A stretch of DNA of 64,000 nucleotides from Prosthecobacter vanneervenii (GTDB taxonomy: Bacteria; Verrucomicrobiota; Verrucomicrobiia; Verrucomicrobiales; Verrucomicrobiaceae), in the NCBI RefSeq assembly GCF_014203095.1, contig NZ_JACHIG010000001.1:1178001-1242000 (forward strand), given 5' to 3'. Of this stretch, positions 1 through 64,000 are shown piece by piece. The notes beneath the pieces were generated by a model that made no database searches, was not told the DNA's origin, and saw only the letters and a program-made list of their open reading frames with translations. Numbering within the stretch: the stretch's first letter is position 1; each line of letters opens with the position of its first letter. The translations under genes were made by a program, and so were the position numbers.

Positions 1-1
1 C

Positions 2-160
2 CTGGAGTTTATCGAGACGGGGTGGACGGAGGCGCTGGAGCAGCGGCTGATTTTGCCCCGGCAGGCGCTGCATTCATCCAGGCTGGAACTGAATGTGGAA
101 GGCTTTCCTTCAGCATGGGAGGCTCCGCTGCCGGAGGAGTTTGAGATCGCCAGCTGCTGA
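2..160 (+). CDS. RluA-family pseudouridine synthase, C-terminal fragment
   Basis: The window opens inside a reading frame that runs without a stop to TGA at 158-160 (52 residues visible). The visible tail contains LPRQALHSSRL followed by AWEAPLPEEFE. This matches the usual end of RluA/RluC/RluD-type pseudouridine synthases, where a PRQALHA..L stretch precedes a final 'aPLPeDf' segment. These enzymes isomerise uridine in rRNA or tRNA. The catalytic Asp and any S4 domain lie upstream of the window, so the exact subfamily cannot be named. The next gene is on the opposite strand, so the two genes converge. Confidence 0.7.
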   Translation: MEFIETGWTEALEQRLILPRQALHSSRLELNVEGFPSAWEAPLPEEFEIASC

Positions 161-261
161 AAAGAGGTGTTGTTTCGGCGTGCGGAGGTGTTGGAGGATG
201 CGGTGGCACCGGACGTGAACCCACGGTGTGTGTGGCAATGCGAGAACGCTGGTCTTGGCGA

Positions 262-312
262 GAGCGTGAAGGATCGGGACGATCCCTCTCCGCCGGAGTT
301 TTGTGGCGCGGA
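262..312. repeat. Dispersed palindromic repeat, family B (copy 1)
   Basis: The stretch carries a GGATC-GGGAC-GATCC stem-loop (271-285) embedded in 'gagcgtgaaggatcgg' context. The same context recurs near 7771-7800, 18594-18950 and 43780-43810. It lies between the two converging genes and looks like a REP-type intergenic element. Confidence 0.6.
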
Positions 313-331
313 CTTTCGTCGCACGTTGACA

Positions 332-365
332 TAAAAAAACGGAGTGATGCAGGGCACCACTCCGT
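332..365 (-). terminator. Rho-independent terminator of the Gld-like operon
   Basis: ACGGAGTG (339-346) pairs with CACTCCGT (358-365). Read on the minus strand, the hairpin is followed by a run of seven T. It lies about 30 bp beyond the stop codon of the DUF4340 gene, where the operon transcript should end. Confidence 0.8.
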
Positions 366-395
366 GAGGGGGGAAGATCGCAAACAGCGGTCGGC

Positions 396-1889
396 TTACT
401 TGGCAGGTTCGGCGGCGGGCTTGGCGGGCTTGGCGGGCTCGGCAGCCGGTTTGGCGGGTTCAGCGGGCTTGGCCGGTTCCGGAGCCTTGGCGGGCTCGGC
501 GGCAGGCTTGGCGGGCTCGGTGGGCTTCGCACCCGGGACGGCGTCCGGAGCGGGGGCGGGCTTGAGCTCGACCTTGGGGGCCTGGGGCAGCTGCGTGGGC
601 GGGGTGGTGACGGAGACCGGTGGCGTGGTCACGGTGGTGGGTGTGGAGGAGGTGGTGCCGGGCAGGAAGCCTGGGACCATCTTTTTCACGTCAGGCAGGC
701 CGGCTGGCTTGCCACCACTCGAGGCGGGATCGTCCTTTTTATCCGACGGGGCCGCGAGGATTTCAGAGCGCTTTTTCATGAGGGTGCTGACGGTGTACTC
801 GCCCACTTCGAAAACCCAGCCTGCGAGCCTCTTCTCGTTGGCCAGCTTTTCTTCGAGGGTCTTGATCTCGGCGGCGAAGGCCTCGTCACTGGCCTTTTTC
901 TCCTCGGGCTTCTCGTTCTTTTCAGCAGGGCGCACCTTGGGGAAGCTGGCGCTGACATTCACGGTGACGTAGTACTTGTCCGCACCGCCACCAGCCGGGG
1001 CGGGCTGCTTGGCGAGCTCCAAGTCATAGGTGAAGCCCTTGAAGGTGAGGAGCCGGGCCTTGGTGGCCCCCTTCATGGCGGCAGCCGCCTTGTCCTTGGG
1101 CAGCACATCGATAAAGGCGGCACCGGAGAGCAGCGTGCCGAGCGTGGCCTTGCCGGGATCGAGCTTCTCGCCGGGCTTGGCGTCCGCGAGGGTGAAGTCG
1201 CCGTTTTCCTCGGCACGGGTGGCTTTCCAGGAGTCTTCAGCTTTGGGCAGCGTGACCTCCACGGACTGGAGTCCCTGCACGTCGAAGAAGCCCTTGGCCA
1301 GCCAGGAGTCAGGCTTGGTGACGAGGTCAGGAAGCTGCTCGCCGATTTCCCAGATGGTGTCCTCGCCGACGACACGGACAAAGCGGTTGCTGTTGGCACC
1401 GCCGCCAAACATGTTCATCTGGTCGTTGGAGCTGCCGCCGGAGCTGGTGACCTTGCCGCCGAGCACGAGGGAGTACTTGAGCTGGTCCTTGTCATCATAC
1501 ATCTCAACAACGGTGCCGATGCCGTAGCCGGCGTCCGGGGTGTTGAGGTTGATCTTGCCCCAGGAGTCCTTGCCGATGCGGCGGCCGGCCTTGATCTTTT
1601 CATACTTGAGGCTGAGCAGAGCGGTCTGCAGCTTTTCCTTGTCGAGGGGATAGCCGCTGCGCTCCTGCACGACCCAGGTGTCGTTTTGCACCACGAGGGT
1701 GACTTCAGACTTCTCCTCCTTGATGCGCACTTTTTTGATGCCGTTGACATCAAAGGTGGGGAAGAGAAGCTCGCGCAGCTTGACGGTGGTCAGGTTGCGG
1801 TTCAGGCGGGAGTTGCGCTCATTGCCCTTGAACCAGGCAAAGCCCAGGATGAGGACGAGAGCGCTCAGGAGGATGATGATCTTCTTCAT
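396..1889 (-). CDS. DUF4340 domain protein of Gld-like ABC operon
   Basis: This 497-residue protein has an N-terminal membrane anchor (residues 4-20, IIILLSALVLILGFAWF) and a large extracytoplasmic region. The segment with WVVQERSGYPLDKEKLQ at about 72-88 is typical of DUF4340 proteins, which follow GldG-like genes in Verrucomicrobia, Planctomycetes and Proteobacteria. The last 75 or so residues are a low-complexity Pro/Ala/Lys tail built of PAKPAAE-like repeats, encoded by imperfect direct repeats at 396-530. It is the last gene of a four-gene operon, 44 bp after the GldG-like gene, with a terminator just downstream. Its biochemical role is unknown; a periplasmic partner of the ABC complex is the likely inference. 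Tail length may vary by slippage. Confidence 0.8.
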   Translation of the reverse strand: MKKIIILLSALVLILGFAWFKGNERNSRLNRNLTTVKLRELLFPTFDVNGIKKVRIKEEKSEVTLVVQNDTWVVQERSGYPLDKEKLQTALLSLKYEKIKAGRRIGKDSWGKINLNTPDAGYGIGTVVEMYDDKDQLKYSLVLGGKVTSSGGSSNDQMNMFGGGANSNRFVRVVGEDTIWEIGEQLPDLVTKPDSWLAKGFFDVQGLQSVEVTLPKAEDSWKATRAEENGDFTLADAKPGEKLDPGKATLGTLLSGAAFIDVLPKDKAAAAMKGATKARLLTFKGFTYDLELAKQPAPAGGGADKYYVTVNVSASFPKVRPAEKNEKPEEKKASDEAFAAEIKTLEEKLANEKRLAGWVFEVGEYTVSTLMKKRSEILAAPSDKKDDPASSGGKPAGLPDVKKMVPGFLPGTTSSTPTTVTTPPVSVTTPPTQLPQAPKVELKPAPAPDAVPGAKPTEPAKPAAEPAKAPEPAKPAEPAKPAAEPAKPAKPAAEPAK

Positions 1890-1933
1890 GGCGTATGAGC
1901 AGATGAGAATGAAATGCGTGGGGTGGTGAAGGA

Positions 1934-3895
1934 TCAGGCGGCGGCGGTGCGGACGCGGCGCTGCATGGCGAGGATGAGGCCCACGACGCCGACGATGAGC
2001 GGCACCATGAAGACGTTGCCGATCTTGATCAGGGTCTTGGTAAACTCGTCCTCCTTGTTCATCTCCTTGCGGATCTCGCGGACCTGCTTGTCGATCTTCT
2101 TGGAGTTGGTTTCCATTTCCTTGATGTTGTTCATGGTGCCCTGGTCCACGATGAGGGTGCCTTTCTTGAGGTCGAGCTGCGGGCGTGCCTTGCTGAGCTT
2201 TTCAGCGAGGTCCTGGCGCTCTTTTTCCAGCTTCACGAGCTGCGGGCGGTATTTCTCCTCCACGGACTCGCGCATTTCCTTGAAGAGAGTGAAGGGGCGC
2301 ACGGGGGCCTTGCGGTTGCGGACCTGGATGAGGTCTCCACCACCGGCGAAGAGTTCGACGGCATTGAGCACCATGGGCAGGTTGCCGCCGCTGGTGATGG
2401 CACCGACGCCCAGGTCTCCCTGGCGCAGGCAGAAGGCGTCGTAGAGCATGTCAGCGTCGGTGAAGACGATGACATTGCTTTCGCTGGTCTTGGACTCTTT
2501 GAGTGAGCCGTCGTCCTTCTTGGCTGCGGCTGGAGCAGCAGGTGCGGCACCGGCAGCGGCGGGCGCGGAAGCATCCTGCTGGGCACCGCCGCTCTCAGCC
2601 TTGGGCATGGGGTCGGCAGGCTTGCCATTGGGGAAGGCGGACTTGAACTTGCCGGTGATGTGCACGCCGAGGATCTTCTTCTTGCCACTGGGGGTAAAGT
2701 TGACCATGGGCTCGCGGCGGAGCTTTTCAGCCGCCTCGGTGTCGATGAGGTCGGAGACCTCGGAGGAAGAGACGAGCGTGGCCACATTGAGGCCTTCCTT
2801 GGCCTCAATGCCGAGGGAGCCTGCATTGATGAGGGTGAAGGACTGCAGGCCGGAGGTGACGCGTTCGTCCTGGTTGATGGACTTGGCGGGGATTTGCAGG
2901 GCGGTGGGGTTGGGGCGGCCATTGAAGACGCCGCGGTAGTTCATGTCAGCCACGACCATGTCCTTTTGGTAGGTGAGCCCCCAGGCCTTGAAGAGCTCGG
3001 GCATGTCGGAGGAGGTGTTGATCATGTTGCCGGGCTGGCCGGTCATGGGGTTTGGCTGGCTGCTGAGGGCCTGGGCCAGGAGGCAGTGGGGGTCCACAAA
3101 GGCGATGATGTGGCCGCCGCCCAGGAGGTACTGGTCGATGGCATACTGGGTCTTTTGCGTGAAAGTAGCCGGATGGATAATGAGAAGGACGGTGATGTCG
3201 GAGTCCACCTTGTCCGTGGTCATGGAGACATCGCGCACTTCATAGTCCGCCTTGAGCTGCTGGATGATGGCCCAGGCCTCGGGGCCGCGCTGCTGCTGGA
3301 AGGGCATGGAAGGCACGCCGCCGACAGGCATGGGGCTCATGAGGCCGATGATGGTCTTCTTGGGCTTGATGACCTTGGCGATGGCGCGGGAGACATCATA
3401 CTCAAAGGCGGTGGCGTCTTCCGGATTGAGGAAGGGCAGCACTTCCTTGCGGTCCAGGCACTGCACGGAGAGGCCGAGATAGATCTGGTCTCCCTGCTGG
3501 TTCACCTGCATGCCACGGATCTCGTCGTCCTTGGCTTTTTCTTCCTCGTCAGTGTCCGGATTGGGGTGGATGACCTCGAGGGTGATGTTGCCGCCGCTCT
3601 GCTTTTCATACTCCAGCAGCAGGTCCTCGATGGAGCGGGCGTGCGGCTTGAGCAGGTTGGGCATGACGCGGTCGTCATTGGTTGCGTAGAACTTGATCGT
3701 CACCGGCTCATCGGCGCTGATGTGGCCGATGATGTTCTTGGTGCCCTTGGAGAGGGTGTAGAGACCGTCCTCGGTCAGGTCGAGGCGGAGATTGCCAAAG
3801 CCGACGCCGCCGACGAGGAAATTGAGGGCGATGATGATGGCAACGACCAGCAGTGCGGTGATGCCCGCGGTAGCAGTCTTGTTGGAAGCACTCAT
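1934..3895 (-). CDS. GldG-like ABC transporter auxiliary protein
   Basis: The protein has 653 residues, with a membrane segment near the N-terminus (about 11-30), a long extracytoplasmic domain and a second membrane segment near the C-terminus (about 625-645, NVFMVPLIVGVVGLILAMQRR). Extracytoplasmic features such as 'EPVTIKFYATNDDRVMP' and the repeated 'DSDITVLLIIHP...QYLLGGGHIIAFVDP' belong to the GldG / ABC_transp_aux family. In Flavobacterium GldG works with GldA and GldF in gliding; outside Bacteroidetes the substrate is unknown. An Ala/Pro-rich linker lies at about 430-460, and a charged coiled-coil-like stretch (about 545-620) precedes the last helix. It sits 66 bp after the permease and 44 bp before DUF4340, clearly one operon. 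Confidence 0.85.
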   Translation of the reverse strand: MSASNKTATAGITALLVVAIIIALNFLVGGVGFGNLRLDLTEDGLYTLSKGTKNIIGHISADEPVTIKFYATNDDRVMPNLLKPHARSIEDLLLEYEKQSGGNITLEVIHPNPDTDEEEKAKDDEIRGMQVNQQGDQIYLGLSVQCLDRKEVLPFLNPEDATAFEYDVSRAIAKVIKPKKTIIGLMSPMPVGGVPSMPFQQQRGPEAWAIIQQLKADYEVRDVSMTTDKVDSDITVLLIIHPATFTQKTQYAIDQYLLGGGHIIAFVDPHCLLAQALSSQPNPMTGQPGNMINTSSDMPELFKAWGLTYQKDMVVADMNYRGVFNGRPNPTALQIPAKSINQDERVTSGLQSFTLINAGSLGIEAKEGLNVATLVSSSEVSDLIDTEAAEKLRREPMVNFTPSGKKKILGVHITGKFKSAFPNGKPADPMPKAESGGAQQDASAPAAAGAAPAAPAAAKKDDGSLKESKTSESNVIVFTDADMLYDAFCLRQGDLGVGAITSGGNLPMVLNAVELFAGGGDLIQVRNRKAPVRPFTLFKEMRESVEEKYRPQLVKLEKERQDLAEKLSKARPQLDLKKGTLIVDQGTMNNIKEMETNSKKIDKQVREIRKEMNKEDEFTKTLIKIGNVFMVPLIVGVVGLILAMQRRVRTAAA

Positions 3896-3961
3896 GTTTG
3901 TGTCAGAGAAAAGGGTTGGTGAATATGAAGAGGCTGAGTGGGTGTGTTCTTCAGAGGTGCA

Positions 3962-4720
3962 TCACGCGCGCTTGGAGCGAAGGCCGAAATCTGTCACCAG
4001 CAGCGCCACCACAATGACGGAGACGAAGTAGAGGACGTCCCGCAGGACGAAGATGCCCTTGGTCATCTCAAAGAAGTGGTCCATGAAGCTGAAGTAGCAG
4101 ATGAAGCGCACGATGGACTCCAGGCCGGAGGGCATGGCATTGACCACGGTGTGGGTCAGGCTGGGATCTCCGATGAGGGCGATGAAGAGGCAGAGGGAGA
4201 CGCTGATGATGAAGCAGACGACCTGGCTGCGGGTGAAGGCGCTGACGGCGGAGGTCAGGGCCAGGCAGGCCATGGCGTAGAGGTAGCTGGCCACATAACC
4301 GCTGATGACGGGGCCGTTGTCCGGATCTCCCAGCACCGACATGGTGATGACGATGGGAAGCGTGAGCCCCAGGCCGATGAGCCAGACGCCAGCGGCGGCA
4401 AAGAACTTGCCCAAAATGGCCTGCCACGGAGAGACGGGCATGGTCATGAGCAGCTCGATGGTGCCCAGGCGGTGCTCTTCCGACCAGAGGCGCATGCCCA
4501 CGGCGGGAGCCAGCACGGTGTAGATCCACGGGTGCCAGACAAAGAAGCGCGTGGCCAGGGACACATCATCGTAGTCCAGGATGCGGGAGAAGAAGAAGGT
4601 GAAGCCATTGGCAGCCAGCAGGAAGATGACGACAATGACGTAGAAGACGGGAGAGTTGAAGTAGCCAAGGAACTCCCGCTTGAAGACGGCCAGTGTGTTT
4701 TGGATATCTCGGTTGCTCAT
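3962..4720 (-). CDS. ABC transporter permease, GldF/ABC-2 type
   Basis: This 252-residue integral membrane protein has six predicted hydrophobic segments. It begins with a short cytoplasmic stretch containing 'FKREFLGYFNSPVFYV', which is characteristic of GldF/NosY-type ABC-2 permeases. The motif 'RLWSEEHRLGTIELLMTMPVS' (about 93-113) is the conserved cytoplasmic ABC-2 coupling segment. It follows the ATPase gene by 50 bp, and the pair would form the transporter core with the GldG-like subunit. The substrate cannot be told from sequence. The protein ends in a basic 'LRSKRA' tail. Confidence 0.88.
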   Translation of the reverse strand: MSNRDIQNTLAVFKREFLGYFNSPVFYVIVVIFLLAANGFTFFFSRILDYDDVSLATRFFVWHPWIYTVLAPAVGMRLWSEEHRLGTIELLMTMPVSPWQAILGKFFAAAGVWLIGLGLTLPIVITMSVLGDPDNGPVISGYVASYLYAMACLALTSAVSAFTRSQVVCFIISVSLCLFIALIGDPSLTHTVVNAMPSGLESIVRFICYFSFMDHFFEMTKGIFVLRDVLYFVSVIVVALLVTDFGLRSKRA

Positions 4721-4770
4721 GTTGATGGTTGGGGGGAAATCGGATGAAAGGGTTTCTCGAAGAATCAGGA

Positions 4771-5511
4771 TCAGGCGGCTTTTTTCTGCGCGGTGTCCGG
4801 CTTGGTGATCTTGCGGAAGACTTCGTCCAGCGAGGCGGCGCCGGGCACCAGCTTCTTGAGGCTTTCCGGAGTACCGTCTGCGACGATCTTGCCGCGATCA
4901 ATGATGATGGCTCGGGAGCAGGCGGCCTCCACTTCCTCCAGGATGTGGGTGGAGAAGATGATGGCCTTGTCCTGGCCCATGCGCTTGATCATGCCGCGCA
5001 CTTCGTGCTTCTGGTTGGGGTCCAGGCCGTCGGTGGGCTCGTCGAGGATGAGCACATCAGGGTCGTGGATGATGCTCTGGGCGAAGCAGGTTCGGTGGCG
5101 GTAGCCTTTGGAAAGGGTGTCCACGCTCTGATTGCGCACGCTGTCGAGGAAGCACAGGTCCAGCACGCGGTCGATGGCCTTGGTGCGTGCCGCGCCGTGG
5201 ATGCCGCGCAGCTCGGCGCAGAAGCCGAGGAAGCTGGCCACGGTCATGTCCGAATACAGGGGGGCGTTTTCCGGGAGGTAGCCGAGGCGCTGCTTGGCCA
5301 GCTCGGGCTCTTCGACCATGTCCACACCGCAGAGCTTCACGCTGCCGCTGGTGGGGCGGAAGTAGCCGGTGACCATGCGCATGGTGGTGGACTTGCCGGC
5401 GCCGTTGGGCCCCAGGAAGCCTAGGACTTCGCCTTTTTCCACGGAGAAGGAGACATCATCGACAGCCACTTTGGTGCCGAACACTTTGATGAGGTTCTTG
5501 ACTTGGATCAT
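4771..5511 (-). CDS. ABC transporter ATP-binding protein, GldA/NatA-like
   Basis: The protein has 246 residues, a typical length for a stand-alone nucleotide-binding domain. Walker A is GPNGAGKST (about 34-42). The signature is LSKGYRHR instead of LSGGQ, and Walker B is VLILDEPTDGLD, followed by STHILEE with the H-loop histidine. The Q-loop position reads YLPENAPLY, as in GldA-like ATPases, not the usual glutamine. It is the first gene of the operon. The 245 bp upstream contain a small hairpin (AGAAGCG/CGCTTCT near 5541-5564) but no promoter I can support. Confidence 0.9.
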   Translation of the reverse strand: MIQVKNLIKVFGTKVAVDDVSFSVEKGEVLGFLGPNGAGKSTTMRMVTGYFRPTSGSVKLCGVDMVEEPELAKQRLGYLPENAPLYSDMTVASFLGFCAELRGIHGAARTKAIDRVLDLCFLDSVRNQSVDTLSKGYRHRTCFAQSIIHDPDVLILDEPTDGLDPNQKHEVRGMIKRMGQDKAIIFSTHILEEVEAACSRAIIIDRGKIVADGTPESLKKLVPGAASLDEVFRKITKPDTAQKKAA

Positions 5512-5755
5512 AACGTCGAGGGCAGTTGGTTGGGGGGCTTAGAAGCGGCACGGAGGCGCGCTTCTGGTTGTTCGCACCTTCCGGACGTTCAATCGCGGTG
5601 GGCTGTTTTAGGAGGTACCTCGATCTTTTCAACATAATTTTGGCAGGCTGATGCCAGAGGAGAAAAGCGGAAGTGACAATCCTGCCCGGGAAAAATTTTC
5701 AACGTGACGCCGCATCTGGAACACCTACAATCTGCGCCCCCAGACTCGAAAATTC

Positions 5756-7609
5756 ATGCTTTGGAATCAAAACATCGATCCCACGAAGGATCCCAGCCAG
5801 AAACCCTTTGTGCTGTGGCGTCCCTTCATCACGGCCTGGGAGTGGCTGGTACCCCCGACTGTGGCCCATCGGGACCGGCAGTCGCCGCTGGCGCGCTACG
5901 TGGCGGCGGGGGTGGCGATCACCGTCTGTCTGGCCCTTCTGGCGGTGGGGGTGCTCTTTGCACGCCCGATGCGGAAAAAGTACAAGGACATGCGGGCGCA
6001 GAGCATGGTGAAGGAGGCCCGGCAGATGGCGGAAAACGGCCAGGTGGTGAACGCGGTGATGAAGGCCCAGGAGGCCTACACCAACGCCCCGGAGAGCGAG
6101 GACGCGATACGGCTTAATTTTGAGTACTTCACCATGATGAAGCGCGACACCGCGCTCTATTTCTATGACAAGCTCAAAAACATGGGGTCGCTGACCCCCA
6201 ATGACGAGCAGCTGCATGTGAAGTGCCTCATGAACCTGGGCAAGCCCAAGGACGCGGCCCTGGCGCTGGACAAGATCATGCGCGAGCAGAAATCCAGCGA
6301 CAGCCTCATGAAGCTGGCAGAGGAGGTCTGGGGCGGCAGCGACCAGAACAAGCCCCTGATCGCAGCGATGCACAGCTACACGGACAGCCATCCGGATGAC
6401 AAAGAAGGGGCGCTCCGCCTGGCCAAGCTGCAGGTGACCTCCACCAATCCCACCGAATCCGGCCAGGGCATGGAGACGCTCTGGAAGCTGGCGGCACAGG
6501 ACGATGCGCTGGGCCTGCAGACGCTGGAATTCATCAACAGCCTGCCCACCCTGACACCGGAAGACACCGAACGGCTGATCGAACGCCTGAAAAAACACCC
6601 GAAGGGAGATGAACGCCACTATGTGACGGCGCTGAAGCGCGAGGTGCTGCTCAATCCCCGGCGCAAAAAGGAGATCGTGATGGCCGCCACGGTCAGGTAC
6701 CAGAACAAGAAGCGCGACCAGCTCGTGCCTTTCATCCGCTGGCTGGTCGAGGAAGGTGAATTCCGCCAGGTGCTGACAGTGCTGCCGGAGGACGAGGCCA
6801 AGACACACCAAGGCCTGCTGGAAAACTACCTCAACGCCCTGACCATGCTGCAGCGCTACAGCGATGTGGAGCGTCTGGTGGAAGACCCCAAGGTGGCCAA
6901 TGTGCTGGACCCGGCCACCATGGCGATGTTTCGAGCCCACCTGGCCTACATCCTGAAACGTCCCTCCGAGGAACTGCGCAGCAAGCTGATCGCCGCCAAG
7001 GACGCCGCCCAGATGAACGGCCGCTACCCTGCCCTGCTGCAACTGGCGAAGTATGGCGAGGACCGGGGCCACTTTGACATCGCCGAAGAAGCCTACCGGC
7101 AGGCCATCAAGGCCGTGCGCCGGGCCTCCGCGCCGCCAGTCATCGAGCGCGACGCTTTTGTGGGCCTGATCAATTCCTGCACGGCCAACCGTGACACGGA
7201 AGCGCTCATTCAAGCCTGTCAGGATGCCAATGCCCGCTGGCCGGACAACTCCAGCTTTGCCGAGACGCAGCTCTACGTGAATGTGCTGGCGGGGCGCAAC
7301 ATCGAGCTCTCGCTGCGCAACGCCTCCGCCCTGCTCAAAATCCAGCCCACTGACAACCAGCGCAAGCTCATCGTGGCCCTGGCCCAATGGAGGCTGCGCG
7401 ACAAGCAGCAGGCGGTGCAAAACCTGCAGTACATCGACCTCAACCCGCTCACCGAAGGCCAGCGCGCCGTGTTTGCAGCCATCGCCAACAGCGGCGGCTT
7501 TCACAACGAAGCCATGGGCGTCATCAAAGACATCAAGCCCCAGGCCCGCATGCTGCCCGAAGAACAGCGCTGCTACGAAAGCGTGGTGAACAGCGAAGCC
7601 ACTCCGTAA
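5756..7609 (+). CDS. Membrane-anchored TPR-like protein, function unknown
   Basis: The product has 617 residues. A soluble N-terminus of about 48 residues precedes one transmembrane helix (about 49-70, YVAAGVAITVCLALLAVGVLF). The rest is helical with repeated 'A..A...P.....A...' spacing, consistent with degenerate tetratricopeptide or Sel1-like repeats. For example 'KEARQMAENGQVVNAVMKAQEAYTNAP' (read in two parts) resembles a TPR pair near residues 85-110. I do not recognise a named family. It is transcribed divergently from the ABC operon and stands alone. TPR proteins of this layout are common in Planctomycetes and Verrucomicrobia and probably scaffold envelope complexes; that is inference. 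Confidence 0.75.
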   Translation: MLWNQNIDPTKDPSQKPFVLWRPFITAWEWLVPPTVAHRDRQSPLARYVAAGVAITVCLALLAVGVLFARPMRKKYKDMRAQSMVKEARQMAENGQVVNAVMKAQEAYTNAPESEDAIRLNFEYFTMMKRDTALYFYDKLKNMGSLTPNDEQLHVKCLMNLGKPKDAALALDKIMREQKSSDSLMKLAEEVWGGSDQNKPLIAAMHSYTDSHPDDKEGALRLAKLQVTSTNPTESGQGMETLWKLAAQDDALGLQTLEFINSLPTLTPEDTERLIERLKKHPKGDERHYVTALKREVLLNPRRKKEIVMAATVRYQNKKRDQLVPFIRWLVEEGEFRQVLTVLPEDEAKTHQGLLENYLNALTMLQRYSDVERLVEDPKVANVLDPATMAMFRAHLAYILKRPSEELRSKLIAAKDAAQMNGRYPALLQLAKYGEDRGHFDIAEEAYRQAIKAVRRASAPPVIERDAFVGLINSCTANRDTEALIQACQDANARWPDNSSFAETQLYVNVLAGRNIELSLRNASALLKIQPTDNQRKLIVALAQWRLRDKQQAVQNLQYIDLNPLTEGQRAVFAAIANSGGFHNEAMGVIKDIKPQARMLPEEQRCYESVVNSEATP

Positions 7610-8008
7610 GAACGGAGGGCGGCGAGACAGCGTCGCCAGAGGCTTCGCCCCAAAGACGGAGGGGATTATCTTGATCCCCGCACAGGGCGTGTGTTTGTGG
7701 ATGTGCGAGAGCGCTGGATGAAACGGCAGGCTCGGCTCTGAGGAGACGCGCAAACGCTGGTCTTTGCGGGAGCGTGAGGGATAGGGACGATCCCTCTCCG
7801 CCGTAGCGCTCGTGTTTGTGGTGCGGGGAGGACAACATGGCGGGGCTTTGGATGAGGACTTGCTGCGGACTAAAGTCCGCGCTCCTCAGCGGCTGGGGCA
7901 CGCGAATTATTTTTTCAAATTCCTGTAGCCGTTGGGCCGATGGGTGCGCTCAAACGGCTTATCATAGTCGTCCATGTGAGCGCACCATCACACGCTGAAC
8001 GAAGGCAT
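7610..8008. repeat. Intergenic repeat block with palindromes, families B and a perfect 16-mer
   Basis: The 450-bp gap between the TPR protein and tRNA-Asp holds no credible gene. It contains two family-B stem-loops: GGGGAT-TATCT-TGATCCCC (7661-7679) and GAGGGATaGGGACgATCCCTC (7776-7796, broken here by case). The same pair, at similar spacing, occurs at 43711-43805 and near 18600-18945. A separate perfect palindrome, GCGGACT-AA-AGTCCGC, lies at 7865-7880. Confidence 0.65.
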
Positions 8009-8044
8009 GAAAAAGGCCGCCTGCAGGTTGTGCAAGGCGGCCTG
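8009..8044 (-). terminator. Terminator downstream of tRNA-Asp
   Basis: AGGCCGCC (8014-8021) pairs with GGCGGCCT (8037-8044). On the minus strand the hairpin is followed by TTTTT. It lies 15 bp beyond the CCA end of the tRNA. Confidence 0.8.
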
Positions 8045-8058
8045 ATTTTAACCCTAAA

Positions 8059-8135
8059 TGGCGGAGCGGACGGGGCTCGAACCCGCGACCTCCAACGTGA
8101 CAGGCTGGCGTTCTAACCAACTGAACTACCGCTCC
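8059..8135 (-). tRNA. tRNA-Asp (anticodon GTC)
   Basis: Read on the minus strand the 77 bases fold as a full cloverleaf. The acceptor stem is GGAGCGG/CCGCTCC with discriminator G and an encoded CCA. The anticodon stem is CCAGC/GTTGG around the loop CTGTCAC, giving anticodon GTC. The T arm contains GGGTTCGAACCCC. No integrase or attachment-site duplication is seen next to it. Confidence 0.97.
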
Positions 8136-8213
8136 ATTACCGTTTCGGGGGCCGCGATACTAAGCGCTCCATTCTCACTCGCAAATGGAAACTTCACTTG
8201 TTCGAAAAAAACT

Positions 8214-9131
8214 TCACGGCACTTCTTCACCCGAGCCGGTGTAGTACCAGCCGATGACTCTGCCACCGAGCACCAAGGCCTGAGCTTCAACGGGCTGCAG
8301 TCCGAAGATGGTCTTCACGTTGCACTCAAACCTCACAGCCCAGCCTTGCTTGCCCTGCACCTGAGCAGGCTGCGGGTCATACCAGCGGAGGATGTTCTCG
8401 GGCTTGATCTCAGTGACCTGGCCGCTCTTCATGGCATTGACGAGCAGCGGGTAGGCGCTGGTGGAGTCGCGCAGGGGCTTGCCATCAGTATCCACCATGC
8501 CTGCGGCATTGGCCGCTACAGGGGCGGACTGAGCCTGTGCTTTGCTGGCGGCGAGTTTTTTGAGCTCTTCGCCGCGAACGACCTTCCACTTTTCATAGGA
8601 CTCATTGAGCTGGGCCTTGAGGTCGGTGCCGTCGATGGGGACCTGAGCACGTGCGGGAGAGGTGGCGGTGGGGGCCAGGGTCAGCACACCATTGTCTGCG
8701 CCGATGGCCACGGCCTTTCCGCCTGCGGCCACCTTGCTGCCACCGACGCTCATCTTGAACATGGCGTCCTGCAGCAGCTTCACCTCGCGCGGGAAGGCAG
8801 AGGCGGGGATTTTCATCCAGTTGCTGGTCAGGGCCTCGATGGGCTGAAAGCGGGGATCAGAGGCAGGCTTGGTGACAGCGGCAGGTGCGGGCGCAGGAGC
8901 ACTCTGTGCAGGCTTGGTCATCTCTACGCTGGGTTTGGCGGTCTCCGGCACGGCTGCTTTCTCCACCGGCATGTCGTCAAATTTGGGATTGGCCAGCACG
9001 AGTTTGGGGCCTTTGCTTTCCGGGACATTGAGGCTTTTGAAGATGACTTTCTTGCCCGGAGGGGCTCCAAAGTAGTCATAGGCCGCGAAGGCTCCGCCGA
9101 GAATCAGGATGGTGAAGAAGAGGGATTTCAT
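8214..9131 (-). CDS. Secreted or membrane-anchored hypothetical protein
   Basis: The product has 305 residues counted from the ATG at 9131. A TTG six codons upstream could extend it, but MKSLFFTILILGGAFAAYDYF is the natural start of a signal anchor (written here as a 21-residue region, residues 1-21, hydrophobic at 4-17). An Ala/Pro/Lys-rich linker occupies about 60-95. The C-terminal part ends with 'GWAVRFECNVKTIFG' and 'GGRVIGWYYTGSGEEVP', which look like beta strands. I do not recognise the family. It lies 78 bp upstream of tRNA-Asp on the same strand and is divergent from pdxJ. Confidence 0.7.
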   Translation of the reverse strand: MKSLFFTILILGGAFAAYDYFGAPPGKKVIFKSLNVPESKGPKLVLANPKFDDMPVEKAAVPETAKPSVEMTKPAQSAPAPAPAAVTKPASDPRFQPIEALTSNWMKIPASAFPREVKLLQDAMFKMSVGGSKVAAGGKAVAIGADNGVLTLAPTATSPARAQVPIDGTDLKAQLNESYEKWKVVRGEELKKLAASKAQAQSAPVAANAAGMVDTDGKPLRDSTSAYPLLVNAMKSGQVTEIKPENILRWYDPQPAQVQGKQGWAVRFECNVKTIFGLQPVEAQALVLGGRVIGWYYTGSGEEVP

Positions 9132-9294
9132 GAGGGTGTGGCTAAACAATCATAGGATCACGTGCTAATAGATGATCCACCGATTGAGTACATCAATTTC
9201 TTGGGCGCGCAGTTACATTTTTCCGCTCTTTTTGCGTCAAAACACGTGTTGACCCGAGGCTTGCGGGTGCCGGGGGCTGCGCTAAATAGCACCA

Positions 9295-10050
9295 ATGCCC
9301 CCAACCAACCTGCTTCTTGGAGTCAATATTGACCATGTCGTGACCCTGCGCCAGGCGCGCTACCGTGCCATGCTGGAGTCTCCCAATGCCGAGCCCTACG
9401 TGCTGGCGGCCGCCCAGGTGGCGGAGGAGGCCGGGGCGCACTCGATCACCGTGCATCTGCGGGCGGACCGCCGCCACATCCAGGATGCGGACGTACACCT
9501 GTTGCGCAAGAGCATCCGCACCAAGCTGAACCTGGAGATGGGAAACACGCAGGAGATTCTGAACATCGCGCTGCAGGTGCGCCCGGACTTTGTGTGCATG
9601 GTGCCGGAAAACCGTGAGGAAGTGACGACCGAGGGTGGTCTGGATGTGGCGGGCCAGCGCGAGGCGCTGCGCAGCACCGTGAAGGCGCTGAGCGACAACG
9701 GCACGCGCGTGAGCATGTTCATCGACCCCGATCTGGACCAGGTGCGCGCCAGCGCGGAGATCGGCGCGGCAATGATCGAGCTGCACACGGGCACCTTTGC
9801 CAACCACTTTGGCGCCGCACGCGCCGCCGAGGTGGAGCGCCTGTGCGCCGCCGCAGAGCTGGGCCACGCGCTGGGCCTGCAGATCAATGCAGGACATGGA
9901 CTCAGCACGCAAAACCTGCCCGACCTGTGGGCGGTGCCTCATCTGGCGGAGCTGAACATCGGCCACCACATCGTGTCCCGCTCCGTCTTCATCGGCCTGC
10001 ATGGCGCGGTGCGCGAGATGCTGGCGGTAATGGCCTCCTACAAGAGCTGA
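9295..10050 (+). CDS. pdxJ: Pyridoxine 5'-phosphate synthase
   Basis: PdxJ condenses 1-deoxy-xylulose 5-phosphate with 3-amino-2-oxopropyl phosphate to make pyridoxine 5'-phosphate, the last ring-forming step of the DXP-dependent vitamin B6 pathway. The product has 251 residues, the normal family length. Landmarks are GVNIDHVVTLRQAR (9-22), SITVHLRADRRHIQD (about 50-64), NLEMG, VPENREEVTTEGGLD (about 102-116), VSMFIDPD and the glycine-rich INAGHGLS near 200. It is followed after 9 bp by acpS, the same order as pdxJ-acpS in E. coli and many other bacteria. Confidence 0.97.
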   Translation: MPPTNLLLGVNIDHVVTLRQARYRAMLESPNAEPYVLAAAQVAEEAGAHSITVHLRADRRHIQDADVHLLRKSIRTKLNLEMGNTQEILNIALQVRPDFVCMVPENREEVTTEGGLDVAGQREALRSTVKALSDNGTRVSMFIDPDLDQVRASAEIGAAMIELHTGTFANHFGAARAAEVERLCAAAELGHALGLQINAGHGLSTQNLPDLWAVPHLAELNIGHHIVSRSVFIGLHGAVREMLAVMASYKS

Positions 10051-10059
10051 TTTACCCTT

Positions 10060-10440
10060 ATGAAGGTCACCGGCATCGGCATCGATCTCGTGGAAGTGTC
10101 CCGCATCCGCGAGATGCTGGAGCGGCATGGGCAGCGCTTCAAAGAGCGTACCTTTACCGCAGGAGAAATCGCCTACTGTGACGCCTGTGCCGAGCCCGCC
10201 ATGCACTACGCCGCCCGCTTTGCCGCGAAGGAGGCTGTAGCGAAGGCGCTGGGCACGGGCATCTGGGCGGAAGGGGTGAACTGGACTGACATCGAGGTGG
10301 TACGGGAGGCCAGCGGCAAGCCCGGCATCGTACTGCACGGCGCTGCGAAACAACACGCCGGACAGGCGGGCTGCCTGGTGAGCCTGACGCATACGAAGGA
10401 CCTGGCGATGGCGCAGGTGCTGATGGAGAAGGCGGAATGA
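10060..10440 (+). CDS. acpS: Holo-[acyl-carrier-protein] synthase
   Basis: AcpS transfers 4'-phosphopantetheine from CoA to the serine of acyl carrier protein. The 126-residue length is typical. The metal-binding aspartate is in GIGIDLVEVSRI (D9), and the second acidic ligand is in RFAAKEAVAKALGTG (E about 58). The gene follows pdxJ by 9 bp. Its TGA stop lies within the left arm of a 25-bp inverted repeat (10436-10460). Confidence 0.96.
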   Translation: MKVTGIGIDLVEVSRIREMLERHGQRFKERTFTAGEIAYCDACAEPAMHYAARFAAKEAVAKALGTGIWAEGVNWTDIEVVREASGKPGIVLHGAAKQHAGQAGCLVSLTHTKDLAMAQVLMEKAE

Positions 10441-10592
10441 CGAATGAGTAAGTCCGAATGACTCAATAAGGACGAATGCCAAAATCCGAAACGCGGAGCA
10501 GGCAGCGCTCCCCTCTTGGAAGGCTCTCATGGCTGACATCGTCATTCGTTCTTGGACATTGATTCGTCATTTGGATTTACTCATTCGTCATT
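10436..10592. repeat. Inverted-repeat intergenic element overlapping the acpS stop
   Basis: The left arm at 10436-10460 (aatgacgaatgagtaa...) matches the reverse complement of 10568-10592 at 23 of 25 positions. Smaller 'gacgaatg'/'cattcgtc' copies lie between the arms. Similar 'gacgaatgac' wording recurs upstream of resB at 52969-52987. It resembles the short dispersed tgacgaat repeats seen between genes in related genomes. No gene is visible between acpS and coaD. Confidence 0.6.
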
Positions 10593-10676
10593 CCCCTGCC
10601 TTCTTCTCTCCCGCAATATTCCTTTCCTAGCCCCTCCTTCGCCACTACACTGCTCCCCCTCCCCTTACCTCCCCAC

Positions 10677-11159
10677 ATGCGACGCGCGATTTATCCGGGC
10701 AGCTTTGACCCCATCACCAACGGCCATCTGGATGTGCTGCAGCGTGCTGCGGGCATCTTTGACAAGCTGATCATCGCCGTGGCGCGGGATAATGCGAAGC
10801 AGAGTCTCTTTACCGTGGACGAGCGTGTGGAGCTGATCCGCAATGCGGCGGCGGAGATTCCAGGGATCGAGGTGATGCCCTTTGAGGGGCTGCTGGTGAA
10901 TTTTGCGCGTGAGCACAAGGCCTGCGCGCTGGTGCGCGGTCTGCGCGCCGTGTCTGACTTTGAGTTTGAATTCCAGCTGGCGCTGATGAATCGCAAACTG
11001 GAGCCGAATCTGGAGACGCTCTTCCTCATGCCCCGGGAGGAGTACACCTACATCAGCAGCCGGCTGGTGAAGGAGATCTGCCGCCTGGGCGGGCACATCG
11101 AGCAGTTTGTGCCGCCGAATGTGGTGACGGCGCTGCGCTCCAAGTTTAACCTGGACTGA
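10677..11159 (+). CDS. coaD: Phosphopantetheine adenylyltransferase
   Basis: CoaD adenylates 4'-phosphopantetheine to dephospho-CoA, the penultimate step of CoA synthesis. The 160-residue product has the nucleotidyltransferase motif SFDPITNGHLDV (9-20, the T-x-G-H signature), the substrate-binding 'LVRGLRAVSDFEFEFQLALMN' region around 85-105, and the adenylate-binding 'YTYISSRLVKE' near 122-132. It lies 41 bp before the DUF177 gene and probably shares its transcript. Confidence 0.97.
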   Translation: MRRAIYPGSFDPITNGHLDVLQRAAGIFDKLIIAVARDNAKQSLFTVDERVELIRNAAAEIPGIEVMPFEGLLVNFAREHKACALVRGLRAVSDFEFEFQLALMNRKLEPNLETLFLMPREEYTYISSRLVKEICRLGGHIEQFVPPNVVTALRSKFNLD

Positions 11160-11200
11160 TTTTTCCTCCCCGCGCCCTTTTCCCAGACGTTTTCATTGTC

Positions 11201-11680
11201 ATGCACCATCCTTTTTCCATCGATCTGCGCAGCCTGCCCTCAGACGGCAAGGACATCTCCGGCCAGGAGAAAGCGTCTTTCTTTGCCCTGGACCCCAAGG
11301 ACAGCATTCAGGCGGTTTCCCCGCTGAAGTATGAGCTGCACCTGGAGCGGGACGGGAGCGACCTGCTGATCACAGGACAGGTGGAGGCTACCTTCAGCCT
11401 GGAATGCGGGGCCTGCCTGGAGCGGTTTGAGCACCGGGTGGAGCTGCCGCACTACGCGTCGGAGCTGGAGATTGCAAAGGACTCCACGATCAACTTGACG
11501 GATACGATTCGTGAAGATATCCTGCTAACCCTTCCGAGCTACCCACGCTGCGATGCTGGCAATGTCCATCCTCGTCAGTGTCCCGCCGAAGGCAGGTTTC
11601 AGCAAGTGCCCGAAACAGCACCCGATGAACCTCAGAACGCGGGTCCGGGTGTGTGGGAAGCATTGAACAAGCTTAACTAG
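11201..11680 (+). CDS. DUF177 (YceD-like) protein
   Basis: This 159-residue protein belongs to the YceD/DUF177 family, nearly always encoded directly upstream of rpmF. In E. coli YceD is linked to 23S rRNA metabolism, and plant homologues affect 23S rRNA accumulation. The family signature is the ECGACLERFEHRVELP stretch (about 68-83), with two cysteines, followed by a strongly acidic 'INLTDTIREDILLTLPSYPRC' region. The C-terminal 35 residues are divergent. It is 29 bp before rpmF. Confidence 0.88.
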   Translation: MHHPFSIDLRSLPSDGKDISGQEKASFFALDPKDSIQAVSPLKYELHLERDGSDLLITGQVEATFSLECGACLERFEHRVELPHYASELEIAKDSTINLTDTIREDILLTLPSYPRCDAGNVHPRQCPAEGRFQQVPETAPDEPQNAGPGVWEALNKLN

Positions 11681-11709
11681 ACTAGAACAGACCCCACCCC
11701 CATACTCAC

Positions 11710-11898
11710 ATGGCCAATCCCAAGCGCAGACAATCCAAGAGCCGCCAACGCATGCGTCAAGGCGCAAACCGCTGGAAGGCGCCCACCCTCAAGAGCTGCC
11801 CTGAGTGCGGCACCTCCGTGCCGGGACACGTGGCCTGCCCCTCCTGCGGCTACTACCGCGGCCGTCAGGTGATCAGCAAGGTGGCTGGCGAAAGCTAA
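11710..11898 (+). CDS. rpmF: 50S ribosomal protein L32
   Basis: The 62-residue product starts MANPKRRQSKSRQRMRQG, the canonical L32 start, and carries a four-cysteine zinc ribbon (CPECG at about 35-39 and CPSCG about 13 residues later). L32 is part of the large ribosomal subunit. The full C4 motif indicates the zinc-dependent form. A strong terminator follows 24 bp after the stop. Confidence 0.98.
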   Translation: MANPKRRQSKSRQRMRQGANRWKAPTLKSCPECGTSVPGHVACPSCGYYRGRQVISKVAGES

Positions 11899-11921
11899 TC
11901 CCCTCTCTGTTTCGAATTTTC

Positions 11922-11955
11922 AACCCCGCCGGGTATCGTCCTGGCGGGGTTTTTT
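11922..11955 (+). terminator. Rho-independent terminator after rpmF
   Basis: AACCCCGCC (11922-11930) pairs with GGCGGGGTT (11943-11951), and a run of six T follows at 11950-11955. The loop can pair further (GGG with CCT). Confidence 0.92.
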
Positions 11956-12041
11956 CGTTATCCGAATTCCGCACCAACCCGGGACGCAGATGAGTTAAGC
12001 GTGCGCCCCCTGGGAAAGTGTGCCAAGGGGACGCTCGATTT

Positions 12042-12059
12042 GCAGGCAGGAGTGCCTGC
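12042..12059. terminator. Weak hairpin downstream of the isomerase-like gene
   Basis: GCAGGCA-GGAG-TGCCTGC forms a 7-bp stem 11 bp beyond the stop of the minus-strand gene at 12070. There is no proper T run on either strand, so termination is only possible, not shown. Confidence 0.35.
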
Positions 12060-12069
12060 ATCACCTTAG

Positions 12070-12960
12070 CTACACATCACACACCATCGCCGCGTGGCGG
12101 AGGGCGAGGATGGGATCGCTCCAGGTGGGAATGAACTCGTGGGCCACGAAGTCGTGGTAGCCGATCTCCAGCAGGGCCTGCATGACGGCGGGGTAATTGA
12201 TCTCCTGGTGCTCGTCGAGCTCACAGCGGCCGGGATTTCCTGCAGTGTGGATGTGGCCGATGTAGTCCTTGTGAATGCGGAGGCGGCGGATGACGTCTCC
12301 GTTCATGATGCTGACGTGGTAGATGTCGAAGAGCAGCTTGAAGTTGGGGCTGCCAATCTGCTTGATGAGATCGACGCAAAAATCCACATCATCGCCAAAG
12401 TAGCCGGGGTGGCCCTTCATGGGGTGGGAGCTGTCGCGGGAGTTGAGATGCTCCAGCACGAGGGTGATGCCTTTCTTTTCCGCATGCGGGAGGACGACCT
12501 TCCAGGTGTCGAGGCAGTCCTTGATGGCTTTTTCGCGGTCCATGCCGTCGAACTTCATGCCGGTGAAGGTGATGACTTTTTTGCAGCCGACGTCAGCGGC
12601 CAGGTCGATGCCTTCGGTGAGCTTGGCGATGACTTCATCGCGGAACTTGGGATTGCAGGGGCCGTTGCCGAAGCCGTGGCCTGAGACGAGGGAGATGTCC
12701 AGCCCGAGAGCCTTCACGTCTGGGTAGTATTTCTTGTCGATGCCTTCCATGCCGACGAGGCCGATGTCCTTGCAGTGCTTGGCCAGGACGACGGTGTCCA
12801 TGGGCTTGAAGCACCAGCCCATGACGGTGTGCTTGATGCCGTGGTTTTTGATGACGTAGGCGGGGTCTGCCGCAGCTTTGTCGATGGAAACGGCACCCGC
12901 ACGTGAGGCGGCGGTGGCGGCAAGTGCTGTGGTGAGAAAGTGGCGGCGGTTCATCGACAA
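12070..12960 (-). CDS. Tat-exported sugar phosphate isomerase/hydroxypyruvate isomerase-like protein
   Basis: The product has 296 residues. The N-terminus MSMNRRHFLTTALAATAAS carries a twin-arginine-type signal (NRRHFL). The mature part is a xylose-isomerase-like TIM barrel. The segment 'DYIGHIHTAGNPGRCELDEH' and the following 'EINYPAVMQALLEIGYHDFVAHEF' (about 235-280) match the hydroxypyruvate isomerase (Hyi) group, including its metal-binding Glu and His residues. The family isomerises or epimerises small sugars or keto acids; exported members are abundant in Planctomycetes and Verrucomicrobia, with mostly unknown substrates. It is a single gene 46 bp downstream of mnmE on the same strand. 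Confidence 0.85.
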   Translation of the reverse strand: MSMNRRHFLTTALAATAASRAGAVSIDKAAADPAYVIKNHGIKHTVMGWCFKPMDTVVLAKHCKDIGLVGMEGIDKKYYPDVKALGLDISLVSGHGFGNGPCNPKFRDEVIAKLTEGIDLAADVGCKKVITFTGMKFDGMDREKAIKDCLDTWKVVLPHAEKKGITLVLEHLNSRDSSHPMKGHPGYFGDDVDFCVDLIKQIGSPNFKLLFDIYHVSIMNGDVIRRLRIHKDYIGHIHTAGNPGRCELDEHQEINYPAVMQALLEIGYHDFVAHEFIPTWSDPILALRHAAMVCDV

Positions 12961-13006
12961 AGTTTCAAGTTTAAGGTTGGAATGAAGGAGGAAAACGTCG
13001 GGCGCG

Positions 13007-14353
13007 CTACTTTCCTATGCAGAAGGTGGAAAAGATGACGTCGAGGATGCGCTCCACATCCACCTGGCCGATGACGTCTCCCAGCGCCTGCATGGCTTCG
13101 CGAATCTCCAGGGCGATGAATTCGGGGGCTTCCTGGTGCTCCAGCGCGGCCTTGGCGGCGAGCAGGCGCTCGGCGCAGCGCTCAAAGGCGGCCTGATGGC
13201 GCGCATTGATGGCGATGGGGTGATCTGCTGCGAGCGGTCCGGCGGTGGCGATGACGGCACGAATGGCGTCCCGAAGCGCTTCGACGCCGGTGCCATCGAG
13301 GCAGGAGAGCGGGATGGCGGCGCGCTCGCTGCTCCAGTCGGGGTGGAGGCCGAGATCGCTCTTGTTCAGGATGAGGATGCGGCGGCGGGCCAGCTCGGGA
13401 GAGAGCGTGAGCCTCTGGCTAGCGGGCGGAGGCTGGCTGGCGTCCACCACCTCAATGACGAGGTCGGCACGCTCCAGCTCGCGTTCGGTGCGCTGGATGC
13501 CCACACGCTCGATGTCGTCTCCGGCCTCGCGCAGGCCGGCGGTGTCCACCAGGCGGAGGGGAATGCCGTGGACCTGGATGATTTCCTCGATGGTGTCCCG
13601 GGTAGTGCCAGCGGTGGGGCTGACGATGGCACGCTCAAAGCCTAGAAGGAGATTGAGCAGGCTGCTTTTTCCAACATTGGGTGCGCCGGAGATGACGGTG
13701 CGTGCGCCGTGGCGCAGGATGCGGCCCTGCGCGGAGGTGGCGATGAGCTGGCGTGCGCTGGCCAGCACGGAGTCGATGCGGCGGAGCAGGTCGGCACCGG
13801 TCTCGGGAGAGATGTCTTCTTCCGGGAAATCAATGAAGGCTTCAATGTGGGCCAGCACGGGGATGATCTGCTGCTGCATTGCCGTGGCGGCGCGGCCGAT
13901 GGCACCGCCGAGCTGCTCATTGGCAGCACGCAGGGCCAGCGTGCTCTGGGCGTGGATGACGTCCATGACGGCCTCTGCCTGGGTGAGATCCATCTTGCCG
14001 TTCAAGAAGGCGCGCTGGGTGAACTCCCCCGGCTCCGCCGCGCGGGCTCCGCAGGCCAGCCAGCGCTCCAGCACGCGCTGAGTCACGAGCACGCCGCCGT
14101 GCCCGTGGAATTCGATGACGTCCTCCCCGGTGTAGCTGGCCGGTCCTTTGAAATAGAGCGCGAGCCCGTGGTCGAGCACGCCGCCTGTGGCATCCAGCAC
14201 AGAGACGAGGCAGGCCTGGCGCGGTGCGACCTGAGCGGGGAGCCTCAGCACACGCCGGGCCATGTCCAGCGCCTGAGGGCCGGAGACACGCACCACGCTG
14301 ATGGCGGCCTCGCCGAGCGAGGTGGAGATGGCGGCGATGGTGTCTTGAAGCAT
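13007..14353 (-). CDS. mnmE: tRNA modification GTPase MnmE
   Basis: With MnmG, MnmE installs the carboxymethylaminomethyl group on U34 of certain tRNAs. The 448-residue product has the N-terminal formyl-tetrahydrofolate-binding domain beginning 'DTIAAIST...GEAAISVVRVSG' and the 'GPASYTGEDVIEFHGHGG' motif (about 70-87). The inserted Ras-like G domain has G1 GAPNVGKSS near 222, G2/G3 'GTTRD' and DTAGLR, and G4 NKSD. The protein ends FCIGK, the conserved C-x-GK tail needed for modification. Confidence 0.97.
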   Translation of the reverse strand: MLQDTIAAISTSLGEAAISVVRVSGPQALDMARRVLRLPAQVAPRQACLVSVLDATGGVLDHGLALYFKGPASYTGEDVIEFHGHGGVLVTQRVLERWLACGARAAEPGEFTQRAFLNGKMDLTQAEAVMDVIHAQSTLALRAANEQLGGAIGRAATAMQQQIIPVLAHIEAFIDFPEEDISPETGADLLRRIDSVLASARQLIATSAQGRILRHGARTVISGAPNVGKSSLLNLLLGFERAIVSPTAGTTRDTIEEIIQVHGIPLRLVDTAGLREAGDDIERVGIQRTERELERADLVIEVVDASQPPPASQRLTLSPELARRRILILNKSDLGLHPDWSSERAAIPLSCLDGTGVEALRDAIRAVIATAGPLAADHPIAINARHQAAFERCAERLLAAKAALEHQEAPEFIALEIREAMQALGDVIGQVDVERILDVIFSTFCIGK

Positions 14354-14553
14354 GGGATGGGAAACGCGGCCTGAAGTTCAAGAGGTGATCGCAGAAGATG
14401 CAACAAAAGAGTTCTTCGGCGTAGAAGTCTTGCTCCACGAAAAGCAAACGCTTATGCTCGATGATTTTCTAACCTGATCGCCCCCCTCCGCGTATGCTTG
14501 AGCCAGCCATCCAATACACTCCCATGGGACCGTTTGTGCCACGGAGTGTGTCT

Positions 14554-15969
14554 ATGACGGAAATGCTCTGCTACTTTGCGGGGGCGCTGGTGGTTTCGGC
14601 ACTGGGCGTGTGGTGGATCATCTGGCGCGGCGGACGGATCGGGCTGGATGAGCCGGACACACGGCGTAAGATGCATGCAAAGCCGATCCCACGGCTGGGC
14701 GGCGCGCCGATTTTCCTGGCGGTGGGTCTGGCATGCCTGGTGGCGGGCTACATCGGCGGGCTGGGCTGGACGCGCTGGCTGCCGGTGGCGATCTGCAATG
14801 CGCTGATTTTCAGCGTAGGGTTTGTGGATGACCTGAAGCCCCTGGGCGCCAGGGTGAAGCTGGTGGGGCAGATCGGGACGGCGCTGATCCTCTACTCGCT
14901 GGGGGTGTCCATCGACATCCTGAGCAATCCCTTTGGCGAAGGCGCTGTCAATCTGGGCTGGTGGAGCCTGCCGCTGACGCTGCTGTGGCTGGTGAGCATC
15001 CCGAACATTGTGAACCTGATCGACGGCATGGACGGGCTGGCGGGTGGTTTTGGCCTGTTCCTGTGCCTGACGCTGGCCTTTCTGGGGTACTACAGCGGGC
15101 AGCCGGATGTGCTGGTGGTGTCTCTGGCCATGGCGGGTGCGCTGGGAGGTTTCCTGATTTTCAATCTGCCTCCGGCCAAGATTTTCCTGGGAGACGGCGG
15201 GGCGTACTTCATCGGCTTTTTCATCGCTTCGGTGTCCCTCTTCACGTCGAACAAGGGGTCGATCATCGGCGCGCTGCTGGTGATCATTGTGGCGCTGGGA
15301 GTGCCGATCCTGGACACTTTCTTTGCCATCATGCGCCGGGCGGTGCGCGGGGTGTCCATCTTCAATGCGGATGCGGAGCACATCCACCACCGGCTGATCC
15401 TGCTGGGCTACACCAAAGGCGGTGCGCTGGCCACCATGTATGCGGTGTGCGTGGTGCTGAGCCTCGTGGGGATGAGCATCCTCATGACGAAGGGGATGGC
15501 GCTGCCGATCGTGGGCGCGTTTTTGTTTCTGCTGGCGCTGGGGGCGGCGAAGTACCTGGGATACGTGCGCAGCTGGTCAAACTTCCGTGCGCAGTTCGTG
15601 CGCACCATGGAGCGGCGGAGGCAGCGGGAGTTTTTCCGTGCGTATGGCCGGGTGCTGGATTTTGAAGTGGAACGCTGTGATGATTTTCAGAGCTTTGACA
15701 CTTTGTTCAAACACGGGCTCAAGCGCATGGGACTGAGCCTGCATGCACGCGCGGACAGCGTGCCAGAGCTGCTGTCCCTGAGCGGGGGGACGAAATTCAC
15801 GGTGCACCGCACCGACGACCATACCGACCTGAATGAATGGCATCTGCGCCTGGATGTGCTGCTGCCTGCGCTGGAACGCTGCCGTGAAAAATGGCAGCTC
15901 CTGCCTTCAGGTGCAGAGGTCATCACCACACCCGAAGCCCCTCTCCCCCCGACCGCACTCACGGCATGA
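14554..15969 (+). CDS. WecA/MraY-family polyprenyl-phosphate sugar-1-phosphate transferase with soluble C-terminal extension
   Basis: The enzyme class moves a sugar-1-phosphate (commonly GlcNAc-1-P) from a UDP-sugar to undecaprenyl phosphate, starting assembly of O-antigen or exopolysaccharide. Motifs: 'DEPDTRRKMHAKPIPRLGG', VDDLKPLGARVKLVGQ, NLIDGMDGLAGG, KIFLGDGGAYFIGF and the loop HIHHRLILLGY, over about ten membrane segments. I chose the ATG at 14554 because a GGAG lies 7 bp upstream and the first helix follows at once; upstream ATGs at 14494 and 14524 are possible. About 130 residues after the last helix form a hydrophilic domain absent from WecA. The TGA overlaps the ATG of the next gene (ATGA), indicating translational coupling. 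Confidence 0.9.
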   Translation: MTEMLCYFAGALVVSALGVWWIIWRGGRIGLDEPDTRRKMHAKPIPRLGGAPIFLAVGLACLVAGYIGGLGWTRWLPVAICNALIFSVGFVDDLKPLGARVKLVGQIGTALILYSLGVSIDILSNPFGEGAVNLGWWSLPLTLLWLVSIPNIVNLIDGMDGLAGGFGLFLCLTLAFLGYYSGQPDVLVVSLAMAGALGGFLIFNLPPAKIFLGDGGAYFIGFFIASVSLFTSNKGSIIGALLVIIVALGVPILDTFFAIMRRAVRGVSIFNADAEHIHHRLILLGYTKGGALATMYAVCVVLSLVGMSILMTKGMALPIVGAFLFLLALGAAKYLGYVRSWSNFRAQFVRTMERRRQREFFRAYGRVLDFEVERCDDFQSFDTLFKHGLKRMGLSLHARADSVPELLSLSGGTKFTVHRTDDHTDLNEWHLRLDVLLPALERCREKWQLLPSGAEVITTPEAPLPPTALTA

Positions 15970-18545
15970 AAGAAGCAACCGACCCGCCAGCAGAAGCAGT
16001 GAAACGGCATCCTGTGCTCGTGGGAGAGGATGCACCAGGGCCCGCTGGCAGCCCCCTGCTGGTGGCGGACGAGACCATGCCCGAGCCTGTCGCGGCCAAC
16101 GAAACGGACGCCGAGGAAGATTCCGCCAGCAGCTCCGACCGCAGCTACGAGGTGGAGGGCCCGGCGTGGAAGGGGTATGTGTTTGCGTCAGTGCCCATCC
16201 TGGCCTGTCTGGCCGGTGGGGGCAAGGAAGCGTGGGCCAAGGGCCTGATCACGCTCATGGCGGCCGTGGTGATGATCCTCTTCGCGCCAAAGCGCCGCCT
16301 CCCCAGCCTGGCACTGGCCGGGCTGCTGTGCGCGCTGCTGGCTCCGCTGCTGGTTTTCCTGCCGCAGTCGTGGTTTCCCGTGGATGCCTGGAGGGCCACA
16401 ATGGTGCAGGACTGGGGTATGCAGCTCTCCAAAACACTGACCCCGCAGGCCGGTGTGGCGCTGGAGGCGTGGTTCCTATTTGCCGCCTGCTGCCTGTGGC
16501 TGGGCTGGTGCCTGACGCGTGGCTTTTCCGAGGTACAGCGCCGAGCGATGATGCTGACGCTGACCTTTGGCGGCGCAGGGCTGTGCCTGATGTCCATCGT
16601 GGATGGCATGGGCTGGCTGCCGGTGCCGTGGTGGCCGCGGAATGTGCAGGAGTGGGGGGAGCCTTTCGGGCCCTTTGCCAACCGCAACCACACCAGCACG
16701 CTGGCGGCGATGACCTGCGTGCTGTGCGCGGCTTCCGCCTATGACGCGCACAAACGCAAATCCCTGCTGTGGATGCCTGCGCTGCTGGGGATGGTGCCGC
16801 CGACGGCCTGCCTCTATGTGAACAGCTCCCGGGCAGGTCTGGTCCTGGTGTTTCTGGGCTTGACGACGTGGTTGGGCACGATCGCCATGCGGCGGGGCTT
16901 CTTCCAAAAGATGGCGGTGTCCACCTCGCTGGTTTTCATTATCGCGGCTCTTCTGGTCATGTCAGGGGGGAATCTGTCCAAACGCCTTTCCACGCGGGGG
17001 CTGGAGGATTTCACGTCGGATCATGGCCGGGGCTCGGTGTATGCGGAGTCTCTAAGGATGACGCTGCATTCCCCCTGGATCGGAGTGGGGATGGGGAATT
17101 TTGACGCTGTATTTCCGCAGTATGCCCACCTGCCGGCGACACGGTTCCGATATTTGCACCCGGAGAGCGACATGCTCTGGCTGCTGACGGAAGGTGGCCT
17201 GCTGACTCTGCTGCCCGGGGCGCTGCTGGTGTTCTGGATCGCGATTTCGACCGGCCCGTGGTTTGGCAAAAAGAAGAAGCGCAAGTCCGGCATGCAGGAC
17301 CGCAGGCTGAGGAATGCGGCGGCCATTGTCTTTGGACTGGGCGCGGTGCACGGGATGGGCGATGTGCCCAATCACGGCTACGCTTTTGCCCTCGTCATGG
17401 CGCTGCTGGCTGGGATAGCCATCCGCCCGCGCCGGCTGCAGGAAGCCGCAGGCCCGGTGGAGCGCACGGCCTTCCGCGTGTGTGGCGTGCTGCTGCTGCC
17501 GCTGGGAGCAGCATGGATGGCTGTGGCCCTGGGGCACCCTTTCCTGCCAGGAAAAAGCGCTGCAGAAGCCCTGCGCAACCGTGCGATCAAGCTGGCTGAT
17601 TCCGGCTCTCCGGCCGGAGCGCTGCCGCTGATGGACCAGGCGATCGAAAAGGCCCCGATGGATTTTCGCTACTACTACGAGCGCGCCTGCCTGCGCCTGA
17701 AGCTGGGCCAGCCGAAGGAGAAGGCGCTGGAAGACTTCTCCCGCTCCCGCGCCCTGGAGCCCCTCTATGCCATGCTGTGCTATACCGAGGGGGTGTTCTG
17801 GCTGGGCTATGATCCGCAGCTGGCGGTGGTGGGCTGGCGGGAGTTTTTAAACCGTGCACCGGACATGGGGCCGGGAGAGTTTGGCTACTACCGGCAGATG
17901 CTGGGCTACTCCTACCACTATCCGGTGCTGCGCGGGCCGCTGTGGTCCCTGGCCACCAAGTCGGACCTGAAATTTGAATTTCTGCGCACGGTGCAGGACA
18001 AGGCGGAATTCCAATCCTGCCTGCAGAGCCTGCTCAATGAACATGCCCCCGGCGAGAAAGGCGCACAGCAAGGCCTGAAGCTGCTCAACCCGGTGCAGCG
18101 TGAAAATCTTTTCACCCTCTGGTATCAGCTAGGGGACCAGAAGGCGCTGATCTCCGCGCTGGAAAGCAACGCGGCGTGGAGAGATGACGGCTGGCGCATC
18201 CTGGCAGAGCATTATGCCAGGAATGCAGAGTTTCAGCGCGCCTGCCAGACCACCCTGCCCTACCTGACCCCGGTGCCGCGAGCCAGCTCCAACGCGAACA
18301 TGGACATCCCAAGCCTGGAGCGTGCGCTGGTCTATGACCCGACAGACATCCGGCGCGCGACCGACCTCTTTCAGGCTCAAAAGGCCCACGGAGACACGGA
18401 CGGAGCCATCCGCACACTGAAGCGAGTGGTGCCCCAACCCAATGCCCCGCTCTACTTGCGCCAGGAGCTCGGGGCCCTGTATGTGACCAAGCAGGACTAC
18501 CGCCGCGCCTGGGAAAACCTGCGCGAGGCCATGCAGAAACGCTAG
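15966..18545 (+). CDS. O-antigen ligase/polymerase family protein with C-terminal TPR region
   Basis: The product has 859 residues from the ATG that overlaps the preceding stop. After a Pro/Glu-rich cytoplasmic start (1-55) come about eleven membrane helices to roughly residue 495. 'NSSRAGLVLVFLGLT' and the periplasmic loop with 'GRGSVYAESLRMTLHSPWIGVGMGNF' (in two parts, around 340-380) fit the Wzy_C/WaaL family (the loop contains the conserved 'P..GvG.g.f'). The final 360 residues are helical repeats of TPR type, e.g. 'SPAGALPLMDQAIEKAP'. Family members polymerise or ligate lipid-linked oligosaccharides in the periplasm. With the coupled WecA-like enzyme it suggests a small polysaccharide module. 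Confidence 0.85.
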   Translation: MKEATDPPAEAVKRHPVLVGEDAPGPAGSPLLVADETMPEPVAANETDAEEDSASSSDRSYEVEGPAWKGYVFASVPILACLAGGGKEAWAKGLITLMAAVVMILFAPKRRLPSLALAGLLCALLAPLLVFLPQSWFPVDAWRATMVQDWGMQLSKTLTPQAGVALEAWFLFAACCLWLGWCLTRGFSEVQRRAMMLTLTFGGAGLCLMSIVDGMGWLPVPWWPRNVQEWGEPFGPFANRNHTSTLAAMTCVLCAASAYDAHKRKSLLWMPALLGMVPPTACLYVNSSRAGLVLVFLGLTTWLGTIAMRRGFFQKMAVSTSLVFIIAALLVMSGGNLSKRLSTRGLEDFTSDHGRGSVYAESLRMTLHSPWIGVGMGNFDAVFPQYAHLPATRFRYLHPESDMLWLLTEGGLLTLLPGALLVFWIAISTGPWFGKKKKRKSGMQDRRLRNAAAIVFGLGAVHGMGDVPNHGYAFALVMALLAGIAIRPRRLQEAAGPVERTAFRVCGVLLLPLGAAWMAVALGHPFLPGKSAAEALRNRAIKLADSGSPAGALPLMDQAIEKAPMDFRYYYERACLRLKLGQPKEKALEDFSRSRALEPLYAMLCYTEGVFWLGYDPQLAVVGWREFLNRAPDMGPGEFGYYRQMLGYSYHYPVLRGPLWSLATKSDLKFEFLRTVQDKAEFQSCLQSLLNEHAPGEKGAQQGLKLLNPVQRENLFTLWYQLGDQKALISALESNAAWRDDGWRILAEHYARNAEFQRACQTTLPYLTPVPRASSNANMDIPSLERALVYDPTDIRRATDLFQAQKAHGDTDGAIRTLKRVVPQPNAPLYLRQELGALYVTKQDYRRAWENLREAMQKR

Positions 18546-18960
18546 CACGCAGGATCGGGACGATCGCTCTCCGCAATTCAGGGCGTTGCGCAAGCGTGAG
18601 GGATTGGGACTATCCCTCTGTGCCAGAGGCTTTGCCGCAGCGATGGAGGGGGATCATCTTGTCCCCCATCTGTCGCGGAATCGTGGATGAGCGATGGCGC
18701 TGGATAATGCGGGAGGTTCGGCTTTGTGAAGTCGTGAGAGCGCTTGACGGTGCGGGAGCGTTAGGGATCGGGACGATCCCTCTGCGCCGGAAGCTTTGCC
18801 GCAGAGACGGATGGGGATCATCTTGCCCCCATCTGTCGCGGAATCGTGGATGAGCGATGGCGCTGGATAATGCGGGAGGTTCGGCTTTGTGGAGCCACGA
18901 GAATTCAGTGCTTTGAGGGAGCGTGAGGGATCGAGACGATCCCTCTCCGCCAATCCGTGC
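18546..18960. repeat. Tandem 163/164-bp repeat with family-B palindromes
   Basis: The gap between two convergent genes contains three copies of a GGGATC..GATCCC stem-loop beginning near 18596, 18760 and 18923, so a 163-164 bp period. The 61-bp stretch starting at 18668 (atctgtcgcggaatcgtgg) recurs without change at 18831. A second stem-loop, GGGGGATCATCTTG..CCCCC, is in each unit. No gene is visible. The last palindrome lies 45 bp beyond the giant gene's stop and might also help end its transcript. Confidence 0.8.
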
Positions 18961-18994
18961 CAATGAAACTGAAGTGACTTCGCTGCGCGGGAGA

Positions 18995-21900
18995 TCAGAT
19001 GCTGCTGCGACGACGACGGCGGCGGATGGCGATGCCGAGCAGACCGAACATGAGGAGAATCATGCGGGCAGGCTCAGGCACGACAACGAGAATGCCGTAG
19101 TTGTTGAAGAGGCTGGTGTCCCAGGTAAGACCGGCGCCGATGGAGTCGAGGACGAGGTTGTCTGTGACACTGAAGCTGCCGGAGCCCATGGCGGAGAGCG
19201 CGGTGCCATCCTTGATGCTGGCGGTGGACCAGTCGATGAGGTTGAAGATGCTGCCGTAGGTGGCTCCGGTGAGGTTGTTGGCAGAGACGTAGATGCGGGC
19301 GTCTGTGCCGGCGGAAGAGCCCAGCAGGATGGTGCCGGAAGCGGAGATGAAGTCGTGGCTGCCATCGTGGCCGTTGTTCCAGGTGGTGTTGGCGATGGTG
19401 CCGGTGCCGCCATTGAGGCTGGCCACATAGTCGGCAGCGGTGCCGCCGTTGGCATTGAACCATGCGACGAAGCCGCTGTCCACCGAGTCGGCGGTGGTCA
19501 GGCCGAGCTGGATCTGACCGCCATTGGCAACAGTGAGGGAGGTGCTGGCGGCGGTGAAGGTGAGCGTCTGGTTGCTGGTGGCGGGAGCACCGTTTCCAGG
19601 GGCAAGGAAGGCGCCGCTGCCGATGATGGTGGAGCCTGCGATGGTGCCGCTGCCGGAGAGAGTGGCGCCTGAGGCGACGGAAACGCCTCCCACGGAGCTG
19701 TTGATCGAACCACTGGTTCCATCACCAACCTGGAGAGTACCCGCGCTGACAGTCGTTGCACCCGTGTAGGTGTTATCGGCATTGAGGATCGTGGTGCCGG
19801 AACCGGTCTTGGTGAAGTTACCAGCTCCCGTGATGGCACTGCTGCTGAAGTTCGTGCCCTGGGTGACCGTGCCGCTTTGATTGACCACAAAGGTGGAACT
19901 TGCTGCGACGCTGATCGCGCTGCTGGCGCTCAAAGAACCGGCGCTGCCACCATTGCCAAGCTGCAAGGTGGAGCCGCCCGTCACACTGGTGTTTCCGGTG
20001 TAGGTGTTCGTGCCTGTCAGTGTCCAGGTGCTGCCGCCGCTGACCGTCAAACCACCGCTGCCTGTAGCAATGGCACTGCCAACGGAACCACTGCCAGAGC
20101 CTGTCAGGGTAAGGTTGAAGCCTGATCCGGTGATGGCGCCAGTGTTGGTGAGGTTCAGCGTGCCGGCATCTGCGGAGATGCTGGAGTCTGCGGCGAGGGT
20201 AATCAGACCACCGTAGTTGTTGATTCCGCCGACGTTGACGATGGCAGCATTCTGACCCGAAGCGCCCGGACCACTGATCGTAGTGGCCTCGTTTCCAACT
20301 GTGATGCCGCCCTGGATCTGCAAGGTGGCTCCGCTTGCCACCGTGGTGCCGGTGCCCGCCGTGCCGTCAGCCGAACCGAGCGCGGCAGCACTCTGGATGT
20401 TGAGGATGCCAGAATTGACCGCAGTGGCACCCGTGTAGGTGTTGACAGCGGTGAAGTTGAGAGTTCCCGTTCCGTTCTTCGTGACACCACCAGTGCCTGT
20501 GTTGATGGCACCGCTGATCGTGGTGCTGCCAGCACCATCAACCGTGAGATTAGAGCTGCCACTAACCGTACCGGAAACCGTCAGAGTGCTGGAGCTTGAA
20601 TTGTTCGTCCAGGTCTGGCTGGCCCCCAGGATGACACTCGCAGAAATCGTATTGTTACCAGAGCCAGATTGGACGGTGATGCCGGAGGCATTGATGGTCA
20701 GTGTGTTTGTCCCGGCACCCGACGCGATGGTCGAGCCGGCGGTATTGGCCGTGCCGGTGCCAGTGAAGACCAAGCCAGCGATGGAGAAGCTGCCGTCCAG
20801 TGTGGTGCTGAGGTTGGTGGCACTGTTTGCCGTCAAGTAAACGGTCGAGATCGAGCCTGGCAGCTGAAGCGGATCAGTGCCGGCAGGGCCGTTGAGCCAG
20901 TTGGTCTGGTTGCTCGGATTGAGGATGGTGCTCCAGCTTCCGTCACCGCGCGCACCACTCCAATAGGCTGCCGTCGGTGTGGCATTGGAGATAACACTCA
21001 GCTGCAGGGCCGTCGTGCCCGTGCCGCTGACGTCAAAGTTGCCACTGGTGGCAGCGCGTCCGGTGCTGGTGCCGCCGCTCCATGTCAAGTTGTAGCTACG
21101 GCCACCGCCGATCTGGACGACGTTGCCGCCAGCACCAAAGGTGAAGCTGCCGGTGCCTGCGCCGAAGGTGAAGCTTCCTGCGGATGTCGAGCCGGCCAGG
21201 AACGTGACCAAGTTGTAGGTCCCGTTGGCAAGCGTGGTACCGGAGATGGTGTTGAGGCCCACCGTCGCGCCGCCGGAGTTCAGGTTGAGCTTCTGCCCCA
21301 CGGAAATGAGGTCCGTGGTGTTTCCGGCCGCATTGACATCCAGCAGCAGCGAAGCGGCTCCGCCAACACTGAGAGTCAGGTTCGTTCCCGCGCTTGCATT
21401 GGCCAGGGTCAGCGTATTCACAGCCGAGTCCAGAAGGCTGAGAGTGGCGCCGGAGTTGACCGTCAAGCTGCCAGCAGTCGAGCTGCCAATCGTGGTGTTG
21501 CCGGAAATGTTCAAGGTGGCGCCGCTAGCGACCGTGACGGCTGTGCCGCCGAGCGTCGCGCTGCCGCTGCCCACGAGTTGCAGCGTGCCGTTGTTGATGA
21601 GCGTGTTGCCTGTGTAGTTGTTGTTACCCGAGAGGGTCAAGGTGCCGATACCCGATTTGGTCAGTGCCAATTTGCTGGAGGCATTGGCTACACTGTTGTC
21701 AGTCAGGACACCTCCAAAAGTGCTGTTCAGATTCGTTGTGGAATCCGTGGCCGCCGTGCCACCAATGACGAGCACCTGTGTCGAGGCGGCCGAATTGGTG
21801 ATGAAGCCCGTGCCGGTGAGCTGTTTGCTGATCTGGCCGAAGCCGTTCAGGTCATAACCGGCTCCAGCATTGATGGTGATCAGGCTGCTGTTGGCGATGG

Positions 21901-24900
21901 CGTTGGCGACGCCGTTCTTCAGAATGCCGCCTGCGATGGTGATGCCAGCCGTGGTGCCGGTGCCGCCGAAAGCTGCGTCAGTCTGCGCGACGCCGATCGT
22001 AAGAATGCCCGCTCCCGCCTTGGTAAGACCGGTGGTGGATGCCACTGTGGTCGTGATCGCCGAGTTGATGGACAGCGTTGCCGCCGGGCTGAGCACCGTG
22101 ATGGTGCGCATCGCCGCACCGAGATTCATGGCCCCCGTGAGCGTCACGCCGTTGCCAGAAACAAGGCCGCCGACGGTGAAATCACCGTTGATTGTGGTTG
22201 CGTTACCGATAGAGCGGACCGTGCCGTCGCTCATGATGGTGGTACCACCAGCGATGGTCAGCGTGCCGGTGCCGACAGGGCCTGATGTGATGGCTGGCGG
22301 AGTGCCAGCGGTGGCCGCGCCAAATATCAGGGTGCCTTGGTTCAAGTTGAAGCCATTCGTGAAGGTGTTGGCACCACTGAGGGTCAGCGAACCCGCACCC
22401 GATTTTGTGATGGCACCTCCGGCGCTGCTGATGACCACCTGGATGTTCAGACTGTTGGGTGAGAGGCCCGAGGTGGTGATGACAGGGGCGGCATTGCTAA
22501 GCTGCAAGTTGGTAAGTGTCCCCGCGCCAGTCGTGAATACAGGCGTGGTGGCGAGGCTGTCATTCGTCGAAGTGATCGCATTAGCCGCCGTCAGAATGAT
22601 GGTGCTCGCGGAAGTGGTCGGAGTGCCAAAGGCAAAGGTCGGGTTGGCGGTGCCGCCCTGATTGTTGAAGTTGACGCTCGCCAGTGTTTGCGTGGCACCG
22701 GTGGTGTAGTTGAAGAGAGTCAAGGAACCGCCGCCATTGATGTTAATATTGCTGCTAGAGGCGATCTGTCCGGTGGTCGCATTGCCCAGCACCACAGAGG
22801 CATTGTTGATGGTGAGGTCTCCCGGGATGGCGACCAAGCCTGCGGCCGCCTGCAGGTTGGTGGTGCCCGCGTTGATGAAGGTGCCGCCTGTGTAGGTGTT
22901 GGAGGCAAATTGAGGGCTCAGTCTCAAGGTGGCACCCCCGTTGGAAATGAGTGACGACGAGCCGGTGATGGCAGCGTTGATGACGGTCGTGTTCTGGTTG
23001 ATGTAGAAATACAGGTCGCTTCCGGTGCCCGACAGGGTGTTCGTCGCGTCAACCGCGCCAATCGTGATGCTCTGGTTGGCATTGGTGATGATGCCGGTGC
23101 CGAAAGTCCATGACGTTCCCGAGACAGGCGTGATGGTCTGGGCAGCACCGGGAGCCAGGCGCCATGAGTTCGCGGCCTTGACGCCCGTGGTCAGGGTTCG
23201 GCTGGTGCCGTCATTGTAGTTGCCCGTGGCGACCGTGGCTGCGCTGATGTCGGTTCCGGTGAACGCGGTCGATGAGAAGCCACCGTAGGTGTTGCCCATG
23301 GCGACGACACCGAAGGTGTCCGAGTAAGTGGCGAAGGTGCTGCCATCCGCAACCGCCCAACCGCCGATGATGCCGTTGACGAGGTTTGCCGAGGAGAAGG
23401 CCGTACCGTTGAGCTGGGTGAGGAAGATATTGCTGTTCGTGTTCAAGCCCTGTCCGCCCAACGTGTTGGAGCCAGCCGAGGAGTTGTTGGTCGTAAAGCC
23501 GTTGAAGTTCACGCCGCTGCGGGTGCTGGCGTTGCGCACCAAGTTGCTGATGGTAAGACTGACGGTGCTGCCCTGGCTGATGTAGGGCAAGGTGTTGATG
23601 GTGTTGCCGCCTCCGGTCACTGTGACAGAGCTAAGCGTGACCACAGTGTCCACGGAGCCTGCGCCGTTGATGGTGAAGGTACCACCCTGGAGAGTGACAG
23701 GGTTGGCCGCAGCGATACGGGTGGGTGGTGTGGCCGAAGGGTTGAGACCGTAGTTGTCCCAGTTCAGCGTGCCGTAGTTCAGTGTCAGGCCCGCCGTGCT
23801 CGAGATCGTGCCGGAATCACGCAACTGCAGAGTACCGCCACGGACGATCGTGGCCCCATTGTAGGTGTTTGTGCTGGTCAGCAAGGTGGTATTGTTACCC
23901 GCACGGGTGAAAGCAATGTTGCCCGTGATCGATCCACTGAATGTGCCACCTCCGGTGGAGGTCAGGGTGGCCGCGGCCCCGGTGTTCCTGACGGTGCCGG
24001 CCATTCCCGGAAGTGGGTTGACCCCCTGGATCACACCCACAGCCTGGTTGCGGCCATTCAAGTCCACCACGGCGGTGGTGCCATTGACGTTCAAGGCATT
24101 TACCGTAGGCGTCGTCGCCCCTGGAACCACGGCAAGGGTATTATCAGAGCCGGAGTTCAGGTTCAGGGTGCCATCGTTCACTGTGGTATTGCCGCCGGTG
24201 AAATATGCCTGCCCGTTCAAGTTCAGCGTACCGCCGTCGGATTTCAACAGCCCTGCGGTGCCGCCGATGTTGAAGGCGCCGTTGATGTTTAACGTGGCTC
24301 CGGCGACGACGTGGATGTTGGGCGTGGTTCCAGCTGTGGTCGCGGCAAAGTTGCCGACATTGATGCTGGCTGTGAAGCCAGCCTGCACGAGGAGCGCGGT
24401 GGCGTTCGAAAGATTCATAGTGAGCAAACCGCCGCCGGGTCCATAGTTGCCAAAGGCCGTGGCATTTAGACCACTCTGGATGGTTCCATTGGCCAGGAAA
24501 GTCAGCGTGTTGGCCGGGGTGTTCGCAAAGATCGACTGCGAGCCGGAGACGCCGACGTTGTTGGTGGCACCCCAAGCAAGCGCCGTCGCAGTGTTGGAGG
24601 TGGTCAGATATTCTGCAGGAGCAGCGGAACCATTGCTGGCCACACCAAGCGCGCGCCAATTGTTGGTGACGCTGTCCTTGACCAGGAAGCCTACGCCGTT
24701 TCCACCGACGGTGGGATCGGCCAGCGAGTCACTGCGGATGGACATGGTGGTTGTGCCGTTGGCACCGCCACCCTGACTGCCGCTCAGGTTTGGAGTCGTG
24801 ATGACCAAATTGGCAACACCGCTGCTGCTGGCCGCGCCGGTAATGCCTGTAAAGACAGCCGAGCCCTGGCTGTTCAGGCTGCTAAGCGTGGTAATCGTGA

Positions 24901-27900
24901 GTGTGAGCGGGTTGCTCGCGTTGGCGGTGAGATCGACACGACCGCCACCGTTGGTGATATTGAACGCGGTGATCTGCTCGGTGGTCGGCGTGGAAGCCGT
25001 GCCACTGCCACTGATGGAGAACGAGCCGCCATTGAGGTTGAGAGTGCCTGTGGCATTGAGGCCAAGACGGTTATTGATGTTGGTGGTGCTGTTGTCGAGC
25101 GCGAGGGTGCCGCCTTCATTGGCGGTGAACGTTCCGGCAAAGGCCGGAGCTGTCGTGCCGGTGAACCACTGGCCGCTGCCATCAAATACCAATCTGCCGC
25201 CACTGATGGTAACGGTGCCGGTGGATCCAGTGGAGGCGCTCTGAGCCCCCGTCATGCGAAGGGTGCCGGTGCCGATCTTCTGCAAGCCAACCGCGTTCAG
25301 CGTGGCGTCATTGAAGCGCTGAATCTGGCCTGAGAACACGGTGCTGGTGTTGTCAAAACCCACGGTGAGCGTTTGGGCTCCGGAGGAGTTGAAAATCGTG
25401 CCCGAGCCGGAAAGCGAACCCCAGGTCGTGCTGGCATTGTTCAAATCGTACCGGGTGCCGGAACCGAGGGTGAGCGCGGAGAATCGCGAGCCTGCGTTGG
25501 CCACGCCGTTCTGGATGCCTCCAGCGGTCACATTGAAGCTGCCGGTGAAGACGTTTTGGGCACCGAGCTGGAGGATGCCGTTGCCACTCTTGGTGATGCC
25601 GCCGGAGGAGCCGACGATGGCCCGGAGCAGGAAGGCGCGTTGCAGCGGAGCGATGTCGCTGGTGCCGTTGGCGTCAATAGTTCCAACACTGATCGTGTTT
25701 GGCGAGCTGCCAAAGTCCACACGCCCCTCGATCAAAGCAATGGTGCCTACGTTGGAAGATGTGGAGACAATACCCTGGCTGCCGATCGTCAGGACCCCTG
25801 TGGAACCGGCACCCGTGGCGGATGCGGTTGAGTATGTTGTGACCGTTGGATTACTGGTGCCGCCAATGTTGTTGAATACCAGACCTGCCACGGTGTTGTT
25901 TCCAAACAAGTTCAATGCTGAACCGCCATTGAGTGTGACCACGTTGCCGGAGTTGATCGAACCAGCTGCATTCAATGTCACCGTGGCATTGTTGATCACG
26001 AGACCATTCGCAGGAGTGCTGGCCAGCGGAATGGTGCCGGTGGCGAGCACATTCAAAGTGCCCTGATTGACGACCGTGCCACCACCGTAGGTATTCGTGC
26101 CGGCGATGTTCACCTGACCGGAGCCGCTCTTCACGAGTGCCACATTTGATCCAGTGATCACGCTGTTGATGATCTGCGGTCCCGTTCCCTGAGCATAGAC
26201 GAACAGTTCCGTGCCGCTGGTGGTGATGCTGCCTTGGTTGACAGCGCTGCCAATCGTCTGGCTGGCCGTGCTGAAGAAGAGCAGGCCGCCGCTGCTGAGG
26301 GTAAGCGTTCTGCCGGAAGCGATGTTCACCGTCTGCGCCGCAATGTTGCCGATGCGCAGGCTGTTGAGCGTCTTGTTATTGGACACCGTCAAGGTGTTGC
26401 CTGTCACCGCCACGTTAATGCTAATGTTGTCGGCCGTCGCAGCGGCGTCAATCGTGGTAGGCGTAGAGGTGGTGTTTGAATACTGCAAAGCTCCTGCCGT
26501 ACCCAGCGCAGCAACGCCCAGCCCGGGGACGTAAGTGGCAAAGTCACTGGTGCCGATGACTGCCCAGCCGCCGATGATATTGTTGGTCAGACCGGCAAAG
26601 GCCGTGCTGGTGGAAACTCCGTTGATCTGGTTGAGGATGACGCGGGCGCTGCTACCGATCTGGCCACCGGTTGCCGCAGTGAAGTTCACCGTGCCACCGC
26701 CAGTCGTGCGCACGAGGTTGCCGATGATGAGATCGGACGAGTTGATGCCTGTGCCGCCACCCACGACAGAGCTGATAAACGAGTTGCTCTGTGCCAAGGT
26801 CACTGTGCCGACCGTCTCCGAAGACGCCACCAGTGCACGCCCTTGAAGGGCAAGGGTGCCGCCGCGGAGATTGATGGCGGCTGCGTCATTGATGCGGTTG
26901 GTCAGATCGATTGTACCCGTGTTGTTGTCCGCAGTCAGAGTCGCGTAATTGATGTCGATCGAGGTGGTGTTAGCCAGAGTAGCATTGTCGCGCAGGGTGA
27001 TCGCGCCACCGTTGAGCAGCGTGGTGCCGGTGTAGGTCTGCGGCGAGTAGATGGTCAGCGTATTCTGGCCCGAACGGGTGAGGTTCACGCTGCCCGTGAC
27101 GGCTCCGGCCCAGTTGCGGGCGTTATTGTCCTGGTTGATGACCAGATTGCCAGTGCCGGTGTTGGACGTGATCGTGCCACCCGCTCCATTGACAGCGCCA
27201 TCGGTGAAGAGTGCGAGAACCTGCTGGCTGTTACCATTGAGGTCGAGCGTGCCACCATTGATCGCGATGAAGTTGTTGGCTTGAAGGGTGTTTTTGCCAC
27301 CATTCAGCACGAGGGTACCTTGGTTGATCACGAACTGACCCGACAGGCTGTTGACCCCCGTGGTGAGACCAGAGATCGAGGATTGTGGCGTGCTAAGGGT
27401 CAAGGTGCCAGCGCCGGCCTTGACGAAGCTGATGGCACCGTTGCTAGTGCCGTTGCCACCGGTCAGAAGGCTGGTGATGGTGAGAGAGGCTGTGCCGGGC
27501 GTCCAGATGTTGAACGGAGATGAGGTATTGACCTGATTCAAGACACCACCGCTGATGGTGGAAGATCCACTGGTCACCAGGATGCCGCCGCTGCTGCTGG
27601 TCAACTGGAGCAGCGATCCGATGGTGGCAGTGGAACCGCCTGACATCGTCAGCGAGTTGATGTTCAGCGTCGCCGCACCGGTGCTGGTGCTGCCGCTGGT
27701 CAGGTTGATATTGTTGCTGGCAGTGAAGGTGTTCGCCGTGTTGTATTCAGAAGCTGCGAGCGGACGCAGGTTTGCGGTGCCCGTGTCTGCCGTTGCAAAC
27801 GAAGTGCCGTTGCCCGTGGCGGTGGTGTCAACCAGTGCCCAGGGCAGGATGCCCTTGTTCGCGGTGCCCGCAGCACCCGTCTGGCCGTTGAAGGTAAAAC

Positions 27901-30900
27901 CACCAGTGCTGTTGGCAATCGTCGCAACGCCCGCCCCGGCAGCCGAGCCGAGACTGCTGCCACGGAAGAGCACGGAGGCACCGGAAGGTCCCGTGGTCGC
28001 ATTCTGCGCCGGAGCCACGTTGTTAGCCGCCGCACCAAAAGTGAGATTGGCCTGGCCGGCCGGGTCGGCCGTGACGGTCACCACACTGTAGCCACGGCTG
28101 AAGGTAGGCGCGCCAAGCGCTTCAGTCGTATTCGAGGCATTGCCGATAAGATTGAAATTGCCGCCGCGGAGCTGGAGCGTGCGTCCGCTGCCGCCGAGGC
28201 GGTTGGCGGTGAGCGTGGCCGAGTTGTTGAGGGTAAGAGTCGCACCCACATCCACGAGAGCGTTCGCAGTGGTGCCCGTGCCGATCAGGCCGGCACCATT
28301 GAAGGTCAGCGTTCCTGCGGATACAACGATTGCCGACGCGCTGGCTGCCGGGCTGGCAACCGAGACAACCATGCTGCCAGCTCCGATCTTGATGAAGTTG
28401 TTTCCGGTGGCTGCTCCATTGCCGTAGGCGACGGTCGAAAGATTGATGGTGCCGCCAGCACCGACGTTAAAGGTCGTGCTGTTCACGGTCGCGATGCCGC
28501 CCGTGATATTCAAGGTCGCCGAAGGGTCGGCACCGATGGTGATCGAATTACCAGACGTCTGGGTGATGAGACCGGCAAAAGTGCTGGTTCCGCTGACCGC
28601 CTGGATCACACCGCCGCTGTTGATGCCAGTCATGCCAGTGACGCCAAAAGTGATCGGATTGGAGTAAGTCACACCACCAGCGAGCTGGAGTGCGGCACCA
28701 ACCGCAGGTGAAATCGTAACCGCACCGGAACCAAGTGCGTTGCTGTTCTGCAACTGGATGGCACCTGCATTGATCGTGATCGCACCCGTCCAGGTGCTGT
28801 TGCTGGCGTTGATGGCCAGAATGCCGTTGTCATTCTTGGTGAAGGTGACACCCGTGCCAGCGGCGAGCGAGAACGGCGTGTTGAGCGTCAGCGTGTTCCC
28901 GGCAGTGACTTCCATGGCGTTGTTCAGCGCATTGAGGATGATGCTGCGAGCGGTCGAGAAGGTGCCGGTAGCGCGGAGGCCGACGCCCGTTGTTCCATCC
29001 ACATCAAGGGTGATGCTGTTGTTGATATTGCCAAGAGCCCCGTCGGAATTGACCGCGACGATACCGTTCAGAATGTCGATGGTAGCGCCTGTGCCGCCAA
29101 ATGTATTTCCGCTGTTGGTCAGAGCGAGGGTGCCTGCACCGGATTTCACGAGCGTGTAGCCGCCGACATCCGAAACCACTCCGCTGAGAGTGAGGCCCTG
29201 GACCACATTGGAGGCGGTGGCTGTGGCCACCGACATGTGCGATGCGCCGCTGAGTGTCGTGGTGCCCGTGAACTCGACACCATAGCCGTTCAGATTTTGC
29301 ACGGCGAGGATGCTGCCATTGTTGGTCAGATTGCCCTGCTGGATGTTTTTGTTGCGGGCAAGCGGTGCTGAACCTGAGCGGTTGACGGTGACCGACACAT
29401 CGCTGGTGACGTTGAGGTTGGCACCCACCGAAAGGCTTTCGTTTGTCCCAAGGGTGTTTCCGTCAGCGGTGAAAATCAAACCGCCCGCTGCATTGAGGGT
29501 TCCCCCGAAATTGCCCACACTGAGAGTACCGAGGCCATACTTGTTGATGATCGCGCTGGAATCCGACGGGCTCGCATCTGCGATGATGACCGTCATCTGG
29601 GGTGCGGTCACCGTGGCGTTCCATGTTTCGGGCAGCGTTGTGACCCCATTGAAGGTGATGTTGTTCGTCCCGTTAAAGATCGTGCTGCCCGTGCCGCTGC
29701 CGGGGCCGGTCGAGTTCGCGCTGTCCAAAATGGTGAGGGCATTGGCCACGGCATTCGCTGCAGTGGAGACGACCGAGACGTTGTTGGCCAGGGTCAAAGT
29801 TCCGGTGCCGAGCGGGCCGTTTGTCACGACAGTGCCGGTTCCGGGAATTCCGCTGTAGGTGCTTGGGCTGCTGCTCGCGCCGATGATGATCCCGCCGGAA
29901 TTGACGGTCACGCCACCTGTGAAGGTGCTCGCCGTGCTGCCGAGCTGGAGGATTCCGTTGCCCGACTTAACGATGCCACCGTTCTGGATCGCGGAATTGA
30001 TCGTCAAGTCAGCTCCCCACGGTGCCACCTGCACTCCATTTACAAGTGTGGCACCAACATTGATCGAGTAACTTGCGGCACCATTCAGATCAATCGTGCC
30101 GGTCCCGATGACGGCGGCATTCCCGGCATTGACGGAGGTGGAGGAGATGCCTCCGGTGAGGGTGAGCACACCCGTCGGGTTCACCGTCGGCGCCGAGCCG
30201 CCCAGGTTGTTAACAATGATTCCAGCCAGCGTGTTGTTGCCCGCGAGATTGACGAGTGAGGCACCGCCGAGAGTAAGCGTGTTGCTGCTCGGGATGATGC
30301 CACCCGCCGTCTGGGTGAAGATGGCCTGGTTGACCGTGAGGCCGCCCGTGCCCATCTGGCCGGTTGCACCGAGAACAATGTTGCCACTGTTGATGACCGT
30401 GCCGCCGGTGTAGGTGTTGACGGAGTTGATGATGGTGTTGCCCACACCAGCAGCCTCAACCTGTCCCGAGGTGAAAATCACCCGGATCGCCCCGCTATTA
30501 TCCGCGATTGGAGCGTTGAGAGTGACCGTGCGGTTCGTTCCGCCATAGTTGGCATGAGTGAGATAGAGGTCACCGCCGCCCGAAGGTCCGGTGATGGTGC
30601 CATTGAGGATGGAGAAATCCACATTGTCGGTCGCCTGGGCAAAGAGGATGCCGCCGCCCTGCACTGTCAGAGTGTTGCCACCGAGATTGAGCACCGTGGC
30701 CGCGGTCTGGGATGCGAAGTTGAGGGTGTTCACCGTTGTGTTCGCGACCAAAGTCGTAGTGCCCGCCGCAGTGAAGCGGACGTTGTCCGTGGCAGTTGGA
30801 TTGCTCAGCAAGCCGAGGGCGGAGTATCCGGCGAAACCGTTCTGGTTGAGCTGACCGACGCCATAAGTCGAGTCATAGCTGGCCCACTCGCGGTCCACGA

Positions 30901-33900
30901 TGGCCCAAGCTCCAATGATGTTGTTTGTGAGCGTCGGCGCGCTGGTGATGAGGACGTTCGGCGTGCTGCCAATGGCCCCAAGGGAGTTTGAGCTTCCGTT
31001 GAAGCGCAGTGTGGCAGCGGAGCCCGCAGACCTGCTCAGCGAGGCGAGGGTGAGGATGGCCGAGTTGACATTGGTGCCACCAGTGGCGGCACTGATGAAG
31101 TTAAAACCTTCGGTCAGTGTTATGGCACCAAGGGTTTCGGTGCTGTTGAGCTGCTGACGACCTGAATAGCTCAGCGTGCCGCCAGCCATCGTGATGGGTG
31201 CCGAGTCATTCACCCTGTTGTTCACGTTATACAGGTTGCCGTTTGCCAGCGTAAGACCGCCGTAATTGATGTAGATCGGCTGGCTGGTGTTCGGCAGCGC
31301 ACCGTTGTCATTGAGCGTGAGTGTGCCTCCCGTGATGAGCGTCGGTCCCGTGTAGGTCTGTGCGCTCTGAAGGTTTAGCGCGCCCGTGCCGGTCTTGTTG
31401 AGATAAATGTTGCCGGAGATCACACCGGCGAAGTTGGTGTTGCCATTGACCGTCAAGATGGCCTGGCTGCTGGCGTTGTTGGTCACCGTGCCGCCTGAAA
31501 TCCCGTTGCCACCGCCTGCCGAGGCGCTGGAGAGACCGCCGACAAACTGGTTGTTGCCATTCAGATCGAGCGTGCCGCCAAAGTTCACCGCCAGGCTCTG
31601 ATTGTAAAGCATCGGGTTGGTGATGCCGGTGCTCGTCAGCACAACCGAGCCCGAATTGATGTAAGTCGTGCCGCTTACGAACTGCTGCGCATTGATGTTG
31701 AGGGTTCCGGGAAGACTCTTGGTCAGACCTGCTGTGCCGGTCATGCCGCTGTTCACCGTCAGCGACTGGCCGCTTTGAACGTAAACAAGCCCCTCGGCTC
31801 CGAGTGAGACAATCGGCGTATTGAGGAAGGCACCACCGGTGCCATTGGCCATGATCGTGCCGCTGGTCAGTGTCAAAGTGGCGGGATTCAGACCGCCAAG
31901 ACCGCCCACTGCGGCCGTGTTATTGATGGTGAGCGCATTCAGCGTCTGGTTGCCTGTCAGAGAGTTGAGTGTGGAGGACGTGGCCTTGAACGTTTGTGTG
32001 GCCGTGGCGCTGAGGATGTTTGTCGCCGAGGCATAGCCGGTGAACGGAATCACGCCGAGCGAGGCGCTGTAGGTGGCGAGTTCGTTGCCGTTGACCGTCA
32101 CACGGTTTAAGATGCCGGTGTTGGCAGGAGTGAGAGTCGGAGCCGTGGTGAATTTCAAGAAGTTGGTCGCCGTGCCAAAAGTACCGGTGACATTCAGCGT
32201 GCCGCCTGCATTGCCGGCGAATGTGGAGAAAGTCAGCGCGGATGAGCCGGTGCCGCCGTTATTGATGGTGTTAGCGCCCTGGTCGGCGACAAACGCACCG
32301 GCCGTTTCCGTGGAGTTGTTGGCGATGAAATCGAACGTGCCTCCCTGCAGCGTCAACGCCCTGGCTGTGAGTCGGTTGCTGGTGTTCGTGCCACTGTTGT
32401 CGAGGCGCATCGTCGCACCTTGGTAAACAATGTTGACCGCGCCGCTGGAGTTCGTCGTGCCTGCGCCGCTCAAGACAAGCGTGCCCTTCTCCACTTTCAC
32501 GCCACCGGTTGTGATCGTGCCACCGAACAATGCCGTGGTGATCGTCAGCGTGCCGGAGCCATATTTGTCGAAGCCGAACATGGCACCTGACTGGCCACCG
32601 GTAGCGTTGATGTCACCTTCCGCGTTGAACTGCAGACGGCGCGTGCCGGTGACGGTGATCAGGCCTGTGATGTTGAGAGTACTGCCTGCACGAGCGCCGA
32701 TTGTAGAATCAAACGGCACCGCAATGCCGCCGGCGTAAGTGTTCGTGTCGGAAACGTTGTCCAGCACGCCTTGGAAATTGATGCCTGCGCTGAGGGTGTT
32801 TGCGGTGGCTTGCAGGTTCAGTGCGTTATTGACCGTGACGCCTCCGGCAAGCTGGAGCGCCGCACCGACGACACCAGCCGACGGTGAGACGGAAATCGTT
32901 CCGGTGCCGAGGGGGGAGGTCAGCGCCGGATTGTTCACGAGAATCGCACCTTGAACGATGTTGACGTTACCGCTCCAGCCAGAGTTTGAGGCATTAATGA
33001 CAAGCGTGCCCAGATCCTGCTTGTTCAGCGAAGCAGTCGCTCCTGTGCCACCGTTAAGGTCAAAGGCAGCGTTCAGCTGAAGCGTCTTGCCGTTGGTGAC
33101 TTCGATCGCGCGTGTGTTCGCCGTGTTCGCAAGCTGGATCACGCGGCTGGTGGTGATGTTGTCCGTTGCACGGAAAGCCGAGGTGCCAGTCGTGGGGCTG
33201 AGCACGATGAAGTTGCCAGAGTTGCCAAGCTGCGCATCGGCGTTCACGGCGACCGTGCCTTGGTTGATGTTGATGTTGCCGGAGAAAGTGTTGTTCGATG
33301 GTGTGGCATTGGCGATCACCATGGTGCCGCTGCCGGTCTTGTTGAAGCCCGTGCCGGTGAGGTTACCCGTGAGGTAAAGCCCCTGCGTCACATTCGATGC
33401 CTGCGTTCCGCTTACGTTGTAGGTCGGCGTGGCGGTGAAGGCGATGGCGTCTGAAACCTGCAACCCGTAACCCGAATTCGTGGTCACCGTGAGACCGAGG
33501 CCCAGGTTTGAGATGCTCGACGGTGCCAGAATCTTGTTTGACGCGGTCGGGAATGGCAGCGAGCCGCCGCGGTTCAAGGTGATGCTAGGAACGATTCCTG
33601 AATCAAAGATGACGCTGCCTAGAGCAAGGGTCTGGACCGAGCCGGTGCGGTCACCGTCGTGGATGAGCGTGACCAGGTTCGAATTGCCAAGGGCAGTCGC
33701 ATTGAAATTGCCGGTGTAATTCGTGGCATTGAAGATGAGTGTGCCGAGGCCGGTCTTGGTGTAGCTGCTTGCTGCAGGCAGATTTCCAAGGAGCGCCACG
33801 GTGGTGCCCGGGTTGATGACATTGATTGTTGGCGTACCGCCGCTGAGTCCTGCGCCCGTGAGATTGCCGGTGAGGGTCAGCGTCCAGGCGGTGATCGCCG

Positions 33901-36900
33901 TCGCGTCAAAGGTGGGACTGCCGGCAAAGGAAATGTCGTTGCCGATGCTGAAGCTGCCCGCCGTGAGCATCGTGGTTCCTGCAGCCATTGCCACCGGACC
34001 AATACCGAGCGGACCGGAAACGACGGTGGCGGTGCTGTTCGTGCTGCTGGCACCGACGACGATGCCGCCGCTGGAGACTGTCAGGCCATTGAACACATTC
34101 TGGGCGCTCAGTTGCAGCAGGCCGGTTCCGGTCTTGGTAATAGACCCGGTGCCGGTGATGATGGAAGCAATCGAAAGCGTCGGCTGGATGCTGGTGTAAG
34201 TCTGCGCACCCACGGCGATGGGGGCGATATTGAAGGTGTTACTGGCCGAAGTGAGGGCGACAGTGCCGCCGGTAATGGTGGCCGTGCTGTTGGCATTGCT
34301 CGAGGTTGCGGTAACCGGACTGCTGCTTCCAAGAGTCAAGGTCCCCGTTACAGTCAGAGTCGGAGCAGCATCACCCCCGTTGTTGTTCAAGGTCACGCTG
34401 TTGAGAGTCTGGTTGACGCTGGCAGCGAAAGTGAGGCTGGCACGGCCATTCATCGTCAAATCCGTGGAGGCCGCGATGGCGTTGCTGGTATTCAGGTTGA
34501 CCGTGGTGCCCGTGCCCTGAACGCCGCCGTTGATGACAAAGCCGCCGCCAGGGATGACGACGTCGCCCGCGGTGGTGGGGCTGATGTTCAGCGTACCGCG
34601 GTTGACCACGGTGCCGAGGCTGTAGGTGTTCGGAGCGGTAAGGGTGAGGGTTCCAGCACCGTCCTTCACCAGCTTGGTGGCACCCTGAATGACCGAGTTG
34701 ATGGTGATTGTGTTCTGGTTGTTGTAGGTGATGAGCTCGCCAATGCCGCTGGTGAGCACGCCGCGGATGGCTGTGGTGCCGATGGTGGAGTTGACGGCAT
34801 TATCGCTCCTCAGCAGGCCACCGAGTTCGAGGTTCAGGATGTCCCCAGCGTTGGTAAAGGCGATGTCGTTGGTGAACGCACCGGCCAGGCGAAGGATGGC
34901 CGCATTGGTAGTACCAGGCGCGAGGGTGGTGGTGGTGGCGGCCACGGCCGGGATCTGCCACAGATTGCCACTGCCAGCGGAACCGTCATAACCAACGAAA
35001 CCGCCCTGGCCCACGACGCCGATGCCTTGGCCGGCATTGTAAGCGGCGTAGTCTGAGCTGTTGGCGATGGCCCATGCACCGATCATTCCACCATTGGTCG
35101 TGGCCAAGGGGGTCGTGAACAGAATGCGGGAGTTGTTACCCTGCTGACCGAGGTTGGTGCCGGTAAAGTTGACCGTGGAGTTGTTACTGCGTGTCAGGCT
35201 GGCAAATGTGATGTCCACAGAGGTGATGGTGCCGCCGCCGGTGTTGGCGGTGATGGTGTTGGCTCCTTGGGCCAAGGTGACAGCGCCGAAGGTCTCCGTG
35301 GCGGCCGTAGTCAGACGACCCGTGTAGGTTATGGAACCGCCGCGCAGCGTGATCGGGATGGTATCGCCGATGCGGTTGTTGTTCTGTGTCTGAAGGCTGT
35401 TGTTGTTGTTGAGCTGCAGGGCAGCGTAGTTGAGATCGATGGCCGAGGTATTGAGGAGAGTGGCATCATTCTCCAGGGCGAGGACACCACCCATCACCAG
35501 CGTGCTACCGGTGTAGGTCTGTGCCTGTTCGAGGGTGGTGGTCGTATTGCCCCCAGTCCTGACGAAGCTGAGGCCAGTGCCGCTAATGGTGCCGGCCCAG
35601 GTGGTGTTTCCGCTGCCCGCCACCAGCAGGCCTCCACCGGTGCTGCTGATGATGGTGCCACCCGTGCCAGGCAGCACCCCGGGAGAACCGAGGTTGCCCA
35701 CATACTGGATGCTGCCTTTCAGGTCGACCGTCGCGTTGCTGTCAATGTTGAGCCCGGCAATCCCCGGGAAGAGAGTGTTGTTGCCAGCATTCAGGATGAG
35801 AGTGCCTTCGTTGACGTTGGTGGTGCTGTTGTACCACTGCTTGGCAGAGAACTGCAGGGTGCCAGGCAGAGCTTTGGCTACGCTGCTGGCGGAGGTGATG
35901 GCACCCGTGATGTCCAGCGTGGTGCCGGTGGTTGTCTGAATAAAGGCATTAGCGCCGAGGTTCAGGCGCGGGACGCTGATGGTGTGGGTGAGACCACTAC
36001 CATCGGCGATGATGCCGCCGGATGTCAGGGTGAGAGTGAAATCCCCGGCTCCGCCCAGGACACCGATGTTGCGGGCGGTCGTGTCGGAGATGGAGAGCGC
36101 ATTCAGCGTTCTGGAGACGCTGATGTCATCCACCGTGTAGGAGCTGGTCACCTTCACCGTATCGGTGGCCAAGGCAGTGTTGATATCCGTTCCGGCAGCG
36201 TAACCGGAGAAGGCTACGATGCCATTGGTGCCGTTGTAGGTGGCGAAATCTGCGCCGCCGAGGAACACGCGTGCCGCGACGTTGTTGCTCAGATTGAGTC
36301 CCGTGCTGGTAGTAAACAGAATCTTGTTGTTCGAGCCGAGGCTGCCGACCTTCGCCAGGTTCAACGATGAACCAGAGTTGGCGAAGTTCACCGAGGCAAA
36401 GGTCAGCGTGTTGGCACCGGCAGAACCAGTGGTGTCAATGACCATGTCGATGCTGTTCACGGTCAGAGCGCCCGTGGTTTCCGTGGTGCCGTTGCCGATG
36501 AAGTTGAGGGTGCCACCGGTGGTGGTCACGGTGCCGGTGTCAAAGAGACGGTTATTGTTGTTGGTGCCGCCAGTGACATTGTCGATCACCAGGGTGCCAC
36601 CTGCAGTGATGGCGATGTTGCCAGCCCCCCACGCACCGCTGGCCCCGCTGAGAGTGGTGGTGCCGCGGCTGGCGGTGAGCGTACCGGTGGCCACGTTGGC
36701 AGCGGTCAGGGTGGTGGTGCCTGTGCCGGACATGGTGAGGCCGCTGGCCCCGGTGCCTGCGTTGTATACACCACTGATCAAGGTATTGCCCGCACCGAAG
36801 ATGGTCAGGGTAGAGGCTGCCGTGTTAGTGATGCCTGTCCCCGAGATGATCAGCTGGGCACCACTGGTGGTTTCGTTTTGCAGCGTACGGCTGGCTCCGA

Positions 36901-39900
36901 GCGCTACGCCGCCGCTGAACTCGATCGATTTGCTGCCGTCCACCTTGGGTGGGGAACCCCCAATGGTGACAGCGTTTGTAATGGCGTTACCACCAGTCAG
37001 GTTGGCAAGGTTCGGGCCAACACGCAGGGTGCCGCCGTTGAAAGCAAAGGTAGCCGTGCCACCGAAGGCCGCCGCTCCAAAAGCACCCACCTTGTCCACG
37101 ATAAGAATACCGTCTGAGAGCGTCGTCCCGCCAGTGTGGGTATTTGCGCTGGAGCCCGTCAGGGTGAAGCTGGCATTGGGGTCAATCGCGATGTTCAGCG
37201 CCGTGCGTGAGCCAGCAGTGCCGGTCGAGGTTGCGACGTTGCTGTTGTCGGCAATGACTCCGTTCCAGACCGTGGAGCCGTAACCGCGAATGTTGAGAAT
37301 GCGGGTGGAGATTGCGGTCGGGTTTTCGAGGCTGACGTAGTTGCCACTGAAGGTTAGCAGAGCGCCGACTTCCAAGTTGTTGCTGATGGTCTGGTCGTTG
37401 GCACCAGCGGCCTTGGTGACGGTCGCATTGAAGGTTATGGCATTGCGGCCAGCAAAAACGGCGGCTGAGTTATTCGCCAGCGTCAGGGGAGCCGTTGTCG
37501 TCAGCGCGCCGCCATAGGCGAAGATGCCAGCATTGCTGAGGGTGATGCCCGAGGCCGAGCCAATGCCGTTGGAGGTGAGTCCCAAGTTGCCACCACCGAC
37601 GCTAATAGCGCCAGTGAAGGTGTTGCTGGAGGCCGGGTTCAGAATCCAGGTGCCGCCATCATTTTTGGCAACTGAGAGCTGGTTCGGGGAGGTCGCATTG
37701 GTGCTGTCAGTCAGCACGAGGTTCATCATATTGTTGTCGGTGTTCGAACCGCGAAGGTCCAGAACGACGACACGCGCGACTGTGTCACCACGAGTGGTGT
37801 TTGCGAAAGTTCCGGTGTTCCAGACGAGAGCGCCTGAACCAGATGAGTCGATGCGGAAGTTTCGGTTGGTAGTGAAACTGGCGCTGGCCTGGAGGGTGAG
37901 GTTTCTGCTGGCTGTTTCGCCTGAGCCAACATAGATCAGAGGGTTCAAGTCAGAGTCGCCGGGGTTGAAAATGAAAGTCCCCGAGGTCCCGGTGCCGGAG
38001 CCCAGAGAACTGGCTGAACCATCGCCTCCGATGGAGGAAACCACCAAGCTGCCGGACGTGACCGTGGTGGTGCCCACGTAGGTGTTGGCGTTCCCAAGGA
38101 TGAGGACACCACCACCTGCCTTGGTCAGCGTGCCGCCGGAGCCACCACTGATGACGCCGGAGAGGATGCCCGCAGTCACCATGGCACCTGTGTTGCCGTT
38201 ATTGTTGACCGTGACGGTGCGCGCAGCCGTGCCGAGGTTGATGGCGTTGGTGAGTTCCGTTTCACCGAGGGCGGTGGAGGAACCGAGGACGAGAGAGGTT
38301 GCAGGATTGAAACTGCCCGAACCCCAAGTAAGGGCTGCGCCGCTGCTCAGATTCACCACCAGACGGCTGGTCGTGCCTGCGGCAAAGCCGGTGTTTCCAG
38401 CCGTCAGCTGCACCTGACCGGCACCCGTGCCCAACGTCCGGGCGAAAGTGGTGCCTGCCACTTCATAAACACCGCCGCTCAAAGTGAGATTGCTTGTGGA
38501 AGTAACGCCCACACCTTCGACCGCACGAAGCTGACCACCGCTGATGGTCGTGACGCCCGTGTAGGTGTTCGCCACGGCAGGATTCAAAATCCACAGACCG
38601 CCGCTGACGGTCAAGGCGGTGGCAGTGGAATCCAGCGTGTTGTTGGTGATGCGGGGGCGGAAGATGTTGTCGCCGATGGATGTGCCGCCGAGGGTCAGTG
38701 TCTTGGCACCGTTGGTGACGAAGGCGATGTCGCCTGTGTTGCTCCAGATGATGCTGGCGTTGTTGGCACCGGTGCCAGCCGCAGCGGACTCGTTGCCGTA
38801 GGTGCCGGAGGACTGGATGGTGGCGTTGCCTGCGAGAGAGAAAAGGCGGTCTGTGCTGATGGACGGGGACTGGGTGGTCTGGTAGATGCCGCCACCCGTA
38901 GTGGCACTGGCTGCGGCCGCACCGGTGTAAGTCAGCGTTCCGCCGTTGAAGATGAGATTGGAGGCCGCGTTGGAGGAAGCGCCGAGACCGCTGGCCAGGC
39001 CACCATCTGCCAGACGAGTGACGGCGAGGTTGCCGGTGTTGATGACAGTGACTCCCGTATAAGACTGCGCGCCAAGGATAGCCTGAGAGCGAGCGCTGGT
39101 GCCGTTGATGATGACGTTCAGCTTGCCCGCACCGTCCTGAAGCGTGCCGCCGAAGGTGGTGGTTCCCGTCGTGGCGGTGCCGCCGAGGGAGATGGATGAC
39201 TGGGTGTTGGCACCTGCGCCGGAATTGGTGATGAGGCCTGTACCGGTGAGTGCACCGATACTGATCTGAGCGTAGCTGGGGCCGCCTGTGTAAAGGGCAG
39301 TCGAAGCACCAGCCGCGTTGATGTCAAGAATAGCGCCCTGGCGGATCGCGGTCTGATTGCCTGCCGTGGAGAGCACACCGAGCGCGGCCGTGGAACCGGA
39401 CATCTGGATGGCCCCCTGATTGATGGTGGTGTTGCCGGTGTAGGCGTTGTTGCCAAAAAGAATCAACGTGCCGGTGCCCGCCTTGGTGAGCGCACCCGCG
39501 CCGCTGCTGATGGTCGTGCCGGACGATGCAGAACCAATGCTCAAGGCATTGCCCGTGGTGAGCGCAGCACCCGAGGAGGGTGCCACCGCCGGCGATGAGC
39601 CATTGGTGATAACAACCAACTCCTGGGCCGCTGTGCCGAGCGCAAAAGCACCCGTGATGGAGGCGGAGCCGGCGGAGTTGTCAAACAAGATGCCGCCCGG
39701 ATTGGTGGAGAAGCTGAGGCTTTGATTCAAAGTCAATGCTGCGCCACCGGTGAGTTTCAGGCTGTTGACCGTTGCGGCGACTGCTGTCGTGCTGGCTGCA
39801 CCGGAGATGGAGTAGTTCAAAGTGCTGGTCGGCGCGAGGGAACCTGACCAAGCTGTATAGCCGGTGTATTGGCTGACAGTAGCACCGCTGCTGACCCAGT

Positions 39901-42808
39901 CCAGCCCGTTGAATGTGGCGTAGCCACTCTGGATGCCGTTGGTACCGGCCGGGGCGGTGCCGTTAAAGTTGATGGTGCCGATGCCGGGCTGGTAGTCGAG
40001 CGTGGCACCCGCCCCACGGGTTCCGATGTCCAGGAAGGTCAGGGTGTCAGCTCCCGTGCCGTTGGTGATCGAAATCACGCCGTGGCCAGCGGTAGGAACG
40101 AGGCGGCCCAGAACTTCCGTGCTGCTTCCAGTGGCAAAGCCCACGTAATTGAACGTGCCGCCTGCGTTGCCCATGAGGGTCACGCTGTCGGTGTTGAAGA
40201 TGAGGTTGCTGGTGGAGTTGATGATATCGCTGGTGGCGGTGGCCGAGTTGGCGCGGAAAATGCCGTTGGTGATGGTGAGGTTGCCACCAAAGTTGATGCT
40301 CAATTGAGGGGTGATAACTTCCCCACTCAGCACGGCACCCGCCGCAAGGCTAGCCCCAGTGCCGCTCACGAGAGTAACGGTGGTGGCAGAGGTAATGTCA
40401 CGAATATACCAGTTCTGAGATGCCGGGAGGTTGGTGCTGGTGACCTTCTGGCCAGGAACCAAGTTCACGGTGCTGGCCACCGTAATCACCGGATTGGTGG
40501 TGCCCGTGCTGGCCGCCGTGGTGGTCAGGGCGGTGGTGATGCCATTGGCAGTTCCTATTGCAGCGGCTCCGGCAGCCGTGTTTGCTGCGCGGCTGGATGA
40601 CAGGATCAAGGTCGTCCCGTCAAGAATTTGCGTGATAGTTGCACCAAACGAAATGCCTGCGCCCGAAATAGGCTGCCCGACAAACAAACCCGCCGTTGAG
40701 CCAGAAGCGAGTGTAACGGTAGTGCTGGCTGTCGCGCCAGTGGCTGCAAGATTGATGGTGCTTGAAGTGCCATAGTTCGTAGGCGCTGCGATCTCCCATG
40801 TATCAGTGCCGAATTTCAGCACGTTGGTCAGGTTGACCCCATTGGTGATCAATCCGCTGACTTGGTTGACTATGGATGCAGGAGCGCTGCCCCCGAGGTT
40901 GAGTGTTTTCGCCGCAGTGTTGGTCACTGCAAAGTTATTTGGCAGGATTAACGCGGTCGGAGCGGAGCCGGACTGATCAGCCAGAATGTAGGAGTTCGCA
41001 TTATTGAGGTCAGCGATTTTGTTTGTCCATGTTTCTCCCGCCCCTGTGCCTTCTACGCCGATGAAACTCAACGCCCCACCGCCAAAGACGACACGACCCG
41101 CACTCGTGGAGGTCGGATTGAGAGCATTGATGCTCCTGATGACAAGAGTACCGTCGTTGGCATTGGCATTGCCAGTAAAGGTGGAGGTGGTGGCCGCTGT
41201 AGAGCCGAGGGTGAAAGTTCCGCTGCCTGACTTGGTCAACACGTTGGCCGAACCACTGGCAACAACCGCGCCCGTGATAATTGTTTCACCGCCGCCTGTT
41301 ACTGTGTAGGTGCTCGCTGTGCCAGCGTTGGCATTCCACACATTGCCACCGGTGAGCGTGACAGTGCCGCTGGAGTTGTTTGTCACTGTGATGCCACGGT
41401 AATCGCCAGCTGTGGGTGTGGCGCTGGTAAAGGAGATATTGTAACCATTGCGCCCGTTGATGGTGAAGTTTGCGGCATTCGCTCCCGTGTCACGGATCAA
41501 CGCACCCATCGCCAACGTCTGGTTTTGCAGAGAGGAACCAATGCTGAGACTGCCGGTGATGTCATGATCGATGAAAAATGTACCGGTGGTATTATTGCGC
41601 ACCCTGGCTGTGCGACCCGCGAAACCCGCCACAGCATCCGTTCGAATTTCGATGGTGCCGTTGTTCAAGTCGATCTGGCCGGTGCCCGTGTTCTGCCCCA
41701 ACGCCCCGCCCGTCTGCACACGCACGGTGCCACTGTCAATGCGCACCGCCTGGGCAAAATTGTTATTCGCATTTTGCAGCCACATCGTGGTGCTGACCAA
41801 GTTGCCGGTCTTGACAAAGCGGTCATTAGCAACCTCGGTCCCTGTTACCTGCCCGGAGATGATCCAGTTGCCGTTGCCGTAGAATAGCTGGGCATTGCCG
41901 GTGCCAAGGTTTACGGTGCCGCTGACCGTCGTGGCGCCGTGCGTGGCCCAGGCACGTGCTTCCGTGGCAACTGAGCCCAGGGTGATGCCTCCCGCGAGCG
42001 TATTGTAGCCAATGCTCACCAAGGAACCCGTGGAATTAGACGCACCCGGCCCACGGCCAGAAATGCTGACCTCGCGGCCCAGGCTGATACTGCCGGTGGT
42101 GACACCCGCACCATTGCCAGTGCCTTGGAGGATGAGCGCGCCACCCGTAAAGCCGGGGTTGCCGGTATTGGCAATGCCGGTGACGGAGATGGCATTGCCA
42201 GTGAGGCTGCCGAGCTGGTTGGCATTGGTGATGACCACATTACCACCTTTAATGGCTACGTCCCCGGAGAGGGTGGCCGAGTTGTCAGCCGAGAGGCGCA
42301 AGGTGCCGTTACCCGTCTTGGTGAAACCAGAGGTACCCGCGATCGTGGACGAGATGGTGGTGCCGTTGGTTCCAAAGCCATTGTTGTTCACGGCAATCAC
42401 TGGAGAGGTGAGGCCGGTGGAAGGTGTCAGCGTCAGGGTGCTGCCGGAGAGAGAATAACCACCGACATTAAGAGTCAGACCGCCGACGGTGATGGGAGCA
42501 CCCAGCGTGACGGTGCCAGCGGCACCTGCAAAAACAGCGGTGTCTGTAGGTGAAGTGGCGTTGGCCCACGCACCATCCGTTGAAACACCATCCCACCAAA
42601 AAGAACTGGTCGTGTTCCAGGTGCCAGTTCCTCCCAAGCCTGCGCCAGTCGAAGCGTTGTTGCCGGCAGCAGTGCCATCAGGATCCCAATAAAATGTGGC
42701 TCCTTGGACCTGCCCGGCCCAAAAAGGAAACAGCACAGTCAACACAAGTGTGACCGGACGCGTGACGTGACGGCGCAGGCGGTCAAAAAGAGGGCTGGAT
42801 TTCTTCAT
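18995..42808 (-). CDS. Giant beta-strand-repeat surface protein with PEP-CTERM anchor (7,937 aa)
   Basis: One uninterrupted frame of 23.8 kb. Residues 1-36 form a signal peptide (basic start, hydrophobic core 18-30, predicted cut after VQG). A W-rich segment follows (TFYWDPDG, GTWNTTSSFWWDG). Nearly all the rest consists of autotransporter-associated beta-strand repeats (PATR family), recognisable by 'G.GTLTL.G.NTYTG.T.VN.GTL'-like units, predicted to fold as a long parallel beta-helix. Composition is dominated by Gly, Thr, Ser, Asn and Ala; I noticed no cysteine. Residues about 2084-7000 contain four diverged higher-order units. The protein ends in VPEPARMILLMFGLLGIAIRR plus arginines, a PEP-CTERM signal, not an autotransporter barrel. 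PEP-CTERM proteins are processed by exosortases (none in this window). Likely role: very long adhesin or matrix fibre; the function is inference. Convergent with polysaccharide genes. Confidence 0.93.
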   Translation of the reverse strand: MKKSSPLFDRLRRHVTRPVTLVLTVLFPFWAGQVQGATFYWDPDGTAAGNNASTGAGLGGTGTWNTTSSFWWDGVSTDGAWANATSPTDTAVFAGAAGTVTLGAPITVGGLTLNVGGYSLSGSTLTLTPSTGLTSPVIAVNNNGFGTNGTTISSTIAGTSGFTKTGNGTLRLSADNSATLSGDVAIKGGNVVITNANQLGSLTGNAISVTGIANTGNPGFTGGALILQGTGNGAGVTTGSISLGREVSISGRGPGASNSTGSLVSIGYNTLAGGITLGSVATEARAWATHGATTVSGTVNLGTGNAQLFYGNGNWIISGQVTGTEVANDRFVKTGNLVSTTMWLQNANNNFAQAVRIDSGTVRVQTGGALGQNTGTGQIDLNNGTIEIRTDAVAGFAGRTARVRNNTTGTFFIDHDITGSLSIGSSLQNQTLAMGALIRDTGANAANFTINGRNGYNISFTSATPTAGDYRGITVTNNSSGTVTLTGGNVWNANAGTASTYTVTGGGETIITGAVVASGSANVLTKSGSGTFTLGSTAATTSTFTGNANANDGTLVIRSINALNPTSTSAGRVVFGGGALSFIGVEGTGAGETWTNKIADLNNANSYILADQSGSAPTALILPNNFAVTNTAAKTLNLGGSAPASIVNQVSGLITNGVNLTNVLKFGTDTWEIAAPTNYGTSSTINLAATGATASTTVTLASGSTAGLFVGQPISGAGISFGATITQILDGTTLILSSSRAANTAAGAAAIGTANGITTALTTTAASTGTTNPVITVASTVNLVPGQKVTSTNLPASQNWYIRDITSATTVTLVSGTGASLAAGAVLSGEVITPQLSINFGGNLTITNGIFRANSATATSDIINSTSNLIFNTDSVTLMGNAGGTFNYVGFATGSSTEVLGRLVPTAGHGVISITNGTGADTLTFLDIGTRGAGATLDYQPGIGTINFNGTAPAGTNGIQSGYATFNGLDWVSSGATVSQYTGYTAWSGSLAPTSTLNYSISGAASTTAVAATVNSLKLTGGAALTLNQSLSFSTNPGGILFDNSAGSASITGAFALGTAAQELVVITNGSSPAVAPSSGAALTTGNALSIGSASSGTTISSGAGALTKAGTGTLILFGNNAYTGNTTINQGAIQMSGSTAALGVLSTAGNQTAIRQGAILDINAAGASTALYTGGPSYAQISIGALTGTGLITNSGAGANTQSSISLGGTATTGTTTFGGTLQDGAGKLNVIINGTSARSQAILGAQSYTGVTVINTGNLAVTRLADGGLASGLGASSNAASNLIFNGGTLTYTGAAAASATTGGGIYQTTQSPSISTDRLFSLAGNATIQSSGTYGNESAAAGTGANNASIIWSNTGDIAFVTNGAKTLTLGGTSIGDNIFRPRITNNTLDSTATALTVSGGLWILNPAVANTYTGVTTISGGQLRAVEGVGVTSTSNLTLSGGVYEVAGTTFARTLGTGAGQVQLTAGNTGFAAGTTSRLVVNLSSGAALTWGSGSFNPATSLVLGSSTALGETELTNAINLGTAARTVTVNNNGNTGAMVTAGILSGVISGGSGGTLTKAGGGVLILGNANTYVGTTTVTSGSLVVSSIGGDGSASSLGSGTGTSGTFIFNPGDSDLNPLIYVGSGETASRNLTLQASASFTTNRNFRIDSSGSGALVWNTGTFANTTRGDTVARVVVLDLRGSNTDNNMMNLVLTDSTNATSPNQLSVAKNDGGTWILNPASSNTFTGAISVGGGNLGLTSNGIGSASGITLSNAGIFAYGGALTTTAPLTLANNSAAVFAGRNAITFNATVTKAAGANDQTISNNLEVGALLTFSGNYVSLENPTAISTRILNIRGYGSTVWNGVIADNSNVATSTGTAGSRTALNIAIDPNASFTLTGSSANTHTGGTTLSDGILIVDKVGAFGAAAFGGTATFAFNGGTLRVGPNLANLTGGNAITNAVTIGGSPPKVDGSKSIEFSGGVALGASRTLQNETTSGAQLIISGTGITNTAASTLTIFGAGNTLISGVYNAGTGASGLTMSGTGTTTLTAANVATGTLTASRGTTTLSGASGAWGAGNIAITAGGTLVIDNVTGGTNNNNRLFDTGTVTTTGGTLNFIGNGTTETTGALTVNSIDMVIDTTGSAGANTLTFASVNFANSGSSLNLAKVGSLGSNNKILFTTSTGLNLSNNVAARVFLGGADFATYNGTNGIVAFSGYAAGTDINTALATDTVKVTSSYTVDDISVSRTLNALSISDTTARNIGVLGGAGDFTLTLTSGGIIADGSGLTHTISVPRLNLGANAFIQTTTGTTLDITGAITSASSVAKALPGTLQFSAKQWYNSTTNVNEGTLILNAGNNTLFPGIAGLNIDSNATVDLKGSIQYVGNLGSPGVLPGTGGTIISSTGGGLLVAGSGNTTWAGTISGTGLSFVRTGGNTTTTLEQAQTYTGSTLVMGGVLALENDATLLNTSAIDLNYAALQLNNNNSLQTQNNNRIGDTIPITLRGGSITYTGRLTTAATETFGAVTLAQGANTITANTGGGTITSVDITFASLTRSNNSTVNFTGTNLGQQGNNSRILFTTPLATTNGGMIGAWAIANSSDYAAYNAGQGIGVVGQGGFVGYDGSAGSGNLWQIPAVAATTTTLAPGTTNAAILRLAGAFTNDIAFTNAGDILNLELGGLLRSDNAVNSTIGTTAIRGVLTSGIGELITYNNQNTITINSVIQGATKLVKDGAGTLTLTAPNTYSLGTVVNRGTLNISPTTAGDVVIPGGGFVINGGVQGTGTTVNLNTSNAIAASTDLTMNGRASLTFAASVNQTLNSVTLNNNGGDAAPTLTVTGTLTLGSSSPVTATSSNANSTATITGGTVALTSASNTFNIAPIAVGAQTYTSIQPTLSIASIITGTGSITKTGTGLLQLSAQNVFNGLTVSSGGIVVGASSTNSTATVVSGPLGIGPVAMAAGTTMLTAGSFSIGNDISFAGSPTFDATAITAWTLTLTGNLTGAGLSGGTPTINVINPGTTVALLGNLPAASSYTKTGLGTLIFNATNYTGNFNATALGNSNLVTLIHDGDRTGSVQTLALGSVIFDSGIVPSITLNRGGSLPFPTASNKILAPSSISNLGLGLTVTTNSGYGLQVSDAIAFTATPTYNVSGTQASNVTQGLYLTGNLTGTGFNKTGSGTMVIANATPSNNTFSGNININQGTVAVNADAQLGNSGNFIVLSPTTGTSAFRATDNITTSRVIQLANTANTRAIEVTNGKTLQLNAAFDLNGGTGATASLNKQDLGTLVINASNSGWSGNVNIVQGAILVNNPALTSPLGTGTISVSPSAGVVGAALQLAGGVTVNNALNLQATANTLSAGINFQGVLDNVSDTNTYAGGIAVPFDSTIGARAGSTLNITGLITVTGTRRLQFNAEGDINATGGQSGAMFGFDKYGSGTLTITTALFGGTITTGGVKVEKGTLVLSGAGTTNSSGAVNIVYQGATMRLDNSGTNTSNRLTARALTLQGGTFDFIANNSTETAGAFVADQGANTINNGGTGSSALTFSTFAGNAGGTLNVTGTFGTATNFLKFTTAPTLTPANTGILNRVTVNGNELATYSASLGVIPFTGYASATNILSATATQTFKATSSTLNSLTGNQTLNALTINNTAAVGGLGGLNPATLTLTSGTIMANGTGGAFLNTPIVSLGAEGLVYVQSGQSLTVNSGMTGTAGLTKSLPGTLNINAQQFVSGTTYINSGSVVLTSTGITNPMLYNQSLAVNFGGTLDLNGNNQFVGGLSSASAGGGNGISGGTVTNNASSQAILTVNGNTNFAGVISGNIYLNKTGTGALNLQSAQTYTGPTLITGGTLTLNDNGALPNTSQPIYINYGGLTLANGNLYNVNNRVNDSAPITMAGGTLSYSGRQQLNSTETLGAITLTEGFNFISAATGGTNVNSAILTLASLSRSAGSAATLRFNGSSNSLGAIGSTPNVLITSAPTLTNNIIGAWAIVDREWASYDSTYGVGQLNQNGFAGYSALGLLSNPTATDNVRFTAAGTTTLVANTTVNTLNFASQTAATVLNLGGNTLTVQGGGILFAQATDNVDFSILNGTITGPSGGGDLYLTHANYGGTNRTVTLNAPIADNSGAIRVIFTSGQVEAAGVGNTIINSVNTYTGGTVINSGNIVLGATGQMGTGGLTVNQAIFTQTAGGIIPSSNTLTLGGASLVNLAGNNTLAGIIVNNLGGSAPTVNPTGVLTLTGGISSTSVNAGNAAVIGTGTIDLNGAASYSINVGATLVNGVQVAPWGADLTINSAIQNGGIVKSGNGILQLGSTASTFTGGVTVNSGGIIIGASSSPSTYSGIPGTGTVVTNGPLGTGTLTLANNVSVVSTAANAVANALTILDSANSTGPGSGTGSTIFNGTNNITFNGVTTLPETWNATVTAPQMTVIIADASPSDSSAIINKYGLGTLSVGNFGGTLNAAGGLIFTADGNTLGTNESLSVGANLNVTSDVSVTVNRSGSAPLARNKNIQQGNLTNNGSILAVQNLNGYGVEFTGTTTLSGASHMSVATATASNVVQGLTLSGVVSDVGGYTLVKSGAGTLALTNSGNTFGGTGATIDILNGIVAVNSDGALGNINNSITLDVDGTTGVGLRATGTFSTARSIILNALNNAMEVTAGNTLTLNTPFSLAAGTGVTFTKNDNGILAINASNSTWTGAITINAGAIQLQNSNALGSGAVTISPAVGAALQLAGGVTYSNPITFGVTGMTGINSGGVIQAVSGTSTFAGLITQTSGNSITIGADPSATLNITGGIATVNSTTFNVGAGGTINLSTVAYGNGAATGNNFIKIGAGSMVVSVASPAASASAIVVSAGTLTFNGAGLIGTGTTANALVDVGATLTLNNSATLTANRLGGSGRTLQLRGGNFNLIGNASNTTEALGAPTFSRGYSVVTVTADPAGQANLTFGAAANNVAPAQNATTGPSGASVLFRGSSLGSAAGAGVATIANSTGGFTFNGQTGAAGTANKGILPWALVDTTATGNGTSFATADTGTANLRPLAASEYNTANTFTASNNINLTSGSTSTGAATLNINSLTMSGGSTATIGSLLQLTSSSGGILVTSGSSTISGGVLNQVNTSSPFNIWTPGTASLTITSLLTGGNGTSNGAISFVKAGAGTLTLSTPQSSISGLTTGVNSLSGQFVINQGTLVLNGGKNTLQANNFIAINGGTLDLNGNSQQVLALFTDGAVNGAGGTITSNTGTGNLVINQDNNARNWAGAVTGSVNLTRSGQNTLTIYSPQTYTGTTLLNGGAITLRDNATLANTTSIDINYATLTADNNTGTIDLTNRINDAAAINLRGGTLALQGRALVASSETVGTVTLAQSNSFISSVVGGGTGINSSDLIIGNLVRTTGGGTVNFTAATGGQIGSSARVILNQINGVSTSTAFAGLTNNIIGGWAVIGTSDFATYVPGLGVAALGTAGALQYSNTTSTPTTIDAAATADNISINVAVTGNTLTVSNNKTLNSLRIGNIAAQTVNIASGRTLTLSSGGLLFFSTASQTIGSAVNQGSITTSGTELFVYAQGTGPQIINSVITGSNVALVKSGSGQVNIAGTNTYGGGTVVNQGTLNVLATGTIPLASTPANGLVINNATVTLNAAGSINSGNVVTLNGGSALNLFGNNTVAGLVFNNIGGTSNPTVTTYSTASATGAGSTGVLTIGSQGIVSTSSNVGTIALIEGRVDFGSSPNTISVGTIDANGTSDIAPLQRAFLLRAIVGSSGGITKSGNGILQLGAQNVFTGSFNVTAGGIQNGVANAGSRFSALTLGSGTRYDLNNASTTWGSLSGSGTIFNSSGAQTLTVGFDNTSTVFSGQIQRFNDATLNAVGLQKIGTGTLRMTGAQSASTGSTGTVTISGGRLVFDGSGQWFTGTTAPAFAGTFTANEGGTLALDNSTTNINNRLGLNATGTLNLNGGSFSISGSGTASTPTTEQITAFNITNGGGRVDLTANASNPLTLTITTLSSLNSQGSAVFTGITGAASSSGVANLVITTPNLSGSQGGGANGTTTMSIRSDSLADPTVGGNGVGFLVKDSVTNNWRALGVASNGSAAPAEYLTTSNTATALAWGATNNVGVSGSQSIFANTPANTLTFLANGTIQSGLNATAFGNYGPGGGLLTMNLSNATALLVQAGFTASINVGNFAATTAGTTPNIHVVAGATLNINGAFNIGGTAGLLKSDGGTLNLNGQAYFTGGNTTVNDGTLNLNSGSDNTLAVVPGATTPTVNALNVNGTTAVVDLNGRNQAVGVIQGVNPLPGMAGTVRNTGAAATLTSTGGGTFSGSITGNIAFTRAGNNTTLLTSTNTYNGATIVRGGTLQLRDSGTISSTAGLTLNYGTLNWDNYGLNPSATPPTRIAAANPVTLQGGTFTINGAGSVDTVVTLSSVTVTGGGNTINTLPYISQGSTVSLTISNLVRNASTRSGVNFNGFTTNNSSAGSNTLGGQGLNTNSNIFLTQLNGTAFSSANLVNGIIGGWAVADGSTFATYSDTFGVVAMGNTYGGFSSTAFTGTDISAATVATGNYNDGTSRTLTTGVKAANSWRLAPGAAQTITPVSGTSWTFGTGIITNANQSITIGAVDATNTLSGTGSDLYFYINQNTTVINAAITGSSSLISNGGATLRLSPQFASNTYTGGTFINAGTTNLQAAAGLVAIPGDLTINNASVVLGNATTGQIASSSNININGGGSLTLFNYTTGATQTLASVNFNNQGGTANPTFAFGTPTTSASTIILTAANAITSTNDSLATTPVFTTGAGTLTNLQLSNAAPVITTSGLSPNSLNIQVVISSAGGAITKSGAGSLTLSGANTFTNGFNLNQGTLIFGAATAGTPPAITSGPVGTGTLTIAGGTTIMSDGTVRSIGNATTINGDFTVGGLVSGNGVTLTGAMNLGAAMRTITVLSPAATLSINSAITTTVASTTGLTKAGAGILTIGVAQTDAAFGGTGTTAGITIAGGILKNGVANAIANSSLITINAGAGYDLNGFGQISKQLTGTGFITNSAASTQVLVIGGTAATDSTTNLNSTFGGVLTDNSVANASSKLALTKSGIGTLTLSGNNNYTGNTLINNGTLQLVGSGSATLGGTAVTVASGATLNISGNTTIGSSTAGSLTVNSGATLSLLDSAVNTLTLANASAGTNLTLSVGGAASLLLDVNAAGNTTDLISVGQKLNLNSGGATVGLNTISGTTLANGTYNLVTFLAGSTSAGSFTFGAGTGSFTFGAGGNVVQIGGGRSYNLTWSGGTSTGRAATSGNFDVSGTGTTALQLSVISNATPTAAYWSGARGDGSWSTILNPSNQTNWLNGPAGTDPLQLPGSISTVYLTANSATNLSTTLDGSFSIAGLVFTGTGTANTAGSTIASGAGTNTLTINASGITVQSGSGNNTISASVILGASQTWTNNSSSSTLTVSGTVSGSSNLTVDGAGSTTISGAINTGTGGVTKNGTGTLNFTAVNTYTGATAVNSGILNIQSAAALGSADGTAGTGTTVASGATLQIQGGITVGNEATTISGPGASGQNAAIVNVGGINNYGGLITLAADSSISADAGTLNLTNTGAITGSGFNLTLTGSGSGSVGSAIATGSGGLTVSGGSTWTLTGTNTYTGNTSVTGGSTLQLGNGGSAGSLSASSAISVAASSTFVVNQSGTVTQGTNFSSSAITGAGNFTKTGSGTTILNADNTYTGATTVSAGTLQVGDGTSGSINSSVGGVSVASGATLSGSGTIAGSTIIGSGAFLAPGNGAPATSNQTLTFTAASTSLTVANGGQIQLGLTTADSVDSGFVAWFNANGGTAADYVASLNGGTGTIANTTWNNGHDGSHDFISASGTILLGSSAGTDARIYVSANNLTGATYGSIFNLIDWSTASIKDGTALSAMGSGSFSVTDNLVLDSIGAGLTWDTSLFNNYGILVVVPEPARMILLMFGLLGIAIRRRRRRSSI
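18998..19081 (-). other. PEP-CTERM sorting signal of the giant protein
   Basis: The last 28 residues contain the VPEP motif, a hydrophobic helix (MILLMFGLLGIAI) and a run of six arginines before SSI. This is the standard three-part PEP-CTERM signal recognised by exosortase-type enzymes. Confidence 0.93.
21800..25079 (-). repeat. Giant protein, higher-order unit U4 (approximate ends)
   Basis: The unit starts at the anchor 'NNRLGLNATG' (about 25070), then carries a beta anchor near 24690 and the alpha anchor 'IIGGWAV..STFATY' near 23365. It continues through 'VNFNNQGGTANPTF' to 'AGYDLNGFG' near 21850. It is the most diverged copy. Boundaries are estimates from hand-matched anchors. Confidence 0.6.
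25080..28209 (-). repeat. Giant protein, higher-order unit U3, shortened (approximate ends)
   Basis: The unit starts at 'NRLGGSGRTLQLRGG' (about 28205), with a beta anchor 'GILPWALVD' near 27845 and the alpha anchor 'IIGGWAVIGTSDFATY' near 26570. It is about 3.13 kb, roughly 1.04 kb shorter than U1 and U2. The missing part lies after the alpha anchor, where U1 and U2 carry 'VAVN.D..LGN' and 'ALQLAGGV'. Confidence 0.65.
28210..32379 (-). repeat. Giant protein, higher-order unit U2 (approximate ends)
   Basis: The unit starts at 'NRLTARALTLQGGTFDF' (about 32373), with a beta anchor 'NELATYSASLGVIPFTGY' near 32110 and the alpha anchor 'NNIIGAWAIVDREWASY' near 30910. It then has 'GIVAVNSDGALGN' and 'GAALQLAGGV', which match U1 segment by segment. 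Length is about 4.17 kb. Confidence 0.7.
32380..36560 (-). repeat. Giant protein, higher-order unit U1 (approximate ends)
   Basis: The unit starts at 'NNNRLFDTGTVTTTGG' (about 36550), with a beta anchor 'ADFATYNGTNGIVAFSGY' near 36265 and the alpha anchor 'GMIGAWAIANSSDYAAY' near 35080. It then has 'TVAVNADAQLGN' and 'GAALQLAGGV'. Length is about 4.18 kb. Anchors are shared with U2 at the same spacing. Confidence 0.7.
42701..42808 (-). other. Signal peptide of the giant protein
   Basis: MKKSSPLFDRLRRHVTRPV is a basic n-region, followed by the hydrophobic core TLVLTVLFPFW and a predicted signal peptidase I site after residue 36 (VQG, before ATFYW). It is a Sec-type signal. Confidence 0.8.
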
Positions 42809-42874
42809 TGCTGGTTGGCTTGACTAACAGTTGGGGGAGATATTATGAAAATTCGGATCGTTCGTGGCCGTGTC

Positions 42875-43012
42875 TCAAGAAAGAGAGCTGGCGTTATCAT
42901 CATCTGATAGCACGGCAGCCGCCTGAATCGGCTGTCCCACCAGGCATGACAGTAGCATATGAATCGGCAACGAGCCGACGTGCTGGCGAAGCGAACGCAG
43001 ATGCTTAGACAT
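42875..43012 (-). CDS. Candidate 45-residue ORF just upstream of the giant gene
   Basis: The ORF runs ATG (43012) to TGA (42875-42877), with AAGGA five bases before the start. The product begins MSKHLRSLRQHVGSLP, then a hydrophobic stretch (IHMLLSCLVGQPIQAAAVLS), then an acidic tail. The 'LR..LR.HV....' start and following hydrophobic core and Q-A-A resemble the signal peptide of the giant protein (FDRLRRHVTRP...GQVQGA). It ends 66 bp before the giant gene start on the same strand. It may be a truncated duplicate of that 5' end, a leader peptide, or chance; I cannot decide. Confidence 0.35.
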   Translation of the reverse strand: MSKHLRSLRQHVGSLPIHMLLSCLVGQPIQAAAVLSDDDNASSLS

Positions 43013-43049
43013 AATTCCTTTTTTTGGTGGCTGGAGTGGGGAACCTGCA

Positions 43050-43560
43050 TGCTAACGAAATTTGGAATCGTTTGGCAACAGTTTTTCACTTTTGGATAAA
43101 TAATTTTGACGTCCCTCCACTTCCCTAATCTTCAGCCACCTAAAGATTGACGGCATTGAGGCAAAAAGCAGTATTCTCCTAGTGAATGGAGCCCAGAAAG
43201 CGCAAAAATGCAGCTTTAGCCAAAGGTAGTTATTGACAAAAAACAAACACTATTCACACCGAAACAGCTTAACTTTCGCCGTATCTTTATATTTCGTCTT
43301 TATTAACAAATTTGACCCCATCATTTTAAAACAAAACCTAAGGTTCCCCCCGCTACTTTTGGATCTTTTCCACCCATGGAATGGCCTATCCACAGCGCCA
43401 GCAGACGGCTTTTCAGCCAACATTCCCTCCATTTGAGTCGGCAGCACACCCAATAAGCCGAAATCACATCCATGCGTAGCATGCTGCGCTACACCATCGT
43501 CATACATCCACTCCTAGGGCTGTAAATATACGCCACCACTCAAGCCTATTCTTGTATCAG
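43050..43560. other. AT-rich intergenic stretch upstream of the giant gene
   Basis: GC falls to about 33-40% over several hundred bases (for example 43201-43320), against about 60% around it. No convincing gene or RNA is visible; the frames here give no recognisable protein. It probably holds the regulatory region of the giant gene or a remnant of transferred DNA. Confidence 0.55.
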
Positions 43561-43699
43561 CCGGGCCCCAGCCAGGTCTATGATCATTATACAAAAGCGT
43601 CGATATGCGACAGCACCGCCGTCAGGACCGGGACCGTTTTTTTGAGAACCGGTCTCATAACAGGATATGTTAAACAATGGGTTTGAAGGTGGCGGCACG

Positions 43700-43815
43700 A
43701 GTCGGCTGAGGGAGATCATCTTGATCCCCCCGCCTGCCGCGTTTTCACGGATGTTCGAGGGCGCAAGGTGATGCGGAAGCGTGAGCGATCCGGAAGATCC
43801 CGCTCCGCCAGAGCG
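43700..43815. repeat. Dispersed palindromic repeat, family B (copy with both stem-loops)
   Basis: The block holds GGAGATCATCTTGATCCCC (43711-43729) and GAGCGATC-CGGAA-GATCCCGCTC (43783-43805), the same two stem-loops in the same order as at 7661-7796. Confidence 0.65.
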
Positions 43816-43920
43816 CTGGCCGGCCGCATGGGATGCTGCATGGGATGCTGGCCCCCACCGATGAGACCCGTTTTCAGCTGTGCCTGATTTCAAAGACAGC
43901 GAAGAAGAAAGGCGCTCATG

Positions 43921-43951
43921 AAAAGGGGCCACCGGCTGGGTGGCCCCTTTT
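43921..43951 (-). terminator. Terminator after the aminotransferase gene
   Basis: AAAAGGGGCCACC (43921-43933) pairs with GGTGGCCCCTTTT (43939-43951). The 13-bp stem with A/T ends can work on both strands. It lies 40 bp beyond the aminotransferase stop. Confidence 0.88.
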
Positions 43952-43990
43952 AAGAGAGCGATCAGAGATGTTTCTCTCTCCCGCGTTTGC

Positions 43991-45364
43991 CTATTTTCCA
44001 GCCACGGCATCGTCCACAGCGCCGTCGAGCACGTCGCAGGCCTCGATGAGGGCCTCCTCGGTGACAGTGAGCGGTGGGCAGATCTTGACGGTCTGACCCC
44101 ATGCCCCCACGGGGGCGAAGAGGAGCAGGCCGCGCTGGTAGCAGATCTCGATGATGCGGTGCGCGAGATCGTGATTGGGCTCCTTTTTACCCGGGAGTGT
44201 GATCTGCAGCCCGGCGACGAGTCCGGCGCTGGAGACGTGACCAACGACGTCCGGGTGGCGCTTCTGGATGGCCTTGCAGCGCTCCAGGAGGATGGGGCCG
44301 AGGCGGGCGGCGTTTCCGGTCAGGTCTTCGTCGAGGAGCTTTTTGATGTTGGCCACGGCGGCGGCGCAGCACACGGGGTTGCCAGTGTGGGTGCTGGTCA
44401 TGCTGCCGGGGGGGAACTGGTCCATAATGGCCTCACGGCCGATGACGGCACTGAGAGGCATGCCACTGCTGATGCCCTTGCCGCAGCAGATGAGGTCGGG
44501 CGTGACGCCGTAGTGCTCGAAGGCCCAGAACTTGCCGGTGCGGCCAAAGCCGGCCTGCACTTCGTCAAAGGTGAGCACGACGTTGTACTTGTCGCACCAG
44601 GCACGGAGTTTTTCGATGTACTCGACGGGGGCGAATTCGGGGCCGACTCCCTGATAGCTTTCCATGATGACGCCCGCGATGTTGTCGCCAGTGAATCCCT
44701 TGTCTTCGATGGCCTTGAGGAAGGTGTCAAAGCTGGTGTCCTCCGTCCAGTAGCCGTCCGGGAAGGGCGCGTTCATGATGGCGGGGTCTTCATTGACGAT
44801 CCACGCCTTGAGTCCAGCCATGCCGCCGGCCTGCTGGCTGGCGAGCGTGCGGCCATGGTAGCCGCGGGTAAAGCCGATGATGCCGATCTTTGACCTGCCG
44901 CCGACTTTGATGCCATGGGCGCGGCTGAGCTTGATGGCGCACTCGGTGGCCTCGCTGCCGGAGCTGAGGAGGAAGACTTTCTTCAATCCTTCAGGGGAAA
45001 CGGAGGCGATGATCTCAGCGGCTTCAGCACGTTCTTCACTGGGGAAGACGTAATTGTGAATGAGGCCGCTCTGGATCTGGTCGATCATGGCCTTGCAAAT
45101 CTCGGGGGCGGCATGGCCGGCATTCGTCACCAGCACGCCGCTGCTCCAGTCGAGCCACTTGTTGCCGTACTTGTCGAAAATGTAGATGTCCTGGGCCTTG
45201 TCCCACACGATGGGCGGCATGCCGCGCATGGAAAGAGGTTCACAGCGGCGGAGTTTTTCCAGAGTCGCGATGGAGTCCGGATGCGGCAGCGGCGAGCAGA
45301 TGCGGCGGTGCTTGGTTTCAACGTGCGGGACGTTCTGAGGTGTGATGCTGTATTCTTTTCCCAT
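43991..45364 (-). CDS. Class III aminotransferase, 4-aminobutyrate/acetylornithine type
   Basis: This 457-residue PLP enzyme moves an amino group from an omega-amino substrate to an alpha-keto acid. The PLP-phosphate site is LSSGSEATECAIKLSR (about 133-148). The motif TFDEVQAGFGRTGKFWAFEHYG (in part, about 264-285) contains the Asp that contacts the pyridine nitrogen, and the Schiff-base lysine is in ICCGKGISSGMPLSAV. Resemblance is closest to GabT-like enzymes, but substrate choice cannot be settled from sequence. It is monocistronic with a strong terminator. A small hairpin (ACTCGC/GCGAGT, 45402-45419) lies just upstream of the start. Confidence 0.88.
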   Translation of the reverse strand: MGKEYSITPQNVPHVETKHRRICSPLPHPDSIATLEKLRRCEPLSMRGMPPIVWDKAQDIYIFDKYGNKWLDWSSGVLVTNAGHAAPEICKAMIDQIQSGLIHNYVFPSEERAEAAEIIASVSPEGLKKVFLLSSGSEATECAIKLSRAHGIKVGGRSKIGIIGFTRGYHGRTLASQQAGGMAGLKAWIVNEDPAIMNAPFPDGYWTEDTSFDTFLKAIEDKGFTGDNIAGVIMESYQGVGPEFAPVEYIEKLRAWCDKYNVVLTFDEVQAGFGRTGKFWAFEHYGVTPDLICCGKGISSGMPLSAVIGREAIMDQFPPGSMTSTHTGNPVCCAAAVANIKKLLDEDLTGNAARLGPILLERCKAIQKRHPDVVGHVSSAGLVAGLQITLPGKKEPNHDLAHRIIEICYQRGLLLFAPVGAWGQTVKICPPLTVTEEALIEACDVLDGAVDDAVAGK

Positions 45365-45437
45365 GACAAAATGATGATGGACGAGGCCGCATGGAGCGGC
45401 TACTCGCTTTGCGGCGAGTGACTATATTTTTGTGCAC

Positions 45438-45890
45438 TCAGGGATTCTCGACGCTTTTTTGAGCGCGCAGCTCCCCCTCTTTTCCCTCGGGCCAGTAGGC
45501 GCCGTCATCAATCCATTCGCGCAGTGCGCCGATCTGATCTTCCGTGAGACTGATGTCTGTGCGGGGCATCAGCCTGGGGTGCGTGCCGCCACGCTGCACA
45601 GCGGTGATGAGCAGGCTGCGGTCAGGTTTTCCTGGCACGATGTAATCACGCCCGCCGGCATTTTTGCTGAAAGCCGCGGCTTTGTTGGAAAGATTCAGCG
45701 CAGGCACTGCCTGCCGCCCGCTGTGGCACTGCAGGCAGTGCTGCTCCAGCACGGGCTTCACCTGGGTGTCGAAGTACATGAAGTACACACGCTCAGCCCC
45801 GCTGAGCCCTTCGGCTGGGATGGGTGCGTGTGTGCAGGCGACGAGATGACTTGCAGCGATGAACAGGGCCAGACGCGGGAGATTTATCAT
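45438..45890 (-). CDS. Lipoprotein cytochrome c-like protein (Planctomycete-type)
   Basis: The product has 150 residues starting at the ATG at 45890; the frame is open further upstream but without signal-peptide character. MINLPRLALFIAASHLVAC ends in an LVAC lipobox, so the mature protein should be lipid-anchored. A single haem-binding motif CLQCH follows at about residue 54, within 'QVKPVLEQHCLQCHSGRQA', typical of the PSCyt1 domain of Planctomycetes and Verrucomicrobia. 'MPRTDISLTEDQIGALREWID' (residues about 113-133) is the usual distal part with the Met ligand candidate. Its haem would be attached by the CcsA/ResB system encoded at 49548-52941. Confidence 0.85.
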   Translation of the reverse strand: MINLPRLALFIAASHLVACTHAPIPAEGLSGAERVYFMYFDTQVKPVLEQHCLQCHSGRQAVPALNLSNKAAAFSKNAGGRDYIVPGKPDRSLLITAVQRGGTHPRLMPRTDISLTEDQIGALREWIDDGAYWPEGKEGELRAQKSVENP

Positions 45891-45996
45891 AGAATGACGC
45901 GAGCCTAGCGAAAGCGCGGAAGGCATGCAATGCGGCGATTGGCCAAAGTTGTGCGCATGCTTGACGCGCGCGTGCTGGCCGGATGAAATTAGGCGA

Positions 45997-46632
45997 ATGA
46001 CCCGCAGCAAATCCAAACACGACTCCAACGGCCACTGTCGCATTGTTTTGACCGGAGGTCCGGGAGGCGGGAAGACGACGGCGGGCGATCTCTTCCGGCG
46101 CGAGATGGGAGAAGAGGTGGTGATGGTGCCGGAAGCGGCCACGATGGTCTTCAGCGGCGGCTTCCCGCGCGTGAGCCAGACTGAAGCCATCCATGCAGCA
46201 CAGCGCGCCATCTACCATGTGCAGATCCATCTGGAGGAGGCGGTGATGGCGCAGCACCCGGAGCAGATCCTGCTGTGCGATCGCGGCACCGTGGACGGCG
46301 CAGCGTACTGGCCCAGCGGTCCGGAGGGATTCTTTGAAGATATCGGCAGCACGCTGGAGCGCGAGCTGGCGCGGTATGATGCGGTGATCTTCTTTGAAAG
46401 CGCCGCCGTGGGGCACATGAGCATCGAAGGCGGCAACCCCATCCGCAACGAGTCGCTGGAGCAGGCGGTAAAGCTGGACCGCAAGCTGCGGGATCTGTGG
46501 AGCCAGCACCCGAAATTCATGCTGGTGCCGCACAATCCCTCCTTCTTTAAAAAGATCTCCTTCGGCCTCGCCGTGCTGGATGGCATGGTGTCGGAGCTGG
46601 GGTGCCAGGAGAAGAGGAAGAAGAAGAGGTAG
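45997..46632 (+). CDS. AAA_28-type ATPase/kinase-like protein
   Basis: The 211-residue product starts MTRSKSKHDSNGHCRIVLTG. The P-loop GGPGGGKTT lies at about 21-29, and CDRGTVDGAAYWP near 94-106 is the Asp-Arg-Gly motif of AAA_28 (NadR-like) P-loop proteins. These are small stand-alone NTPases; some phosphorylate nucleotides or ribosylnicotinamide, but the substrate here is unknown. A Lys/Arg-rich tail (EKRKKKR) ends the protein. I rejected a start 24 codons upstream because that part lacks coding character. Family-A REP DNA begins 10 bp after the stop. Confidence 0.8.
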   Translation: MTRSKSKHDSNGHCRIVLTGGPGGGKTTAGDLFRREMGEEVVMVPEAATMVFSGGFPRVSQTEAIHAAQRAIYHVQIHLEEAVMAQHPEQILLCDRGTVDGAAYWPSGPEGFFEDIGSTLERELARYDAVIFFESAAVGHMSIEGGNPIRNESLEQAVKLDRKLRDLWSQHPKFMLVPHNPSFFKKISFGLAVLDGMVSELGCQEKRKKKR

Positions 46633-46641
46633 GTATGGCGG

Positions 46642-46804
46642 AGCTCTTTGCTGGGAGCGCCGATATCCACATCAACTCCGGGCGGGGGGCTCTCATCAGC
46701 GAAGTTGGCTTTCTGCGAACACAGAGCGGACTTCTACGGCGGAGTTTCCCAGAGCCGGTTAAAAACCGGCGCTCCCAGCAAAGATACGGCGCTCCCAGCA
46801 AAGA
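46642..46804. repeat. REP-like element, family A, unit A1
   Basis: The unit opens with AGCTCTTTGCTGGGAGCGCC and closes with the inverted end GGCGCTCCCAGCAAAGA. Inside is a CCGGTT-AAA-AACCGG hairpin. The closing 18-mer is duplicated (to 46784 and again to 46804). Confidence 0.85.
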
Positions 46805-46876
46805 GCGGAAGCCCCCCTGCCCCGCCGACGAAAGAAGCATTGATCCAAGCGCCTCCATAAGCGTAAGGACTGGTGC

Positions 46877-48127
46877 ATGAACGTCGAACTCGTCAACACC
46901 GGCACCGAACTCCTCCTGGGAGACACCATCAACACGAACGCGGCCTGGATCGGCCAGAGGCTGGCGGCGCTGGGCGTCCAGGTGGCACGGCAGACGATCG
47001 TGCCAGATGGAGCAGTGATCCGCACCGCCATCGCCGAGGCGGCGCAGCGAGCCGATGTGGTGCTGGTGTCCGGCGGGCTGGGCCCCACGAACGATGACCT
47101 GACACGCGAGTCCACCGCCGCGCTGCTGAATCTGGACATGGAGCTGGATGCCGGTGTGATGCAGCACCTGGAGGCCTACTTTGCCAAACGCGGCAAACCC
47201 GTGAGCGCAGCCACACAGCGTCAGGCCATGGTGCCACGCGGTGCCTCGGTGCTGCCCAATGCCTTTGGCACCGCACCTGGACTCTACTTCCCTGCCGAGC
47301 TGAGCGCAGCGCTGGGCTGGAATGCGCACATCTTTCTCCTCCCCGGACCACCACGCGAGCTGAAGCCGATGGTGGAGAGCGAGGTGGAGACACGTCTGCG
47401 CCAGTGGCTGCCGGACGGTGCTTCCCGCCGCGTGTTGTATCTCAAGGTCACCGGTGTGGGCGAGTCCGACATCGTGGAAGCGGTGGAAAAGCAGCTCGAA
47501 GCCATTCCCGGCCTGGATCTCGGCTACTGCATTCGCAATGGCGATGTGGACGTGCGTCTCGCAGGCCCGCAGGCCGCAGTGGATGCCGCGGCGGACGTGG
47601 TGCGCGGCGCGCTTGGCGACTGTATTGTTTCCGAAGACCGGCGCATCATCGAGGAAGTGGTGGTGCAGTTGCTGGCGGAGCGTGGGCAGTGGCTCTCCAC
47701 CGCCGAGTCCTGCACCGGCGGCACCATCGCCAACCGCATCACGGACGTGAGCGGGGCCTCGCGTGTGTTTGGTCACGGCTGGGTGACTTATGCCAACGAA
47801 GCCAAGCACCAGCACCTCGGCGTGCCGATGGAGCTGATCGAAACGCACGGAGCGGTGAGCGAGGAAGTGGCCCGCGCGATGGCTGAAGGCGCGCTGAAAA
47901 ACAGCGGTGCCGATCATGCCCTGTCTGTCACCGGCATCGCCGGACCGACGGGTGGCACGCCGGAGAAACCGGTGGGCACCGTGTGGATCGCCCTGGCTTC
48001 GAAAGGTGCCGAGACCTGGGCTATCAAACGCTTCTCCCCGGGATCGCGCGATCGCTTCAAACTCCTGACCTCCCAGGCGGCTCTCGATCTCCTGCGCAGA
48101 AGGCTGCTGGGGATTGGGGTGCGTTGA
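46877..48127 (+). CDS. cinA: CinA-like competence/damage-inducible protein
   Basis: The product has 416 residues with the two-domain layout of CinA. The N-terminal molybdopterin-binding-like (MoCF) domain starts MNVELVNTGTELLLGDTINTN and contains SGGLGPTNDDLT (about 63-74), linked to ADP-ribose pyrophosphatase activity in studied members. The C-terminal nicotinamide mononucleotide deamidase (PncC-like) domain has TAESCTGGTIANRI near 274-287, with the catalytic Ser, and VTGIAGPTGGTPEKPVGTVW near 354-373. The product takes part in pyridine nucleotide salvage. It is flanked on both sides by family-A REP elements. Confidence 0.95.
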   Translation: MNVELVNTGTELLLGDTINTNAAWIGQRLAALGVQVARQTIVPDGAVIRTAIAEAAQRADVVLVSGGLGPTNDDLTRESTAALLNLDMELDAGVMQHLEAYFAKRGKPVSAATQRQAMVPRGASVLPNAFGTAPGLYFPAELSAALGWNAHIFLLPGPPRELKPMVESEVETRLRQWLPDGASRRVLYLKVTGVGESDIVEAVEKQLEAIPGLDLGYCIRNGDVDVRLAGPQAAVDAAADVVRGALGDCIVSEDRRIIEEVVVQLLAERGQWLSTAESCTGGTIANRITDVSGASRVFGHGWVTYANEAKHQHLGVPMELIETHGAVSEEVARAMAEGALKNSGADHALSVTGIAGPTGGTPEKPVGTVWIALASKGAETWAIKRFSPGSRDRFKLLTSQAALDLLRRRLLGIGVR

Positions 48128-48173
48128 ATGGGAGCGTGATTTGTGGCGTGGCCTTGAGTCACACGCGTGGCGC

Positions 48174-48321
48174 AGCTCTTTGCTGGGAGCGCCGATGTCC
48201 TCATCGGTTCTGGGCGAACGGTCCTGAGGCGGTGTGGGGGAAAGGAGCTGGGAGGAATGCGGCGCGGGCTTCTGCGGCGGAGCTTCCCAGAGCCGGTTAA
48301 AAACCGGCGCTCCCAGTAAAG
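48174..48321. repeat. REP-like element, family A, unit A2
   Basis: The left end AGCTCTTTGCTGGGAGCGCC is followed by the hairpin CCGATG-TCCT-CATCGG. The right end contains CCGGTT-AAA-AACCGG and CGCTCCCAGTAAAGA, which is inverted relative to the left. The next 20 bases contain the palindrome GCCCAGCGCTGGGC (48330-48343). Confidence 0.88.
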
Positions 48322-48353
48322 AACCGGCAGGCCCAGCGCTGGGCTCGCGGCGA

Positions 48354-48501
48354 AGCTCTTTGCTGGGAGCGCCGATGTCCTCATCGGCTCTGGGCGAACG
48401 GTCCAGAGGCGGCGTGAGGGAATGTGGCGGCGAGAGATGCGGTGCGGGCTTCTGCGGCGGAGCTTCCAGAGCCGGTTAAAAACCGGCGCTCCCAGTAAAG
48501 A
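48354..48501. repeat. REP-like element, family A, unit A3
   Basis: It has the same end sequences and hairpins as A2, with minor internal substitutions. It lies immediately upstream of the transposase-like gene. Confidence 0.88.
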
Positions 48502-48580
48502 GTTCAGCAGGCGACGCTTTTTGCGGATCACTGCACGATGGGAGTTGAAATGCCAGTCACGCGCAACCACTCGTGACGAC

Positions 48581-49171
48581 ATGACACAGGCCGCCCATCG
48601 TGAGTGGTATTCACGGGATTATTTGCCTCACTTTGACCATCCGGGCCTCGTCCAGGCGATCACGTTTCGACTCGCTGATGCGCTGCCCGCCGAGAAGCTT
48701 CGGCAATGGCAGCAGGATCTGGCACATGAGTCTGAACTCGTTCGCGATGTGGAAACCAAACGGAGGATCGAGGCTTGGATAGATGCAGGCCACGGTGCCT
48801 GCTGGTTGCGTGAAGACTCACTGGCGCAGATCGTGGAAGATGCGCTGCTGCATTTTGACGCGGCTCGCTACCGGCTGCTGGCGTGGTGCATCATGCCGAA
48901 TCATGTACACGTCTTGATTGAGACTCAGGTGGCATGGCCGCTGGGAGGAATCGTGCATTCCTGGAAGACATGGACCGCCAAGCAGATCAACGCCCATCTC
49001 GGACGCAGCGGCACAGTCTGGCAGCGTGAGTACCATGATCGCTTTATCCGCGATGCGGATCATTTGACGAACGTGACAAGATACATCGAGCAAAACCCGG
49101 TGAAGGCGGGGCTGTGTGGGGAAGCGAGTGACTGGCGATGGAGCAGTGTGGGTAGAAAAAGGGAACGCTGA
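48581..49171 (+). CDS. REP-associated tyrosine transposase (RAYT, Y1_Tnp)
   Basis: The 196-residue product belongs to the IS200-like Y1 transposase superfamily, RAYT branch. The HUH motif is MPNHVHVLIE (about 105-114), with both histidines. The catalytic Tyr is in TRYIEQNPVKAGL (about 166-178), and WQREYHDRFIRD and WRWSS are typical RAYT landmarks. RAYTs nick and join single-stranded REP DNA in E. coli. Here the gene is framed by A2-A3 on the left and A4-A5 on the right. The frame is open further upstream, but that part is REP sequence, so ATG 48581 is preferred. All key residues are present, so it looks intact. Confidence 0.93.
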   Translation: MTQAAHREWYSRDYLPHFDHPGLVQAITFRLADALPAEKLRQWQQDLAHESELVRDVETKRRIEAWIDAGHGACWLREDSLAQIVEDALLHFDAARYRLLAWCIMPNHVHVLIETQVAWPLGGIVHSWKTWTAKQINAHLGRSGTVWQREYHDRFIRDADHLTNVTRYIEQNPVKAGLCGEASDWRWSSVGRKRER

Positions 49172-49216
49172 TTGGAGGCGAAGCGGCATGCTGGCCCAGC
49201 GCTGGATATGCGGCGG

Positions 49217-49364
49217 AGCTCTTTGCTGGGAGCGCCGATGTTCTCATCGGCTCCGGGCGAGAGGCCCTGAGGTGGCGTGGGGAATGCAGCAGGGAGAGAT
49301 GCGGTGCGCTCTTCGCGGCGGAGCTTCCCAGAGGCCGGTTAAAAACCGGCGCTCCCAGTAAAGA
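49217..49364. repeat. REP-like element, family A, unit A4
   Basis: It has the same ends and hairpins as A2/A3 (left end TCTTTGCTGGGAGCG, right end CGCTCCCAGTAAAGA). It lies 45 bp downstream of the RAYT gene. The palindrome GCCCAGCGCTGGGC follows at about 49373-49386. Confidence 0.88.
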
Positions 49365-49395
49365 ACCGGCAGGCCCAGCGCTGGGCTCACGGCGG

Positions 49396-49513
49396 AGCTC
49401 TTTGCTGGGAGCGCCGATGTCCTCATCGGCTCCGGGCGAGTGGCCCTGAGGTGGCTTGAGGGAATGTGGCGGAGCTTCCAGAGCCGGTTAAAAACCGGCG
49501 CTCCCAGTAAAGA
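49396..49513. repeat. REP-like element, family A, unit A5 (short form)
   Basis: The ends and both hairpins are kept, but about 30 bp of the middle is missing. The trailing 'cggcgaagctc' of the element merges into the last codons of the ccsA gene, whose stop is at 49548-49550. Confidence 0.85.
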
Positions 49514-49547
49514 ACCGGCACGCCCAGCGATGGGCTCACGGCGAAGC

Positions 49548-51581
49548 TCAATGGCCCTGCGCTTTTTTCAAAGCGGGCGCGGCTTCGGCTTCTGCGGCGG
49601 CGTCGGGCTTTTTGGACTGGCGCTCGCTCAGGGAGAGGTAGAGGCCGTAGCCGAGGAGGAGGAGCTGGCTGAGCCAGTAGCCGTAGATCTTGGGCCAGGT
49701 GCCGTCGGTGAAGCCGTAGGCGTGCAGGCCCACGCCGAGCTGATTCACGCCGAACCACGAGAAGACCACGATGCAGCCGAGAATGAGATTGCAGCAGTGC
49801 AGGCCGATCTCGCGGATGTAGCCGCCGAGGCGGGCGTGCAGGATGACGAGGCTCATGAGCACGATCATGAGCGCGCCGTTTTCCTTGGGGTCCCAGCCCC
49901 AGAAGCGGCCCCAGCTGTAGTTGGCCCAGATGCCGCCCAGCACCGTGCCCACCAGCGAGAGGAAGAGCCCGGCGCAGATGAAGCCGTAGGCCACGCGCGT
50001 GAGCAGGCGTGCATCGTCCGCCCCGGTGCGGAAGACGCCAAAAAGGCGCTGGACGAAGTAGATCATGGAAATCAGCGCAGCCACCATGGAGGCGGCGTAG
50101 CCGAGATTGATCATGGGCACATGCGTGCTCAGCCAGAAGTTGGTGATGAGCACGGCCTGCAGCTGCTGCAGGGTATCGGTGGCTTCGGAGGCTTCAAACT
50201 GGATGGAGAGGAACATGCACGCAGTGCCGCTGATGGCAGCCACGAGAAGGCCCAGGCCACGGCGCGTGATGCTCTCGGCGATGAGCCCGAGCAGCGCGCA
50301 GGAGGCACCGATGAAAAGGATGGTCTCATACAGCGTGGTGATGGGCGGGCGCTGCATGATGAGGCAGCGGATGACCACGCCCGTGACGGCCAGCGTGGTG
50401 GCGGTGCCGAGCAGCAGGCAAGCGGCAATGCGTGAGCCTTTTTCAAAACCCGAGCCGGGAGAGACCCACGTGAGCGCCACAGCTACAAAGCCCACGAGGA
50501 AGATCCACTGCGCATAGAAGAAGTAGTCCGCCCGCGTGGCATGGCGCTCCAGAGCGATGGAACCGCCCTCACCGCGCTGCTTGGCGGCGGCCTGGATTTT
50601 CTCCAGCAGGGATTTGGAGGCGGTCTTGAATTTGGCGGCGTCTGGCAGCGCGAGGTAGAGATCCTCATACTGCGCCAGCCAGTTGAGCTCGGCGGCGGGC
50701 ACATCCTTGCCACCATTGATGGCCGTGAAGATCATGGTGCCGGGGCCGTCCCAGACATTGCCGGCATCAGGCGCAGGCGGGAAGATGCGGAACTGCTGCT
50801 CGGGATTGCCGCTCATCATGGCGCCGAGCGCACCGCGGGCAAAGTCACGGAACCACGGGATCTGCATGGGCGGGCCGTTGTTGTCGCGGATGGCGGCCAC
50901 AAAGGTGTTGAGGCTCTTGGAGAGGCGGATGGGCGGGGCGATGCCTGCGGGCAGGCCCTGGGGCTTTTCGCCGAAAGGAATGCGGATGAAGTCGAAGTGG
51001 CCGAGGATCATCTCGTAGTCGAGGAAGTTGGCCGCGAGCTGCACGATCATGCGCTGCTCAGGGGACTGCTTGCGCGCGGGGATGCCACGGTACTCGCCCA
51101 TTTTCTGCATCAGGAGCTGACGCGCAGGCTCCACTTCCGCAAAGCTGTACTGGTCGCGCTTGGCCTTGGCGGTGAGGCCGAGCTCGCTGATGGCGGAGGA
51201 GTTGTCCACCTTGAAAAGCGGCACGGTTTTGCCGATGTCCGGGCGGAACCAGCTCATGAGCATCCACTCCACGGCGCTGAGTTTCACGGGCTTGTTGCCT
51301 TCTTTGACGATGGGCTTCTGCGTGGCGGGATCGGTGAGCGGCTTGCCGTCCATCTCTCCGCTGTCGGTCAGCCAGAGGCTGCGGCGGGCGCGGAAGCGCA
51401 GCAGGCGGTAGCTGGCCAGAGTTTCAAAGGGCTTGATGCGGCCGGACTCCTGCACGGGGAGGGAGGCAAAGCTCTCGACGACTTCCTTGTCGCGGAAGAG
51501 ATCCAGTGGCGGCAGATCGGCGGCGGGTGCCAGGCCGGTGAGCGCGGCAGCCGCGAGCAGGAGATTGCGAAGGATTTTCAT
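49548..51581 (-). CDS. ccsA: Cytochrome c biogenesis protein CcsA with large N-terminal extension
   Basis: With ResB, CcsA forms the System II haem exporter and cytochrome c synthetase. The product has 677 residues from the ATG at 51581 (MKILRNLLLAAAALTGLAPA, a signal peptide). An extracytoplasmic region of about 340 residues precedes the membrane domain, which begins near 'YFFYAQWIFLVGFVAVALTW'. The haem-handling WWD motif reads WGRFWGWDPKENG near 575-587, and 'HVPMINLGYAASMVA' carries a conserved ligand histidine. CcsA alone is usually near 300-400 residues, so the extension is notable. It begins 38 bp after the resB stop; the two are one operon. No terminator other than REP DNA is seen downstream. 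Confidence 0.9.
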   Translation of the reverse strand: MKILRNLLLAAAALTGLAPAADLPPLDLFRDKEVVESFASLPVQESGRIKPFETLASYRLLRFRARRSLWLTDSGEMDGKPLTDPATQKPIVKEGNKPVKLSAVEWMLMSWFRPDIGKTVPLFKVDNSSAISELGLTAKAKRDQYSFAEVEPARQLLMQKMGEYRGIPARKQSPEQRMIVQLAANFLDYEMILGHFDFIRIPFGEKPQGLPAGIAPPIRLSKSLNTFVAAIRDNNGPPMQIPWFRDFARGALGAMMSGNPEQQFRIFPPAPDAGNVWDGPGTMIFTAINGGKDVPAAELNWLAQYEDLYLALPDAAKFKTASKSLLEKIQAAAKQRGEGGSIALERHATRADYFFYAQWIFLVGFVAVALTWVSPGSGFEKGSRIAACLLLGTATTLAVTGVVIRCLIMQRPPITTLYETILFIGASCALLGLIAESITRRGLGLLVAAISGTACMFLSIQFEASEATDTLQQLQAVLITNFWLSTHVPMINLGYAASMVAALISMIYFVQRLFGVFRTGADDARLLTRVAYGFICAGLFLSLVGTVLGGIWANYSWGRFWGWDPKENGALMIVLMSLVILHARLGGYIREIGLHCCNLILGCIVVFSWFGVNQLGVGLHAYGFTDGTWPKIYGYWLSQLLLLGYGLYLSLSERQSKKPDAAAEAEAAPALKKAQGH

Positions 51582-51618
51582 GCTGATAAATACGTGGGCC
51601 GGAGGGCGGTTTGCTGGA

Positions 51619-52941
51619 TTAAAGGAGCTTCCACATGGCAAGCGCAAAGGCTGCATTGAAGACGACGATCAGGCCGAGCGAGAAGGACCAGGGGTTCACC
51701 TTGATGAAGCGGGCCAGCATCATGAGAAAGTGCAGCAGCAGCCCCTCGGCCACGATGATGCAGGAGATCAGCGGCCAGTGGTCGGCGGGGTTTTCCACGA
51801 TCATGAAGCCGGAGCTTTTCACGCCGCCGCTGCCGTCGTTTTCGCCGCTGCTGAAGGTGCTCTGGAAAACGGCGTAGCCCTGGCTGCGCACAGGCTCGTT
51901 CATGGTGATGAGGCGCTTCTCCTCGTGGCCGTCGGAGAGCTTGGTCACATTGCTGCTGAAGCGGCGGGCGCGCTCGGTGCCGGGGTGCTTTTCCTCCTCG
52001 GTATGGTCCAGGCGCACGGCAAAGGGCAGTTTGTACGTGCGGTGCGTGAGGGAGATGAGGTATTTGTCCTCTCCGGCGGTGACGGTCCACGGCGCGGCGG
52101 CCATTTCCCACAGGATGCCGTTCTGCACAGGGCCGCCGCTTTTGGATTTGGCGATGGCGATGCACGCGCTGGCGAGCTGCTCGTCGGCCATGGCGGCACC
52201 GGTTTCGTCGAGGTTGCTGATCTCCTGGATGTAGTAGCCGTCCACTTCATCGCGGCGGCCGGGCTCGGTGGCGCGCTTGGGGCGGGCGTTCTTTTTCCAG
52301 CCGGTGATCACGAGATCAAAGGGCAGGCTCTCATGTGTGAAAGTGCGGCCCTGGCCGGGCGTGGTGACATCTCGGAAGCGGGACTCGTCGATCACCAGCA
52401 CGCTGCGTTTGGCCTTGGGGTCCTTTTGCAGCTTTTCGATCTCGATGACGCGGTCGTGGAAGCTGACAAACTCATCCTTCGTCTCGCCTTCGCGCAGGGT
52501 CATGTTTCCCTCCTTGGCAAAGTGGTGCGTCACCGCGCCGGCGGCGATCATGAAGAGGATGGCGAAGTGGGAGATGATGACGCCGATGGTCTTGGGAGAC
52601 TTGCGGATGCGGATGATGCCGCCGATGAGGAGGTTCACAAACAGCACCGCCATGAGCGTGTAGCCGCCGGGCACGATGTAGAGCGGCAGCTCCACATTGC
52701 CGATGTCCTTGTACGCATTCAGCGCCAGCGCGCGCCAGCATGCGCCGATGTCGATGCGATCAATAAAAGCGGACTCAAAGTAGCGCGCCTGGCTGGCCAC
52801 GAGTCCGTGCTCCGCCTGCTCCAGCGTGCCGAGGAAGGTGAGGATCAGCAGCATGAGCAGCACCGCGGTGGCGAGGCCGTAGCTGGAGAGGAAGGCGATG
52901 ACTTTCGCCAGAGGAGATGGAGGCTGGGAGGGTGAGGACAC
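51619..52941 (-). CDS. resB: Cytochrome c biogenesis protein ResB-like
   Basis: The product is about 440 residues, the partner of CcsA in cytochrome c maturation. Membrane segments occur near the N-terminus (VIAFLSSYGLATAVLLMLLILTFLG, in two parts), then 'MAVLFVNLLIGGIIRI', 'VIISHFAILFMIAAG', and near the C-terminus 'PLISCIIVAEGLLLHFLMM'. A large periplasmic domain lies between, as in ResB/Ccs1. The start is uncertain: GTG at 52941 is used here because the next GTG upstream (52995) lies in 'gacgaatgac' repeat DNA. Neither has a good ribosome binding site. Confidence 0.85.
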   Translation of the reverse strand: MSSPSQPPSPLAKVIAFLSSYGLATAVLLMLLILTFLGTLEQAEHGLVASQARYFESAFIDRIDIGACWRALALNAYKDIGNVELPLYIVPGGYTLMAVLFVNLLIGGIIRIRKSPKTIGVIISHFAILFMIAAGAVTHHFAKEGNMTLREGETKDEFVSFHDRVIEIEKLQKDPKAKRSVLVIDESRFRDVTTPGQGRTFTHESLPFDLVITGWKKNARPKRATEPGRRDEVDGYYIQEISNLDETGAAMADEQLASACIAIAKSKSGGPVQNGILWEMAAAPWTVTAGEDKYLISLTHRTYKLPFAVRLDHTEEEKHPGTERARRFSSNVTKLSDGHEEKRLITMNEPVRSQGYAVFQSTFSSGENDGSGGVKSSGFMIVENPADHWPLISCIIVAEGLLLHFLMMLARFIKVNPWSFSLGLIVVFNAAFALAMWKLL

Positions 52942-53036
52942 GACGGGAAGAGAAAAAGAAACGAATGACGGAATCAGAATGACGAATGCGGCCACTGGAG
53001 CGCGGGACTCACACGGCGGCCGGCATGGGAGCTACG

Positions 53037-53711
53037 TCATTCCTGCTTGGGCAGATTCGGTTTGATGGACTGGCAGAAGGCGTCGAAGGCGGCGGCGTTT
53101 TGCTCCACCAGGGCCTTGGGGCCGGTGAGCTTCACAAAGATAGTGGCCTGATCGGCGGAGTGGATGAGGCCGAGGAGGCGGTAGCCGGTCTTGGCCTCGG
53201 TAGCACCGAATCCTTTGAAGTCGCCGTCAAAGGCCACAAAGGAGGCATCGCGGTTGAAGAAGGGTTTCTTGGGGAGCTTTTCGATCTCCTCGGCCGTGTA
53301 GGGCGTCTGGCCCATCTGGGTGCGCCAGCGGTTCACATTGGCCTCCAGGCCGCCTGCGGGGCCGGGCATGAGGGAGATGTAGCACTCGCCTTCCTGATTG
53401 GGGCCAAAGCGGAGGTCCAGCAGGCGCATGCCCATGTTGTCCGGGGTGGCGGCCTCGCTCCAGCCAGCGGGGATGGTCCAGGTCAGCAGCTCGCGGAAGC
53501 TCGGGCGGCGTGCGGGTTCTTCATCCTTGCCGTCGTCAAAGAAACGCGTGGCGCTGGCGATGTCTGCATGAGGCTGCGGCGCGTGGCTGGAGATCTCGCG
53601 GGACTCGGAAATGGCTTCGACGTCCTGGGGTGGCTTGCAGGACGCGATGAGGAGGCTGCACGCGAGCAGCGCGCAGAGCGGGGGGGGGTTGGTCATCGTG
53701 GTGAAACGCAT
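53037..53711 (-). CDS. Putative lipoprotein, function unknown
   Basis: The product has 224 residues, or 219 if translation starts at the second ATG (53696). The N-terminus ends in LLIASC, a good lipobox, so the mature protein should begin at that Cys near residue 25. The body contains 'FRELLTWTIPAGWSEAATPDNM' (in part) and 'RLLDLRFGPNQEGECYISLMPG', which resemble lipoproteins of Planctomycetes and Verrucomicrobia with no assigned role. It is on the same strand, ahead of resB-ccsA; the gap of about 95 bp contains dispersed tgacgaat sequence. Confidence 0.72.
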   Translation of the reverse strand: MRFTTMTNPPPLCALLACSLLIASCKPPQDVEAISESREISSHAPQPHADIASATRFFDDGKDEEPARRPSFRELLTWTIPAGWSEAATPDNMGMRLLDLRFGPNQEGECYISLMPGPAGGLEANVNRWRTQMGQTPYTAEEIEKLPKKPFFNRDASFVAFDGDFKGFGATEAKTGYRLLGLIHSADQATIFVKLTGPKALVEQNAAAFDAFCQSIKPNLPKQE

Positions 53712-54026
53712 GAGGGGGTGGCATGCTTAGCAGCATCCAAAGTGAATGCCATGAAGATACGCAGCAGGAGGCGCGAAAATGCGCGCAGATTCATCAGGCG
53801 TGAAAATGACCAATAGCGAGGCATTGCGCGTCCTCAGGAATCTGCCCTCCGCAGCCTCTGGGCGGTGCTTTTTTCTCATTCGTGCATCATCTTAGTTTTG
53901 CCGCTCCCCTTTCACCAGCGGGCCTCCCCTGCCCTCTCGCTGCTCGTATGAGCAGTACACCCCCTTGACACCCCCCGCCCTCTCTGTCATTTCAGGGATT
54001 AGAATTCCGATTTTTGCCCTTCCGCC
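53712..54026. other. Intergenic region, divergent starts
   Basis: The 315-bp gap lies between a minus-strand lipoprotein gene and a plus-strand topoisomerase gene, so promoters for both should be here, but I cannot point to one. A weak hairpin (CCGC/GCGG, 53849-53865) followed by TTTTTT at 53869-53874 is the only structure seen. Confidence 0.4.
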
Positions 54027-55979
54027 ATGGCCGCCCCAGCTCCTGCACACAACTACACTGAAGACTCCATCAAATCCCTCGACTGGCGCGAGCACATCCG
54101 TCTGCGCCCGGGGATGTACATCGGCAAGCTGGGAGATGGATCGCTGCCGGAGGACGGCATCTACGTGCTGCTGAAGGAGGTGCTGGACAACTGCATCGAC
54201 GAACACGTGATGGGTTTTGGCAATTCCATCGAAATCACCATCACCGAGGACCAGACCGTGACCGTGCGCGACTACGGGCGCGGCATTCCGCTTGGCAAGC
54301 TGATGGAGTGCGCCGCGCAGATCAATACGGGTGCGAAGTACGACAGCGAAGCATTCAAAAAATCCGTCGGCCTCAATGGCGTGGGCATCAAGGCGGTGAA
54401 CGCCCTCTCCGAATTCTTCGAAATCCAGGCCGTGCGTGAGAAGCAGACGCGCTCCATCGAATTCAGCAAGGGGCTCGTGGTCTATGACATGGGCAAACCC
54501 AAGCCCTGCGATGAGCCAAACGGCACCCGCATCGCCTTCCGTGCCGATGCGGAGAGCTTTGCCGATGACACTCATTTCCGCCTGGACTTTGTGCGCGAGA
54601 TGCTGCGCTTTTACGCCTGGCTGAATCCCGGCTTGGCCCTGCTCCTCAAGACCCCGGCGGGCGAGGAGAAGTTCAAGTCCAAGGACGGCCTGATGGACCT
54701 CATCCGCTCCAAGCTGACCGAAGAGCCGCAGTACCCCATCGTGCATCTGGAAGGCAAGGACGTGGAGGTGGCCTTCACCCACGGCACGGGCTACGGCGAG
54801 GAGTACTACAGCTTCGTCAACGGCCAGCACACCACGCAGGGCGGCACGCATCTGGCGGCCTTCCGTGAGGCCATCGTGCAGGAATGCCGTGAGTTTTACA
54901 AAAAGCAGTTCGACCCCGCCGACGTGCGCGGCAGCCTCATCGCCGCCGTCAGCGTGAAGGTGCAGGAGCCGGTGTTTGAGTCGCAGACCAAGACCAAGCT
55001 GGGATCCACCCACATGGAGCCCAACGGGCGCAACCTGCGCGGGCACGTCACCAGCGTCATCAGCGCCCAGCTCGACAACTTCCTGCACAAGCATGCGGAC
55101 ATCGCCAAAGCGCTGCAGGAGAAGATCAACTCCAACGAAAAGGAGCGCAAGGAGATCAGCGGCATCCAGAAGGCCGCGCGTGAAAACGCCCGCAAGGCCA
55201 AGGTGCACAACAAGAAGCTGCGCGACTGCCGCATCCACTTTGACACCAAGGACAAGCGCCGCGAGGAAAGCACCCTCTTCATCACTGAAGGCGACAGCGC
55301 CTCCGGCAGCATCACCAAGAGCCGCGATGTGGAGACGCAGGCCGTCTTCAGCCTACGCGGCAAGCCGCTCAACTGCTTCGGGCTCACGCGCAAGATCGTG
55401 TATGAGAACGAGGAGTTTTATCTGCTGGCCAATGCGCTGCAGATCGAGGAGGACCTGGAAGAGCTGCGCTTTAACCGCGTGGTGCTGGCCACCGATGCTG
55501 ACGTGGACGGCATGCACATCCGCCTGCTGATGATCACGTACTTCCTGCAGTTCTTCCCCGAGCTGGTGCGCAAGGGGCACCTGTACATCCTGCAGACGCC
55601 GCTCTTCCGCGTGCGCAACAAGAAGGAGACCTACTACTGCTACAGCGACGAGGAGCGCCAGCGGGCCATCCACCGCTGCGGCAAGAGCGCCGAGATCACC
55701 CGCTTCAAGGGTCTGGGAGAGATCAGCCCGGATGAGTTCAAGCACTTCATCGGCCCGCACATGCGTCTGGAGCCCGTGAAAATCCGCGACCACGAAACCG
55801 ACGCCGACGGCAACGCCCTGCCCTCCGACCACCGCAGCGTGAAGGAGATGCTCTCCTTCTACATGGGCAAAAACACGCCGGAGCGTCAGGCCTACATCGT
55901 GGAGAATCTCCGCATCGAGCAGGAGCTGGAATTCAAGGAGACAGCGGAGAAGACCGAGGCGCTGGCTGAGGCGGCGTGA
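54027..55979 (+). CDS. Type IIA DNA topoisomerase subunit B (ParE/GyrB-like)
   Basis: The product has 650 residues. The GHKL ATPase domain has '[13 protein letters not shown]' (about 51-63, Mg/ATP site), [11 protein letters not shown] and [19 protein letters not shown], wording usual for Bacteroidetes-type ParE. The TOPRIM domain has TEGDSASGS near 423-431 and DADVDGMHI near 490-498, with the metal-binding acidic residues. [14 protein letters not shown] near 562-575 is the conserved C-terminal motif. It would pass one DNA duplex through another using ATP with a partner subunit A; no parC/gyrA gene follows it here. The start could be a few codons downstream of 54027. Confidence 0.9.
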
Positions 55980-56021
55980 GGTGGGCACAAGCTGAACGGA
56001 CAGAGCAGACTTTATGAAAGT

Positions 56022-56050
56022 GAAAGCGGACTCAAGAGCAGTCCGCTTTC
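56022..56050 (+). terminator. Hairpin downstream of the topoisomerase gene
   Basis: GAAAGCGGACT (56022-56032) pairs with AGTCCGCTTTC (56040-56050), an 11-bp perfect stem 43 bp after the stop. No T run follows immediately; T-rich sequence starts about 20 bp later. Confidence 0.6.
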
Positions 56051-56100
56051 ACCATGTTGTCTGATTCTTTTTCATTCCCTTTGCCCCCAATCGTCACCCA

Positions 56101-56643
56101 ATGAGCCTGCTGCATGACATCGAAACAGTCTGGGTGGATTCAGCATCAACCGCCATCGTGAGGCATGCGGGTGAACATCCGGACGAACGATGGTATGCTG
56201 CGGCGCTGTGGTTGTGTTATACAGACTACACGCTTTTTGGCTCACCGTGCTTTGCCATGAATACGGAAAGCCGGGCCGCTCAAATGGAGCCAGAACTCCG
56301 GTGGTCGCCTGCAGATTGGCAGTTGCCCTGCATCGACAGCACCGTCGCAACCATGCAACCCTATTACTCAACTCTGACGGAATCCCTCAAAGGCGTGGAG
56401 CGCCCCTTCTGGGACCAGACGATTGAAGAGCATTACGCATGTTTAGCCAGAGTGTGCAGAGCCATTACCCACCGCGCACGTTCACGTCTGGGAGTTTTCT
56501 CAGACGCCAGACTGCCTGATGATTTTGTGATGGGCTTGTTTGAGATTCGCGAGCCAGACCCTCTATTTACGCAGCTTGTCAGAGCCAGCATCGACCCCGA
56601 GATTTTGTCTGGGCTGCCTGATCCCATATGGGAACCTTTGTGA
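56101..56643 (+). CDS. Hypothetical protein, possibly DUF4303-like
   Basis: The 180-residue soluble protein has no signal peptide. It contains 'DERWYAAALWLCYTDY' near the start and 'PDDFVMGLFEIREPDPLF' near residue 145. The overall pattern recalls DUF4303 proteins, a family of unknown function often found with polymorphic-toxin immunity genes; this assignment is tentative. Base composition (about 54% GC) is lower than that of its neighbours, hinting at later arrival. It follows the topoisomerase terminator by about 50 bp, and no partner toxin gene is present. Confidence 0.6.
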   Translation: MSLLHDIETVWVDSASTAIVRHAGEHPDERWYAAALWLCYTDYTLFGSPCFAMNTESRAAQMEPELRWSPADWQLPCIDSTVATMQPYYSTLTESLKGVERPFWDQTIEEHYACLARVCRAITHRARSRLGVFSDARLPDDFVMGLFEIREPDPLFTQLVRASIDPEILSGLPDPIWEPL

Positions 56644-56886
56644 TGTACAAAGATATTGGGTGACATCGTGGTGAGAGGCTTGTCTGGGATTGAAGCACGC
56701 TCTCCCGCGCACCTTTGGCGCGCGCCCTTTTGAGGGTGGTGGTGTTTGCGGCAAACCCAGGGCTGAGTCCTTCTCGCCGTTGGCGCGGGAGATGTTCTGC
56801 AACCAACGCGATGAGTAGCACGGGCAATCCTGCCCGTGGAGAGCGCTTGCTTTGCGGGCAGGATTGCCCGCGCTACTTTCCCACAA
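56644..56886. repeat. Intergenic region with a 62-bp hairpin element, family C
   Basis: The arms 56815-56836 and 56855-56876 match as inverted repeats at 21 of 22 positions. Each arm contains a further palindrome, CGGGCA-ATCC-TGCCCG. No gene is visible in the region. This is a third kind of REP-like element in the window. Confidence 0.8.
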
Positions 56887-56920
56887 AAAACCCGCCAGAC
56901 CTCTCGATCCGGCGGGTTTT
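56887..56920 (-). terminator. Terminator after the DUF1080 gene
   Basis: AAAACCCGCC (56887-56896) pairs with GGCGGGTTTT (56911-56920). On the minus strand it ends in a run of T. It lies 30 bp beyond the stop. Confidence 0.9.
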
Positions 56921-56949
56921 GAAAACTGAGCTCTCAGGGATCTCGTGCC

Positions 56950-58386
56950 TTACTTCGTCTTCACCTTGAAGCTGCGGAACACCACGGGATCGCTGTGGCC
57001 GGCGAAGCCGATGAAGCCCTTGGTGTGGTCGAGACCTTTCGGCGGGTGGGGGATCTGGCTGCGGTCGAGCGTGGCGATGTCCACGTCGAGGATCTTGGTG
57101 CCATTGAGGATGACTTTGATCTTCTGGCCATCGACCTGGATTTCCTGGAAGTTCCACTCGCCCACGGGGCGGAGGTAGCCGTGCTTGGCGCCCACGCAGT
57201 GGTAGAGGGAGCCGTGGTACTGGTAGGGCTCCAGGCCTTTCTTGCCGGCGGCGGCCTGCTTGGCGTTGTAGCCGTCGCTGTCGATCACCTGGAGTTCCAG
57301 ACCATCAGAGGCGGAATGGCCGCCGAGGGGAGTGCGGAGGGCGATGCCGTTGTTGCCAGCAGGGGGGAGCTTGAACTCCACGCGGATGGTGCCGTTTTCA
57401 AATTCATCCTTGATGAGGAGGTCGCCGCCTTTGCCGGGCTTGCAGGTGATGGCCCCGTTCACCACTTCGTAGCTGTCCACGGCACCCTGCCAGTTGCTGA
57501 GGTCCTTGCCGTTGACGTATTCCTTGAAGCCATCGCTGCCGGCTTCCAGTTCTTTGTTGGCTTCTTCAGCGGGGATCTCGCGGATATAGACGTTCTTCCA
57601 GCGGATCTCGCTGCCGTGGGTCTGGAGCTGGATGGGGCCTCTGGCAAAGGCGGGATCGGGGAAGAAGCCATTCGGGACCTTCTCGGCGGGGGCGTCTGCG
57701 GCCTTGGCGTCTTTCTTGCCGTAGGCCAGGTAGCCGGCCTTGCGGTTGGCAAAGAAGTTTTCCAGCACGGCGTTTTTCACCACGACTTCACCGTTCAAGG
57801 TCACGGTCACGCGCTCGCCGATCATCTTGATGCGGAAGCTGTTCCACTGGCCGAAGGGCTTGTCCATGAGCTTGGTGGGGTACTTGCCCTCTTCGTTCTT
57901 GTTGTTCCAAAGACCGCCAGAGCCTTTGTCGGCGCCGAGCTTGAACTTGGCCTCTTCGGTGTAGTCCCAGATCTGCACCTGGGGGATGCCGCGCAGGTAG
58001 ATGCCGCTGTCTCCCAGGGGGAGCATCTTGTAGTCCACCAGCAGCTCAAAGTCGCCATAGTCCTTGTCGGTGGTGAGGTAGAGGCCCTTGCCGTCATTGA
58101 CGAGCTCGCCCTTTTCCACTTTCCAGTGGGCGTTGACGTGGTCGCCCTTGTCATTGCCCTTGGCGTCCACGAGGCCGCCTTCGATGGACTTCTTCTTGTA
58201 CGCAGCACGTTCCTCGGGCGTCATCTTCGCGAGGTCGGTGGGGTCCTGGGTGCCCCAGCCATACCAGCCGGAGAGGTCATTGCCGTTGAAGAGGGCGGTG
58301 AAACCAGGAGGCGGGGTGTTCTGGTCCTTGCAGCCCGTGAGCGCGGCAGCGGCAAGAAGGAGGGACAGGGTCAGTGTGTGTTTCAT
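56950..58386 (-). CDS. Lipoprotein with two DUF1080 (3-keto-disaccharide hydrolase-type) domains
   Basis: The 478-residue product starts at MKHTLTLSLLLAAAALTGC, a lipoprotein signal with an LTGC lipobox. Two concanavalin-A-like DUF1080 domains follow. The first starts GFTALFNGNDLSGWYGWG (about 28-45) and runs to about 275. The second starts KEYVNGKDLSNWQG near 290 and has GGDLLIKDEFENGTIRVEFK-type strands. The family includes 3-keto-glycoside hydrolases and is greatly expanded in Planctomycetes and Verrucomicrobia, where it acts on periplasmic or surface sugars. A Lys-rich linker interrupts domain 1. It is monocistronic. Confidence 0.88.
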   Translation of the reverse strand: MKHTLTLSLLLAAAALTGCKDQNTPPPGFTALFNGNDLSGWYGWGTQDPTDLAKMTPEERAAYKKKSIEGGLVDAKGNDKGDHVNAHWKVEKGELVNDGKGLYLTTDKDYGDFELLVDYKMLPLGDSGIYLRGIPQVQIWDYTEEAKFKLGADKGSGGLWNNKNEEGKYPTKLMDKPFGQWNSFRIKMIGERVTVTLNGEVVVKNAVLENFFANRKAGYLAYGKKDAKAADAPAEKVPNGFFPDPAFARGPIQLQTHGSEIRWKNVYIREIPAEEANKELEAGSDGFKEYVNGKDLSNWQGAVDSYEVVNGAITCKPGKGGDLLIKDEFENGTIRVEFKLPPAGNNGIALRTPLGGHSASDGLELQVIDSDGYNAKQAAAGKKGLEPYQYHGSLYHCVGAKHGYLRPVGEWNFQEIQVDGQKIKVILNGTKILDVDIATLDRSQIPHPPKGLDHTKGFIGFAGHSDPVVFRSFKVKTK

Positions 58387-58496
58387 GGGTAATGAGTTAC
58401 AGGAGTCGCGCAGCCCCGCAGACATCTTTCACTCCGAGTTCAGAAGGTCACTTTCCGCTCGACATTGAGCACAAAAATCGAGACGCTTCTGGCATC

Positions 58497-59444
58497 ATGA
58501 AATTTGCGATCTGTGTCCTCCTTCTCTGCAGCAGCGGCCTGGCCGGTGCGCAGTCAGCCCCCAGCGCCGAGGCCGAGGCTGAAGCGGCGGTGACTGCCGC
58601 CAAGGCCAAAGCCCAGCGCCTCTTTGCCGCGGGCATCAGCGAGAAGGAACTGCTGGAGGTGGCCAAGGAGGCCAACAAGTCCGGCGTGCCGCGCCAGCAG
58701 ATCATCGAGGCCAAGCTGGTGTGGGGACTGCGCTCCCAGAACACGGACTTTTTGGTGAAGATCCTGCCCGAGGTGGAGATCCTGGCGGAGAACTTTGACC
58801 CCGCCACGGCGGCGGCCATGCCCAATGCGGACGCGGTGCGCTCCTTCATCTCCTACATCAAGGCCATGAAGGCCGAATCCTCGCAGGACGAGGCGGGCTT
58901 CAAGCAGCACATCCTGGAGGCCCTTTGGCTGAACCCACAGCAGGGGCAGGTCTTTCTGCAGAGCATCTCCAAGCACCGCCTGGCCGACGAGATGGCCAAT
59001 CTGAAAGTGGACCTGAAGCTGCCACTGACCACCTCGGGTGGAGAGGCCACCACGCTGAATGACGTGCTGGGCGGCAAGAAGGCGCTGCTGCTGGACTTCT
59101 GGGCCTCCTGGTGCGGCCCCTGCATGCAGCTCATGCCCGCGCTGAAGCACAAGGCCGAGACGCTGAGCGCCCACGGCATCGTGGTGGCGGCGGTGAACAA
59201 AGATGACGAAAACGCCGAATCCACGGCCGAGCGCCTCCGCAATGAGCTCAGCATGCCCATGCCCTGGCTGGTGGAGCCTCCAGAGCGCCCCTTTACCAAG
59301 GAGCTGCAGATCGAGAGCATCCCCCGCATGGTGCTGATCTCCCCCGATGGCAAGGTGCTCTTCAACGGCCACCCCGAAGACCCTGCGCTGTGGGTGGCGC
59401 TGAAGAAGATCGATCCGGCGATTGAGCCGGTGAAGGCGCAGTGA
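58497..59444 (+). CDS. Secreted thioredoxin-fold (TlpA-like) protein with helical N-terminal domain
   Basis: The 315-residue product starts at MKFAICVLLLCSSGLAGAQS, a Sec signal peptide. About 150 residues of Ala/Glu-rich helix follow. A thioredoxin domain starts near 180 with 'LNDVLGGKKALLLDFWASWCGPCMQL' (in part), and both redox cysteines of the WCGPC motif are present (near 202-206). The cis-Pro is in ESIPRMVLISPDG near 270. It could reduce apocytochromes or periplasmic disulfides, in keeping with the System II genes in this window, but no direct link is visible. The N-terminal helical domain is not one I recognise. Confidence 0.85.
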   Translation: MKFAICVLLLCSSGLAGAQSAPSAEAEAEAAVTAAKAKAQRLFAAGISEKELLEVAKEANKSGVPRQQIIEAKLVWGLRSQNTDFLVKILPEVEILAENFDPATAAAMPNADAVRSFISYIKAMKAESSQDEAGFKQHILEALWLNPQQGQVFLQSISKHRLADEMANLKVDLKLPLTTSGGEATTLNDVLGGKKALLLDFWASWCGPCMQLMPALKHKAETLSAHGIVVAAVNKDDENAESTAERLRNELSMPMPWLVEPPERPFTKELQIESIPRMVLISPDGKVLFNGHPEDPALWVALKKIDPAIEPVKAQ

Positions 59445-59493
59445 AGCGGTGGTAATGCTGGGGAATGCTCCGCCTCATTGAGCCTGCGAATTT

Positions 59494-59754
59494 ATGAAAG
59501 GTGCCGTTCTACATCTGGCAGGGCATATACTCTTTGGGCTGTCGCTCTTGTTGTGCATACCACCCGTGATGTCGAATAAAGAGGCAGCGCCGCCTTCTGG
59601 CATGCCCGTGTGGGTAATTCTGATTTTGTTCGCTTTGTCGAAAGTGTGCCTCAAGCTTGCTGGAGATGAAAAGGGATGGTCGATGGCTCTCCAAGCGGGC
59701 ATTTTCGCCGTTTTTGTCGTGGCGCTTAAGTCGAGATTAAGCTTGGGGCTGTGA
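59494..59754 (+). CDS. Small membrane protein, function unknown
   Basis: This 86-residue protein has hydrophobic segments at about 8-26, 38-55 and 66-80, separated by short polar loops. I see no family match. It has no good ribosome binding site. It lies 49 bp after the thioredoxin-like gene and 94 bp before the sigma factor. The frame has coding-like composition and no overlapping alternative on the other strand, so it is probably real but uncertain. Confidence 0.5.
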   Translation: MKGAVLHLAGHILFGLSLLLCIPPVMSNKEAAPPSGMPVWVILILFALSKVCLKLAGDEKGWSMALQAGIFAVFVVALKSRLSLGL

Positions 59755-59848
59755 GCAGGAGCCGAGCAGGAAATATTTTGTCCAAATGCCTGCCGCAGGC
59801 GACTGTAGAAGGTGTACTCGGCTTTTACGCTGCCCTCACGCCCACGCC

Positions 59849-60382
59849 ATGTCCTCCCCCGACCGCACCCAGGAGTTTCTCGAGCTGCTCACGCGCCATG
59901 ACCGCGCGCTGGGTGTGTATGTGTACAGCCTCGTGACGGTGCCGCATGATGCCGATGACATCCTGCAGCAGACGAAGATGATCCTGTGGCGGAGTTTTGA
60001 GCAGTTTGAGAGCGGCACGAATTTCCTGGCCTGGGCGCGCAAGACGGCCTTTCACCAGGTGCTGACCTACCGCCGCCAGAAGAAGCGCGAGGCCACCCCG
60101 CTGAGCGATGACATGCTGGAGCTGCTGCACGATGAGGTGAGCAAGCTGAGCGACAGCGGCGACCTGCGCAGCGAGGCCCTGCGCGCCTGCGTGGCCAAGC
60201 TGCCCGCCGCGCACCGCCAGCTGATCACCCTGCGCTACTACGAGGACCTGGAGATCGACGGCGTGGCGGAGCGCATCCGCAGCACGGCAGGCGCGGTGTA
60301 CCGCGCGCTGAGCCGCATCCGCATGAGCCTCATGACCTGCGTGGAAAAAGAAATCCAGCTGCAAGGAGGTGCCGAAGCATGA
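59849..60382 (+). CDS. ECF RNA polymerase sigma factor, Rhodopirellula/Verrucomicrobium type
   Basis: This 177-residue sigma factor has region 2 with 'VPHDADDILQQTKMILWRSFEQF' (in parts, about 31-53) and 'FLAWARKTAFHQVLTYRRQKKR', the promoter-melting part. Region 4 has 'LPAAHRQLITLRYYEDLEIDGVA' (in parts, about 125-147) and the helix-turn-helix 'RSTAGAVYRALSRIR'. The group is almost confined to Planctomycetes and Verrucomicrobia. The stop overlaps the ATG of the FecR-like gene by four bases, indicating coupled synthesis of sigma factor and its probable regulator. The start is the ATG at 59849; the longer frame upstream lacks sigma character. Confidence 0.93.
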   Translation: MSSPDRTQEFLELLTRHDRALGVYVYSLVTVPHDADDILQQTKMILWRSFEQFESGTNFLAWARKTAFHQVLTYRRQKKREATPLSDDMLELLHDEVSKLSDSGDLRSEALRACVAKLPAAHRQLITLRYYEDLEIDGVAERIRSTAGAVYRALSRIRMSLMTCVEKEIQLQGGAEA

Positions 60383-61836
60383 AGCCCGCCGATGAATTTC
60401 GCCTGATGGAGCTGTGCGAGCGCTACGCCGATGAAAAGCTGAGCGCCGCCGAGGTGACCGCCCTGGAGGCCGAGCTGCGCGCCGATGCTGAAGCACGCGC
60501 CTTTTTTGCCAAGGCCCTGCACCAGCGCGCCGAGCTGTGCTTTGATGATTCCTGGCATGCTGCCATGAGCGCCACACCTGCGCCCGATGCCGGGCACGCC
60601 GAGCCAGCCCGCCCTGCCCCGCTGCGCACGCCGTGGTGGCGGTACGGCATCACGGCCGCAGCAGCGGCCTGTGTGACCTTTGCCCTCGTGTGGCTGCCCG
60701 GGCTGCGGGACGGCACCGTGGCCACGCTGGTGCGTGCGCAGCAGTGCCAGTGGGCTGGCAGCAGCCTGCCCACCGTGGAGGGCGCAAGGCTCAAGCCCGG
60801 CATGCTGGACCTCATGGAGGGCCTGGCCGTCATCCGCTTTGACAGCGGCGCGGAGCTGGTGCTGGAGGCCCCTGCCACCGTGGAGGTGATGGACGGCATG
60901 AACTGCAAGCTGCGCCGTGGCACGCTGGTGGCCGAGGTGCCGCCGCAGGCCAAGGGCTTCAGCATTGATACCAAAGATGCCAAGGTCATCGACTGGGGCA
61001 CGAAGTTTGGCCTCAGCGCCGGAGAGGATGGCAAGTACCTCGTGCAGGTCATGGAGGGCCTGGTGGAGGTGGACGACAAATCCGGTGCCCAATCCAAGAA
61101 GCTCGAAAAAGGCCAGCGCGTGGACCACGGCTGGTCGCAGAAGCAGATGCACCCCTCCGCCGGCGATGACGATGATGCCGAGCCCAGCCGCTGGCAGCCC
61201 TCCATCGTGATGGATGCCGGGGACGGCTGGCGCGCCATCACCACCGCCTTTGGCCGTGGCAAGGACAGCTACATCCAGTCCTCTGACAAAGCGCCGCACG
61301 ACTTTGGCACGCACCCCTTCTTCCGTGTGAAGCACAGCCGCGACACCAAGCCTGATCTGAACCGCAAAGGCTACATCGCCTTTGACCTCAGCCAGTTCAG
61401 CGGCCGCCAGATCGAGGACGCCGAGCTGGTGCTGACCATCGAGCCCAGCGAGCTGGGCTTTGCCAGCTTTGTGCCGGACAGCACCTTTGCCGTGTATGGC
61501 GTGCTGGATGAAAGCCAGGACGCGTGGGAGGAGAGCGGCCTGACCTGGCAGCAGGCCCCGGCGCATGATCCGCTGCAGCCGGAGCGTAATCTGCCTCTGG
61601 CTGCGAAGGTGAAGCTGCTGGGTAAATTCGAGATCGCCCAAGGGATCAACCGCGGCACGCGCAAGCTGCGCGGCAAGGACCTGGCCGATTTCCTCAGCGC
61701 CGACACCAATCAGATCGCCACGCTTATCATCTGCCGCGAGACGAACGAGACGCAGGACAGCGGCCTCGTGCACGCCTTTGCGACGAAGGAAAACGGCACG
61801 CGATCCGCGCCGATGCTGCGCGTGAAGCTGCGGTGA
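60379..61836 (+). CDS. FecR-like membrane protein with C-terminal DNRLRE-type domain
   Basis: The product has 485 residues. The N-terminus (MKPADEFRLMELCERYADEK) resembles zinc-less anti-sigma segments in such pairs. One transmembrane helix lies at about 86-108 (YGITAAAAACVTFALVWLPG). The periplasmic FecR domain has 'FDSGAELVLEAPATVEVMDG' and 'DTKDAKVIDWGTKFGLSAGE' (residues about 155-225). From about 295 the sequence (DSYIQSSDKAPHDFG, 'GYIAFDLSQFSG', 'WEESGLTWQQAP') matches the DNRLRE carbohydrate-surface module. Most proteins of this kind carry a LamG domain instead. It probably controls the overlapping sigma factor in response to an extracellular signal; that is inference. Confidence 0.85.
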   Translation: MKPADEFRLMELCERYADEKLSAAEVTALEAELRADAEARAFFAKALHQRAELCFDDSWHAAMSATPAPDAGHAEPARPAPLRTPWWRYGITAAAAACVTFALVWLPGLRDGTVATLVRAQQCQWAGSSLPTVEGARLKPGMLDLMEGLAVIRFDSGAELVLEAPATVEVMDGMNCKLRRGTLVAEVPPQAKGFSIDTKDAKVIDWGTKFGLSAGEDGKYLVQVMEGLVEVDDKSGAQSKKLEKGQRVDHGWSQKQMHPSAGDDDDAEPSRWQPSIVMDAGDGWRAITTAFGRGKDSYIQSSDKAPHDFGTHPFFRVKHSRDTKPDLNRKGYIAFDLSQFSGRQIEDAELVLTIEPSELGFASFVPDSTFAVYGVLDESQDAWEESGLTWQQAPAHDPLQPERNLPLAAKVKLLGKFEIAQGINRGTRKLRGKDLADFLSADTNQIATLIICRETNETQDSGLVHAFATKENGTRSAPMLRVKLR

Positions 61837-61860
61837 GGAGGGAGCGCTCCGGGATAGACC

Positions 61861-63117
61861 TCAGCTGATCTTGATCGGCTTGGCCAGGTTGAAGCGCTTT
61901 TGCAGTGCCACGAGGATGAAGAAGAACTTCAGCCGCCACCAGGTGGCGAAGGAAGGGCGGGTGCGTCCGGCTAGGGTGCAGTTGATGGCGCACACCACGC
62001 GGAAGCGGTTGCTCGGCTGGAAGAAGAGCTGCGCAAAGTGCTTGGTGTAGAATTTTTCGATGAACTGCCAGAAGCGCCCCACATGGCGGCGGGTGCCCCA
62101 CTCGTAGCGCTTCAAGGCAAAGGTCATGGCACGCCCGGAGGCGATGGCAGCACTGACGGCACGCGCGCCATCCTGCGCGCTCTTCATGGCCAGCATGACA
62201 CCGCTGGAAAAGATGGGGTCGATGAACCCGGAGGCATCTCCCACACGCACGAGGCGGGGGGAGACGAGCTTGCGGTTGGTGTAGGAGAAATCAGTGAGCA
62301 CATGGCCCTGCGTGATGGCCTTTGCATTGATCATGCGGTCCTGCACGGCGGGGGTGCTGAGCACGGCATCGTCAAAGACCTGCTGCGGGTCCTGCTTCAG
62401 CGCCTTGAAGTCGGCCTGGTCCAGCACCAGGCCCACGCTGGTCTTGTCATCCTCCAGCGGGATCATCCAGAACCAGGAGTTCTCACGGCGGATGATGAGG
62501 ATGTCTCCCTTCTCATTTCCCACCGGCATCTGCACGCCGCTGTAGTGGCCAAAGATGGCGATCTTTTTGTGCCCGGGATAGTACTCGCGCAGGTTTTCGC
62601 GGTTGGCGGTGAAGTTGCTCAGGCCGCTGGCATCCATGAGGAAGGCGGCGCGCGCCTCGTGATCGGTGCCGTCGGCGGTGCGGTACTTCACCGTGGCGCA
62701 ATCCGGAGAGACGCAGTGCTCCGTGACCAGCGCCTGCTCCACGACCTCAGCGCCGAGGGACTCCGCATGGCGCAGCAGGATGTCGTCAAATTTGGCGCGC
62801 TCCACCTGGATGGACTCGGGAAATTCGGTGAAGGAGCCGCGCGAGAAATCGAGGCGCGTGTGCAGCCGGCCATTGCCCATCCAGAACTGAGCGCCGCGTT
62901 TCACCATGAAGCCTGCGCACTGGATCTTGGACCAGACGCCGAGGTCGTCAAAGATCTCGCGATTGTAGGGCAGCAGGGACTCGCCGATGTGGAAGCGCGG
63001 AAACTTGGACTTTTCCAGCACGAGCACCGAGCGCCCCGCCTGCCGCAGCGTGACCGCCGCCGTGGCTCCCGCAGGCCCGCCGCCAATGACTATGACATCC
63101 CAGGTTTGTTGGCTCAT
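61861..63117 (-). CDS. FAD-dependent oxidoreductase, halogenase/geranylgeranyl reductase group
   Basis: The 418-residue product starts MSQQTWDVIVIGGGPAGATA, a dinucleotide-binding Rossmann motif (GGGPAG, 12-17). 'KFPRFHIGESLLPYN' (about 38-52) is the GESLLP motif of tryptophan-halogenase-like and geranylgeranyl-reductase-like flavoproteins. 'ENSWFWMIPLEDDKTSVGLV' near 220 is the usual GWFW-IP strand, and GDASGFIDPIFSSGVMLAM near 290 is the second FAD motif. No halogenase tryptophan motif (WxWxIP with active-site Lys) is complete, so a reductase or dehydrogenase is more likely. The substrate is unknown. It converges with the FecR-like gene, 24 bp apart. Confidence 0.88.
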   Translation of the reverse strand: MSQQTWDVIVIGGGPAGATAAVTLRQAGRSVLVLEKSKFPRFHIGESLLPYNREIFDDLGVWSKIQCAGFMVKRGAQFWMGNGRLHTRLDFSRGSFTEFPESIQVERAKFDDILLRHAESLGAEVVEQALVTEHCVSPDCATVKYRTADGTDHEARAAFLMDASGLSNFTANRENLREYYPGHKKIAIFGHYSGVQMPVGNEKGDILIIRRENSWFWMIPLEDDKTSVGLVLDQADFKALKQDPQQVFDDAVLSTPAVQDRMINAKAITQGHVLTDFSYTNRKLVSPRLVRVGDASGFIDPIFSSGVMLAMKSAQDGARAVSAAIASGRAMTFALKRYEWGTRRHVGRFWQFIEKFYTKHFAQLFFQPSNRFRVVCAINCTLAGRTRPSFATWWRLKFFFILVALQKRFNLAKPIKIS

Positions 63118-63312
63118 GATCCGGGAATGAATGGTGTTTCCCCGTCCGGATCGCAAGAAAAACTCCAACCTCAGACCAGCCTGAGATCCGATATTTTCAT
63201 GTCGTGCTGCGCTGTCTTTTCGCAGAAACCAGCATGCGCAGCCGGTCACCCACGCAAGATCCTCGCAAAAAGAGAGTAAATCCAAGGCGGAAACATCCCT
63301 ATTCTTTTTCTC

Positions 63313-63939
63313 ATGAACGAAAAACTCGAATCTCTGCTGCAGCAAATGCAGGTGCTGGAAAAGGACATCCTGCGGGAGCTGCAGAAGAAGGAGATGGAAT
63401 TCTTCTACGAGGTGCGCCAGGGCAAGGTGCGCTTCACCAAGGAGGCGCGCGCGCAGCATCGGCGGCTCATCAAGCGCTTCACCCGCTACATCCGCGACTC
63501 CCGCTTCATGATCCTGCTGACCACGCCAGTCATCTGGTCGTGCATCATCCCCATCGTCCTCCTGGATGTGTTCATGGTGGTGTATCAGGCCATCTGCTTT
63601 CCCATCTACGGCATCCCCAAGGTGAAGCGCAGCGACTACATCAAGCTGGACCGCCGCCACCTGGCCTACCTGAACTGGGCGGAGAAGTTTAACTGCGAGT
63701 ACTGCGGCTACGCCAACGGCGTGCTGGCCTGCGCCTCGGAGGTGGCCGCGCGCACGGAGCAGTACTGGTGCCCCATCAAGCACGCGCTGCGCATGAAGTC
63801 CATGCACAGCCGCTACCGCTTCTTCTTCGACTACGGAGACGCCGAGCACTACCGCCGGCAGATCGAGAAAGTGCGGCGGTCTTTTGAGGACATCGAGAAG
63901 GCGGAGGCTGCGGAAGCACCCGCGCAGACAGGCACCTGA
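63313..63939 (+). CDS. Conserved hypothetical membrane protein with CxxC motif
   Basis: The 208-residue product has a coiled-coil-like N-terminus (MNEKLESLLQQMQVLEKDIL). A hydrophobic region spans about 69-100 (MILLTTPVIWSCIIPIVLL, then VFMVVYQAICFPIYGIP). A conserved block contains NCEYCGYANGVLACASEVAAR and TEQYWCPIKHA, with four cysteines. I recall this block from conserved proteins of unknown role in diverse bacteria; function is not assigned. The Cys cluster suggests a metal or redox site. It is divergent from the FAD enzyme gene, and the 195 bp between them hold no clear promoter. The next bases to the window end show no gene. Confidence 0.75.
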   Translation: MNEKLESLLQQMQVLEKDILRELQKKEMEFFYEVRQGKVRFTKEARAQHRRLIKRFTRYIRDSRFMILLTTPVIWSCIIPIVLLDVFMVVYQAICFPIYGIPKVKRSDYIKLDRRHLAYLNWAEKFNCEYCGYANGVLACASEVAARTEQYWCPIKHALRMKSMHSRYRFFFDYGDAEHYRRQIEKVRRSFEDIEKAEAAEAPAQTGT

Positions 63940-64000
63940 TGCACGCGCTCATGCGATGGGCGGCGGCACGCCGGGCTCTTTTTTGAAAGCAGCGCAGCAG

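Follow-up and report, generated by a model that had tools for sequence, protein, structure and literature searches.

The window, i.e., the whole 64,000-nt stretch of Prosthecobacter DNA analyzed here, carries a giant open reading frame (ORF) that is a real protein-coding gene and very probably not an assembly artifact. Its 7,937-aa product contains autotransporter-associated beta-strand repeats (PATR) and a PEP-CTERM tail, and belongs to a conserved subfamily with four related superunits that seems to be unreported. We consider it on balance probable that the protein is an exosortase-sorted single-chain beta-solenoid fiber, most likely a surface adhesin or coat fiber. The features are listed in Table 1.

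Table 1. Features of the giant gene, its upstream region, and barrel-ended PATR proteins of the same genome
Feature	Position	Strand	Evidence or remark
Giant PATR/PEP-CTERM gene, 7,937 aa	18995..42808	minus	ORF scan; PF12951, TIGR02601, TIGR02595; six full-length relatives
Probable Sec signal peptide, aa 1–37	42698..42808	minus	By eye: basic n-region, hydrophobic core, cleavage after QGA
N-terminal region, aa 38–2059, beta-strand repeats	36632..42697	minus	Moderate conservation; ortholog identity about 26–63% per 200-aa block
Superunit 1, aa 2060–3450 (shared core 2306–2743)	32459..36631	minus	Fragment self-BLAST, alignment, HMM
Superunit 2, aa 3451–4850 (shared core 3691–4146)	28259..32458	minus	Self-BLAST, alignment, HMM; AlphaFold, aa 3456–4500
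Superunit 3, aa 4922–5955 (shared core 5124–5587)	24944..28045	minus	Fragment self-BLAST, alignment, HMM
Superunit 4, aa 5956–7007 (shared core 6183–6653)	21788..24943	minus	Fragment self-BLAST, alignment, HMM
C-terminal region, aa 7008–7909	19082..21787	minus	Strongest PATR hits; least conserved, partly absent in orthologs
PEP-CTERM tail, aa 7910–7937 (VPEPARMILLMFGLLGIAIRRRRRRSSI)	18998..19081	minus	TIGR02595, 25.6 bits; most sister giants with similar tail
Relic (45 codons) of the signal peptide of another giant	42875..43012	minus	Same frame, ending 66 nt before the present start
PATR proteins with barrel-like C-termini	G000:C21:20625-37211; G000:C8:324841-335951		

The ORF scan and translation gave an ATG start, a single terminal stop, and no internal stops, which confirmed the unbroken frame from signal peptide to PEP-CTERM tail described in the initial annotation. 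The probability of 7,937 open codons arising by chance is about 1e-110 under a random model with 60% GC. The GC3 of the gene is 0.67–0.78, and the codon-position GC is steady from end to end. Threonine, glycine, alanine, serine, and asparagine account for 63% of the residues (threonine, serine, and asparagine together for about 36%), and there is no cysteine among the 7,937 residues.

The N-terminus (MKKSSPLFDRLRRHVTRPVTLVLTVLFPFWAGQVQGA, with the putative cleavage site before TFYW) was judged by eye to have the look of a Sec signal peptide, and the N-termini of the sister giants are similar to it. At the C-terminus, the PEP motif, the hydrophobic helix, and the arginine cluster are all present. 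The tail passes the cut-off of the NCBI model TIGR02595 (16 bits), whereas its score with Pfam PF07589 (17.3 bits) is slightly below the cut-off of 20.7. The two halves of the protein scored 72.6 and 107.9 bits with PF12951 (cut-off 27) and 84.1 and 132.7 bits with TIGR02601 (cut-off 19.85). Both the repeat type and the two terminal signals named in the initial annotation were thus upheld. That annotation had also named a repeat profile failing to match the bulk of the protein as a refutation, and such a failure was indeed observed: TIGR02601 recognized 31 stretches, each about 32 aa long, which cover only about 13% of the giant. Coverage of the bulk of the protein is not part of the family definition. 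A locally iterated repeat model covered 8%. The same coverage in the other PATR proteins of the genome is 3–16%, with one at 20%. The low coverage leaves the beta-solenoid reading standing, because it is typical of the class and because structure prediction supports a solenoid. In Pfam, no domain besides PATR and PEP-CTERM was found in the giant at E values up to 1, and NCBIfam likewise gave no barrel or catalytic family. The absences at this threshold include an autotransporter barrel, a two-partner-secretion domain, and any catalytic domain; no recognized adhesin or ligand domain was found either. An autotransporter with a concealed barrel was rejected for lack of a barrel match in the Pfam scan.

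Fragment self-BLAST revealed off-diagonal self-matches with consistent offsets (about 1,390, 1,450, and 1,057 residues). These correspond to four tandem superunits (aa 2060–7007), each of about 1,050–1,400 residues and 31–39% identical in pairwise comparison; superunit 3 is devoid of the end extension of about 350 aa that is present in superunits 1 and 2. An HMM built from the shared core of about 450 aa detected four strong copies in the window giant, in the sister giants of 8,399, 8,721, and 10,192 aa, and in the 14,367-aa and 11,956-aa giants of two congeners; the 11,633-aa sister giant has three strong copies and a weak one. In a maximum-likelihood tree, the copies clustered by position and not by protein: the position labels required 11 changes, compared to 15.5 ± 1.4 after shuffling (0 of 500 shuffles were as low), while the protein labels required 19 changes, compared to 19.1, which corresponds to a random distribution. 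The four-copy array is therefore ancient and older than the gene duplications, and the position clustering ruled out a recent repeat expansion within each gene. Four superunit matches were also seen in a 17,232-aa open frame (G287:C2:18283-42426) in a 2.3 Mb genome from another family of the class.

Superunit 2 (aa 3456–4500) was modeled with AlphaFold using an alignment of the four window copies only. The model is all-beta, with a pLDDT of about 70–91 over two long stretches and a strand every ~7 residues, hence ~21 residues per rung. A Foldseek search with this model ranked the autotransporter passengers EspC, EspP, and antigen 43 (Ag43) at the top, above PL6 lyases among the low-ranked matches; all matches were weak, with a best E of 5.5e-3 and TM values of about 0.3 or less. 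The profile comparison additionally pointed to fusolisin (6e-4) and IcsA (9e-3). Because the fold matches are weak, the solenoid reading leans on the local pLDDT, the strand spacing, and the sequence class, and the giant is predicted to fold as a beta-solenoid like the autotransporter passengers. Beta-solenoids rise 0.48 nm per rung; at ~21 residues per rung, the length of the full chain would not exceed about 180 nm. The initial annotation had proposed a very long beta-helix of hundreds of nanometers: a long beta-helix is indeed predicted, but the proposed length is not. For the C-terminal region, single-sequence AlphaFold gave a poor model (pLDDT 46.7) in which strands recur regularly around aa 7368–7738, and a fold search from it returned nothing informative. 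The superunit cores contain an invariant IG[AG]WA motif with A and Y after it (about aa 2576, 3964, 5411, and 6481), located at the edge of the low-confidence stretch that divides the solenoid of each superunit into two parts.

Ortholog candidates were found with a profile of the superunit core. Full-length collinear relatives are present in six genomes (8,016, 7,482, 7,500, 8,104, 7,663, and 9,957 aa), the 7,663-aa ortholog being from a different family of the same order. They are 50–53% identical to the window giant over about 7,000–7,500 residues and end in PEP-CTERM; the best long paralog matches of the window giant in its own genome reach at most about 44% identity. A scan of named genomes gave distant PATR proteins and nothing closer. 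In the pair G019/G046, the closest at 79% identity, the dN/dS was about 0.08 overall and 0.03–0.15 in every block, values that are only approximate because dS is near saturation. Together with the six collinear relatives, these low ratios indicate purifying selection along the whole length, in agreement with the selection presumed earlier. Conservation peaks in the superunit region, and the PATR-richest C-terminal region, partly missing in the relatives, is the most variable.

Trees built from successive segments of the gene contradict one another, and the conflicts are strongly supported. The partner of the window protein is G005 at aa 3000–3800 (100/100), G002 at aa 5700–6500 (100/99) and 6500–7000 (98/99), and G067, which is from another family, at aa 1200–2060 (95/98); at aa 6500–7000 even the G019/G046 pair is split. 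Since the segments have different, strongly supported nearest relatives, the gene is a recombination mosaic. G002 is a near relative (its aminotransferase is 90% identical), yet its giant is no closer than the other-family protein, and the overall distances of the giants thus depart from kinship. The simplest reading of these trees would be repeated intragenic recombination between alleles and paralogs. The 45-codon relic upstream of the gene has a good ribosome-binding site and is similar to the N-terminal end of the G002 ortholog, with 44% across 45 columns (E 1e-4); it is probably a fossil of the replacement of the 5' end by recombination.

The giant gene is preceded by an upstream region of its own (1.2 kb) and is convergent with a Wzy_C-TPR gene. 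The genes that flank it were found in the relatives either on different contigs or 1.1 Mb from each other, and neither was next to a giant, so the locus is a lineage-specific junction that offers no operon clue. A functional connection of the giant with its neighbors, the Wzy_C-TPR O-antigen ligase and the aminotransferase, was rejected on the same grounds. Between the giant and the Wzy_C gene, there is a 163-nt tandem repeat (about three copies, window positions 18552–18952) with the palindrome GGATCGGGACGATCC; 53 related matches are scattered genome-wide, so it is a dispersed intergenic repeat.

The same genome contains further ORFs of the class with 11,633, 10,192, 8,721, 8,479, 8,399, and 5,528 aa, in addition to at least about twelve smaller members. 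With the window gene counted, seven ORFs exceed 5,000 aa; they occupy about 183 kb (2.7% of the genome), and a very similar VPEP[ASG]R tail is found on six of them. TIGR02601 was present in all 24 genus genomes searched, with ORFs up to at least 14,657 aa among the matches listed. The rarity claimed for such proteins in the initial annotation therefore does not hold, and the many paralogs ruled out a single unusual gene; what was described as one gene is a single intact gene but is one of at least seven giants in the genome. The 10,192-aa giant (G000:C9:247127-277705) lies at a conserved site shared with G001 and G008, with FtsH-like and 911-aa genes beside it. The giants at this site have 10,192 aa in the host and 14,367 and 11,956 aa in the two congeners, so one conserved place holds giants with lengths ~4,000 residues apart. 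Barrel-like C-termini without PEP-CTERM were observed in the C21 gene (5,528 aa) and two C8 genes (2,067 and 1,499 aa); with both kinds of ending in one genome, proteins of this repeat class seem to be anchored in two different ways within a cell. The host genome also has tandem BtubA/BtubB tubulin genes (G000:C6:287318-289125), its BtubB matching the solved BtubB over the full length (E 1e-254), and a tandem bacterial tubulin pair is present in four of the six sampled congeners. Bacterial tubulins of this type are the hallmark of Prosthecobacter, so the host almost certainly belongs to this genus.

Four PF09721 matches in the host genome represent exosortase homologs: XrtZ scored 643.6 bits against a cut-off of 475, TIGR02602 was over its cut-off twice, and the XrtU C-domain was also over its cut-off. 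The signal peptide, the PEP-CTERM tail, and these four homologs make an exosortase-sorted surface fiber the best explanation. The N-terminal signal peptide would direct Sec export, and most of the chain is predicted to fold as a beta-solenoid with ~21 residues per rung, the four superunits forming a conserved shaft. Judging from the co-occurrence of domain and enzyme, the PEP-CTERM helix and the arginine cluster may retain the giant until an exosortase of the genome cleaves and transfers it. The protein would then pass to the outer surface and become attached to the envelope or exopolysaccharide. The shaft may bind or shield, and recombination would swap its segments, whose mosaicism is evident, between alleles and species. 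Surface location, outer-membrane passage, exosortase cleavage, and a ligand are all putative. Segment exchange would fit the expectation for exposed surface proteins.

Alternatively, the giant may be a periplasmic or prostheca-internal structural rod that is anchored in the inner membrane via the PEP-CTERM helix and never exposed. The C-terminal helix and the arginine cluster would anchor it there, no outer-membrane export device is encoded beside the giant gene, and Prosthecobacter is a stalked genus. We nevertheless regard such a rod as unlikely, given that the predicted length of ~180 nm fits the periplasm poorly unless the rod is laid along the cell, that segment shuffling is more typical of exposed proteins, and that other PEP-CTERM proteins have been seen in outer-membrane fractions of Akkermansia (PMC4960237). 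A type V-like passenger leaving by a separate pore in the outer membrane (cryptic autotransporter or two-partner route), with no exosortase sorting, would suit the passenger-type repeat and the barrel-like ends of the sister genes C21 and C8, but the giant contains neither a barrel nor a two-partner-secretion domain, and both it and its relatives end in PEP-CTERM, making this route quite improbable.

The suggestion made for Omnitrophota of degradative or predatory proteins, here with catalytic sites in the beta-helix, draws on the giant genes common in PVC bacteria, which have been interpreted as weapons on the surface or as resembling cellulosomes (PMC12057145), and on the PL6 lyases in the fold search. 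The lack of a catalytic domain at E values up to 1 and the ranking of passengers over lyases render it very improbable for the window giant. An assembly artifact or a decaying run of merged genes might be suspected in a repeat-rich class and a draft genome (6.66 Mb, 33 contigs). However, the gene contains no exact DNA repeat of ≥22 nt, and the six collinear relatives of similar length come from independent assemblies; an artifact is unlikely for these two reasons. In addition, purifying selection appears to extend over the full length, and giants of the class also occur in the single-contig genomes G078 (6,874 aa) and G085 (5,502 aa). We consequently give this explanation hardly any credence.

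The components of this system are already known: PATR, PEP-CTERM/exosortase (PMC1569441, PMC4960237), PVC giants (PMC11573180, PMC12057145), and the mosaic giants of lactobacilli (PMC12863079). With PATR proteins (PF12951, TIGR02601), the giant shares many repeats over the cut-off and a predicted passenger-type beta-solenoid; unlike them, it has no autotransporter barrel, the repeat models cover ~13% of it, and its conserved part is the four-superunit array and not the PATR-richest region. The signal peptide, PEP motif, hydrophobic helix, arginine cluster, and genome exosortases are shared with PEP-CTERM/exosortase substrates (TIGR02595), of which 65 were described in Verrucomicrobium spinosum (Haft et al. 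2006, PMC1569441); the giant differs in its exceptional length, and its own cleavage is putative. Antigen 43 (self-associating) and EspP and EspC (serine-protease), the best though weak fold matches, are autotransporter passengers, whereas the giant has no barrel and no protease domain and is many times longer. Giant1–5 of Apilactobacillus kunkeei (PMC12863079) are likewise very long extracellular proteins, partly beta-solenoid, several per genome, and mosaics of intragenic recombination. In contrast to our giant, they are Gram-positive proteins with other repeats and anchoring and a solenoid at the N-terminus only, and the abstract on them describes no four-superunit array. Periscope proteins (PMC9704523) are also long single-chain surface rods in which length could matter, but their tandem repeats are highly identical and variable in number, while the giant keeps four units that are 31–39% identical. 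The PVC giant genes share superphylum and size class with our gene, and the two papers on them (PMC11573180, PMC12057145) do not mention PEP-CTERM or autotransporter-type giants.

The literature searched yielded nothing on Prosthecobacter with PEP-CTERM, and neither the fixed four-superunit architecture nor its orthogroup nor its mosaicism was found there; relative to that literature, these three are new. The undescribed surface system proposed in the initial annotation thus stands only weakly, as a subfamily absent from that literature, and its parts are known.

We tentatively propose, as a possibility still open to considerable doubt, that Verrucomicrobiota possess, in the giants with four superunits, a separate class of variable surface fibers, in which an ancient array of fixed number trades segments between paralogs, species, and families, giving each strain a mosaic coat displayed by exosortase with no outer-membrane barrel. 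Giant bacterial genes are often suspected to be annotation artifacts; here, end-to-end conservation, purifying selection, and a repeatable plan are seen. With a conserved and selected giant in a culturable genus, the surface role of very long solenoids and the outer-membrane crossing of a giant PEP-CTERM protein become testable. Among Gram-negative bacteria, the mosaic giant would be a counterpart of the giant surface proteins that recombine in the lactobacilli of honeybees, and, if our proposal is true, a strain-specific mosaic coat may serve, for example, in kin contact, attachment, or phage evasion.

What the first reader, a model, noticed from the sequence alone, without database searches (positions are those of the whole stretch)
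18998..19081. PEP-CTERM tail on an autotransporter-type passenger, with no barrel
PATR repeats are best known from type V autotransporters that carry a C-terminal outer-membrane barrel. Here the barrel is replaced by VPEP plus helix plus poly-Arg. This implies Sec export and exosortase processing. How a 790-kDa repeat protein then crosses the outer membrane is not explained by either known route, so a separate transport step may exist.
Basis: partly seen in the sequence, partly recalled or inferred. Interest (0 to 1): 0.7.

Follow-up and report, generated by a model that had tools for sequence, protein, structure and literature searches.

The report
Barrel-less autotransporter passengers with PEP-CTERM tails
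A giant bacterial surface-type protein looks like the exported half of an autotransporter, but where autotransporters carry their own outer-membrane pore it carries a short sorting tag; the same genome holds at least fourteen more like it and a few relatives that kept the pore, so this is a natural set for asking how tagged proteins leave the cell.

Summary
18998-19081 (-) encodes VPEP, a hydrophobic helix and six Arg at the end of a 7937-aa, 777-kDa PATR-repeat protein. It matches TIGR02595 above cut-off, and no barrel is found. It is not a one-off: at least 15 of 19 PATR frames seen in this genome end this way (892-11644 aa), 2 end in a barrel and 2 in neither. The main addition is the join. 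The ~90-200 residues before VPEP are predicted to fold like the autochaperone cap that closes classical autotransporter passengers (IcsA, Ssp, IgA protease, pertactin). Related caps, up to 36% identical within this genome, sit before a barrel in some proteins and before PEP-CTERM in others: 30 and 39 of 69 classified loci in the family. The exchange falls just after the cap's last strand, in an unknown direction. How PEP-CTERM proteins cross the outer membrane is an acknowledged open question for the whole class. T2SS-like, Wza-like and TpsB parts exist here, but nothing ties one to these proteins. Verdict: new variant of a known kind.

The parts
18995..42808 (-). 7937-aa PATR-repeat protein with PEP-CTERM tail
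42701..42808 (-). N-terminal residues 1-36, Sec-type signal by eye (charged n-region, hydrophobic core, small residues before ATFYWD)
   Evidence: sequence; comparable starts seen in most of 14 paralogs; no signal-peptide predictor was run
19706..42700 (-). PATR beta-strand repeat passenger, with about four super-repeats of 1060-1440 aa near residues 2344-6481
   Evidence: motif spacing
19082..19705 (-). autochaperone-like C-terminal cap of the passenger (residues 7702-7909)
   Evidence: AlphaFold2 pLDDT 82.2, pTM 0.83 on 19073-19705; VIA-align to C-terminal passenger ends of IcsA, IgA1 protease, Ssp, Ag43, Hap, pertactin
19082..19357 (-). conserved ~90-aa part of the cap (GDxFxLxDW ... GLxWDxSxF ... 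GxIxV) shared by the 15 PEP-tailed PATR paralogs
   Evidence: alignments A1, A2; phylum search
18998..19081 (-). PEP-CTERM sorting tail: VPEP, hydrophobic helix, RRRRRR

Best explanation
The gene makes a giant exported beta-helical passenger of autotransporter type that is sorted by the PEP-CTERM/exosortase system instead of by its own barrel. Steps, in order: (1) Sec export by the N-terminal signal (inferred from sequence). (2) The C-terminal hydrophobic helix and Arg cluster stop transfer and hold the chain in the inner membrane (inferred, as for the class). (3) The PATR repeats wind into a beta-helix closed at the C-terminal end by an autochaperone-like cap that lies directly against the VPEP (cap fold: predicted structure and structural match; the rest inferred). 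(4) One of the generic exosortases cuts at VPEP and probably transfers the protein to another molecule (enzymes present; the reaction is inferred). (5) The protein ends up at the surface or in exopolysaccharide by an outer-membrane route not identified for any PEP-CTERM protein in the papers I read; a folded-state route such as a type II-like secretin is my first guess. In this family passenger and cap are one unit, to which a barrel, a PEP-CTERM tail or another C-terminus is joined just after the cap's last strand.
For: Tail over TIGR02595 cut-off. 4 exosortases, two over the TIGR02602 cut-off, one of them inside a Wzx/glycosyltransferase cluster. 34 PEP-CTERM matches over cut-off in the genome, of which 1 of the 30 with loci is internal. 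15 PATR proteins share cap plus tail. Cap without its tail found in 28 of 288 genomes of the phylum; 28 of those 28 have an exosortase against 213 of 288 overall. 13 of 13 named loci end in the tail. Cap fold: IcsA autochaperone 3ml3 Z 10.1, rmsd 3.1 over 135; IgA1P 844-989 Z 10.9; Ssp 495-640 Z 9.1; pertactin 392-537 Z 7.6; other beta-helices 6.6 or less apart from 7jvi. PEP-tailed L043 against barrel-tailed L065: 36% over 129 aa, E 1e-11. 69 loci: 30 barrel-length, 39 PEP-type; 7 of 7 barrels tested hit PF03797.
Against: No localisation, cleavage or surface data for this protein. No Pfam autochaperone model hit the window tail or the L065 cap at E<=1. The window's own cap does not align significantly to any of the 7 barrel proteins by BLAST; the link runs through paralogs. 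7 of 28 readable distant loci have the cap without a PEP tail. The exosortase co-occurrence is confounded by kinship. In Akkermansia, PEP-CTERM proteins were more abundant in intracellular than outer-membrane fractions (PMC4960237 passages).
Confidence: 0.72

Rival explanations
1. Simple inner-membrane anchor: the tail is a stop-transfer segment, the protein stays in the periplasm tethered to the inner membrane and is never sorted outside.
For: The tail is a hydrophobic helix plus Arg cluster. Akkermansia PEP-CTERM proteins were found at higher level in intracellular than in outer-membrane fractions (PMC4960237). A 777-kDa beta-helix is hard to move across the outer membrane.
Against: The invariant PEP in all 15 paralogs is not needed for an anchor. 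Exosortases are present and accompany the cap in 28 of 28 genomes. [quoted passage not shown]
Confidence: 0.15
2. The barrel is supplied in trans: a short-passenger barrel protein or a TpsB-type transporter carries the PEP-tailed passenger across the outer membrane.
For: The genome has 7 PF03797 barrels over cut-off, three on open frames of only 514-572 aa, and 3 TpsB-like PF03865 proteins. The retained autochaperone cap would suit surface folding.
Against: The TpsB genes have large exported neighbours of their own and none lies directly beside a PEP-tailed PATR gene (by eye). A membrane-anchored C-terminus would have to be freed first. No gene neighbour recurs beside the paralogs.
Confidence: 0.06
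3. The cap is a generic beta-helix end that evolved separately before PEP tails, with no tie to autotransporters.
For: Beta-helices are repetitive and slide in structural alignments. The structural scores are middling. No Pfam autochaperone hit.
Against: 36% identity over 129 aa between a PEP-tailed and a barrel-tailed protein of one genome, E 1e-11. A barrel-side cap query recovers both kinds across the family. The autotransporter rows come from C-terminal passenger parts (that they end the passengers is partly recalled).
Confidence: 0.07

Closest known systems
PEP-CTERM/exosortase substrates (TIGR02595, Haft et al. 2006)
   Same: PEP motif, hydrophobic helix, basic end, many paralogs, exosortases present, first recognised in Verrucomicrobium spinosum
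   Different: Passenger is a PATR beta-helix with an autochaperone-like cap, up to 11644 aa; PEP-CTERM proteins on average show few recognisable domains (PMC1569441 passages)
Type Va autotransporters with PATR (IcsA, Ssp)
   Same: PATR next to an autochaperone-like cap at the passenger's C-terminal end; in Ssp PATR 464-496 precedes the autochaperone-like last three rungs (PMC9977779 passages)
   Different: No linker and no C-terminal barrel
MYXO-CTERM and GlyGly-CTERM systems
   Same: Tripartite C-terminal tag handled by an intramembrane protease; surface delivery by the type II system (PMC11980579 passages)
   Different: Other signature residues and other enzymes; route not tested here
Two-partner secretion exoproteins
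   Same: Large exoprotein, beta-helical (recalled), without its own barrel
   Different: No N-terminal TPS domain listed for this protein and no linked TpsB

Membership tests
PEP-CTERM/exosortase substrate | PEP motif, hydrophobic helix and basic cluster at the C-terminus, family model over cut-off | tested here: met
   TIGR02595 25.6 bits, cut-off 16; PF07589 22.1 on the last 201 aa but 17.3 on the half protein
PEP-CTERM/exosortase substrate | exosortase encoded in the genome | tested here: met
   4 PF09721 matches; types
PEP-CTERM/exosortase substrate | N-terminal signal peptide | tested here: inconclusive
   read by eye and for 14 paralogs; no predictor available
PEP-CTERM/exosortase substrate | cleavage at the motif | not testable with these tools
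   needs mass spectrometry
Type Va autotransporter | C-terminal PF03797 barrel in the same chain | tested here: not met
   no barrel at E<=1 in either half; the chain ends in the PEP tail
Type Va autotransporter | beta-helical passenger with autochaperone cap | tested here: met
   by predicted structure and VIA-align; sequence link through L043-L065; Foldseek alone weak and no Pfam autochaperone hit
Two-partner secretion exoprotein | N-terminal TPS domain | tested here: not met
   none among the Pfam matches at E<=1 of residues 1-4000
Type IX secretion cargo | C-terminal Por-type sorting domain | tested here: not met
   none among the NCBIfam matches at E<=1 of the tail

The most novel reading that the evidence does not exclude
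In Verrucomicrobiaceae one passenger unit, beta-helix plus autochaperone cap, trades its anchor between a self-contained outer-membrane barrel and an exosortase tag. The tagged forms are folded in the periplasm with the cap as folding nucleus, and the finished rod (by my estimate over 100 nm long if wholly wound) leaves by a folded-state outer-membrane exit that serves PEP-CTERM proteins generally.
Probability: 0.25. Interest if true: 0.8.

Novelty: new variant of a known kind. Interest (0 to 1): 0.5.

Why it matters
How PEP-CTERM proteins cross the outer membrane is an open question stated in print for the whole class (PMC12188702). Relatives in one family that share passenger and cap but differ in barrel or PEP tail are natural chimeras: swapping the last 30-400 residues between two of them would show what the tail needs from the cell that the barrel does not. 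They also ask whether an autochaperone works without a barrel.

Tried and rejected
Recurrent neighbours: flanks of all 15 PEP-tailed PATR genes (24 stretches for 13 genes, plus the window and L082) were compared all against all; no family recurs beside them, so the O-antigen-ligase neighbour in the window is not a linked partner. Sequence search of the cap profile against PDB: two weak, irrelevant hits (E 0.44 and 0.64). TpsB as dedicated exporter: 3 TpsBs, each with other large neighbours, not pursued. Secretins: 9 PF00263 matches; of 8 scanned, 5 have GspD as best model, all below its cut-off, 1 is SctC and 2 are Amuc_1098 type, over cut-off. GspG: 3 over cut-off. Wza-type: 6. All show only that parts exist. 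Direction of the barrel/PEP exchange: the tree needs 2 changes, 42% of bootstrap trees need 1, root unplaced; several own rows are long branches and the bootstrap had not settled; sampling leans to barrel-like caps because the query was one. Literature: 'autotransporter-associated beta strand' with 'PEP-CTERM' 0 papers; 'autochaperone' with 'PEP-CTERM' 0; 'exosortase' with 'autotransporter' 1, the Akkermansia proteome; 'PEP-CTERM', 'autotransporter', 'Verrucomicrobia' 4, of which I opened that one; 'PEP-CTERM', 'giant', 'Verrucomicrobi' 1, irrelevant by its listing. The library lacks most subscription papers, so the fusion may be in print elsewhere; public annotation of such proteins is recalled, not checked.

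Full report
Observation. The stretch 18998-19081 on the minus strand is the last 28 codons of a 7937-aa frame that runs to 42808. It reads VPEPARMILLMFGLLGIAIRRRRRRSSI. TIGR02595 scores 25.6 bits against a cut-off of 16. PF07589 passes on the last 201 residues (22.1 against 20.7) but not when half the protein is scanned (17.3). The body carries TIGR02601/PATR repeats, 31 stretches by NCBIfam and 27 by Pfam, and no barrel was listed at E<=1. Mass 777 kDa.

It is one of a set. Among the PATR matches scored in this genome (150 of 500 candidates, so a lower bound) I count 19 open frames: 15 end in a PEP-CTERM tail, of 892 to 11644 aa; 2 end in a PF03797 barrel (5528 and 2074 aa); 2 end in neither (1191 and 4693 aa). 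The genome has 34 PEP-CTERM matches over cut-off; of the 30 with loci one, L061, is internal. Seven barrels are over cut-off.

Exosortases. Four by PF09721: L001 and L002 exceed the generic TIGR02602 cut-off (115.8 and 128.4 against 105.55), L003 is XrtU, L004 is XrtZ beside a PGAP-CTERM partner. L002 lies among a Wzx-type flippase, glycosyltransferases and methyltransferases. L001 is about 30 kb from the window in the same contig. Which enzyme serves the PATR proteins is not shown.

The cap. All 15 PEP-tailed PATR proteins share about 90 residues before VPEP, with L, D, W and G invariant. Searched without the PEP part, this profile occurs in 28 of 288 genomes of the phylum, and all 28 have an exosortase, against 213 of 288 in the same sample; kinship confounds this. 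Of the 30 loci returned, 21 have a PEP-type tail directly after the cap, 7 have another C-terminus and 2 I could not read in frame. All 13 loci from named genomes, mostly Verrucomicrobiaceae and Prosthecobacter MAGs, have cap plus tail.

The fold. AlphaFold2 on the last 330 residues with 13 relatives gave pLDDT 70.5 and pTM 0.74, with a final helix at the tail. On residues 7702-7912 alone it gave 82.2 and 0.83. Foldseek E-values are weak (best 0.086 and 0.46), but the top names are autotransporters, among them the IcsA autochaperone region. VIA-align on the second model gives 7jvi 13.4, IgA1 protease 844-989 Z 10.9, IcsA autochaperone 3ml3 Z 10.1 (rmsd 3.1, 135 residues), Ssp 495-640 Z 9.1, 5ke1 8.6, Ag43 8.5, Hap 8.4, pertactin 392-537 7.6, EspC 860-1002 7.4 and Hbp 929-1074 6.5; among the rest bactofilin has 6.6 and pectate lyase 5.2. 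That these ranges are C-terminal ends of the passengers is partly recalled. The tool's caution on middling Z applies. For Ssp a paper places PATR at 464-496, followed by autochaperone-like last rungs and a hairpin cap (PMC9977779, passages): the same order as here, where a PATR copy stands just before the cap.

Sequence link to barrels. The region before the tail in PEP-tailed L043 matches the region before the barrel in L065 of the same genome at 36% over 129 aa, E 4e-14 to 1e-11 by database size. The window's own cap does not match a barrel protein directly. With the L065 cap as query, 43 of 59 genomes of the family have matches. Of 69 loci that I classified (29 of the 30 returned plus 40 fetched), 30 continue for 354 or more residues and 39 end in a PEP-type tail, two of them with altered motifs (VPKP in L210, VPEA in L235). 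Seven of seven long ones tested are PF03797, as is L065; the rest are inferred from length and sequence. Compared side by side, both kinds run to the same final strand, of the form TGVxSI, and then diverge into PEP or into a linker; a simple motif search placed the motif in 18 of 30 barrel and 29 of 39 PEP rows, in several of them at an earlier strand.

History. A tree of 84 caps (69 plus the 15 own) needs at least two changes between barrel and PEP; one change is not excluded (42% of bootstrap trees). The barrel forms lie among PEP forms, but the root is unplaced and the query favoured barrel-like caps. I do not claim a direction.

Mechanism. Shown: tail, enzymes, cap homology between the two kinds. 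Predicted: cap fold. Inferred: Sec export, anchoring, exosortase cleavage and surface fate. The papers I read in passages propose outward sorting for PEP-CTERM proteins (PMC1569441), report them in Akkermansia outer-membrane fractions though more in intracellular ones (PMC4960237), report exosortase-dependent changes in the Nostoc exoproteome and call the outer-membrane step unclear (PMC12188702), and give the type II system as the route of two other C-terminal tags (PMC11980579). This genome has GspD-like secretins below their cut-off, three GspG over cut-off, six Wza-type proteins and three TpsBs. None is linked to the PATR genes by neighbourhood. The rod length in the novel case is my estimate: about 5 Angstrom per turn from the sizes in PMC9977779 and a recalled 20-25 residues per turn.

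Verdict. The tail and the missing barrel are confirmed, and the anchor exchange at the autochaperone-like cap makes it a new variant of a known kind. The transport gap is an existing open question that this family makes easier to test.

Noticed in passing
window 18593-18952: About 163-bp tandem intergenic repeat just downstream of the giant gene; 46 partial or full matches across the genome, so a dispersed repeat.
   Followed up: partly
window 14494-18545 (+): WecA/MraY-like transferase followed by a Wzy_C O-antigen-ligase protein, convergent with the giant gene; not found beside the paralogs.
   Followed up: partly
L180 (G000:C5:483900-486900): The 11644-aa protein holds a second, internal copy of the cap followed by a new repeat start, which looks like a fusion of two passengers.
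   Followed up: no
L004 484-2823: Exosortase Z (643.6 bits, cut-off 475) with a PGAP-CTERM partner beside it.
   Followed up: no
L118 (G000:C1:1035444): SctC-type secretin of a type III system over cut-off.
   Followed up: no
L252, L253, L254: TpsB-like genes beside large exported proteins; two clusters also hold what looks by eye like ExbB/ExbD-type genes.
   Followed up: no
L077, L095, L099, L108: PATR or cap proteins that end in a DxDGDG-rich region instead of barrel or PEP tail: perhaps a third anchor.
   Followed up: no
L135: Contig binned as Rhodobacterales carries a Verrucomicrobiaceae-like cap and tail; probably a misplaced contig.
   Followed up: no
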